From: Streptacidiphilus pinicola
Lineage (GTDB): Bacteria > Actinomycetota > Actinomycetes > Streptomycetales > Streptomycetaceae
DNA: 35,847 nt
Assembly: GCF_003258295.1 (NCBI RefSeq)
Contig: NZ_QKYN01000122.1
Location: 565-36,411 of the forward strand
Direction of reading: 5' to 3'
Shown piece after piece: positions 1 to 35,847 of the stretch. Within the stretch, counting starts at the first letter, position 1, and each line of letters opens with the position of its first letter. Below the pieces are notes generated by a model that was given only the letters and a program-made list of their open reading frames with translations, was not told where the DNA came from and did no database searches. A program made the translations under genes and the position numbers.

Positions 1-247
1 GGCCGGGGCCGGAGGAGGCGCGGCGCTGCCAGTCGCGGGTGGCGGGGTGCGCGCCCGGCATGGGGCAGCCGAGGTCGCCGCAGGAGCAGCGCGGGGGGCC
101 GTCGTCCTCCAGCAGCCAGGCACCGGGGGAGACCTCCCAGTGCCGGTCCTCCGCGTACGTCACCGCCGCCTGCAGCAGGAGATCGCGTGCGCCCGGCGTG
201 GCGTCCGCGCGGCCGTCCTGCTCGGTGGCTCCCAGGGTGTCTTCCAC
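1..247 (-). CDS. Bifunctional DNA primase/polymerase-like protein, N-terminal part (runs off the left edge)
   Basis: Only about the first 82 residues lie in the window; the gene continues beyond base 1. The translated minus strand reads V-E-D-T-L-G-A-T-E-Q-D-G, then a helix ending AAVTYAEDRHW, then PGAWLLEDDGPPRCSCGD and CPMPGAHP. The YAEERHW...PG.W...RCSCGD..C..PGAHP pattern is, from memory, that of actinomycete proteins annotated as bifunctional DNA primase/polymerase (prim-pol N-terminal domain). These may act in DNA synthesis or repair, but the physiological role is not established. A TAA lies just upstream in frame, so the start must be GTG at 247 or GTG at 256; neither has a clear Shine-Dalgarno sequence. 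The gene is divergent from the HTH regulator at 541. The family call rests on the Cys-rich motif only. Confidence 0.6.
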   Translation of the reverse strand, partial: MEDTLGATEQDGRADATPGARDLLLQAAVTYAEDRHWEVSPGAWLLEDDGPPRCSCGDLGCPMPGAHPATRDWQRRASSGPG

Positions 248-540
248 GTGCTGCACAACTCGGCGGTGGACCAGGGGTTACGGGTGATCGGCAAAAGTCG
301 GCCCATCAGGACGCGCTGAGTGGGGCGCGCGGTTGCACGCCAGGGGGCGCACGGGGGGTGCACCCGGGGTGAGCGGGTAGGTGTGCCCCTGATGCACCGC
401 TACGCTGTCACCAGTCGGCCCAATGTCGCTATTTCCCAGCCATTGACCGCTCTTGACACCTCGTGACGCATCACCGGAACGCATCAGGGGAATGCTCCTG
501 TCCTGCGACCTCCGACTCTCCAGAGGAGGCAGTGACGTCC

Positions 541-1920
541 ATGGCCGCCAGACCGCTCGTCGCACGACAGCCCAACGAACGGCTCCAGGCCCTGATCCAG
601 GAGGCCGGCTGCTCCAACGCCGGCCTCGCCCGCCGGGTCAATCTCTGCGGGGCCGAGCACGCACTGGACCTGCGTTACGACAAGACCTCGGTCGCCCGCT
701 GGCTGCGCGGCCAGCAGCCGCGCGGGCAGGCCCCGGCCGTGATCGCCGAGGCGATCGGACGGAAGCTGGGCCGCTCCGTCTCGGTCGACGAGATCGGCAT
801 GTCCGACGGCAAGAGCCACTCCTCCGGCGTGGGCCTCCAGTTCGCCGCGACGCTCTCCGGCGCCGTCGAGCAGGTGAGCGAGCTCTGGCGCAGCGACGTC
901 GGCCGCCGGGACTTCCTCAGCGGCGCGTCCGTCGCCGCGGCTGCGCTGGTCGAGCCGAGCCGCGACTGGCTGATCACCGGCCCCGACCTCTCGGTCGCCC
1001 GGACCGGCGGGCCGCGCGTCGGCCTGGCCGACGTCGAGGCGGTGCAGGCCACCACGCAGATGCTGGTCGACCTCGACCACCGCTTCGGCAGCGGCCACGT
1101 CCGCCCCGTGGTGGTGCACTACCTGAACTCCGTGGTCTCCGGTCTGCTCGCGGGCGCGTACAAGGAGGAGACCGGCCGCAAGCTCTTCGGCGCCGTGGCC
1201 CGGCTCACCGAGCTGGCCGGCTACATGGCGATCGACACCGGGCAGCCCGGGCTGGCCCAGCGCTACTACATCCAGGCGCTGCGCCTGGCCCAGGCGGCCG
1301 GGGACCGCGCCTACGGCGGGTACGTGCTGGCGTCCTCGATGAGCCACCTCGCCGCCGCGCTGGGCAACCCGCGCGAGATCGCGCAGCTGGCCCGCGCCGC
1401 CCAGGAGGGCGCCCGAGGCCAGGCCACCCCGACGGCGATGGCCATGTTCTACGCCGCCGAGGCCCGCGGCCACGCGCTGCTGGGCGACAGCCGCAGCTGC
1501 GAGGCGGTGGCCGGGCTGGCCTTCGAGCAGCTGGAGCACAGCCGCCCGGAGGAGGACCCGGACTGGATCGGCCACTTCGACCACGCCTACCTCGCCGACG
1601 AACTCGCGCACTGCCACCGCGACTTGGAGCAGCCGCGGCAGAGCGCCCGGCAGGCGCAGGAGGCGCTGCGCGGCCACCCGGAGTCGCGGGTGCGCCGCCG
1701 CGCGGTCGATCTGGTCCTGCTCGCCATCGCCCAGCTGCAGTTGCGCGAGGTGGACGAGGCCTGCGACACCGGGGCGCGGGCCATGGAGCTGATGGCCGGG
1801 CTGCGTTCGGCGCGCGGTGCCGAGTACCTGGACGACTTCCGCCGGATGCTGGAGCCCTATCGCAACCAGCGCTCGGTACAGGAGTTCCAGGCCCGGGCCA
1901 TGGCCGAGGCGGCCGCCTGA
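541..1920 (+). CDS. HTH/TPR-type transcriptional regulator (NsdA-like architecture)
   Basis: A 459-residue cytoplasmic protein. Residues about 5-75 contain a helix-turn-helix-like stretch (ERLQALIQEAGCSNAGLARRVN, then TSVARWLRGQQP) of the type found in Streptomyces regulators that combine an unusual HTH with a long alpha-helical tetratricopeptide-like domain, such as NsdA, a negative regulator of differentiation and antibiotic production. Residues about 110-130 hold a Tat-like RRDFLSGASVAAAAL segment, a common feature of this family that need not mean export. From about residue 160 to the end the sequence is helical, with repeated A-x-x-x-Y/L-A patterns consistent with TPRs. ATG 541 is preferred because GGAGG lies at 525-529. 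An in-frame GTG at 532 is too close to it, and longer starts are possible but lack a ribosome site. The targets are unknown. Confidence 0.72.
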   Translation: MAARPLVARQPNERLQALIQEAGCSNAGLARRVNLCGAEHALDLRYDKTSVARWLRGQQPRGQAPAVIAEAIGRKLGRSVSVDEIGMSDGKSHSSGVGLQFAATLSGAVEQVSELWRSDVGRRDFLSGASVAAAALVEPSRDWLITGPDLSVARTGGPRVGLADVEAVQATTQMLVDLDHRFGSGHVRPVVVHYLNSVVSGLLAGAYKEETGRKLFGAVARLTELAGYMAIDTGQPGLAQRYYIQALRLAQAAGDRAYGGYVLASSMSHLAAALGNPREIAQLARAAQEGARGQATPTAMAMFYAAEARGHALLGDSRSCEAVAGLAFEQLEHSRPEEDPDWIGHFDHAYLADELAHCHRDLEQPRQSARQAQEALRGHPESRVRRRAVDLVLLAIAQLQLREVDEACDTGARAMELMAGLRSARGAEYLDDFRRMLEPYRNQRSVQEFQARAMAEAAA

Positions 1921-2060
1921 GGCGTCGCAGTTCAGGCCCTGGGGGCGGCGGCGACCCGGTCCCCAGGATGGTCACCCGTCGGTGTGAACGGGTAGCGTGT
2001 GCCGGGTCGTGAGCGCGGCCATGCGCGGCGCCAGCGCCGTCCACAGCTAAGGAAGAGCGC

Positions 2061-3026
2061 GTGAACCATCGTCGTCCCAACCCCGACGAGCTCACCCCGG
2101 ACGACCTGTTCCGTCCGGCGGACGGTGGGCCGACGGCGGCGTACGGTGCCCCACTCGCCGAGCCGGACGCCCAGGGCGCGTCGACCCAGTACCTGCCGCC
2201 GATGCCGGCCGCGCCCCAGGCCCAGCCGTACGGCGGGCAGCCCGGCTACACCGCGCCGACGCAGCCGTACCAGGCCTTCCCGCAGCAGCAGGCCCAGCCC
2301 GACTACGGCCGCCCCGCGTACGACCAGGGCGGCTACGACCAGGGTTACGACCAGGGCGGCTACGAGCAGTACGACGACTACGACGAGGACCCGCACCGCA
2401 ACCGTCCCTCGATGCGGACCCTGGCCATCGCGGTCGTCGTCGGCTGCGCGGTGCTCGGCATCGGTCTGGGCGCGCTGCTGGGCTCCGGCAACTCGTCGGC
2501 CAGCGCCAGCGCCGACAAGAGCGCGGGCACGAAGCACGGCGCCTCCGCCGGCCCGGGGCCGAACGACAAGGGGGCGCAGCTCGCGCAGGCGCAGAAGCTG
2601 AGCCAGCTGTTGGAGACCGCGTCCAGCAACCGTTCCGCGGTGATCAACGCGGTGGCCGACATCGCGGCCTGCCAGGCGCTCCCGGCGGCCCAGCAGGCGC
2701 TCACCAACGCGGCTCAGGCGCGCGGCGACCTGGTCACGCAGCTCGGGCAGCTCCCGGTCAGCGCGCTGCCCTCGGGCAAGCAGCTGGTGGCCGATCTCAC
2801 CACCGGCTGGCAGGCGTCCCAGCAGGCCGACTCCCACTACGCGTCCTGGGCCGCGGAGTCGGCGGGCCCGTGCCAGAAGAAGCACCACCCCAAGGCGGGC
2901 GGCGAGAAGGCCGCGGGCGACAACGTGAGCGGCACGGCCACCCAGGCCAAGCGGGAGGCCGCGGCGCTCTGGAACACGATCGCCTCCGCCAACGGTCTGC
3001 CGACCAAGACGTCGGACCGGCTCTGA
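2061..3026 (+). CDS. Conserved actinobacterial membrane protein with Pro/Gln/Tyr-rich N-terminus
   Basis: A 321-residue protein of unknown function. Residues 1-115 are low complexity (Pro, Gln, Tyr, Gly), with a short repeat of YDQGG-type units near residues 85-105 followed by an acidic YDDYDED patch. One transmembrane helix lies at about 117-142 (TLAIAVVVGCAVLGIGLGALL). The C-terminal half is presumably outside the membrane: an Ala/Gln-rich helical domain with Cys residues in IAACQAL and AGPCQKK that could pair. The layout (disordered cytosolic tail, single anchor, small external helical domain) is common in Streptomyces envelope proteins. GTG 2061 follows a weak AAGGAAG ribosome site. A possible -10 element TAGCGT lies at 1992-1997. 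No enzymatic motif was seen. Confidence 0.7.
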   Translation: MNHRRPNPDELTPDDLFRPADGGPTAAYGAPLAEPDAQGASTQYLPPMPAAPQAQPYGGQPGYTAPTQPYQAFPQQQAQPDYGRPAYDQGGYDQGYDQGGYEQYDDYDEDPHRNRPSMRTLAIAVVVGCAVLGIGLGALLGSGNSSASASADKSAGTKHGASAGPGPNDKGAQLAQAQKLSQLLETASSNRSAVINAVADIAACQALPAAQQALTNAAQARGDLVTQLGQLPVSALPSGKQLVADLTTGWQASQQADSHYASWAAESAGPCQKKHHPKAGGEKAAGDNVSGTATQAKREAAALWNTIASANGLPTKTSDRL

Positions 3027-3035
3027 GACACGACG

Positions 3036-3069
3036 CGGCCCGGGGCGCGGAACACCGCACCCCGGGCCG
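3036..3069. terminator. Bidirectional terminator hairpin between convergent genes
   Basis: Arms CGGCCCGGGG (3036-3045) and CCCCGGGCCG (3060-3069) pair perfectly. A small inner stem GCGG/CCGC forms around AACA. It sits between the stops of the membrane protein (3026) and the lipoprotein gene (3078, opposite strand). There is no U-tract, which is usual for actinomycete terminators. Confidence 0.7.
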
Positions 3070-3077
3070 TCGGGCTG

Positions 3078-4328
3078 TCAGCGGACCAGCGCGGGGCCCA
3101 CGTCGACGAGGCCGTTGTGCGCCTCGGTCAGCTGGCCGTTGACGACCTGCTGGAACGACACGTCCGTGTTGACGGTCCGCGGGGTCGCCGCGAGGCTGAT
3201 CAGGTTGCCGGCCTGCCAGGCCAGCGGCGGCGTCGCGCCGCTCGTACTGACCGGACCGGTGGCGTCGAAGGCGGCGTGCACGCTCTGCGCGGTGAGGGGG
3301 TGGCCCCGGAGCACCTCGGTGACCTTCTTGAAGACCTCGTAGGCGATCCAGGTGGTCTCCACCCCGGGGTCCGACGGGTTGATGCTGTTGTTGGTGAACG
3401 CGTACTTCTTGATCACCGCGTGCATCTCGTTCCAGACCGGGCTGCCGTCCGGCGGGTACCAGCCGGTCGCGATCGCGCCCTCCAGCGGGCCGTCGGCGCC
3501 ACCGGTGGTGTCGACCAGCGACTGCTGGAAACTGCCGATCAGCGCCGAGAGGTGCGCGTTGGTGGGCGCGTACTGGCGCCAGCTGTCGAAGAAGGTCTCC
3601 GTCGAGGCCGCGTCCAGCGCGCTGGTGACGCAGTCGCGGGGACGGTCGGAGCCGACCGCGAGCTTCACCTCCTGCTGGTAGTTGGTGCGGCCCTCGGTCG
3701 CCTTCACGTCGATCGCGGACATGTGGTACAGCGCGAGACCGTTGTTGAGGAAGGTGTACATCGAGTCGCCGACGGCCGTGTCCGGCCGCACGATGGCGAC
3801 CCGGTGGCAGCCCGCCGCGGCGAGCTGCTCGCCGTTGCCGACCAGCAGAGTCTGGTAGCCGCCGTTGACGGGGTAGGAGTAGGGAGAGCTGAACTCGGCC
3901 GCCGAGGCGCCCGATCCGCCGATGTAGGAGATTCCGGCGCTCTCCAGCAGCGGCATGAACTGGTCGCCGAACTGGCTGGACGAGCCGACGACGGCCACCG
4001 CCTTGGCCGCGGTCGCCTGGTTGGCGCACGCGATCGCGCCCTCCGAGCTGTTGCCCTCGTTGCAGGTGATCACCCGCACGGAGTGGCCCGCGATGCCGCC
4101 GTTGTCGTTGAAGTAGCGCGCGATGGCCTGTGCCATCGCGGGCATGCCGGGCTCCGAGCCCGCCTTGCCGTTCATCGGCGCCCAGGTCATCACCGTCACC
4201 GGTGAGGCCGGGTCGGCGCTCGCGTCGCCCCCGCACGCGGTCACACCCCCACCGAGCAGTGCCGTCGCGGCCATGGCCGCACTCGCGCGCCGCAATCGTC
4301 CGGCGCTATCAGCCCCCTTGGACCTCAT
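3078..4328 (-). CDS. Branched-chain amino-acid-type ABC transporter substrate-binding lipoprotein (LivK-like, orphan)
   Basis: A 416-residue secreted solute-binding protein of the periplasmic-binding-protein type I fold. The start MRSKGADSAGRLRR gives a basic n-region and a hydrophobic stretch, then lipobox V-T-A-C with the modifiable Cys at about residue 32, so it should be a membrane-anchored lipoprotein. The mature part shows the Leu/Ile/Val-binding-protein order: an ARYFNDNGGIAGHSVRVI segment, A-C-A-N-Q-A-T and VGSSSQFGDQF near the ligand site, and a second lobe from about residue 170. The preferred start is 4328; an upstream in-frame ATG at 4352 would put six unrelated residues before it. 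No permease or ATPase gene is adjacent, so it is an orphan binding protein that may share a transporter or act as a sensor. The ligand is unknown. Confidence 0.83.
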   Translation of the reverse strand: MRSKGADSAGRLRRASAAMAATALLGGGVTACGGDASADPASPVTVMTWAPMNGKAGSEPGMPAMAQAIARYFNDNGGIAGHSVRVITCNEGNSSEGAIACANQATAAKAVAVVGSSSQFGDQFMPLLESAGISYIGGSGASAAEFSSPYSYPVNGGYQTLLVGNGEQLAAAGCHRVAIVRPDTAVGDSMYTFLNNGLALYHMSAIDVKATEGRTNYQQEVKLAVGSDRPRDCVTSALDAASTETFFDSWRQYAPTNAHLSALIGSFQQSLVDTTGGADGPLEGAIATGWYPPDGSPVWNEMHAVIKKYAFTNNSINPSDPGVETTWIAYEVFKKVTEVLRGHPLTAQSVHAAFDATGPVSTSGATPPLAWQAGNLISLAATPRTVNTDVSFQQVVNGQLTEAHNGLVDVGPALVR

Positions 4329-4463
4329 CTGAACCGTGCCCTCCCCGCACACTGGAATACGTACGGAAGTTCACCCTCGCCCCGATTCGGGACAGTCCAG
4401 GGGACACCGGGCGAACGGACGGCCACATGAAGGTGAACACGATGTGAGGACGCGTGTAGAACG

Positions 4464-4469
4464 TAGGAT
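4464..4469 (+). promoter_or_regulatory. Possible -10 element (TAGGAT) for the gene at 4544
   Basis: TAGGAT fits the actinomycete housekeeping -10 consensus (TANNNT) and lies 80 bp before the start. The expected -35 position holds a poor match, so this is a weak call. Confidence 0.3.
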
Positions 4470-4543
4470 CGTGACCCATGCAGGCGGAGCACGAAACGTC
4501 AAGGACTTCTCGAACCGGCACCCGCTCCAGGAGGATGGGCGGC

Positions 4544-4987
4544 ATGCCGCTCACTGACCTTCCCTGGTGGCGCTGGCGGGCCCGGGTCCGTTCCGCGCTG
4601 CACATGCTCGGCGACCCGCGCTTCCAGCAGGACTGCTGGGCGGCCGGCCGCGAGGGCTACGGCGACGTCACCGACGCCGTCTACCGCCTCGTCGAGGACA
4701 CCTGGCTGGACCGCTGGTCCGCCGAGAAGTACGTCGGCTCGATCTTCCGCGACTCCGCGGAGGCCACCGCGGTCGACACCGCGGTGCTGCGGGTTCTGCG
4801 GATCATGCACCAGGTCGGCCCCGACGCGCCCGCCGACGCGTACTTCCACCATCACGCCTGGCCGGAGGCGATCCGCGCCTGCCGCGAGGCCCACACCCGC
4901 CTGGCCCTCAACGACGGCGAGGACCCGGAGACGGCGCCCCGCTCACTGGCGATGCTCTCGATTCTCACGCGCACCGCCGGAGGGTGA
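4544..4987 (+). CDS. Conserved hypothetical actinobacterial protein
   Basis: A 147-residue soluble protein beginning MPLTDLPWWRWRARVRS. It is rich in Trp, His and acidic residues, with a conserved-looking core (GYGDVTDAVYRLVEDTW, then SAEKYVGSIFRDS and VLRVLRIMHQVGPDAP). No transmembrane segment, signal peptide or catalytic motif could be recognised. The start is fixed by AGGAGG at 4529-4534: ATG 4535 abuts it with no spacing, while ATG 4544 has an ideal 9-bp gap. It is 43 bp upstream of purU on the same strand and may be co-transcribed with it. I do not assign a function. Confidence 0.72.
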   Translation: MPLTDLPWWRWRARVRSALHMLGDPRFQQDCWAAGREGYGDVTDAVYRLVEDTWLDRWSAEKYVGSIFRDSAEATAVDTAVLRVLRIMHQVGPDAPADAYFHHHAWPEAIRACREAHTRLALNDGEDPETAPRSLAMLSILTRTAGG

Positions 4988-5030
4988 GACGGCGGGCCGG
5001 GTCGGTGGCGGTTTGTGGCAGAGTTTCCGC

Positions 5031-5882
5031 ATGGCCGAGCAGTACATCCTGACCCTCTCCTGCCCCGACAAGCAGGGCATCGTCCACGCCGTGTCCAGCT
5101 ACCTGTTCATCACGGGTTGCAACATCGTGGACAGCCAGCAGTTCGGAGACCCGGACAGCGGCCTCTTCTTCATGCGTGTCCACTTCTCGGCCGAGCCGCC
5201 GGTCACCCTGGAGAAGCTGCGGGCGAGCTTCTCCGCGACCGGGGACGCGTTCCAGATGGACTGGCGGATCAGCTCCGGCGAGGAGCGGATGCGGGTGCTG
5301 CTGCTGGTCAGCAAGTTCGGCCACTGCCTGAACGACCTGCTGTTCCGCGCGCGCAGCGGCGCGCTGCCGGTGGAGATCGCGGGCGTCGTCTCCAACCACC
5401 GCGACTTCGAGGAACTGGTCGGCTCCTACGGTGTCCCGTTCCACTACGTCCCGGTGACGGCCGACACCAAGCCCGAGGCGGAGGCGACGCTGCTGCGCAT
5501 CGTCGACGAGGAGCAGGTGGACCTCGTCGTCCTCGCCCGCTACATGCAGGTGCTGTCGGACGACCTCTGCAAGGCCCTGGCCGGGCGGGCGATCAACATC
5601 CACCACAGCTTCCTACCGAGCTTCAAGGGCGCCAAGCCCTACCACCAGGCCCACGCCCGCGGCGTCAAGCTGATCGGTGCGACGGCCCACTACGTGACCG
5701 CGGCGCTGGACGAGGGCCCGATCATCGAGCAGGAAGTCGTCCGCGTCGGCCACGACGTCACCCCCCAGAAGCTGGTCGCCCTCGGTCGCGACGTCGAGTG
5801 CCAGGCGCTGGCGCGTGCCGTGAAGTGGCACGCGGAGCACCGCGTCCTCCTCAACGGCTCCCGCACCGTCGTCTTCGCCTGA
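5031..5882 (+). CDS. purU: Formyltetrahydrofolate deformylase
   Basis: A 283-residue enzyme that hydrolyses 10-formyl-tetrahydrofolate to tetrahydrofolate and formate, balancing one-carbon pools and supplying formate for purine synthesis. An N-terminal ACT-like regulatory domain (residues about 1-80, opening YILTLSCPDKQGIVHAVSSYL) is followed by a formyltransferase-fold catalytic domain. Signature pieces are KFGHCLNDLLFR, the INIHHSFLPSFKGAKPYHQAH block (about 187-207) with the catalytic His, and the conserved Asp in ALDEGPIIEQ (about 226). Length and domain order are normal for PurU. ATG 5031 is chosen because the ACT domain begins directly there; an in-frame ATG at 5013 would add six residues. 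The stop lies 17 bp from the end of the convergent marR-type gene. Confidence 0.95.
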   Translation: MAEQYILTLSCPDKQGIVHAVSSYLFITGCNIVDSQQFGDPDSGLFFMRVHFSAEPPVTLEKLRASFSATGDAFQMDWRISSGEERMRVLLLVSKFGHCLNDLLFRARSGALPVEIAGVVSNHRDFEELVGSYGVPFHYVPVTADTKPEAEATLLRIVDEEQVDLVVLARYMQVLSDDLCKALAGRAINIHHSFLPSFKGAKPYHQAHARGVKLIGATAHYVTAALDEGPIIEQEVVRVGHDVTPQKLVALGRDVECQALARAVKWHAEHRVLLNGSRTVVFA

Positions 5883-5899
5883 CGCGACCTGCCCCGGCG

Positions 5900-6322
5900 C
5901 TAGCGCGAGGCGAGGCGCTCCAGCAGGGCGGTACTCCGTGCCAGCAGTGCCCGCTCCTCGTCCGTGAGTTCGGACTCGATGGCCTGCGCCAGCCAACCGG
6001 CCCTGCGGCCGCGCTCCGCCTCGAGCGCCGTCCTGCCCGCGTCCGACAGCTCGACCAGGGACTTGCGGCCGTCCGTGGGGTGGGCTCGCCGCGTGATCAG
6101 GTTCTGTTCCATGAGCAGCCCCACCGCCCGGGCCATCGACTGCGGGCGTACGCGCTGATCGGCGGCAAGGTCGCTGGTGGTCATGGCGCCATTGCGGTCC
6201 AGTGCGCCGAGCACGGCCGCCTGCCCCAGCGGGATGCGGTCCTCGTCCTTGACGCGTCGGGTGAGCTTGCCCATCGCGGTGCGCAGTTCGGCGGCGACAG
6301 CGGCGGCTTCAGGGGTGGGCAT
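5900..6322 (-). CDS. MarR-family transcriptional regulator, divergent from enolase
   Basis: A 140-residue protein with the winged-HTH layout of MarR regulators. N-terminal dimerisation helices are followed by the recognition region (residues about 35-75: [23 protein letters not shown]), then the beta-wing [21 protein letters not shown] and C-terminal helices. The DxR-like wing motif (DGRKS) is typical. MarR proteins usually repress their own and a divergent gene and release DNA when a ligand binds. Here the divergent gene is an enolase, and the 110-bp shared promoter region contains the repeat operator at 6369-6420, so autoregulation and enolase control are the natural inference. The inducer is unknown. 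The start is ATG 6322; the longer reading frame upstream runs into the enolase promoter and is not credible. Confidence 0.9.
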
Positions 6323-6368
6323 AGGGCACCTTACCCAGTTGCCGGGCAACTCTGCGCGCCTGACCTGC

Positions 6369-6420
6369 ACAGCAATGCTGTACAGCAAAACTGTACAGCC
6401 AAACTGGACAGCATTGCTGT
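6369..6420. promoter_or_regulatory. 52-bp operator of four tandem 13-bp units between marR and eno
   Basis: Four contiguous 13-mers fill the interval exactly. Unit 1 (6369-6381) is ACAGCAATGCTGT, unit 2 (6382-6394) ACAGCAAAACTGT, unit 3 (6395-6407) ACAGCCAAACTGG and unit 4 (6408-6420) ACAGCATTGCTGT. Units 1 and 4 are exact reverse complements, each with perfect 6-bp arms. A CTGTACAG palindrome (6391-6398) sits at the exact centre (6394.5), and another copy is at 6378-6385. The whole block is therefore both a tandem array and a large dyad. It ends 11 bp before the enolase ATG and overlaps where that promoter must be. The divergent MarR protein is the likely ligand; this is an inference. Confidence 0.8.
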
Positions 6421-6431
6421 ATGGTTTTGCC

Positions 6432-7730
6432 ATGCCCGCACACGTGATCGACACCGTCATCGCCCGCCGGATCATCGACAGCCGAGGCAATCCCACCGTT
6501 GAGGTCGACGTCGTCCTGGCAGACGGATCGCCGGGACGCGCGGCCGTCCCCTCCGGCGCCTCGACCGGCGCCCGGGAAGCCGTGGAGCTGCGCGACGGGG
6601 ATCCCGCGCGCTGGCACGGCAGGGGTGTGGACCGCGCGGTGGCCCACGTCAACGGGGAGATCGCGGCGGCGGTGCGCGGCCGGGACGCGGCGGACCAGGC
6701 AGGTCTCGACGCCGCGCTGGTCGCCCTCGACGGCACCGCCACGAAGTCCCGGCTCGGCGCCAACGCGATTCTCGGCGTCTCCCTGGCCGCCGCCAAGGCC
6801 GCCGCGGCGGCCTGCCGTCAGCCGCTCTACCGCTACCTCGGCGGCGCCGACGCGCGCCTCCTGCCTCTGCCGATGATGAACATCGTCAACGGCGGTGCCC
6901 ACGCCGACAATCCGCTGGACTTCCAGGAATTCATGATCGCGCCCGTCGGCGCGGACACCTTCACCGAAGCCGTCCGCATGGGCAGCGAGGTCTTCCACAC
7001 GCTGCGCCGCGACCTGCTGGCCGCCGGACACTCCACGGGCGTCGGCGACGAGGGCGGCTTCGCGCCCGCGCTGCGCACCGCCGAGGAGGCGCTCGACTTC
7101 GTGATGACCGCCATCGAGCGCACCGGCTACCGTCCCGGCACGGACATCGGCCTGGTCATGGACCCGGCGTCGTCGGAGTTCTTCCGCGACGGGGTGTACG
7201 ACTACGCGGGCGAGGGAGTGCGTCGCACCCCGTCCGAGCAGGCCGACTACCTGGCCAGGCTGATCGACGCCTACCCGGTCGTCTCGATCGAGGATCCGAT
7301 GGCGGAGAACGACCTGGACGGCTGGCGCGAGTTGACCGCCCGCGTCGGAGACCGCTGTCAGCTCACCGGTGACGACGTGTTCTGCACCAACGAGACGCTG
7401 CTGCGCGAGGGCATCCGCACCGGCGTCGGCAACTCGGTCCTGGTCAAGGTCAATCAGATCGGAACCCTGACCGAGGCACTGACCGCGGTGGCCACGGCCC
7501 ACCGGGCGGGCTGGACCGCCGTCATGTCGCACCGCTCGGGCGAGACAGAGGACACGACCATCGCGGATCTGGCGGTGGCGACCGGCTGCGGTCAGCTCAA
7601 GACCGGCTCGCTCTCCCGCTCCGACCGCACCGCAAAGTACAACCAACTGATCCGGATCGAGGAGGAGTTGGGCGACTCCGCGCGCTACGCGGGCCGCTCG
7701 GCCCTGCGGGGGCGTGAGCGGCCGGCCTAG
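6432..7730 (+). CDS. eno: Enolase (phosphopyruvate hydratase), probably a second paralogue
   Basis: A 432-residue enzyme converting 2-phosphoglycerate to phosphoenolpyruvate. All hallmark regions are present: [15 protein letters not shown] at the N-terminus, the flexible loop [52 protein letters not shown], the Mg-binding series SIEDPM and [18 protein letters not shown] with the catalytic Lys, and [18 protein letters not shown]. It should therefore be active. The main actinomycete enolase normally sits near ftsB/divIC-type genes; here the neighbours are a divergent MarR gene and purU, so I infer a regulated extra copy. ATG 6432 has no ribosome site and lies 11 bp after the operator, which suggests a leaderless mRNA. 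The stop overlaps the stop of the convergent anti-sigma gene by 4 bp. Confidence 0.93.
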
Positions 7731-8791
7731 GGCCGGGAGAGCAGGGGCGCCGCGGCGAGGGCGGCTCGGGCCAGTTCCCGGTCGCCGGTGATGCCGGCCG
7801 GGATGCGGTGGGGATCGCGCCGTCCCGCGCACAGGTGGCAGAACTCGACGCCGTCGATCGCCACCGTGGCCGTCGGCTCGGTGTCCGGTGGCGGGACGGT
7901 GCCCGGGGAGTCCACGGGGATGAGCCAGGTGCCCTCGCCGCGGCCCTCGACGATGAGTTGGATCACGCGGTCCGCCCCCGGCTCGCCCGCGAAGGCGTAG
8001 GGGAGGAGGCGGACGGCCAGGCCGATCAGCGAGCGGATGTGCGCGCCGCGCGGCGGGTTGTAGGGGTAGCCCACCGCCTCGGCGATGTCCTCGGCGTGGA
8101 TCCAGCACTCGAAGGCGCGGTCCAGGAAGGAGTCGGCGAGCGGCAGCCTGAACGCTCCGTAGTCGACGAATCGTTCCGCCAGGCCGGGCGCGGCGAGCGC
8201 CGCCGTCTCGACCATGGTGCGGGTCTGCGCGCGCCAGAAGGCACGCACCGAGCCGGGCGCGCGGCCCGCCTGCGTCGCGCAGAGCCGGGCGTCGCGTTCG
8301 GCGAGGTCGGTGCCCTCCGTGGGGTCGGGCAGACCGAGCGCGCGGGCCAGGACGCCGTCGACCGCGGCCAGGTGGCACAGCACGTCCGCGGGACGGCGCT
8401 GCTCGCTGCCGGCGTGCCAGCGCAGCGTGGCCGGCTCCATCCAGTCGAGCTCGCCGAGATCCCGCAGCAGCGCGTCCAGCCGGGCGGTCTCGGCGACGAA
8501 GGGCTCGGCGTACGCGGGGACGCGGAACGCCGGCTCGCGCCGGTCCAGGCAGCCGTCGAGGACCTGGCGGCGCAAGCTGGGCTCGGGGTCGAGCGGCTCG
8601 TCGGAGGAGAGCCAGCCCGCGGCGTCGCGCAGTTGCCGGCCCTCCTCGCGGCAGGCGGGACACGTGGCCAGGTGCGTCTCCAGGGGCGCGGCCTCGTCCG
8701 CGGTGCAGGCGTCCAGCGCCCACGCGCCCAGCAGCGCGCGCAGCTTCTCGTGGAGGTCCGGGCCGAGTCCCACCTCGGTGCCCGCGCTCAC
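7727..8791 (-). CDS. Zinc-finger anti-sigma factor fused to a mycothiol-dependent maleylpyruvate isomerase/DinB-like domain
   Basis: A 354-residue protein. Residues about 13-60 form a zf-HC2-type anti-sigma domain with H40, C44 and C47 (HLATCPAC) and a preceding Cys at 29. Residues about 95-240 resemble the MDMPI/DinB four-helix domain (W...[19 protein letters not shown], then [22 protein letters not shown]), and a C-terminal alpha/beta segment runs to the end with two further Cys (FCHLCAG). The gene begins inside the stop of the ECF sigma gene (ATGA overlap, 8788-8791), so the two are translationally coupled and the protein is presumably that sigma factor's antagonist. No transmembrane helix was seen, so it should be a soluble sensor, perhaps of redox state via zinc/thiols or mycothiol. 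The sensing role is inference. Confidence 0.85.
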
Positions 8792-9357
8792 CGGACCGGC
8801 TCCGTGGACAGCGCGGTGGCCAGCAACTGCAGGCCGAGCCGCATCCGGTGCTTGGCCGTGTCCGGCGCTATCCCCAGCTCCTTGGCCGCCTGCCGGTAGG
8901 TGCGGCCGCCGAAGTAGGTGAGCAGCAGGGTCTCCCGGAGAGCCTGCGGCAGCGAGGAGACGACGTACTGCACGCGCGCGGCGGTCGCCGCGGCCAGCAC
9001 CTCCTCCTCGACGCTGGGCGGCTCCAGCGGTGCGCCGTCGTAGCCGGCCGCGTCAGCGCCCGTGCCGGCCGAGGCCTCGCGCCGCAGGCGCTCGACGGCG
9101 CGGCGGTGGGTCAACGTGCCGATCCAGGAGCGCATCGAGCCCTGCTCGGGGTCGAAACTCTCGGGGTGCTCCCAGACGTGGGCGAAGACGTCCTGGGTGA
9201 TCTCCTCGGCGGCGGCCTGGTCGCCCAGGACGCGGGTGGCCAGGCCGTGGACCAGCGGGGCGAACTGGTCGTACAGCTCGCCCAGTGCGGACTCCTCGCC
9301 GCGCGCCAGCCGTCGCTGGATCTGCCGGTCCCACCGGATCGGCGCGGGACTCGACAT
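8788..9357 (-). CDS. ECF-type RNA polymerase sigma factor
   Basis: A 189-residue sigma-70 family protein. Region 2 (about residues 25-95) contains the DQFAPLVHGLATRVLGD, AEEITQDVFAHVW and GSMRSWIGTLTHRRAVERLRR blocks that bind core polymerase and melt the -10. Region 4 (about 125-180) holds SLPQALRETLLLTYFGGRTYRQAAKELGI and TAKHRMRLGLQLL, the HTH that reads the -35. Regions 1 and 3 are missing, as in ECF factors. It overlaps the downstream anti-sigma gene by 4 bp. ATG 9357 (MSSPAPIRW) is preferred because the sigma fold starts directly after it; GTG and longer starts exist upstream. The target regulon is not visible. GGAAC-like motifs occur upstream, but no complete ECF promoter could be defined. 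Confidence 0.93.
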   Translation of the reverse strand: MSSPAPIRWDRQIQRRLARGEESALGELYDQFAPLVHGLATRVLGDQAAAEEITQDVFAHVWEHPESFDPEQGSMRSWIGTLTHRRAVERLRREASAGTGADAAGYDGAPLEPPSVEEEVLAAATAARVQYVVSSLPQALRETLLLTYFGGRTYRQAAKELGIAPDTAKHRMRLGLQLLATALSTEPVR

Positions 9358-9423
9358 CGGCACCACCGTCCCGCCCCAGGGAGTTCGCGAGTTCCGACAA
9401 ATCGCGACCAACAAGACAAAGCC

Positions 9424-9445
9424 AAGGAATCCTCAAGGAACCCTC
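9424..9445. repeat. Tandem 11-bp direct repeat upstream of the ECF sigma gene
   Basis: AAGGAATCCTC (9424-9434) is followed at once by AAGGAACCCTC (9435-9445), with one mismatch. It lies in the 207-bp gap between the divergent sigma and STAS genes. The repeat contains GGAAT/GGAAC, which resembles an ECF -35 core on the plus strand. It could be a regulator site; this is a weak inference. Confidence 0.5.
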
Positions 9446-9564
9446 ACACGAAATCTAGCGCTGACCCGTGCGTGTCGTCCGGAGGTTTGAGGAAACTGAA
9501 TGCCAGGCACGATGGCACGGAGTGTCAGAACCCGAACACGACACCGCTAACCTGAAACAACATC

Positions 9565-9963
9565 ATGAACATGCTGGAGAATCGTGGCACCGTGACGACA
9601 ACACTGCGCGTGGAGCGCGAGGAGAACGACGGCTGGTTGCTGCTGCGGGTGCACGGTGATCTCGATCTCGGGACCGGCGGCAGAGTCCGCGAGGCCGTGC
9701 GGGAGGCGGTCGCCACCGGCTCGCGGCGGGTCGTGGTGGACCTCGCCGACGTGCGCTTCTGTGACTCGTCCGGGGTCGGCGTGCTGATCGGCGCGCGCCG
9801 GTTGCTGCGGTCCTGCGGCGGCGAGCTGCGGCTGGTGCTGCCGCGCACCGAGCCGGAGCCCGGCCAGATCCCCTCCCAGGTGCACCGCGTCTTCGCGGCG
9901 CTGGGCGTGCACCGCCTGTTCACGGTGGTGGAGCAGACCCGGGGCGAGCACCGCCCCCAGTAG
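9565..9963 (+). CDS. STAS-domain protein, anti-sigma factor antagonist type
   Basis: A 132-residue single-domain protein of the SpoIIAA/RsbV family. The pattern is beta-strand LLLRVHGDLDLGTG, helix, then VVVDLADVRFCDSSGVGVLIGARRLL, where the DSSG serine is the residue normally phosphorylated by an RsbW-type kinase, and a final strand and helix around LRLVLP and VFAALGVHRLFTVV. Such proteins bind anti-sigma kinases and free the sigma factor. No partner kinase is adjacent; an RsbW-like ATPase lies about 9.4 kb downstream at 19405. The start is uncertain: ATG 9565 and ATG 9571 lack ribosome sites, while GTG 9592 has GGAG 12 bp before it. A possible -10 TAACCT lies at 9548-9553. Confidence 0.87.
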   Translation: MNMLENRGTVTTTLRVEREENDGWLLLRVHGDLDLGTGGRVREAVREAVATGSRRVVVDLADVRFCDSSGVGVLIGARRLLRSCGGELRLVLPRTEPEPGQIPSQVHRVFAALGVHRLFTVVEQTRGEHRPQ

Positions 9964-10038
9964 GGACTGAGGTCGCGGCGGCGGATCCCAGTAGAGTCTG
10001 GAACCGAGCCCACTCGCGCGACCTGGAGCTGCACCGCC

Positions 10039-12183
10039 GTGACCCAGCCCGTCTCCCTCAGTATCGTGCTGCCCGTCTACGGGGTCGCCGACTACCTGCC
10101 GCGCTGCCTCGACTCGATCCTGGCGGCCGAGCTGCCGGGCCTGCAGGTCATCGCGGTCGACGACTGCTCGCCGGACCGCAGTGGGGAGATCCTCGACGCC
10201 TACGCCGCCCGCGACCCGCGGCTGAAGGTCACGCACCTCGCCGCCAACCGCGGCCTCGGTGGCGCCCGCGAGGCGGGCCTGGAGCAGGCCACCGGCGAGT
10301 ACGTCTGGTTCGTCGACAGCGACGACTGGCTGGCCGACGGCGCGGTCGACGAGGTCGCCGCGCGGCTCGCGGAGATCCGGCCGGACGTGCTGATCACCGG
10401 CTTCGCCCGGGTCTACCCGGACGGCGGGACCGAGCCGGACACCTGGCGCCGACTGCTGGTCGAGCCCCCGCTGCCGCCGACCTTCACACTCGCGGAGCGC
10501 CCCGGGCTGCTGCAGATGATCATGTCCGTCTGGAACAAGGTCATCCGCCGCGAGTACCTCGCCTCGCTCGACGTCCACTTCGGTGTCGGCTACTACGAGG
10601 ACATCTCGGTCACCTACCCGCTGCTGCTCGCCGCCCGTTCGCTCAGCTATCTGGACCGGGACCTCTACTTCTACCGCCGCCAGCGGGCCGGGGCGATCAC
10701 CAACACCGCCTCGCCCAAGCATGCGGACGCCTTCGCGCAGTACGACGCGATCTTCGCGTTCCTGGACCGTCGCCCCGAGATCGGCCCGAGCCTGTGCCGG
10801 CTCGTCTTCGACCGTACGGTCAAGCAGGCGGTCACCATCCTGGACACCCCGGGTCTGGTCCCCGACGAGCTCCGCGAGGACTTCTTCCGCCGCACCACCG
10901 AGCACTTCCGCCGCCACCGCCCGGCGGGCCACACCTTCCCCAAGGGCCTCCGCGGCGTGCAGTACCGCCTCGTCGAGCGCGGCGCGTGGGGCGCGTACCA
11001 GCGCCTGCGCCCGCTGCGCGCGCTGCCGCGCACGCTCCCCGGCACGGTCAAGCGCGCGGTCCGCGGCGCGGGCCGCCGCGGCCTCTACGAGACGTACCGG
11101 CGCCTGCCGATCGACGAGAACCTCGCCGTCTACGCGGCCTACTGGTACCGGGGTTACAGCTGCAACCCCGCCGCGATCTACGAGCGGATGCGCGAACTCG
11201 CCCCCCAGGTCAAGGGCGTCTGGGTGGTCAACACCCCGGCCCAGGCCGCCGCGTTGCCGGACGGCGTGCCGTACGTGCTCGCCAACACCCCGCGCTACCT
11301 GAAGCTGATGGCGACCGCCAAGTACCTGGTCAACAACGTCAACTTCCCGCACACGATGACCAAGCGGGCCGGCTCCGTGCACGTGCAGACCCAGCACGGC
11401 ACCCCGCTCAAGTACTTGGGCCTCGACCTGCGCGACCGTCCGCTGGCCGCCGACGGCATGGACTTCGACCGCCTGCTGGAGCACGTGGCCCGCTGGGACT
11501 ACCTCGTCTCGCCCAACCCGCACTCCACCGAGTCCTTCCAGCGCGCCTACCCCGGCTCCTACGAGGTCCTGGAGGCCGGCTACCCGCGCAACGACCGCCT
11601 GGCCGACCCGGACCCGAAGGAGGTCACCGCGATCCGGGACCGCCTCGGCGTCCCGGCCGGCAACCGCGTCGTCCTCTACACCCCCACCCACCGCGAGCAG
11701 CACGACTCCTTCGTCCCCGCGCTGGACGTGGTGGCCCTGGCCCGCGCCCTCGGTCCGACGACGACGGTCCTGATGCGCGCCCACTACTTCTACGGCGACG
11801 CCGGCCTGCCGGATGACGCGGGCGTCATCGACGTCTCCGGCCACCCCGTCGTCGAGGACCTCTACCTCGCGGCGGACATCCTGGTGACGGACTACTCCTC
11901 GTCGATGTTCGACTACGCGGTCCTGGACCGCCCCATCGTCGTCTTCGCCCCCGACTGGGACGACTACCAGCGCATCCGTGGCGTCTACTTCGACCTCATG
12001 GCCGAGCCTCCGGGCGCGGTCGCCCGCACGGACGACGAACTCGCCGCGCTCCTCGCCCCCGGCGGCGCGGCCGACACCAACGCCACCGCGAAGCTCCGCG
12101 CGGACTTCCGCGCCAAGTTCTGCCCCTGGGACGACGGCCACGCCGCGGAACGGGTCGTGCGCAGCGTCTTTCCCGTGAGGTAG
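10039..12183 (+). CDS. Bifunctional glycosyltransferase: GT2 domain fused to CDP-glycerol glycerophosphotransferase (TagF-like)
   Basis: A 714-residue two-domain enzyme. Residues 1 to about 235 are a GT-A family 2 transferase (SIVLPVYGVADYLPRCLDSIL, VDDCSPDRSGEILD, then WFVDSDDW with the DxD-type metal site). After a basic linker (about 290-355) comes a TagF/TarL-like teichoic-acid polymerase domain at about 360-710, with QTQHGTPLKYLG near 452 and TDYSSSMFDYAVLDRPIVVFAPD near 616-637, both typical of CDP-glycerol/ribitol phosphotransferases. It probably builds or decorates a wall polymer (teichoic acid or related glycan) at the inner membrane face; donor and acceptor are unknown. GTG 10039 lies 75 bp after the STAS gene. 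No other wall-teichoic-acid gene is in the window. Confidence 0.88.
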   Translation: MTQPVSLSIVLPVYGVADYLPRCLDSILAAELPGLQVIAVDDCSPDRSGEILDAYAARDPRLKVTHLAANRGLGGAREAGLEQATGEYVWFVDSDDWLADGAVDEVAARLAEIRPDVLITGFARVYPDGGTEPDTWRRLLVEPPLPPTFTLAERPGLLQMIMSVWNKVIRREYLASLDVHFGVGYYEDISVTYPLLLAARSLSYLDRDLYFYRRQRAGAITNTASPKHADAFAQYDAIFAFLDRRPEIGPSLCRLVFDRTVKQAVTILDTPGLVPDELREDFFRRTTEHFRRHRPAGHTFPKGLRGVQYRLVERGAWGAYQRLRPLRALPRTLPGTVKRAVRGAGRRGLYETYRRLPIDENLAVYAAYWYRGYSCNPAAIYERMRELAPQVKGVWVVNTPAQAAALPDGVPYVLANTPRYLKLMATAKYLVNNVNFPHTMTKRAGSVHVQTQHGTPLKYLGLDLRDRPLAADGMDFDRLLEHVARWDYLVSPNPHSTESFQRAYPGSYEVLEAGYPRNDRLADPDPKEVTAIRDRLGVPAGNRVVLYTPTHREQHDSFVPALDVVALARALGPTTTVLMRAHYFYGDAGLPDDAGVIDVSGHPVVEDLYLAADILVTDYSSSMFDYAVLDRPIVVFAPDWDDYQRIRGVYFDLMAEPPGAVARTDDELAALLAPGGAADTNATAKLRADFRAKFCPWDDGHAAERVVRSVFPVR

Positions 12184-12200
12184 TTGCCACTCGTCAGCCC

Positions 12201-12219
12201 GCGCAGTTCCCCGCGCCCC
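12201..12219. repeat. Single arm of the dispersed GGGGCGCGGGGAACTGCGC element
   Basis: GCGCAGTTCCCCGCGCCCC between the convergent glycosyltransferase and esterase genes is the reverse complement of the left arm of the hairpin at 27724. Its matching arm is absent, so it looks like a half copy of an intergenic palindrome seen twice more in this window. Confidence 0.65.
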
Positions 12220-12232
12220 CAGGTCGTTTCAA

Positions 12233-13339
12233 CTAACTGCTGACACCTTGGCTGGCCGTCCTGGCCGAGAGCCAGGTGAGCGCGTCCGGGAGCATGCCGC
12301 GCCAGACGTCGGGGGTGTGGCCGCCCGACTGGACGGTCAGGAGGCGGCTGTCGCCCGGGTGCTTCAGCACCCCCAGCAGGGCGCGTGCGGCCGGCACCGT
12401 GCCCTGGTCCTGGAGGCTGCCGGCCATCAGGAAGGAGACCGGCGGCTGCTGGCCGGCCAGCTTCAGCTGGAGGTAGGGGTTGTTGGCGCGCGCCAGCGCG
12501 GGGTCGCGGGTCACCAGCGGGGACTCAGGGGTGTTGTAGCCGGAGAGGCTGACCGCCGCGCGGAAGCTCTCGGGGTGCTGGACCGTCAGGTTGACCGCGC
12601 AGTACGCGCCGGCCGAGTAGCCCATGATGCCCCACCCGGAAGGGTCCTTCGCCGCGCGGAAGTTCGCGCGGACCAGATCGGGCACGTCCTTGGCGAGCCA
12701 GGTCGCCGTCTTCGCCGCGCCGGGGATGTCGGCGCAGCCGGCGTCGGTGTTGCCGCCCAGGGTGTTCAGCTTCGCCGAGACCATGATCATCGGCTTGACC
12801 TTGCCCGCGGCCATCAGCTTCTGCATCTGCTCCTGCACCCGCATCGTGCCGAACCACGCCTGCGGCGTGCCCGGCGTGCCGGGGAGCAGCTCGACGACCG
12901 GGAAGGCGGTCTGGGCGTAGGCCGGATCGTGGTACTGCGGGGGCAGCCAGACGTAGAGGCTGCCGTCGATGCCGGAGCGCGCGCCGACGGTGTGCGCCTT
13001 CATCACGCCGGGGCCGTACTCGGTGAAGCTCAGCTTCCCGTCGCGCGGCGGGGCGTCGTGGCCGTGGCCGCCGCCGGCGACGGAGGTGGTGACGGGCGGG
13101 GCGCTGCTGCCGCCGAAGAGGTCGCTCCAGCTCTCGTAGAACGGACCCATGCTGTTGTTCACATAGACCAGCACCGCGATCACGGCCGTGAGCTGGCTGA
13201 ACACGGCCAGGCCCAGGCGACCGCCCATTCTGGCCGGTCTTGGTCCGGGTATTCGGTTCCAGAACACGAACAAGGCCGTCAGCGCACCGATCATCACCAT
13301 GACGGTCAGCACGAAGAAAGGTGTACCGGTGAGACTCAT
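12233..13339 (-). CDS. Membrane-anchored alpha/beta-hydrolase, esterase-D type
   Basis: A 368-residue protein. Two N-terminal transmembrane helices (about 8-26 and 43-62) with a basic loop between them place the catalytic part outside the cell. A His/Gly linker (about 85-100) leads to a PF00756-type esterase fold. Visible are LYVWLPPQYHD, PVVELLPGTPG, the nucleophile elbow G-Y-S-A-G-A with Ser near residue 242, an acid-bearing strand around VSFLMAGSLQD, and the C-terminal His in GGHTPDVW. Relatives include mycolyl-transferase-like and feruloyl-esterase-like secreted proteins, and actinomycetes carry many such anchored copies. The natural substrate is unknown; wall or lipid esters are possible. 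ATG 13339. An imperfect operator-like repeat CTTCAT/ATGAAG lies upstream at 13433-13452. Confidence 0.82.
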   Translation of the reverse strand: MSLTGTPFFVLTVMVMIGALTALFVFWNRIPGPRPARMGGRLGLAVFSQLTAVIAVLVYVNNSMGPFYESWSDLFGGSSAPPVTTSVAGGGHGHDAPPRDGKLSFTEYGPGVMKAHTVGARSGIDGSLYVWLPPQYHDPAYAQTAFPVVELLPGTPGTPQAWFGTMRVQEQMQKLMAAGKVKPMIMVSAKLNTLGGNTDAGCADIPGAAKTATWLAKDVPDLVRANFRAAKDPSGWGIMGYSAGAYCAVNLTVQHPESFRAAVSLSGYNTPESPLVTRDPALARANNPYLQLKLAGQQPPVSFLMAGSLQDQGTVPAARALLGVLKHPGDSRLLTVQSGGHTPDVWRGMLPDALTWLSARTASQGVSS

Positions 13340-13432
13340 CGCCGCCCCTTCAGGAAACTCCCCCGTCTCCGGGTGCGACTAACGGGTGGAATAGACCAGC
13401 ACCATCGAGCCTACCGACCAGCCGAATAACCT

Positions 13433-13452
13433 CTTCATACCAACGGATGAAG
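13433..13452. promoter_or_regulatory. Inverted repeat upstream of the esterase gene
   Basis: CTTCAT (13433-13438) and ATGAAG (13447-13452) flank an 8-bp spacer within the 160-bp gap between the esterase and acyl-CoA ligase genes. It may be a regulator site or chance. The rest of the gap shows no gene. Confidence 0.3.
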
Positions 13453-13499
13453 TCCGAACATCCGAACGGCGGGGGAGCCCCCTAAGGGCTGCCCCGGCG

Positions 13500-15068
13500 C
13501 TACCCGCGCTCCTGCCAGGGCAGGGTCGCGAACATGTCCCGCAGGCGGTGCTTCAGCACCTTGCGCAGGGTCTCGTTGCGTGGCAACGCGTCCACGACCT
13601 CCAACTGCTCGGGGATCTTCTGGGTCATGAGCCCGGCCGCCCGCAGCCGCTCCGCCAACTGCGCCAGCGTGGGCGGCTCCACGCCCGGCCTGCGCTCCAC
13701 CACGGCGCAGACGCGCTCGCCGCGGACCGGGTCGGGCAGGCCGATCACGGCGACGTCGCCGACGCGCGGGTCCTGGTAGAGCAGGTCCTCGATCTCCTTG
13801 GCGGAGATGTTCTCGCCCTTGCGGATGATGATGTCCTTGAGCCGCCCGGTCAGCCGGACGTGCCCGTCGGGGCGGACGTGGCCGAGATCACCGGTACGGA
13901 ACCAGCCGTCGGGGGTGAACGCCTCGGCGGTGAGCGCGGCGTCGGTGTACCCGCGACAGATCATCGGACCGCGCAGCCACACCTCCCCGTCGACCACCCG
14001 CACCTCGCAGCCGCGCACGGGGTGGCCCTCGGTGTGGGCGAGCTGCTCGGGGGTGTCGCGCGGTGAGCCCATACAGATGGCCGGGGCCTCGGTCATGCCG
14101 TAGCCGTGGGCCAGCACGACGCCCATCTCCTCGGTCACCTCCCGGTACAGCTCCGGCGGCATCGGGGCGCCGCCGCCGGAGAGGATGCGCAGGGTGGGGA
14201 CGACCCGCTCGCCGGGCGGCAGCTTGCGCTGCTCGGCGAGGAAGGCGGAGTAGAAGGCGGTGCTGCCGCCGGCCATGGTGACGCCGTTGCGCCGGTAGTC
14301 CGGCAGCACGTCCGGCAGCGCGAAGATCTCCACCAGCAGCGCCGGGAAGCCGTGCACCAGCATCGCGACCAGGTAGTCCGGGCCGCCGATGTGGGCGTAG
14401 GGGAAGGCGATCGATCCGACGTCCCGCGGGCTCATGTCCAGCGCGAGCGCGAAGCCGCTGCCGCCCGCGATCAGGGTCCGGTCGGTGTGCCGGGCGCCCT
14501 TGGGCGCGGAAGTGATCCCGGAGGTGTAGTAGACCCAGCGCACCGGCACGTGCTCGTCGTCCAGATCGGCGCGGGGCGGGAGCGGCAGCGTGGCCGGTTC
14601 GCCGTCGGGCAGGTCGGCGTCGGTGTACAGCACCCGGACGGTGGGCGGCTCGGCCCAGCCGCGGGTCAGCTCCTCGGCCATCTTCACGTAGTCGAAGCCG
14701 CGCCAGACGCCGGGCACCAGGTAGAGCCGGGCCTGGGACTCGTCCAGGATGTGCCCGACCTCGGCGCCCCGGTAGATCGCGATGATCGGCGTCTGCACCG
14801 CGCCGAGCCGCGACAGGGCGAGGGAGACCAGTACCGTCTCGACCCGGGTCGGCAGCTGCCAGGCCACCGGTGTCCCGGCCTCGATCCCGTACGCGGCGCG
14901 CAGCCCGGCCGCGATCCGCTCGGCGCGGTCGCGCACCTCCCGGTAGCTGAGCCGGCGGTCCGGCTCGCCGGGACCGTCCCCGGCCTGGACGAGCATGGGC
15001 GCGTCGGGCGTCGCCGCGACGCGCCGCTCCAGCAACTCCCACAGACTTCCCACGTCGGTGATGGTCAC
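13500..15068 (-). CDS. AMP-forming acyl-CoA ligase (cyclohexanecarboxylate/fatty-acid-CoA ligase type)
   Basis: A 522-residue ANL-superfamily enzyme that should activate a carboxylic acid to its acyl-AMP and then its CoA thioester. Motifs in order are the phosphate loop YYTSGITSAPKGARHTDRTL (about 177-196), LSGGGAPMPPEL, the adenine motif AHGYGMTEAP, GWFRTGDLGHVRPDGHVRLTGRLKDIIIRKGENIS (hinge and ribose contacts), and a catalytic Lys near the C-terminus in NETLRKVLKHRLRD. The APKG..HT loop and compact N-domain resemble cyclohexane- or amino-benzoate-type ligases more than long-chain FadD, but the substrate cannot be read. GTG 15068 has GGGAGAG upstream and overlaps the stop of the isochorismatase-like gene by 4 bp (GTGA), so the two form an operon under the operator at 15740. 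Confidence 0.87.
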   Translation of the reverse strand: MTITDVGSLWELLERRVAATPDAPMLVQAGDGPGEPDRRLSYREVRDRAERIAAGLRAAYGIEAGTPVAWQLPTRVETVLVSLALSRLGAVQTPIIAIYRGAEVGHILDESQARLYLVPGVWRGFDYVKMAEELTRGWAEPPTVRVLYTDADLPDGEPATLPLPPRADLDDEHVPVRWVYYTSGITSAPKGARHTDRTLIAGGSGFALALDMSPRDVGSIAFPYAHIGGPDYLVAMLVHGFPALLVEIFALPDVLPDYRRNGVTMAGGSTAFYSAFLAEQRKLPPGERVVPTLRILSGGGAPMPPELYREVTEEMGVVLAHGYGMTEAPAICMGSPRDTPEQLAHTEGHPVRGCEVRVVDGEVWLRGPMICRGYTDAALTAEAFTPDGWFRTGDLGHVRPDGHVRLTGRLKDIIIRKGENISAKEIEDLLYQDPRVGDVAVIGLPDPVRGERVCAVVERRPGVEPPTLAQLAERLRAAGLMTQKIPEQLEVVDALPRNETLRKVLKHRLRDMFATLPWQERG

Positions 15069-15691
15069 GCTTCTCTCCCGGGGGTCTTCAGTGCGCCGAT
15101 GACGTCCTGTGTGCTGCTGAGGGTCGCCACGAGCGCGAGGGTGTGGGTGAGGACCGCCTCCGCGTACTCGGGCGGGGTTCCGGCGACGGCGTCGACGGGG
15201 ATCACCGCCTGCAGGCCCGCGTCGACCGCGCCGAGGGTCAGCTCCAGCAGCGCCACGTTGAGCGAGACCCCGGTGACGACGAGCGTGGTCGCGCCCAGGT
15301 TGTGCAGCAGCGAGCCGAGGCCGGTGTCCTGGAACGGCCCGAGGCCGTGCAGCCGGGGCAGCACGAAGTCGCGCTCCGGATCCGCGCCGAGGCCCGGGTG
15401 CAGGGCCGGGTCGAACGGGGTGGCGGCCCGCGCCGCGGCCGCGAAGAGACGGGCGTTGCGGTTCGCACCGCGTCCGTCGGCGCGCCGCTCGGCGGTGCAG
15501 TGCACGACGGGCACGCCGACGTCGCGTGCCGCGTCGCAGAGCCGGGCCACGTTCTCGACCAGCCCCGCCTTGGCCGCGGCCTCCGCGAGCGCCGGGAAGA
15601 CCGCGTCCTCGCCGAGCACGCTCCGCTGGCACTCGCAGGTGACCACGGCGGTGTGGGCCGGGTCGAGCAGATCGATGAGTGAGACAGCCAT
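15065..15691 (-). CDS. Isochorismatase-fold hydrolase lacking the usual Cys nucleophile
   Basis: A 208-residue alpha/beta protein of the isochorismatase/cysteine-hydrolase superfamily. The first strand reads TAVVTCECQRSVLG where the family normally has a DxQ motif, so the Asp is replaced by Glu in an E-C-Q. The central block is VPVVHCTAERRADG and the C-terminal block is LVVTGVSLNVALLELTLGAVDAGLQAVIPVDAVAG. In classical members a Cys follows the GVxTNxC pattern; here that position is Ala, so either the reaction uses no thiol nucleophile or another residue. It is the first gene of a two-gene operon with the acyl-CoA ligase, divergent from the amidohydrolase. A role in hydrolysing an amide, or an ester or enol-ether intermediate of the pathway, is inference. 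Confidence 0.8.
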   Translation of the reverse strand: MAVSLIDLLDPAHTAVVTCECQRSVLGEDAVFPALAEAAAKAGLVENVARLCDAARDVGVPVVHCTAERRADGRGANRNARLFAAAARAATPFDPALHPGLGADPERDFVLPRLHGLGPFQDTGLGSLLHNLGATTLVVTGVSLNVALLELTLGAVDAGLQAVIPVDAVAGTPPEYAEAVLTHTLALVATLSSTQDVIGALKTPGREA

Positions 15692-15739
15692 TCGGTCCTC
15701 GCTCGCTTGCCGCTTCAGGGGTCCGTCACTAGTCTGAAT

Positions 15740-15754
15740 CTGACGGACCGTCAG
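15740..15754. promoter_or_regulatory. TetR-type operator, site A (CTGACGG-A-CCGTCAG)
   Basis: A perfect 7+1+7 inverted repeat centred at 15747, in the 91-bp space between the divergent isochorismatase (start 15691) and amidohydrolase (start 15783) genes. An extra half site GGTCCGTCAC lies just left. The left flank GAATCTGACGG matches sites B and C. It can control both directions. Confidence 0.85.
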
Positions 15755-15782
15755 GTAAAGGGTCGTGGAGAGGGAGCCCTGG

Positions 15783-17000
15783 ATGGAAAGCTCTGCCGAA
15801 CTGCCCATGGTGGTGAGCGTCGACGACCACGTGATCGAGCCGGCGCACCTCTTCGAGACCTGGCTCCCGGCCAAGTACCGCGACCGCGGCCCCAAGGCGC
15901 TGCGCGCGGGCATCGGCCAACTGGAGTACATCGGGGGCAAGTACCGCATCTCCATGGATCCCGACGGCCCGCCGACCGACTGGTGGATCTACGAGGACCT
16001 GCAGTTCCCGTACAAGCGCAACATCGCCGCGGTCGGCTTCGACCGCGACGAGATGACGCTGGAGGGCATCACCCGCGACGAGATGCGCCGAGGCTGCTGG
16101 GACCCCAAGGCCCGCCTCGAGGACATGGAGAACAACCACGTCGAGGCGTCCCTGTGCTTCCCGACCTTCCCCCGCTTCTGCGGCCAGACCTTCGCCGAGG
16201 CGCGCGACAAGGAGGTCGCACTGGCCTGCGTCCGCGCCTACAACGACTGGATGGTCGACGAGTGGTGCGGCGATAGCGGCGGCCGGCTCATCCCGCTCTG
16301 CCTGATCCCGCTGTGGGACGTGGAGTTGGCGGTCGCGGAGATCCAGCGCAACGCCGCACGTGGCGTGCGGGCGGTCTGCTTCAGCGAGATCCCGACGTAC
16401 CTGGGCCTGCCCAGCATCCACACCGGCTACTGGGACCCGTTCTTCGCCGCCTGCGAGGCGACCGGAACGGTCGTCTGCATGCACATCGGCTCCTCCTCGC
16501 AGATGCCCGCCGCCTCCCCGGACGCGCCCCCCGCGGTACAGGCGACGCTGAGCTTCAACAACGCGATGGCGTCGATGACCGACTTCCTCTTCAGCGGTGT
16601 GCTGGTGCGCTTCCCGCGGCTGAAGCTCGCGTACAGCGAGGGCCAGATGGGCTGGATCCCGTACGCCCTGGAGCGCGCGGACGACGTCTGGCGCGAGCAC
16701 CGCGCCTGGGGCGGGGTGCGGGACCTGATCCCCGAGCCGCCCTCCACGTACTACTACCGGCAGATCTACGCCTGTTTCTTCCGTGACAAGCACGGGGTCG
16801 CCTCGCTGGACACGGTCGGGGTCGACAACGTGACCTTCGAGACGGACTACCCGCACGTGGATTCCACCTGGCCGGAGACGAAGGCAGTGGCGTTGGACCA
16901 TGTGAAAGGGCTGCCTGCGGACGTCGTCTACAAGATCATGCGCGGGAACGCCATCCGCATGCTGGAGCTGGATCTCGACCGGCACCTGAAGTCGCACTGA
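15783..17000 (+). CDS. Amidohydrolase-2 family protein (ACMSD-like metal-dependent decarboxylase/hydrolase)
   Basis: A 405-residue TIM-barrel protein of the PF04909 family. Metal-site candidates are D14-D15-H16 in VSVDDHVIEP (replacing the usual HxH), a His near residue 233 in VVCMHIGSSS, and the Asp near 354 in FETDYPHVDSTWP. The internal segment KARLEDMENNHVEASLCFPTFPRFCGQTFAEA is typical of the large actinobacterial amidohydrolases found next to acyl-CoA dehydrogenases. Members decarboxylate or hydrolyse ring-derived intermediates; the reaction here is unknown. The start is set by GAGAGGGAG about 8 bp before ATG 15783; an in-frame ATG at 15765 lacks such a site. It is the first gene right of operator A and is followed by a hairpin and two acyl-CoA dehydrogenase genes. 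Confidence 0.87.
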   Translation: MESSAELPMVVSVDDHVIEPAHLFETWLPAKYRDRGPKALRAGIGQLEYIGGKYRISMDPDGPPTDWWIYEDLQFPYKRNIAAVGFDRDEMTLEGITRDEMRRGCWDPKARLEDMENNHVEASLCFPTFPRFCGQTFAEARDKEVALACVRAYNDWMVDEWCGDSGGRLIPLCLIPLWDVELAVAEIQRNAARGVRAVCFSEIPTYLGLPSIHTGYWDPFFAACEATGTVVCMHIGSSSQMPAASPDAPPAVQATLSFNNAMASMTDFLFSGVLVRFPRLKLAYSEGQMGWIPYALERADDVWREHRAWGGVRDLIPEPPSTYYYRQIYACFFRDKHGVASLDTVGVDNVTFETDYPHVDSTWPETKAVALDHVKGLPADVVYKIMRGNAIRMLELDLDRHLKSH

Positions 17001-17004
17001 CCTC

Positions 17005-17037
17005 AGGGGCGCGGGGAACGCAGGTCCCCGCGCCCCT
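17005..17037. terminator. Strong hairpin of the dispersed GGGGCGCGGGGA family
   Basis: Perfect 13-bp arms AGGGGCGCGGGGA (17005-17017) and TCCCCGCGCCCCT (17025-17037) enclose a 7-nt loop. It lies in the 61-bp gap between the amidohydrolase and first acyl-CoA dehydrogenase genes, so it may attenuate or process the operon mRNA. The arm sequence recurs at 12201 and 27724. Confidence 0.75.
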
Positions 17038-17061
17038 CAATGGCTAAGGAGAGTGCCATCG

Positions 17062-18210
<1,149 letters not shown>

Positions 18211-18213
18211 CGG

Positions 18214-19092
18214 ATGGAGTTCCGACTGACAGAGGATCAGCACAGCCTGCAGCGGGCGCTGCGCCAGGTAGTGACGGATCGTCAACCCTCATGGCAGGAG
18301 CTGACCGAGGTCGGGCTCTTCCAACTCCGGGTGCCGGAGCCGGAGGGCGGGTTGGGGCTCGGTCTGCCGGAGGCGGTGCTCGCGTTCGAGGAGGCGGGTC
18401 GGGCCGTGCTGGCCGGCCCGCTGGTCGGGACGGAGGTCGCGGCGGCCGTGCTCGGGCTGGACGGCCGGGCCGAGGTGGTGCGGGTGCCCGCACGCGGGCC
18501 CGTCCTGGTGCCGGAACTGCCGACGCTCGACCACGTCCTGCTGCTCCACCCGGACGACTCCCTCGCCGTGCTCCCCGCGGCCGCGGTGGACGCCGCGCCC
18601 GCGGCGGCCGTCGACCCGGACCGGCCGCTGTGGCGACTCGACGGCACGCCGCCGCCCGGCGAGCGCACACCCGAGACGCGGCGCGTCGCCGCCGACGCGA
18701 CGCTGCTCACGGCCGCGCTGCAGGTCGGCCTCGCCTCCCGCACGGTGGCCGAGGCGGTGGCGTACGCGCGCACGCGCGAACAGTTCGGACAACCGATCGG
18801 GGCGTTCCAGGCCGTGCAGCATCTCTGCGCGGACATGCTGGCCCGCGCCGAGCTCGCCCGGGTCGCCGTCTACGCCGCCGCCGTCTCGGGCGACGAGGTG
18901 GAGATCGCCGGCGCCAAGCTGCTCGCCGACGACGCGGCCGTGCACGGTGCCCGCGACTGCCTGCAGGTTCACGGCGGCATGGGGTTCACCTGGGAGGCGC
19001 GGGTGCACCGGCTGCTCAAGCGCGCCTGGGCGTGGGAGCAGGCCGGCGCGGACCGCGAGCGGTGCCTGGAGTCGCTGGCGACGCGCCTGTAG
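18214..19092 (+). CDS. Acyl-CoA dehydrogenase, short partner subunit
   Basis: A 292-residue protein, about 90 residues shorter than typical members. The N-terminal helical part (MEFRLTEDQHSLQRALRQVV, then VGLFQLRVPEPEGGLGLGLPEAVLAFEEAGRAVLAGPLVGTEVA) and the C-terminal helical domain (AEAVAYARTREQFGQPIGAFQAVQHLCADMLARAELARVAVYAAA, then CLQVHGGMGFTWEARVHRLLKRAWAWEQ) are conserved. The middle beta domain is cut down to an Ala/Pro-rich stretch (about 85-150). RTREQFGQPIGAFQ and QVHGGMGFTWE are classic FAD and dimer contacts. Loss of the middle domain fits the non-catalytic or half-site subunit of alpha2beta2 dehydrogenases. It starts 3 bp after its partner's stop and closes the operon. Confidence 0.86.
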   Translation: MEFRLTEDQHSLQRALRQVVTDRQPSWQELTEVGLFQLRVPEPEGGLGLGLPEAVLAFEEAGRAVLAGPLVGTEVAAAVLGLDGRAEVVRVPARGPVLVPELPTLDHVLLLHPDDSLAVLPAAAVDAAPAAAVDPDRPLWRLDGTPPPGERTPETRRVAADATLLTAALQVGLASRTVAEAVAYARTREQFGQPIGAFQAVQHLCADMLARAELARVAVYAAAVSGDEVEIAGAKLLADDAAVHGARDCLQVHGGMGFTWEARVHRLLKRAWAWEQAGADRERCLESLATRL

Positions 19093-19404
19093 CACTGGTG
19101 TCGTAAGGGTGTTTTTGTCGCGACGCCTCGCGGATTCCGGGTGTCGCGGTGCGGTTCGGTTACGCTCACGGGGGTGCGCAGCAAGCAGTCCGCCCGCGGG
19201 ATCGGAGAGGTCGTGGACCCCTCGGTCGCCGGGGACAGAGCGGCCGGGGCAGTATGCACCCCTGGGTGCCCCCTCGGCTGGAATATGCCCGAAGACCATG
19301 CTCCTGGCGGTCGCGGCGGATCATCCTGGTCCGTATACGCGCCGGTACGCGGCTCGCGCGGTGGTCCGGCCCGGCTGATCCCGCAAGCACGGGTGGTGTG
19401 ACAG
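19093..19404. other. 312-bp intergenic region before the RsbW-like gene
   Basis: No convincing gene is present. It holds a short T-run shortly after the acyl-CoA dehydrogenase stop (about 19111-19116), a possible -10 TACGCT (19161-19166) and a small hairpin GCACCC/GGGTGC (19256-19269). GTATAC-rich sequence lies near 19335. A 26-codon frame at 19300-19380 could be a leader peptide but has no supporting ribosome site. Probably the promoter and leader of the gene at 19405. Confidence 0.4.
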
Positions 19405-19851
19405 GTGCAGGTGCAGGCACAGGAGCTACAGGTCCAGACGGCGGTCCAGGCCGACCCGGCCGAGGTGGGTCGGGCCCGTCACTGGGCGCGCAGCCGGCTC
19501 ACCGGCTGTGGCATCGCCCTCGACGACTCCCTCGCGGACACGTTGGTGCTGGTCGTGTCCGAGCTGGTCACCAACGCGGTGGTGCACGCGGGCTCGCCGG
19601 CGGTGCTGCGGCTGGTCTTCCCCGTCGGCCAGGACGCGGAGCGCCGTCCGGTGCGGGTCGAGGTCTCCGACGCCAGCGAGGCGCCGCCCGCGCAGCGCGT
19701 CGCGCCGGACGAGGCGACGGGCGGCCGCGGCCTGGAGCTGGTCAGCGTCCTGACGGACCGCTGGGGCTGGTGCCCGGACGGCAGCGGCAAGCGCGTCTGG
19801 TGCGAACTCCTCCCCGAGGAGCCGGTGGCCGTGGCGGCGTCGCGCCCCTGA
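19405..19851 (+). CDS. RsbW-like ATP-binding protein (HATPase_c, anti-sigma/serine kinase type)
   Basis: A 148-residue single-domain GHKL ATPase. The helix RARHWARSRLTGCGI is followed by the N-box LVVSELVTNAVVHAGS, the G1 region VEVSDASEAPPA and the G2 box TGGRGLELVSVLTDRWG. The ending G-S-G-K-R-V-W-C-E-L is typical of the many Streptomyces regulatory ATPases of this type. Such proteins phosphorylate STAS antagonists and/or bind sigma factors. No sigma or STAS gene adjoins it; the STAS gene at 9565 is the only candidate partner in the window. GTG 19405 and GTG 19411 are both possible starts. It interrupts the catabolic region and is followed 55 bp later by an SGNH hydrolase gene on the same strand. 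Confidence 0.87.
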   Translation: MQVQAQELQVQTAVQADPAEVGRARHWARSRLTGCGIALDDSLADTLVLVVSELVTNAVVHAGSPAVLRLVFPVGQDAERRPVRVEVSDASEAPPAQRVAPDEATGGRGLELVSVLTDRWGWCPDGSGKRVWCELLPEEPVAVAASRP

Positions 19852-19906
19852 GGCGAGGGCGACGACCCTGCGGTTGATCGTCTTCACGGCCGGGAAGGGA
19901 TGCAGC

Positions 19907-20944
19907 ATGAACGTTTCGCCCCTCTCCGCTTGGGACGCCGCGGCCACGGCCCGTGCAGTGGAGGGCGCGATCGACCTCGAATGGGCCCAGGACCGGTCCT
20001 GGTTCATGCCCTGGCGACTGCCGGTCGCCGATCTGGAGCTCCACCACCGCGAGCTCGTGCTGCCCGCCATGTGCCCGAGCGGCGTGCGCCTGCGGCTGCG
20101 CACCGCGTCCACGCGGCTGCTGCTGGACGCCGAGTCCGTGCGACTGCAGGGCGGGCCGGTGTTCGAGGCGCGCTGCGACCTCGCCGTGGACGGCGAGCCG
20201 GTGCGGTCGACGGCGCTCGGCGTCGCGGGCGTCGTCTTCGGCGGCCTGCCGCCGGGGGAGAAGGACGTCGAGATCGCGCTGCCGATCTGCCCGGCCGTCC
20301 GGCTGCGCGGTGTGCGGGCACTGGACGGCGCGGCGCTGCGGCCGCTGCCCGATGAGCGCCCCCGCTGGACCGTCTACGGCAGCAGCATCAGCCACGGCTA
20401 CCGGACCACCCCGAGCCGCACCTGGCCGGCCACCGCCGCCCGCCTGTTGGGGCGCAACCTCACCAACCTGGGCTATGGCGGCGCCTGTCTGCTGGACCCG
20501 CTCGTCGGGCGAATGCTGGCAAAACGCCCCGCCGAATTCATAACGCTCGAACTCGGTATCAACGTCTACAACTCGGCCGCGCTACGGGAACGCACTTTCC
20601 TGCCCGCCGTACACGGCCTATTGGCTGAAATTCGCTCCCGGCAGCCCCTGGTTCCGATCACGGTACTCGGTCCCGTGTTCGGTGGCAGCCGTGAGTCCGA
20701 ACTGGCGGACGGAATGTCGCCCGCCTTCGGCGATCTGACGCTCGGTGCCCTGCGGGACCAGCTGCACGGCGCCGTCGAGCTGCTCCGCAGGCGCGGTGAC
20801 ACTGCGCTGACCTGGTTCGACGGCCGTGAGCTCTGCTCCGCGACGGACGCCGCGCACGGTGCGCTGCCGGACGGCCTGCACCCCGACGAGGCGCACCAGC
20901 AGGAGATGGGCCGCCGCTACGCCGAGCTCCGCGCCGGAGTCTGA
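19907..20944 (+). CDS. SGNH/GDSL-family hydrolase with N-terminal beta domain
   Basis: A 345-residue enzyme. Residues about 1-150 form a beta-sandwich-like region (DLELHHRELVLPAMCPSGVRLRLRTAS and following strands). The SGNH catalytic domain begins at W-T-V-Y-G-S-S-I-S-H-G, with the nucleophile Ser near 159. Block II Gly is in LTNLGYGGAC, block III Asn in ELGINVYNS, and block V is DGLHPDEAHQ with the Asp and His near 322-326. It therefore looks active as an esterase or carbohydrate deacetylase. No signal peptide is seen at ATG 19907 (GAAGGGAT ribosome site), so it may act in the cytosol. Bases about 20515-20710 are less GC-rich than their surroundings, with codons such as ATA, CTA and TTG clustered there. 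Confidence 0.85.
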   Translation: MNVSPLSAWDAAATARAVEGAIDLEWAQDRSWFMPWRLPVADLELHHRELVLPAMCPSGVRLRLRTASTRLLLDAESVRLQGGPVFEARCDLAVDGEPVRSTALGVAGVVFGGLPPGEKDVEIALPICPAVRLRGVRALDGAALRPLPDERPRWTVYGSSISHGYRTTPSRTWPATAARLLGRNLTNLGYGGACLLDPLVGRMLAKRPAEFITLELGINVYNSAALRERTFLPAVHGLLAEIRSRQPLVPITVLGPVFGGSRESELADGMSPAFGDLTLGALRDQLHGAVELLRRRGDTALTWFDGRELCSATDAAHGALPDGLHPDEAHQQEMGRRYAELRAGV

Positions 20945-21069
20945 CGCGCGCTCGGACCACGAACGGATGAAGGCTCAAACGTTACGCAACCAATCCGAAT
21001 TCCGGACAAGCCATTGACGTGACGTGTCCGCCTGATCACGCTTGGGTCCAGCGATTCGTTGCGAGGGGA

Positions 21070-21156
21070 CGCCAAGGCGCGCCCGGCCTTCACGCTGTCT
21101 GCTTCCTTGGCGAGTGCGAATCGCGTCGGCGCGTGTTCAGGGCAGAAGCGCCGACG
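21070..21156. other. Two consecutive perfect stem-loops in a 331-bp gap
   Basis: In the gap 20945-21275 no gene is apparent. CGCCAAGG (21070-21077) pairs with CCTTGGCG (21105-21112) over a 27-nt loop. CGTCGGCGC (21124-21132) pairs with GCGCCGACG (21148-21156) over a 15-nt loop. Upstream, TTGACG at 21015-21020 could be a -35 but no good -10 was found. Together with the hairpin at 21190 this may be a structured 3' UTR or a small RNA. Confidence 0.45.
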
Positions 21157-21189
21157 GGGGCACCTCCGGCCGCGGGGTCGGGGGCTGGT

Positions 21190-21236
21190 GGCGGGACGCC
21201 GTGACGCGTGGAGTCATCCGCGCACGGCGTCCCGCC
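21190..21236. terminator. Strong hairpin between convergent SGNH and cyclase genes
   Basis: GGCGGGACGCCGTG (21190-21203) and CACGGCGTCCCGCC (21223-21236) pair perfectly over 14 bp with a 19-nt loop. It lies 40 bp from the stop of the cyclase-family gene and so is probably its terminator, and perhaps works in both directions. Confidence 0.75.
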
Positions 21237-21275
21237 ATCCGACGTTCCGGCCGCCCCTCGGCGCCCCGCTTCCGG

Positions 21276-22211
21276 CTACTTGACCGCGACCGGCGCCACC
21301 GGCGCGCCCACGCCGCCGACGAACGGCTCGGGCGTCGCGGCCAGCAGGAACGCGTGGACGCCGTCGGCGGCGCAGTCCGCCGCCAGGGCCTCCAGGTTCC
21401 AGTTCTGGCCCTGCATCATGCCCATCTCCACCAGGTCCAACGCGTGGACGGGCAGGTAGAGGCCGTCCACCTCCGGCGGGAAGATCTCGAAGGTCAGCGT
21501 GTCGTTGGCGACCGCCGCCACGTCCCGCGCGTGGAACCACTCCGGGCAGCGCAGGCCGAGGCCGGGGGAGGGGAAGGCGTAGGCGTCGCGGTCCCCGCCC
21601 AGGTAGAACTGCATCTGCCCGGTGCGGATCAGCACCACGTCACCGCCTCGGACGGTCGTGCCGGCCTGCGCCTCGGCCGCGTCCAGGTCCTCGGGGGTGA
21701 CGACGTGGTCGCCCGGCAGCCGGCTCACGCCGTGCAGGCGCGCGATGTCGAGCAGTACGCCGCGGGTGACCAGTGCCCCGGCCTTCTCGATGCCCGAACG
21801 CGTGGCGCCGTCTTGGGCGTTGATGCTGTCCGCGGGCCGGTTGTTGTAGATCCGTCCGCCGTGACTGACGTGCCCGAGGCCGTCCCAGTGGGTGGCCGCC
21901 TGCAGGCCGAGCGTGGCCACGTCGTCGCTGGTGGCGATGGCGCCCGGCCCGAACATCTCGAAGTTGAGCGCCACCATGGTGTGCAGTGGGTTGACCCGGC
22001 CCGGGATCATGCCGGTCTGCACGCCCTGCTGCCGCAGCGGGAGCGCGAGGTCGAAGCGTTTGCCGGTGCGCACGCAGCCGGCCGCCTCGCGGACCACGTC
22101 CGGGGTGATCAGGTTGAGCGTGCCGATCTCGTCCTCGGCACCCCAACGCCCCCAGTTGTTGACGCGTTTGGCGATGTCACGGAACTCGTCGAACTCGGCC
22201 GGTGCGGGCAC
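21276..22211 (-). CDS. Cyclase-family (kynurenine-formamidase-like) metal-dependent hydrolase
   Basis: A 311-residue protein of the PF04199 cyclase family. The metal-binding signature reads THWDGLGHVSHGG, a form of the HxGTHxD motif seen in the longer members of this family. Other family blocks are NWGRWGAEDEIGTLNLITPDVV at the N-terminus, GVLLDIARLHG, VLIRTGQM and SPGLGLRCPEWFHARDVAAVANDT. These enzymes hydrolyse N-formyl or ring lactam/lactone bonds using Mn or Zn; the substrate here is unknown. GTG 22211 has GAGGAGG upstream. It is divergent from the SDR-led operon, and operator B at 22251 lies between them, so it should be co-regulated with that operon. Confidence 0.87.
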   Translation of the reverse strand: MPAPAEFDEFRDIAKRVNNWGRWGAEDEIGTLNLITPDVVREAAGCVRTGKRFDLALPLRQQGVQTGMIPGRVNPLHTMVALNFEMFGPGAIATSDDVATLGLQAATHWDGLGHVSHGGRIYNNRPADSINAQDGATRSGIEKAGALVTRGVLLDIARLHGVSRLPGDHVVTPEDLDAAEAQAGTTVRGGDVVLIRTGQMQFYLGGDRDAYAFPSPGLGLRCPEWFHARDVAAVANDTLTFEIFPPEVDGLYLPVHALDLVEMGMMQGQNWNLEALAADCAADGVHAFLLAATPEPFVGGVGAPVAPVAVK

Positions 22212-22250
22212 GGTCCTCGCCTCCTCTTCCCCTGGGACTTCCCATCGGCA

Positions 22251-22275
22251 AGAATCTAACGGTCCGTCAGATTCT
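22251..22275. promoter_or_regulatory. TetR-type operator, site B
   Basis: A 12+1+12 inverted repeat centred at 22263, with a single mismatched pair (22258/22268). Outer arms are AGAATCT and AGATTCT; the core is CTAACGG-T-CCGTCAG. It lies 39 bp from the cyclase GTG and directly abuts the GAGGAGG of the SDR gene, so a bound repressor would block both promoters. The longest and most symmetrical copy of the motif in the window. Confidence 0.85.
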
Positions 22276-22291
22276 TGAGGAGGGGTACGGC

Positions 22292-23200
22292 GTGGCTGAG
22301 TTCCTGCGCGGCAAGGTGGTCGCGGTGACCGGCGCCGGACGCGGCATCGGGCGTGCGGTGGCGCTCGCCTGTGCCGCCGAGGGAGCCAAGGTCGTGGTCA
22401 ACGACTACGGCGTCGGCATCGACGGCTCCGCGCCGACCAGCGAGGTCGCGGACGAGGTCGTCAAGGAGATCGAGGCGGCCGGCGGCGAGGCCGCGGCCGT
22501 CGCCGACGACATCGCCACGATGGCGGGGGGCGAGCGCGTCGTCCGCACGGCCGTCGAGGCCTTCGGCCGGCTCGACGGCGTGGTCTGCGTGGCCGGCATC
22601 CTGCGTGAGCGGATGCTCTTCAACATGTCCGAGGAGGAGTGGGACCCGGTCATCGCCACCCACCTCAAGGGCACCTTCACCCTCTTCCGCGCCGCCTCCG
22701 CGCTGATGCGCCAGCAGGGCGGCGGCACGCTGGTCGGCTTCACCAGCGGCAACCACCAGGGCTCGGTCAGCCAGGCCAACTACAGCGCGGCCAAGGGCGG
22801 CGTCATCTCCTTGGTCCGCAGCGCCGCACTGGGCCTGCACAAGTACGGCGTCACCGCCAACTGCGTGGCCCCGGTGGCTCGTACCCGCATGTCGGCAGGA
22901 GTCCCGATGGAGCTCAAGGAGATCGGCGAACCGGAGGACGTGGCCGCGCTCGTGGTCTACCTGCTCTCCGACACCGCGCGCGAAATCACCGGGCAGGTCT
23001 ACACCGTGGCCGGACCGAAGATCGCCGTCTGGGCCCAGCCGCGCGAACTGCGGGCCATGTACGCCGAGTCGGGCTCCTGGACCCCGGAGCGGATCGCCGA
23101 CTTCCTGCCCGGCACGGTCGGGGTGGACCCGATGCCGATGCTGCAGCAGCTGCAGGCCATGGCCAAGGCGGCCGCCGCCAAGGAACGTCCCAATGCCTAG
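22292..23200 (+). CDS. Short-chain dehydrogenase/reductase (hydroxyacyl-CoA dehydrogenase type)
   Basis: A 302-residue SDR. The cofactor-binding motif VAVTGAGRGIGRAVALACAAEGAKVVVNDYG carries an Asp after the second strand, which favours NAD over NADP. Then come VCVAGILRERMLFNMSEEEWDPVIATHLKGTF and the catalytic YSAAK near residue 164. The NDYG(V).IDGS...ADEVVKEI insert is that of the SDR domain of peroxisomal multifunctional enzyme 2, whose substrates are 3-hydroxyacyl-CoAs. A C-terminal extension after about 250 (WAQPRELRAMYAESGSWTPERIADFLP) also fits that group. GTG 22292 has GAGGAGG. It leads an operon with acyl-CoA dehydrogenase, aldehyde dehydrogenase and alcohol dehydrogenase genes, placing it in a beta-oxidation-like step. 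Confidence 0.88.
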   Translation: MAEFLRGKVVAVTGAGRGIGRAVALACAAEGAKVVVNDYGVGIDGSAPTSEVADEVVKEIEAAGGEAAAVADDIATMAGGERVVRTAVEAFGRLDGVVCVAGILRERMLFNMSEEEWDPVIATHLKGTFTLFRAASALMRQQGGGTLVGFTSGNHQGSVSQANYSAAKGGVISLVRSAALGLHKYGVTANCVAPVARTRMSAGVPMELKEIGEPEDVAALVVYLLSDTAREITGQVYTVAGPKIAVWAQPRELRAMYAESGSWTPERIADFLPGTVGVDPMPMLQQLQAMAKAAAAKERPNA

Positions 23201-23215
23201 AGGCTGGTGAGAGCG

Positions 23216-24385
23216 ATGGACTTCGCCTTCGACGCGGCGGACGAGGAGTTCCGCACCCGCGCACGGCAGTGGCTCGCGGAACGGCTCGGCCCCGGCGGCG
23301 CCTTCGCCGACCTGCGCGGCGTCAAGGCGCCCGAGGACGCCGACCGGCGCCGCGCCTGGGAGCGCGAGCTCGGCGCCGGCGGCTGGATCGGCCTCGGATG
23401 GCCCGAGGACAGCCTGACCCGGCAGGTCGTCTGGTTCGAGGAGTACGCGCGGGCGGGGGCCCCCGACCCGCTCGGCATCGTCGGCGAGCAACTGCTCGCG
23501 CCGACCCTGCGGCTGCACGGCACCCCCGCCCAGTGCGAGCGCTACCTGCCCGGCATCGCCGACGGCACCGTCATCTGGTGTCAGGGCTACAGCGAACCCG
23601 AGGCCGGCTCCGACCTCGCGAGCGTGCGCACCACCGCCGAACGGGCGCCGGACGGGGCCGGTTGGCTGGTCAGCGGGCAGAAGACCTGGACGTCGCTGTC
23701 CCAGTGGGCCGACTGGTGCTTCGTGCTGGCCCGCACCGAGCCCGGCTCGAAGCGCCACGCCGGGCTCAGCCTGCTGCTGCTGCCGATGGACCAGGAGCCC
23801 GGCCGGATCGAGGTGCGCCCGATCCGGCAGCTCGACGGCGTCAGCGAGTTCAGCGAGGTCTTCTTCGACCGGGCGCGGGCGGTCGACGTCCTCGGCGCGG
23901 TCGGCGAGGGCTGGCGGGTCGCGATGACCCTGCTCTCCTTCGAACGCGGCGCAGGCATGCTGGGCCGTCAGATCGGCTACCAGCGCGAACTCGACGCCGT
24001 GCTGCGCGCGGCGGCCAACTCCGGTGCGGACCGCGACCCCGTGCTGCGGGAGGCGCTCACGCGCCAGTGGGCCGAGCTCTGGGTGATGCGCGCGAACGCG
24101 CTGCGGACCCTGGGTCAGGCCGAGCCGGGGACGGCTGCGGTGGCCAAGCTGGTCTGGGGCAACTGGCACCAGCGGCTGGGGGAGCTGGCGCTCCACGTGC
24201 AGGGCCTCCCCGGCGCGTTCGTGACCGGCGCGGCGCACACGCCGGACGCCTACCCGCTGACCCCCGCCCAGCACACGCTGCTCTTCTCCCGCGCGGACAC
24301 CATCTACGGCGGCAGCGACCAGATCCAGCGCAACATCATCGCCGAGCGCGTTCTCAGCTTGCCCCGCCAGCCGATCTCCGAGTGA
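23216..24385 (+). CDS. Acyl-CoA dehydrogenase
   Basis: A 389-residue FAD enzyme with all three domains. Signatures are TVIWCQGYSEPEAGSDLASVRTTAER (about 119-144), QKTWTSLSQWADWCFVLARTE, the EFSEVFFDRARAVDVLGAVGEGWRVAMTLLSFERG segment and the terminal YGGSDQIQRNIIAERVLSLPRQ. It is similar in layout to the gene at 17062 and may be a paralogue acting on a related CoA ester. It lacks an adjacent short partner, so it is probably a homo-oligomer, or it shares the partner at 18214. ATG 23216 is 15 bp after the SDR stop. The next gene follows after 12 bp, so the operon continues. Confidence 0.9.
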   Translation: MDFAFDAADEEFRTRARQWLAERLGPGGAFADLRGVKAPEDADRRRAWERELGAGGWIGLGWPEDSLTRQVVWFEEYARAGAPDPLGIVGEQLLAPTLRLHGTPAQCERYLPGIADGTVIWCQGYSEPEAGSDLASVRTTAERAPDGAGWLVSGQKTWTSLSQWADWCFVLARTEPGSKRHAGLSLLLLPMDQEPGRIEVRPIRQLDGVSEFSEVFFDRARAVDVLGAVGEGWRVAMTLLSFERGAGMLGRQIGYQRELDAVLRAAANSGADRDPVLREALTRQWAELWVMRANALRTLGQAEPGTAAVAKLVWGNWHQRLGELALHVQGLPGAFVTGAAHTPDAYPLTPAQHTLLFSRADTIYGGSDQIQRNIIAERVLSLPRQPISE

Positions 24386-24397
24386 GGGCTTCAGGTC

Positions 24398-25885
24398 ATG
24401 ACTGACGCAACACCGCACCGCCTCTTCATCGACAACCAGTGGCGCGAGGGCGGCGCCGGCACCTACCCCGTCATCAACCCCGGCACCGAAGGCCTCGTCG
24501 GACACGCCCCCGAGGCGTCGGCCGCCGATGTCGCCGACGCCGTCGCCGCCGCGCGCTCCGCGCAGGGGGAGTGGGCGGCGACCCCGCCCACGAAGCGGGC
24601 GGCGCTGCTGGACCGGATCGCCGATCTCGTTCTCGCTCGCGCGGACGAGTTCGTCCCGCTGCTCCAGGCCGAGACCGGCGCCACCATCCGGGTCGCCTCC
24701 ACCATGCAGCTGCCCGTCGTCGCGGACCGGTTCCGCCGATACGCGCGCGGGGCGCTCGAGCCCACCGTCGAGTCGTTCCCCGCGCACCCCGTCGCGGCCA
24801 CCCCGCTCGCCGCCGGCGGCCTCACCAACGCCGCCGCCGCGCGCCGGCCCGTGGGCGTCGTCGGCTGCATCACCTCGTACAACTTCCCCATCGTCAACCT
24901 GGCCGGAAAGCTCGCCCCGGCGCTCGCGATGGGCAATACCGTCGTCGCCAAGCCCGCCCCGCAGGACCCGCTGGCCTGCCTCAAACTGGGTGAGATCTTC
25001 GTCGAGGCCGGTGCGCCCGCCGGGCTGTTCAACGTGATCACCGACTCCGGCGCGGCCGCCGGCGCCGCGCTCGTCGCCTCGCCGGACGTCGACATGATCA
25101 GCTTCACCGGCTCGACGACCGTCGGCCGCCGCATCGCCACCGGCGGCGGCGCGACGATGAAGCGGCTGCTGCTGGAGCTCGGCGGCAAGGGCGCGGCGAT
25201 CGTGCTGGAGGACGCCGACGTCGCCAAGGCCGTCATGGCCATCGGCTCCACCTGGGCCTTCCACTCCGGTCAGATCTGCACCGCGCCCACCCGCGCGTTG
25301 GTGCACCGCTCCCGCTACGACGAGGTCGTCGCCGGCCTGGCCCGGTTCGCCGCCCGGCTGCCCGTCGGGGACCCGCTGCTCCTGACCACCGTCGTCGGCC
25401 CCCTGATCTCCGCCGCGCACCGCGATCGCGTCGAGGGCTACATCGCCGGGGCGCTCGCCGAGGGCGCGCGGCTGGTCCTCGGCGGCACCCGCAAGGAGCA
25501 CACCGCGGACACCCCCGAACTCCCCGCCACCGGCTTCTTCGTGGCGCCCACCCTGCTCGCCGACGTGACGCCGCGGATGACGATCGCGCGCGAGGAGGTC
25601 TTCGGGCCGGTCGTCGTGGTGATCCCCTTCGAGGACGAGGCGGAGGCGCTCGCCATCGCCGACTCCACCGACTACGGGCTCTACGACTACGTCTTCACCG
25701 ACGACACCGCCCGCGCCTACGCGCTCGCCGCCCGCCTGCGCAGTGGCAACGTCGGCATCAACACCGCGCAACGCCACCCGGAGACGCCCTTCGGCGGCTT
25801 CAAGCAGAGCGGCGTCGGCCGCGACGGCGGCTCCTTCGGCCTGCACGCCTACAGCGAGCAGCAGGCCATCGTCTGGCAGTCATAG
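24398..25885 (+). CDS. NAD(P)-dependent aldehyde dehydrogenase
   Basis: A 495-residue ALDH-superfamily enzyme. Visible are the N-terminal strand RLFIDNQWREGGAGTYPVINPGTE, the oxyanion Asn in GCITSYNFPIVNLAGKLAPALAMGNTVVAKPAPQDPL, the cofactor loop SFTGSTTVGRRI, the general base Glu near 260 (LLLELGGKGAAIV) and the nucleophile Cys near 294 (HSGQICTAPTRALV). The C-terminal EEVFGPVVVVIPFEDEAEAL and TPFGGFKQSGVGRDGG blocks are normal. It oxidises an aldehyde to the acid; with the alcohol dehydrogenase immediately downstream (12 bp) it suggests stepwise alcohol-to-acid oxidation feeding the CoA ligase steps. The substrate is not readable from sequence. Confidence 0.93.
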   Translation: MTDATPHRLFIDNQWREGGAGTYPVINPGTEGLVGHAPEASAADVADAVAAARSAQGEWAATPPTKRAALLDRIADLVLARADEFVPLLQAETGATIRVASTMQLPVVADRFRRYARGALEPTVESFPAHPVAATPLAAGGLTNAAAARRPVGVVGCITSYNFPIVNLAGKLAPALAMGNTVVAKPAPQDPLACLKLGEIFVEAGAPAGLFNVITDSGAAAGAALVASPDVDMISFTGSTTVGRRIATGGGATMKRLLLELGGKGAAIVLEDADVAKAVMAIGSTWAFHSGQICTAPTRALVHRSRYDEVVAGLARFAARLPVGDPLLLTTVVGPLISAAHRDRVEGYIAGALAEGARLVLGGTRKEHTADTPELPATGFFVAPTLLADVTPRMTIAREEVFGPVVVVIPFEDEAEALAIADSTDYGLYDYVFTDDTARAYALAARLRSGNVGINTAQRHPETPFGGFKQSGVGRDGGSFGLHAYSEQQAIVWQS

Positions 25886-25897
25886 GAGGGTTCGGGA

Positions 25898-26971
<1,074 letters not shown>

Positions 26972-27071
26972 CGGTGCGTAAATGTCTGCGGGGAGCCCCC
27001 CGTGCGTGCATGATCGGTCCGGATCCAGCGGACGGTCCCACGTGACCGGCACTCTGCAGACAGGAATGCGC

Positions 27072-27716
27072 ATGAAGATCGCAGTTCTCGGCACCGGCGA
27101 GGTCGGCCACACGCTCGCCACCCGGCTGGCCGGCCTCGGGCACCAGGTCACCATGGGCTCGCGCAGCGCGGACAACCCCGCCGCGAAGGAGTGGGCGGCG
27201 GCCAACGCCGCCGCCCACGGCACCTTCGCCGACGCGGCGGCCGACGCCGAGCTCGTCGTCAACGCGACCGGCGGACTCGTCTCCCTGGCCGCGCTGACCG
27301 CGGCGGGCGCGGAGAACCTGCGCGGCAAGGTCGTCGTCGACGTCTCCAACCCGCTCGACTTCTCGGAGGGCTTCCCGCCGAAGATCGCCACGCCGGACGG
27401 CGTCAGCGTCGCCGAGCAGCTGCAGCGCGCCTTCCCCGAGGCGCGCGTGGTGAAGACGCTCAACACGATGAACAACGCGGTCATGGTCGCCCCGGGCCGG
27501 GTCCCGGGCCACCACAACGTCTTCCTCAGCGGCGACGACGCCGACGCGAAGTCGACCGTCAGCGAGCTGCTGCAGTCCTTCGGCTGGGCGGCCGATCAGA
27601 TCATCGACCTCGGCGACGTGACCAGCGCGCGGGCCACCGAGCAACTCACCGGCCTCTGGGTCCGCCTCTACGGCGTTCTCGGCACCGGAGACTTCAACTT
27701 CGGCATCGTGCGGTAG
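27072..27716 (+). CDS. NADPH-dependent F420 reductase-type oxidoreductase
   Basis: A 214-residue Rossmann protein of the F420-dependent NADP reductase (NpdG/YraR-like) family. The opening MKIAVLGTGEVGHTLATRLAGLGHQVTMGSRS has the GxGxxG motif and an SRS that suits NADP phosphate. Then come VVNATGGLVSLAALTAAGAENLRGKVVVDVSNPLDF, VVKTLNTMNNAVMV and HNVFLSGDDADAKSTVSELLQSFGW. True Npd enzymes transfer hydride between NADPH and F420; many short relatives have unknown acceptors. AGGA at 27062-27065 sets the start at ATG 27072. It is separated from the alcohol dehydrogenase by 100 bp, so it may have its own promoter. Confidence 0.87.
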   Translation: MKIAVLGTGEVGHTLATRLAGLGHQVTMGSRSADNPAAKEWAAANAAAHGTFADAAADAELVVNATGGLVSLAALTAAGAENLRGKVVVDVSNPLDFSEGFPPKIATPDGVSVAEQLQRAFPEARVVKTLNTMNNAVMVAPGRVPGHHNVFLSGDDADAKSTVSELLQSFGWAADQIIDLGDVTSARATEQLTGLWVRLYGVLGTGDFNFGIVR

Positions 27717-27723
27717 TGGCACC

Positions 27724-27831
27724 ACCCAGGGGCGCGGGGAACTGCGCGAGAACCCCACCCGAGGGGGCCGGCCCTGTCCGCTCGGGATCGTGGCCCAGGG
27801 TGGCTTGTCGCGCAGCCCCGCGCCCCTGGGT
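27724..27831. terminator. Long intergenic palindrome between convergent genes
   Basis: The left arm ACCCAGGGGCGCGGGG (27724-27739), then AA and CTGCGCGA, pairs with the right arm TCGCGCAG plus CCCCGCGCCCCTGGGT (27808-27831), leaving only the AA bulged. It spans the whole gap between the F420 reductase-like and GlxA-like genes and repeats the element seen at 17005 and 12201. Probably a bidirectional terminator belonging to a dispersed repeat family. Confidence 0.75.
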
Positions 27832-27844
27832 CGTGCAACTCCCC

Positions 27845-28831
27845 TCAGTCCACAGCCTTGAACGTCCTCCGGTACGCGGTCGGGGAGACGCCCAGCACGG
27901 AGTGCATGTGTTGGCGCAGGCTCGCCGCGCTGCCGAAGCCCACGGCGTGGGCGACGCGGTCCACCGTCAGTTCGCCCTGCTCCAGCAGGCGACGCGCGCG
28001 GTGGACGCGTTGGACGAGGAGCCATTGGACGGGGCTCTGCCCGGTCTCCTCGCGGAAGCGGCGGGTGAAGGTGCGGACGCTCATGCCGCAGCGCTCGGCG
28101 AGGAGGCCGAGGGTGAGGTTGTCCGCGAGGTGTTCCAGCGCGTGGGCGCGGGCCGGGGCCGTGCCGGAGGCGCCGGGTTCCGGGACGGCCACCTCGACGT
28201 ACTGGGCCTGGCCGCCCTCACGCCACGGCGCAACGACGCAGCGGCGGGCCACGTGGTTGGCCACGGCGGAGCCGAGATCACGGCGGACGATGTGCAGGCA
28301 CAGGTCGATGCCCGCCGCGACGCCGCCGGAGGTCAGCACCTCGCCGTCGTCGGTGAACAGCACGTCAGGGTCGAGCAGCACCTGCGGGAACAGCTGCCGG
28401 AAGCGGTCGGTGTAACGCCAGTGCGTCGTCGCGCGGCGGCCGTCCAGCAGGCCGGCCGCGGCGAGGACGAAGGAGCCGGTACAGATGGAGACCACCCGGG
28501 TGCCGGGCCGGACGAAGCCGAGTGCGCGCTCCAGCTCGGGCGTGAGCCGGCCGTCCGTGAAGACGGGGCCGAGCTCGAAGGAGGCCGGGACGATCACGGT
28601 GTCGGCCTCGGCCAGCAGCTCCGGGCCGTGCTCGACGACGACGCGGAAGTCGCTGCTGGTGCGCACCGGCTCGCCGTCCAAGGAGCAGGTGCGGACGCGG
28701 TAGTGGGGAGCCTCGTCCTTCTCGTGCGCGGACTCGAAGACGCGCGAGGGCGTGGAGAGCTCGAAGGCGACCACGCCCTCCATCGCCAGGACGGCGACCT
28801 CGTGTGGGCGGGAAGCAGTACGCGTGGCCAT
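27845..28831 (-). CDS. GlxA-family AraC-type transcriptional regulator (DJ-1/PfpI domain plus AraC HTH)
   Basis: A 328-residue protein. Residues about 10-180 are a class-I glutamine-amidotransferase/DJ-1-like domain, with the nucleophile-elbow Cys in VVSICTGSFVLAAAGLLDGRRATTHW and LTSGGVAAGIDLCLHIV. In GlxA regulators this domain is thought to bind a ligand. Residues about 230-325 hold the two HTHs of AraC/XylS: LTLGLLAERCGMSVRTFTRRFREETGQSP and VDRVAHAVGFGSAASLRQHMHSVLGVSPTAYRRTF. It is divergent from the MFS carrier (88 bp between starts), so control of that transporter is the obvious hypothesis. It is the only dedicated regulator inside the catabolic region. Confidence 0.92.
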   Translation of the reverse strand: MATRTASRPHEVAVLAMEGVVAFELSTPSRVFESAHEKDEAPHYRVRTCSLDGEPVRTSSDFRVVVEHGPELLAEADTVIVPASFELGPVFTDGRLTPELERALGFVRPGTRVVSICTGSFVLAAAGLLDGRRATTHWRYTDRFRQLFPQVLLDPDVLFTDDGEVLTSGGVAAGIDLCLHIVRRDLGSAVANHVARRCVVAPWREGGQAQYVEVAVPEPGASGTAPARAHALEHLADNLTLGLLAERCGMSVRTFTRRFREETGQSPVQWLLVQRVHRARRLLEQGELTVDRVAHAVGFGSAASLRQHMHSVLGVSPTAYRRTFKAVD

Positions 28832-28919
28832 GACGCCACTCTGCTCCTGGCCTGATCCTTGCGCAAGGTGGCCTTCGGGCCACTCGCTGCCGCGCCGCCC
28901 GGCACGGCAAGCTCCTCGG

Positions 28920-30254
28920 GTGACCGATCAGCTTGAATCCACCCCCGCCGTCGAGAGTCCCGGCCACACTCGACCGAACGGGCCGCGCCTGCACTACGCG
29001 TGGATCGTCGCCGCCGTCGCACTCGTCGTCCTGGTCGGCGCGGCGGGCTTCCGCTCCACGCCGTCCCTGCTGATGGAACCGCTGCACCACGAGTTCGGCT
29101 GGTCGCACGGCCTGGTCGGCACCGCCGTCTCGATCAACGTGCTGCTCAACGGACTGGCGGCGCCGTTCGCCGCCGCGCTGATGGACCGCTTCGGCATCCG
29201 TCCCGTGGTCTCCGCCGCGCTCGCCGTGATGGCGCTCGGGGCGGGCGTGACCATCGTCATGGACCAGCCGTGGGAACTGCTGCTCGGCTGGGGCTTCCTC
29301 GTCGGCCTCGGCTCCGGCTCGATGGCGCTCGCGTTCAGCGCGACCGTCACCGCGCGCTGGTTCGTGGCCCAGCGCGGCCTGGTCACGGGGGTGCTGACGG
29401 CCGCGAGCGCCGCGGGCAACCTGGTGTTCCTGCCGGTGCTGGCCTGGCTGGTGCAGCAGTACGGCTGGCGCAGCGCCTCGATCACGGTGGCGGTCTGCGC
29501 GCTCGCGGTGGTGCCGGTCGTGGCGCTGCTGATGCGCGAGCGCCCCTCGGACCTCGGCCTGCTGCCCTACGGCGCGCCCGAGGACCACGTCGAGCCGGAG
29601 GTGCCCGCCGGACGCGGCCTGCGTGCGGTGCGGGTGCTCCGCGAGGCGGCGCGCACCCGCGCGTTCTGGCTGCTGACCGGCTCGTTCGCGATCTGCGGCG
29701 CCACCACCAACGGCCTGGTCGGTACGCACTTCATCCCGGCCGCCGGCGACCACGGGATGGCCGAGACCGCCGCGGCCTCGCTGCTCGCGCTGGTGGGCAT
29801 CTTCGACGTGGTCGGCACCGTCTTCTCCGGCTGGCTGACCGACCGTCTGGACTCGCGCAAGCTGCTCGGCGTCTACTACGTGCTGCGCGGCGCCTCGCTG
29901 CTGGTGCTGCCGGTGCTGTTCGCCAGGACCGTGCACCCGAGCATGGTCGTCTTCATCATGTTCTACGGCCTGGACTGGGTCGCCACGGTGCCGCCGACGG
30001 TGGCGCTGTGCCGGGAGTGGTTCGGCGACGACGCGCCGGTGGTGTTCGGCTGGGTGCTCTGCGGCCACCAGGTCGGCGCGGCGATCGTCGCTGCCCTGGC
30101 CGGGGTGATCCGCGACCAGCTCGGCAGCTACGACCTCGCCTGGTACGGGGCGGGCGCGCTCTGCGCGGTCGCGGCCGCCTGCTCGCTGATGCTGCGCCGG
30201 CCCGGCGCGGAGGAAGGGACGCCGCTGCGCCCTACTGTTCCCGCAGCTGCCTGA
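28920..30254 (+). CDS. Major facilitator superfamily transporter (monocarboxylate/oxalate-type)
   Basis: A 444-residue integral membrane protein with about 12 hydrophobic helices, starting after a short polar N-tail (helix 1 about 23-43, YAWIVAAVALVVLVGAAGF). The loop 2-3 MFS signature is MDRFGIRPVV, the central loop is about 190-220 (MRERPSDLGLLPYGAPED), and the matching loop 8-9 motif is SGWLTDRLDSRKLLG. Overall it resembles oxalate/formate- and monocarboxylate-type carriers, so import of the carboxylic acid handled by this region is plausible but unproven. GTG 28920 (VTDQLESTP) is the likely start; a longer frame upstream runs into the divergent GlxA-like gene. Its last 23 bp overlap the end of the convergent flavin reductase gene. 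Confidence 0.87.
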   Translation: MTDQLESTPAVESPGHTRPNGPRLHYAWIVAAVALVVLVGAAGFRSTPSLLMEPLHHEFGWSHGLVGTAVSINVLLNGLAAPFAAALMDRFGIRPVVSAALAVMALGAGVTIVMDQPWELLLGWGFLVGLGSGSMALAFSATVTARWFVAQRGLVTGVLTAASAAGNLVFLPVLAWLVQQYGWRSASITVAVCALAVVPVVALLMRERPSDLGLLPYGAPEDHVEPEVPAGRGLRAVRVLREAARTRAFWLLTGSFAICGATTNGLVGTHFIPAAGDHGMAETAAASLLALVGIFDVVGTVFSGWLTDRLDSRKLLGVYYVLRGASLLVLPVLFARTVHPSMVVFIMFYGLDWVATVPPTVALCREWFGDDAPVVFGWVLCGHQVGAAIVAALAGVIRDQLGSYDLAWYGAGALCAVAAACSLMLRRPGAEEGTPLRPTVPAAA

Positions 30255-30858
30255 AGTTGCTGCGGTAGAAGACCAGCGGACCGGCCTGCTCGCCGCGCGG
30301 CGCGGCGAGCTCCCGGATCCGGCCCAGCACGATCAGGTGGTCCCCGCCGGTGTGCACGGCGTGGATGGTGCAGTCCACCCACGCCAGCGCGCCCTCCAGC
30401 CGCGGCGAACCCGTGGCCGGCGCCGCCTGCCAGGCGACGCCCGCGAACTTGTCCGCCCCGGTGGACGCGCTGACGGCGAAGGACCGGCACAACTCGCCCT
30501 GGTCGTCGGCCAGCACGTTGACGCAGAACGCGCCCGCGCGCGCGATCCGCGGCCAACTGGTCGAGGTCCGCGCCACGTTGAAGCAGATCAACGGGGGGTC
30601 CAGGGAGAGGGACGAGAAGGACTGGCAGGCGAACCCCACCGGCTGTCCGTCCTCACCGGCAGCGGTGATCACGGTGATCCCGGTGGCGAAGTGGCCCAGC
30701 GCGTCCCGCAACTGCCGGTTTTCCGCGGCCTCCTGGAGCGCGGGCTCGGCCGCCTCCTCCGCCAGCACGGCCTCCTCCACAGTGGGCGCGACACTCAGCG
30801 GCGCCCCGACCGCCCGCAGATAGCGGACGGCGGCCACCGCCATTCCTTCGTGCCCCAT
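30232..30858 (-). CDS. Flavin reductase-like FMN-binding protein (HsaB/HpaC type)
   Basis: A 208-residue protein. After a 45-residue Ala/Glu-rich N-terminal extension the flavin-reductase domain reads LRDALGHFATGITVITAAGEDGQPVGFACQSFSSLSLDPPLICFNVARTSTSWPRI, then FCVNVLADDQGELCRSFA and KFAGVAW, ending HLIVLGRIRELA and GPLVFYRSNFRQL. It should reduce FMN or FAD with NAD(P)H and usually supplies a two-component monooxygenase. No oxygenase subunit is visible in the window, so either the partner is elsewhere or it serves another role. ATG 30858, or ATG 30843 as a shorter start. A half copy of the regulon operator (TTGAATCTGATG, 30893-30904) lies 35 bp upstream of its start. Confidence 0.88.
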   Translation of the reverse strand: MGHEGMAVAAVRYLRAVGAPLSVAPTVEEAVLAEEAAEPALQEAAENRQLRDALGHFATGITVITAAGEDGQPVGFACQSFSSLSLDPPLICFNVARTSTSWPRIARAGAFCVNVLADDQGELCRSFAVSASTGADKFAGVAWQAAPATGSPRLEGALAWVDCTIHAVHTGGDHLIVLGRIRELAAPRGEQAGPLVFYRSNFRQLREQ

Positions 30859-30936
30859 GCTTCGCTCCTCCGCTTCGTCCCGCTGCCACCGATTGAATCT
30901 GATGCCCTGGTTCCATGGCCAGTGAAGCCAGTGCAG

Positions 30937-31731
30937 CTAACGCCCCTCGAATTTCGCTGCACGCCGTTCCACGAACGCGCGGACGCCTTCCTGCGCATCG
31001 TGCGTCGTCATGTTGATCTCCTGCGCGGTCGCCTCCGCCGCGAACGAGGCGGCCCGGTCCCCGTCGAGGGACGCGTTGACCAGAGCCTTCGTCAGTGCGT
31101 AGGCCCGCGTCGGCCCGGTGGCGAGGCGGTCGGCCCACTCGGCCACCACCTTCTCCAGCTCCGGGCCCGGCACGACCCGGTTGACCAGGCCGATCCGTTC
31201 CGCGTCCGCCGCGCGCACCTTCTCGCCCAGGAAGAGCAGCTCCTTGGCCCGCTGCACGCCCACCAGCCGTGGCAGCAGCCAGGCCGCGCCGCCGTCCGGG
31301 ACGAGCCCGCGCTTGGCGAAGACCTGGACCAGCGAGGCCTCCTCCGCCGCGACCACCAGGTCGCAGGCCAGCGCCAGCTGGACGCCGATCCCGGCGGCCA
31401 CGCCGTTGAGCGCGCAGAGCACCGGCTTCTCGCAGTCCAGCACGGCGGAGACCATCCGCTGCACGCCCTGCCGCAGCATCCGTGCGACGTCCCCCGGAAT
31501 TCGCTCTCCCTCTGCGCCGCCGCTCAGGTCCGCCCCGGAGCAGAAGGCGCGCCCGGCGCCGGTCAGCACCACGACCCGCACGTTCCGGTCCGCCGACGCC
31601 TGCTCCAGCGCGGCGATCAGCCGCTCCCGCAGCTCCGCCGTGACGGCGTTCAGCGCCTCGGGGCGGTTCAGCGTCAGCCGCCGCACCCCGTTCCCCGCGT
31701 CGTCCTCGACCAGCAGCACCGCGTCGCTCAC
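30937..31731 (-). CDS. Enoyl-CoA hydratase/isomerase family protein
   Basis: A 264-residue crotonase-fold enzyme. RLTLNRPEALNAVTAELRERLIAAL, the oxyanion-hole segment GAGRAFCSGADLSGG and the second block PVLCALNGVAAGIGVQLALACDLVVAAEEASLVQVFAKRGLVPDGGAAWLLPRLVG are all present. PDGG replaces the second catalytic Glu of classical hydratases, as in PaaG-like isomerases, so isomerase or hydratase activity cannot be decided. Its GTG start (31731) overlaps the TGA of the upstream ADP-forming synthetase (4-bp GTGA), so the two are translationally coupled. An alternative GTG at 31737 is less likely. It fits a beta-oxidation step on the CoA esters made in this region. Confidence 0.9.
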   Translation of the reverse strand: MSDAVLLVEDDAGNGVRRLTLNRPEALNAVTAELRERLIAALEQASADRNVRVVVLTGAGRAFCSGADLSGGAEGERIPGDVARMLRQGVQRMVSAVLDCEKPVLCALNGVAAGIGVQLALACDLVVAAEEASLVQVFAKRGLVPDGGAAWLLPRLVGVQRAKELLFLGEKVRAADAERIGLVNRVVPGPELEKVVAEWADRLATGPTRAYALTKALVNASLDGDRAASFAAEATAQEINMTTHDAQEGVRAFVERRAAKFEGR

Positions 31732-33884
31732 CTGCACACCGCCAGCGCGTCCAAGGCCACGACTCCCTTTCCCCGTTCCAGCACCACCAGCGGGTTGATG
31801 TCCAACTCCGCCAGCCGATCCCCGAGTTCGAGCGCCATTCGCTGAACTCGCAGCACCACGTCGACGAGCGCGTCCACGTCCATCGGCGGCAGGCCGCGCA
31901 CGCCGTCCAGCAGCGGGCGGCAGCGCAGCCGGGCCAGCGCGTCGCGCACGTCCCCGGGGCCGAACGGCGGGACCAGCACCGTGGTGTCGCGCATGACCTC
32001 GACGAAGACTCCGCCCATGCCGACCGTGACGGTCGGCCCGAACACCGCGTCGTCGGTGACGCCGACGACCATCTCGACACCCGCCTCGACCATCTGGCAG
32101 ACCAGCACGCCGTCCAGCCGGGCGATCCCGCCCGCCCGCGCGTTCTCCGTCAACTCACGGAAGGCCTCCCGTACTTGGCTGGCACTGGTCAGGCCGACCT
32201 TCACCAGTCCCAGTTCGGTCTTGTGCGCCACGTCCGGGGCGGAGCCCTTGAGGACCACCGGGTAGCCGACCACCCCGGCCGCGCGGACCGCGCCCGCGGC
32301 GCTGGTGACCAGCTGCTCGCGCGGGACCCGGATGCCGTAGGAGCGCAGCAGCTGCTTGGCCGCGAACTCGCTGAGCTTCTCGCCGCCGCGCAGCAGCCGC
32401 TCCGCCTTCGCCTTGCCGGCGCAGGCCTCGCGCGGGGCCTCGTCGAAGGGGGAGCGGTAGGAGCGGACGAACTCGTGGTGCCGCAGGTAGGCGGAGACCG
32501 CCTTCACGCAGTTGCCGAAGGTGCGGAAGACCGCGACCCGCGAGGAGCCGAGCAGCGTCTCCCGGTAGGCCGCCTCGGTGCCGACCGGGGAGCCCCAGAT
32601 GACGCAGACCAGCTTGTCCGTGGTCTCCGCGACCTCGACCAGGTCCTGCGCCAGCTTGTCGCTCATCGGCGGGAACGGGCCGGTGATCGGGCAGATCAGC
32701 ACGCCCACGTCCGGGTCGTCCAGGATCGCGTCCAGGATTCTGCGCCCGCGCCAGTCGCCGACCGGGTGGCCGCCGTTGTCGACGGGGTTGGCCACACTCA
32801 GGTACTCGGGAATCCACTGGTGCAGCTCGTCCTGCTTGGCCTGCGACAGGCGCGGCAGCGTGAGCCCGGCCGCCGAGGCCATGTCGGCCAGGTGCGCGCC
32901 GGTGCCACCGGAGATGGAGTAGACGACGACACCGGGCGCCCGCGGCGGCTTGGCCCGCGCCAGCAGGGCCGCGGTGTCCTGGAGCTCGTCCAGGCCCTCC
33001 ACGCGGATCACGCCGAACTGGCGGAAGGCCGCGTCCACGACGTCGTCCGCGCCGGTCAGCTTGCCGGTGTGGGACTGCGCCATCCGCGCGCCCTCGTCGG
33101 TGCGGCCGACCTTGACGGCGACGACCGGCACGCCGCGCCGGGCGGCGTGGTCCGCGGCCAGCAGGAAGGCCCGGCCGTCCTTGATGCCCTCGATGTAGGC
33201 GGCCATGGCGCCGATCTCGGGCTGGTCGGCGAACCACTGCACGAAGTCGGCGACCTCGAGGTCGGCCTCGTTGCCCGTCGGTGCCCAGTGGCTGAGCCGG
33301 ATGCCCAGCTCCTGCAGCGCGAACAGCGGCCGGCCCTGGTGCCCGGACTGGGTGATCAGCGCGATCGCCGGGCCGGAGAGGTCCTCGCGGAACCGCTCGA
33401 AGGCGTTGAGGTTGGTGTTCGGGCCGAGCAGCCGCAGGCCCGTCGGGGCCTCCGCGACCAGGCTCTCCAGCCGCCGCTGCGCCTCGCGCCCGCGCTCGCC
33501 GGTCTCGGCGAAGCCGGAGGCGAAGGCCACCGCGAACTTCACCTTCGCCTCGATCAACTGCGGCAGCACGGCCGCCGGATCGGCGAGCAGGACGACCGCC
33601 AGGTCGATCGGGTCCGCGTCCGGGTCGGCCGGGATCGAGGCGAGGTAGGGGTAGCAGGGCAGCCCGTCGACCTCGTCCCGTCCGGGATTGACCGGGTACA
33701 TCCGCGCCCCGACCCGCTCCGACCAGGCGCGCAGCTGCTTGGTGATCCCGGTGTTGGGCCGGTCCGGCGTGTCGGACGCCCCGATGACGGCGACGGACGC
33801 GGGCCGGAAGAAGCGGTCCAGGTCCACCGCGCGCGGGCGTAGTGCCCGTCCGCTCGCGTCGCTCTCGGTGTCCGTCTCCCGCAT
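31728..33884 (-). CDS. ADP-forming acyl-CoA synthetase, single-chain (acetate-CoA ligase family)
   Basis: A 718-residue protein joining the CoA-binding/ligase domains (alpha-type) and the ATP-grasp domain (beta-type). The N-terminal Rossmann CoA site is FFRPASVAVIGASDTPDRPNTGITKQL, followed by the ligase part with TQSGHQGRPLFA. The phospho-His candidate is in MAQSHTGKLTGADDVVDAAF (His near residue 272). After a hinge come SEFAAKQLLRSYGIRVPREQLV, GYPVVLKGSAPDVAHKTELGLVKVGL and the ATP-grasp ending ELDINPLVVLERGKGVVALDALAV. It interconverts an acyl-CoA, ADP and phosphate with the acid, CoA and ATP; related actinobacterial proteins act on varied acids. ATG 33884 lies 46 bp from operator C. It heads a unit with the enoyl-CoA hydratase. 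Confidence 0.9.
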   Translation of the reverse strand: MRETDTESDASGRALRPRAVDLDRFFRPASVAVIGASDTPDRPNTGITKQLRAWSERVGARMYPVNPGRDEVDGLPCYPYLASIPADPDADPIDLAVVLLADPAAVLPQLIEAKVKFAVAFASGFAETGERGREAQRRLESLVAEAPTGLRLLGPNTNLNAFERFREDLSGPAIALITQSGHQGRPLFALQELGIRLSHWAPTGNEADLEVADFVQWFADQPEIGAMAAYIEGIKDGRAFLLAADHAARRGVPVVAVKVGRTDEGARMAQSHTGKLTGADDVVDAAFRQFGVIRVEGLDELQDTAALLARAKPPRAPGVVVYSISGGTGAHLADMASAAGLTLPRLSQAKQDELHQWIPEYLSVANPVDNGGHPVGDWRGRRILDAILDDPDVGVLICPITGPFPPMSDKLAQDLVEVAETTDKLVCVIWGSPVGTEAAYRETLLGSSRVAVFRTFGNCVKAVSAYLRHHEFVRSYRSPFDEAPREACAGKAKAERLLRGGEKLSEFAAKQLLRSYGIRVPREQLVTSAAGAVRAAGVVGYPVVLKGSAPDVAHKTELGLVKVGLTSASQVREAFRELTENARAGGIARLDGVLVCQMVEAGVEMVVGVTDDAVFGPTVTVGMGGVFVEVMRDTTVLVPPFGPGDVRDALARLRCRPLLDGVRGLPPMDVDALVDVVLRVQRMALELGDRLAELDINPLVVLERGKGVVALDALAVCR

Positions 33885-33930
33885 GGCGCGCCTCCGATCC
33901 GGTCTGTACTGCCGACTGTCCCGCCGTCTG

Positions 33931-33953
33931 TAATCTGACGTACCATCAGATTA
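33931..33953. promoter_or_regulatory. TetR-type operator, site C
   Basis: Arms TAATCTGA (33931-33938) and TCAGATTA (33946-33953) are perfect around the spacer CGTACCA, centred at 33942. It matches sites A and B over the AATCTGACG...TCAGATT frame. It lies 46 bp from the synthetase start on the minus strand. Confidence 0.83.
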
Positions 33954-33985
33954 CTGTCGGGGGCGCTTCTCAGGAAGACGTCGAA

Positions 33986-34000
33986 CTGACGCTGCGTCAG
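33986..34000. promoter_or_regulatory. TetR-type operator, site D (CTGACGC-T-GCGTCAG)
   Basis: A perfect 7+1+7 inverted repeat centred at 33993, 51 bp (about five helical turns) from site C. It sits just before the GGGGAGG of the DoxX-type gene at 34023. The outer AT-rich flanks of sites A-C are weaker here. Confidence 0.8.
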
Positions 34001-34022
34001 TAATGGGATGGGGAGGTCGCCC

Positions 34023-34487
34023 GTGCAGTCGGTGCACACCTATGGGCTCTCGGCGGCCCAGTGGTTCGCGGTCCTACGGATCGGTCTCGGCCTGTGGTGG
34101 CTGGAGAGCTGGCGCCACAAGGACAAGAAGGGCTGGCTGCAGCGCTCCACCGGCATCGAGTGGGCCAAGGGCGTCGCCTCCCGGCACCGCTGGGGTTTCG
34201 TGCGCGACTCCTTCGACCGCGTGGTGGCCCCGCGCCCGCGGCTGATGGCCTACGTCGTCGTCTTCGCCGAGCTCGCTCTCGGCCTCGGCCTCACCTTCGG
34301 GCTGCTCAGTCCGATCGCGCTCGCGGCCGGCCTGCTGCTCAACCTCCTCTACTTCGTCCTGATGATCCACGACTGGGCGGAGCAGGGGCAGAACCTGATG
34401 ATGGCGCTGGCTTCGCTGGTCTGCCTGCTCGCGATGAGCTGGCAGTGCTGGTCCCTCGACCGTGTCCTCCACCTCTTCGGCGCCTGA
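34023..34487 (+). CDS. DoxX/DoxD-like membrane protein
   Basis: A 154-residue protein with about four hydrophobic helices: 10-25, 76-95, 97-117 and 121-142. The pattern WFAVLRIGLGLWWLESWRHKDKKGWLQ, then RLMAYVVVFAELALGLGLTFGLLSPIALAAGLLLNLLYFVLMIHDWAEQGQNLMM, resembles the small subunit of thiosulfate:quinone oxidoreductase and DoxX proteins, which pass electrons to quinone or support membrane redox enzymes. Here it could link an oxidation step to the respiratory chain; this is inference. GGGGAGG sits 6-7 bp before GTG 34023, so ATG 34008, which overlaps that site, is rejected. It is the first gene right of operator D. Confidence 0.75.
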   Translation: MQSVHTYGLSAAQWFAVLRIGLGLWWLESWRHKDKKGWLQRSTGIEWAKGVASRHRWGFVRDSFDRVVAPRPRLMAYVVVFAELALGLGLTFGLLSPIALAAGLLLNLLYFVLMIHDWAEQGQNLMMALASLVCLLAMSWQCWSLDRVLHLFGA

Positions 34488-34515
34488 CAGATCGCTCCCG
34501 GCTCCGTTGCCCCCG

Positions 34516-34549
34516 GCTCCATCGCTCGCCCGCTCCCGCTCCATCGCTC
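34516..34549. repeat. Short direct repeat in a C-rich spacer
   Basis: GCTCCATCGCTC occurs at 34516-34527 and again at 34538-34549 (22-bp period) within the 86-bp gap between the DoxX-type and DUF35 genes. Significance unknown. Confidence 0.4.
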
Positions 34550-34573
34550 CACACGATCCGGACGGAGATCCTG

Positions 34574-34996
34574 ATGCCCTCCCCGCGCACCGACCTCCCC
34601 GAGCCCGACGCGTTCACCCAGCCCTACTGGGACGCCGCCGCCGAGGGCCGGCTGCTGCTGCGCCGCTGCCAGGGCTGCGGGCGCGCACACCACTACCCGC
34701 GCGAGTTCTGCCCGCACTGCTGGAGTGAGGACGTCGCCTGGGAGCAGGCGAGCGGCCGGGCCACCCTCTACACCTGGTCCGTCGTCCATGCGAACGACCT
34801 CCCGCCGTTCCGCGACCGGCTGCCCTACGTGGCCGCGGTCGTCGAGCTGGCGGAGGGTCCGCGGCTGATGACGACGGTGGTCGACTGCGATCCGACGGTG
34901 CTTCAGGTGGATATGGAGCTTGTAGCCGACTTTGTCGCTTTTGACGCCGAGGGTGAACCCGGTCCGCGCGTGCCCGTCTTCCGCCCCGCAGGCTGA
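34574..34996 (+). CDS. DUF35 OB-fold / Zn-ribbon protein (acyl-CoA-associated)
   Basis: A 140-residue protein. The rubredoxin-like zinc ribbon is C-Q-G-C-G...F-C-P-H-C (about 33-53), followed by an OB-fold with LYTWSVVHANDLPPFRDRLPYVAAVVEL and the closing strands PRLMTTVVDCD and ELVADFV. These proteins normally pair with a thiolase or lipid-transfer-type protein, or an acyl-CoA-acting enzyme, to bind CoA. No thiolase lies in this window, which is unusual. GGAG precedes ATG 34574. It probably shares the transcript of the DoxX-type gene under operator D. Confidence 0.88.
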   Translation: MPSPRTDLPEPDAFTQPYWDAAAEGRLLLRRCQGCGRAHHYPREFCPHCWSEDVAWEQASGRATLYTWSVVHANDLPPFRDRLPYVAAVVELAEGPRLMTTVVDCDPTVLQVDMELVADFVAFDAEGEPGPRVPVFRPAG

Positions 34997-35061
34997 GGGG
35001 TCCGCGCCAGACGCCCTGGTCGGTCAGCTCGCGCACCCACCCGGGAGCCTGACGCTGTGTG

Positions 35062-35095
35062 GTGTCTGTGACCTTAGACACATCGGGTGATGTGT
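35062..35095. promoter_or_regulatory. Two overlapping inverted repeats in the 341-bp gap before the last gene
   Basis: GTGTCT (35062-35067) and AGACAC (35076-35081) form one repeat. ACACATC (35078-35084) and GATGTGT (35089-35095) form a second that shares ACAC with the first. They are mutually exclusive as hairpins or may be regulator sites. Elsewhere in 34997-35337 I see no gene. A possible -10 TACCGT occurs near 35226 without a clear -35. Confidence 0.45.
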
Positions 35096-35337
35096 GTGCT
35101 GACGGTCCCCCAGCCAGGGTCGCGCCGGTCCGGCCCTGGCAGAAGCGGCGTGTCGAGCGCTGACCGGTACTCAGAAACGGTCGCCCCCGGACACGCCGTT
35201 GCGGTCCCGGATCACTCGTTGGGGGTACCGTGACGCGGGTGACGCCTGCACAGCAGGGTGTGGGCGGACGGACTGAGAGGTGGTGGCCGGCAGGCTCACC
35301 CGGCCGCGTCACGACGACCACCTGCGAGGATCCAGCT

Positions 35338-35847
35338 ATGTCCAGCCACGCCCGCCCCGGCTCAGCGCCCCGACCCGCCGGACCGCCGCACCCCGCTGCG
35401 CCCTACCAGGACGCCGGGTACGACGGCTACGGCCGCGCCGCGCACGCGCCCAGCGCCTACGGGTCCGACGACGTGTACGGCTCGGACACCTACGGCTCGT
35501 ACGACTCCTTTGCAGAGGACCCCGCCGCCTCCGGCGGCCCGTACGCGGGCACCGGATACGCCGCGGACGGCTACGGTGACTCCGGCTACGGCGCCCCGAC
35601 CTACGGCGGCACCGGCCACGCGGCCTCCGACCACCTCGACTCCGGCGCTGGCGCCTCCCGCTACGGCTCGACTGCCTCCGGCCACGGAGCCTCCGGTCGC
35701 GGCGCCTCCGGTGGCGGCGCGGCCGCATACGCGGCCGACGGTGCGGACCCGCGCGACGGCGCGCCCCAGGACGCGTCCCGCTCGGCGCGGCCCACCCGCT
35801 CCCAGGCGCGCGCCGCGGCCCGGGCCCGCGCCCGGCGCAAGCGGCTG
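35338..35847 (+). CDS. Tyr/Gly-rich protein, N-terminal part (runs off the right edge)
   Basis: An open frame of 170 codons from ATG 35338 with GAGGA at 35325-35329, still open at the window end. Residues 1 to about 145 are low complexity, with repeated Y-G and Y-x-G-S/D units (YGSDDVYGSDTYGSYD and GYGDSGYGAPTYGG), then His/Gly/Ala/Ser repeats. The last visible part is strongly basic (SARPTRSQARAAARARARRKRL). A disordered acidic/Tyr-rich tail ending in an Arg/Lys cluster is the usual cytosolic N-terminus of actinomycete single-pass envelope proteins such as LytR-CpsA-Psr or penicillin-binding proteins, so a transmembrane helix may follow just outside the window. I cannot name the product. Confidence 0.7.
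   Translation, partial: MSSHARPGSAPRPAGPPHPAAPYQDAGYDGYGRAAHAPSAYGSDDVYGSDTYGSYDSFAEDPAASGGPYAGTGYAADGYGDSGYGAPTYGGTGHAASDHLDSGAGASRYGSTASGHGASGRGASGGGAAAYAADGADPRDGAPQDASRSARPTRSQARAAARARARRKRL

What the first reader, a model, noticed from the sequence alone, without database searches (positions are those of the whole stretch)
15740..34000. One inverted-repeat operator shared by three divergent promoter regions: a catabolic regulon without a local regulator
Four copies of the same palindrome were found: A (15740-15754), B (22251-22275), C (33931-33953) and D (33986-34000). They align as AATCTGACGGNCCGTCAGATT with one-base centres. Each lies between divergent genes close to starts or ribosome sites, facing six transcription units: isochorismatase-like/acyl-CoA ligase; amidohydrolase/two dehydrogenases; cyclase; SDR/dehydrogenase/ALDH/ADH; ADP-forming synthetase/hydratase; and DoxX/DUF35. 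This ties about 14 genes into one regulon although unrelated genes interrupt them. The repeat is of TetR-operator type and no TetR gene is present, so the regulator would be encoded elsewhere. I know of no described pathway with exactly this gene set; novelty is not proven.
Basis: partly seen in the sequence, partly recalled or inferred. Interest (0 to 1): 0.85.

Follow-up and report, generated by a model that had tools for sequence, protein, structure and literature searches.

The report
Shared operator of a TetR-controlled catabolic regulon
The repeated palindrome marks promoters that are very probably switched off by one conserved TetR-type repressor of unassigned function, whose gene lies just beyond the end of this stretch next to the kinase gene afsK, so a set of genes for breaking down CoA-linked compounds gains a likely master switch.

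Summary
All four palindromes are present: 5 matches at up to 3 mismatches in the window, 0.13 expected (the fifth lies in an ORF). The genome (8.4 Mb, Streptacidiphilus-like) has 31 copies at up to 2 mismatches, control 0; 27 of 31 are intergenic, 26 of these within 250 bp of a called gene start. Sites A and B recur before their orthologs in 11 of 11 and 16 of 16 relatives with a complete upstream region, C/D in 25 of 27 ligase loci, own included.

'No local regulator' is wrong in substance. The contig ends at the window edge. In 23 of 26 genomes with the ligase, it shares a contig with a conserved TetR, 1.7-17.6 kb away (6.6-9.2 kb in the same genus). In 16 of 20 loci of other families, TetR 40-53% identical, the palindrome lies within 400 bp upstream of that TetR. 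By synteny it is S. coelicolor SCO4421, a whiA-dependent, spore-expressed TetR with no detected mutant phenotype (PMC3878966, passages). It probably represses CoA-dependent degradation of alicyclic or steroid-like acids; binding, ligand and substrate are inferred. New member of a known kind (KstR-like regulons).

The parts
15738..15756 (.). operator A, ATCTGACGGACCGTCAGGT, about 26 bp before the amidohydrolase start (15783) and 46 bp from the isochorismatase-like start (15691)
   Evidence: found at the orthologous promoter in 11 of 11 relatives with a hit and a complete upstream region, of 20 loci given
22254..22272 (.). operator B, ATCTAACGGTCCGTCAGAT, between cyclase (-) and SDR (+)
   Evidence: 16 of 16 relatives with an SDR hit, of 20 loci given; the deviant CTAACG half is kept in 16 of 16
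33933..33951 (.). operator C, ATCTGACGTACCATCAGAT, in front of the ADP-forming acyl-CoA ligase (-)
   Evidence: 25 of 27 ligase loci carry a site of up to 3 mismatches near the ligase start (one of the 27 is the window's own, and L216 and L218 have none)
33984..34002 (.). operator D, AACTGACGCTGCGTCAGTA, in front of DoxX/DUF35 (+); 51 bp from C
   Evidence: a second site in several relatives, at 24-97 bp, most often 51
30896..30904 (+). half-site AATCTGATG between flavin reductase and enoyl-CoA hydratase; many relatives have a palindrome here, so this looks like a decayed fifth operator (inference)
   Evidence: a site of up to 3 mismatches before the flavin reductase ortholog in 14 of 20 relatives' loci
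13500..15632 (-). ORF of AMP-forming acyl-CoA ligase (AMP-binding domain starts at residue 201, so the real start is probably near 15070)
   Evidence: PF00501 4e-57
15065..15691 (-). isochorismatase-like hydrolase
   Evidence: PF00857 9.4e-25 on ORF 15065-15955; start chosen from sequence
15783..17000 (+). amidohydrolase family 2
   Evidence: PF04909 7.4e-46 on ORF 15765-17000
17053..18210 (+). acyl-CoA dehydrogenase
18214..19092 (+). acyl-CoA dehydrogenase-like
21276..22211 (-). PF04199 cyclase
22292..23200 (+). SDR (3-oxoacyl reductase-like)
23207..24385 (+). acyl-CoA dehydrogenase
24398..25885 (+). aldehyde dehydrogenase
   Evidence: PF00171 5.9e-153
25898..26971 (+). zinc alcohol dehydrogenase
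26982..27716 (+). F420-dependent NADP oxidoreductase-like protein, last gene of the B operon (operon membership inferred from spacing)
   Evidence: PF03807 6.7e-12
30232..30858 (-). flavin reductase
   Evidence: PF01613 7.4e-45
30937..31737 (-). enoyl-CoA hydratase
   Evidence: PF00378 4.8e-66
31728..33884 (-). ADP-forming acyl-CoA ligase (fused alpha/beta)
   Evidence: PF13549, PF13607; best NCBIfam models below cut-off
34023..34487 (+). DoxX family membrane protein
   Evidence: PF07681 5.5e-06 on ORF 34008-34487
34574..34996 (+). DUF35 / ChsH2-type zinc-ribbon OB-fold protein
   Evidence: PF01796, PF12172 on ORF 34061-34996
27845..28831 (-). AraC-type regulator (DJ-1/PfpI + HTH), considered and rejected as the cognate regulator
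   Evidence: no ortholog hit in 8 of the 20 relatives' loci

Best explanation
The palindrome ATCTGACG-N3-CGTCAGAT is the operator of one conserved TetR-family repressor, here at G000:C33:3610-4254(-), orthologous by synteny with S. coelicolor SCO4421 next to afsK. A dimer binds at promoters of catabolic operons (A-D here, 28 other good sites in the genome) and blocks transcription. An intermediate of the pathway, most likely an acyl-CoA or carboxylic acid, would bind the C-terminal pocket and release it, so that ligases, acyl-CoA dehydrogenases, thiolase/DUF35 pairs, SDRs, P450 and flavin/F420-type oxidoreductases are made together. In other actinobacterial families the repressor seems to control its own gene through the same site. 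In Streptomycetaceae only a degenerate site overlaps its start codon, and in S. coelicolor its promoter is whiA-dependent and spore-specific. Shown by computation: the sites, their conservation, linkage to the TetR, co-occurrence with it, fold. Inferred: binding, repression, ligand, substrate, the adjacency of contigs C51 and C33, and that family f1 is Streptomycetaceae.
For: Window sites beyond chance. 28-71 sites at up to 2 mismatches in each of 14 same-genus genomes, control 0-1. Conservation at orthologous promoters. TetR gene found in 51 of 61 relatives, namely all 51 of families f1 and f3; the 10 without it have 0-2 sites (in G006 the gene is in three pieces). In 80 named loci around it (76 Streptomyces, 2 Streptacidiphilus, 1 each titled Streptosporangium and Microtetraspora; 1.17 Mb) 226 sites at up to 3 mismatches against 0 control, in 71 of 80 loci. 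In 20 loci of other families (of 24 such genomes with a TetR match), 43 sites against 0 control in 309 kb, and a site of up to 3 mismatches within 400 bp upstream of the TetR match in 16 of 20. In five f1 loci, each of another genus, the site precedes a co-directed gene followed by the TetR; in the two scanned that gene is an SDR. Class-wide sample of 394: 48 of 64 TetR-carrying genomes have 7 or more sites, 1 of 330 without a match does. TetR fold with pLDDT 88.8, nearest solved fold EthR. Targets: thiolases, acyl-CoA dehydrogenases, FadD3-family ligase, DUF35/MaoC, P450, luciferase-like monooxygenases.
Against: No binding or expression data. In 80 of 80 named loci the best match in the 400 bp upstream of the TetR has 5 mismatches, over the start codon; 97 of 800 random windows of that length do as well or better. 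In 4 of 20 distant loci no site of up to 3 mismatches precedes the TetR. 16 of 64 TetR-carrying genomes have fewer than 7 sites, one of them none, and the f1 genome G024 has the TetR but 0 sites. In one search only 7 candidates per genome were scored, so some absences may be false. At up to 3 mismatches, distant families with the TetR (f20, 25-41) hardly exceed genomes without it (3-26). In the f15 genomes the site is over-abundant (68-244 copies), and the 16 distinct occurrences read in G134 are mostly inside ORFs or between convergent genes, which a promoter operator does not explain. Some sites in G000 sit by genes with no obvious link (kumamolisin-like protease/MerR, sortase, aminotransferase). 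Relatedness inflates the co-occurrence counts.
Confidence: 0.85

Rival explanations
1. The operator belongs to the genome's KstR ortholog: the regulon is simply the KstR cholesterol regulon with a drifted motif.
For: A KstR ortholog exists at C67:37788 (phmmer 7e-41 to solved KstR), about 15 kb and 8 kb from two sites on C67, and the regulated genes resemble KstR targets (P450, thiolase, DUF35).
Against: The palindrome is tied to the C33-type TetR gene in other families. KstR's known operator (recalled: AAC-NN-GTT core) is unrelated. KstR was not searched across genomes here, so the comparison is one-sided.
Confidence: 0.06
2. The AraC-type regulator inside the window (27845-28831) is the cognate regulator.
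For: It is the only regulator of a DNA-binding family that the Pfam scans found among the window genes between sites A and D.
Against: No site of up to 3 mismatches lies at its own promoter; no ortholog hit in 8 of the 20 relatives' loci, which keep sites; AraC regulators usually bind direct repeats (recalled).
Confidence: 0.02
3. The palindromes are hairpins or dispersed repeats (terminator- or REP-like), not operators.
For: They are inverted repeats with 8-base arms and a 3-base centre; in f15 genomes similar words are very abundant and, in G134, mostly inside ORFs or between convergent genes.
Against: In G000, 27 of 31 are intergenic, none of these between convergent genes, and 26 of 27 have a called gene start within 250 bp; they sit at promoters of non-homologous genes and keep their place in relatives.
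Confidence: 0.04
4. The sites are read by more than one related TetR repressor (overlapping specificities), with the C33-type TetR only one of them.
For: The genome holds at least 128 TetR matches; some sites lie by genes of unrelated function.
Against: Co-occurrence is with this TetR, but other TetRs were not tested in the same way.
Confidence: 0.15

Closest known systems
KstR and KstR2 regulons (TetR repressors of steroid catabolism in mycobacteria and relatives)
   Same: One TetR repressor, a short palindrome at dozens of promoters, targets that include acyl-CoA ligases, acyl-CoA dehydrogenases, thiolases and ChsH2/DUF35 proteins; in N. simplex, KstR sites were predicted in 71 and KstR2 sites in 29 operons (PMC7807495, passages)
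   Different: Different regulator (the KstR ortholog is a separate gene here) and, from recalled motifs, a different operator; substrate unknown
SCO4421 of Streptomyces coelicolor
   Same: TetR gene close to afsK (PMC3878966, passages); ortholog by synteny: all 80 named TetR loci also hold a match to the AfsK-like protein of C33
   Different: That paper reports whiA-dependent, spore-specific expression and no detected mutant phenotype; no targets or operator are given in the passages seen
EthR (M. tuberculosis)
   Same: Nearest solved fold (TM-score 0.76-0.80 on the query, 18-19% identity)
   Different: EthR's motif is described as larger, complex and not a classical palindrome (PMC4482099, section 11); no orthology shown
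SRTF1 / Acin1 motif of Nocardioides simplex
   Same: A further TetR steroid-responsive regulator beside KstR/KstR2 (PMC7807495, passages)
   Different: Its motif letters were not in the passages seen; no link tested

Membership tests
TetR family | N-terminal TetR HTH domain | tested here: met
   PF00440 at C33:4069-4182, 28.5 bits, over the cut-off of 24
TetR family | all-helical TetR fold with ligand-binding C-terminal domain | tested here: met
   ten helices, pLDDT 88.8; EthR and other TetR structures are the top matches
TetR family | palindromic operator, commonly at its own promoter | tested here: met
   16 of 20 distant loci; in 80 of 80 named, mostly Streptomyces, loci only a degenerate 5-mismatch site
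TetR family | DNA binding relieved by a small ligand | not testable with these tools
   needs EMSA and ligand assays
KstR / KstR2 | orthology with KstR or KstR2 | tested here: not met
   best solved relatives of this TetR are EthR at 5.5e-4, no chain named KstR or KstR2 among 22 hits; KstR ortholog is another gene
KstR / KstR2 | KstR or KstR2 operator motif | not tested
   motifs recalled only; not scanned in this genome
one regulon (shared operator) | sites conserved at orthologous promoters | tested here: met
   11 of 11, 16 of 16, 25 of 27
one regulon (shared operator) | co-regulated expression | not testable with these tools
   no expression data at hand

The most novel reading that the evidence does not exclude
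The SCO4421-type TetR is an old actinobacterial master repressor of CoA-dependent lipid/alicyclic-acid catabolism that in Streptomycetaceae lost its strong self-operator and passed under WhiA-dependent developmental control, so that spore-specific repressor synthesis shuts down catabolism in spores; its place beside afsK would tie catabolism to development.
Probability: 0.35. Interest if true: 0.75.

Novelty: new member of a known kind. Interest (0 to 1): 0.55.

Why it matters
It gives a concrete, testable function (operator, targets, mutant already made) to a TetR regulator found in all 40 family-f1 genomes of the class sample, for which the one paper found reports no phenotype. It predicts a large catabolic regulon beside that of KstR in these organisms, and it suggests a link between sporulation control and catabolism. 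It also shows that 'no local regulator' can be an effect of a contig end.

Tried and rejected
AraC regulator in the window as cognate regulator: rejected. KstR as cognate regulator: disfavoured, though KstR was not searched across genomes. An XRE-like gene with a site upstream (L025:6330-7013): its site is also next to the divergent gene, and no cross-genome support was sought; not pursued. Genomes of the family with few sites (G018, G020, G023, G027, G033, G036) were searched to find a core regulon: the sites there are weak and gave no clear answer. f15 genomes were first taken as a huge expansion of the regulon; reading 18 rows (16 distinct sites, two seen twice in overlapping loci) in 15 loci of G134 showed 10 distinct sites inside called ORFs, 5 between convergent genes and 1 between co-directed genes, so f15 is left out of the argument: without the five f15 genomes the class test is 43 of 59 against 1 of 330, and the upstream-site count is 15 of 17 instead of 16 of 20. 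Paper searches for the motif letters gave nothing usable. A substrate could not be fixed: among the ligases sent to NCBIfam one passed a cut-off (FadD3 family); a deazaflavin-dependent oxidoreductase, GalE, a broad SDR model and an IS256 transposase also passed, and the other proteins sent matched only below cut-off or not at all.

Operator distances to the TetR are to the start of the tblastn match, not to a start codon.

Full report
Check of the observation. Against ATCTGACG-N3-CGTCAGAT, A, B and C have one mismatch and D three, D keeping a perfect CTGACG-N3-CGTCAG core. A window scan finds five places at up to three mismatches, with 0.13 expected; the fifth, at 34890, is inside an ORF. The window is contig C51:565-36411 of an 8.43-Mb genome, and the contig ends at 36411. 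The genome holds 31 places at up to two mismatches against 0 for the reversed pattern and 147 against 4 at up to three. Because eight genomes lacking a match to the regulator also show 3-26 places at up to three mismatches, I rely on the two-mismatch set. Of those 31, 27 are intergenic while intergenic sequence is 12% of the same loci; none of the 27 lies between convergent genes and 26 have a called gene start within 250 bp.

Conservation. In 20 relatives' loci fetched around the ligase, a site of up to three mismatches precedes the amidohydrolase in 11 of 11 loci with a hit and a complete upstream region, and the SDR in 16 of 16. The remaining loci had no hit of 60% identity in the fetched stretch, or in one case (L230, which also has the site) a cut upstream region. 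Of 27 ligase loci (the window's own included) 25 carry a site near the ligase start; L216 and L218 have none. The deviant CTAACG half of site B is kept in 16 of 16. In 14 of the 20 loci one more site lies before the flavin reductase; the window keeps only a half-site there (30896-30904).

The regulator. A search of this genome for PF00440 lists 128 matches (150 of 317 candidates scored). One of them, C33:3610-4254(-), lies among four good sites on C33. In relatives with longer contigs the ligase of sites C/D and this TetR are neighbours: of 26 genomes with the ligase, 23 have both on one contig, 6.6-9.2 kb apart in 12 of the same genus and 1.7-17.6 kb in 11 others; in G000, G001 and G014 they are on different contigs. 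In G002 the genes in between are, by position, DoxX, DUF35, a YkuD-domain protein, a KAS III-like gene (both by Pfam), thiolase and acyl-CoA dehydrogenase. C33 begins with a thiolase. So the window stops about 2 kb past the ligase, a few kb are probably missing between contigs, and the TetR follows. This rests on synteny, not on an assembled sequence.

Is this TetR the one that reads the palindrome? (i) It is found in 51 of 61 relatives, all 51 of families f1 and f3 (in G006 as three pieces); the 10 without it have 0-2 sites. (ii) Around it in 80 named loci (the best 80 of 587 confirmed; 76 titled Streptomyces; 1.17 Mb) there are 226 sites against 0 control, in 71 of 80 loci. (iii) In 20 loci from other families (20 of the 24 such genomes with a match), where the protein is only 40-53% identical, there are 43 sites against 0 control in 309 kb, and in 16 of 20 a site lies within 400 bp upstream of the TetR match (17 of 20 if four mismatches are allowed; L263, L264 and L270 have none; without the three f15 loci, 15 of 17). 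(iv) In five f1 loci, each of another genus, the TetR follows a co-directed gene whose promoter has the site; in the two scanned that gene is an SDR. (v) In a class-wide sample of 394 genomes, 48 of 64 with the TetR have at least 7 sites and 1 of 330 without a match does; that one is a 68%-complete genome of family f16, whose other members with 9-20 sites carry the TetR. Without the five f15 genomes the figure is 43 of 59. Relatedness inflates such counts, but within families the split is also seen: f16, 9-20 sites with the TetR and 0, 0, 1, 1 and 16 without; f20, 4-12 with and 0-6 without.

Against this reading. In 80 of 80 named loci the best match in the 400 bp before the TetR has 5 mismatches and overlaps the start codon; 97 of 800 random windows of that length do as well or better. 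It is nearly invariant (AGCTGACGGCATGACAGGA in 74 of 80), partly because it overlaps coding sequence. 16 of 64 TetR-carrying genomes have fewer than 7 sites and one has none; G024 has the TetR and no site. At three mismatches the f20 genomes (25-41) hardly exceed genomes without the TetR. One search scored only 7 candidates per genome, so some absences may be false. No other TetR was put through the same co-occurrence test.

What it is. NCBIfam's best model for the neighbour at C33:6222-8744 is AfsK (1101.7 bits, below its cut-off of 1300), and all 80 named TetR loci hold a match to that protein. PMC3878966 (passages) states that SCO4421 encodes a TetR family regulator close to afsK (SCO4423), is upregulated in development, lower in a whiA mutant, active in spores and not in vegetative hyphae, and that its deletion gave no detected phenotype. 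I infer that the window's regulator is the SCO4421 ortholog; I did not hold the S. coelicolor sequence. The predicted structure is a TetR fold (pLDDT 88.8) nearest to EthR at 18-19% identity. It is not KstR: the KstR ortholog is another gene, at C67:37788 (7e-41). By name the nearest relatives of the window's TetR are those of Streptacidiphilus anmyonensis and S. jiangxiensis, 100% identical.

Targets and mechanism. Site-bearing genes include AMP- and ADP-forming acyl-CoA ligases, acyl-CoA dehydrogenases (one IpdE2-like, below cut-off), thiolases, DUF35/ChsH2 and a MaoC fusion, SDRs, aldehyde and alcohol dehydrogenases, amidohydrolase, cyclase, P450, luciferase-like monooxygenases, a 2-oxoacid:ferredoxin oxidoreductase and a FadD3-family ligase over its cut-off. 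This resembles the make-up of a CoA-dependent pathway for alicyclic or steroid-like acids. Other sites lie by genes with no obvious link (kumamolisin-like protease/MerR, sortase, aminotransferase). The most likely mechanism is repression by a TetR dimer at the promoters with release by an acyl-CoA intermediate, as in KstR-type systems. Binding, direction of control, ligand and substrate are inferred.

Novelty. A search for SCO4421 in the held library gave one paper; searches for the motif letters or for a Streptomyces TetR regulon of this kind gave none whose listing describes it (listings only, open-access papers only). In kind it is known (a KstR-like regulon); what is new, as far as these searches show, is the assignment of operator, regulon and likely role to this regulator. 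The link to sporulation control is the boldest reading and is untested.

Noticed in passing
G134, G063, G085, G102, G118 (family f15); loci L275-L289: 68-244 copies of the palindrome at up to 2 mismatches per genome (control 0). Of 16 distinct occurrences read in G134, 10 lie in called ORFs, 5 between convergent genes and 1 between co-directed genes, so it looks like a dispersed palindrome of another kind. Gene calls there use a foreign codon model.
   Followed up: partly
L113-L192, TetR start: A degenerate palindrome (mostly AGCTGACGGCATGACAGGA) overlaps the TetR start codon in 80 of 80 loci, CTGACGGC directly before the ATG in 78; possibly a weak self-operator.
   Followed up: partly
G000:C67:37788 (L028:2401-3000): A clear KstR ortholog exists in this genome, so a separate steroid-type regulon is probably present.
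   Followed up: partly
window 33933-34002: Sites C and D lie 51 bp apart; where relatives have two sites the spacing is 24, 51, 60, 70, 93 or 97 bp, most often 51.
   Followed up: no
L025:6330-7013 (G000:C251): An XRE-like regulator gene has one site upstream and another downstream before an SDR gene; it may be a further regulator within the regulon.
   Followed up: no
window 4478-4987: DUF7945 protein of unknown function (4.3e-64), far from the sites.
   Followed up: no
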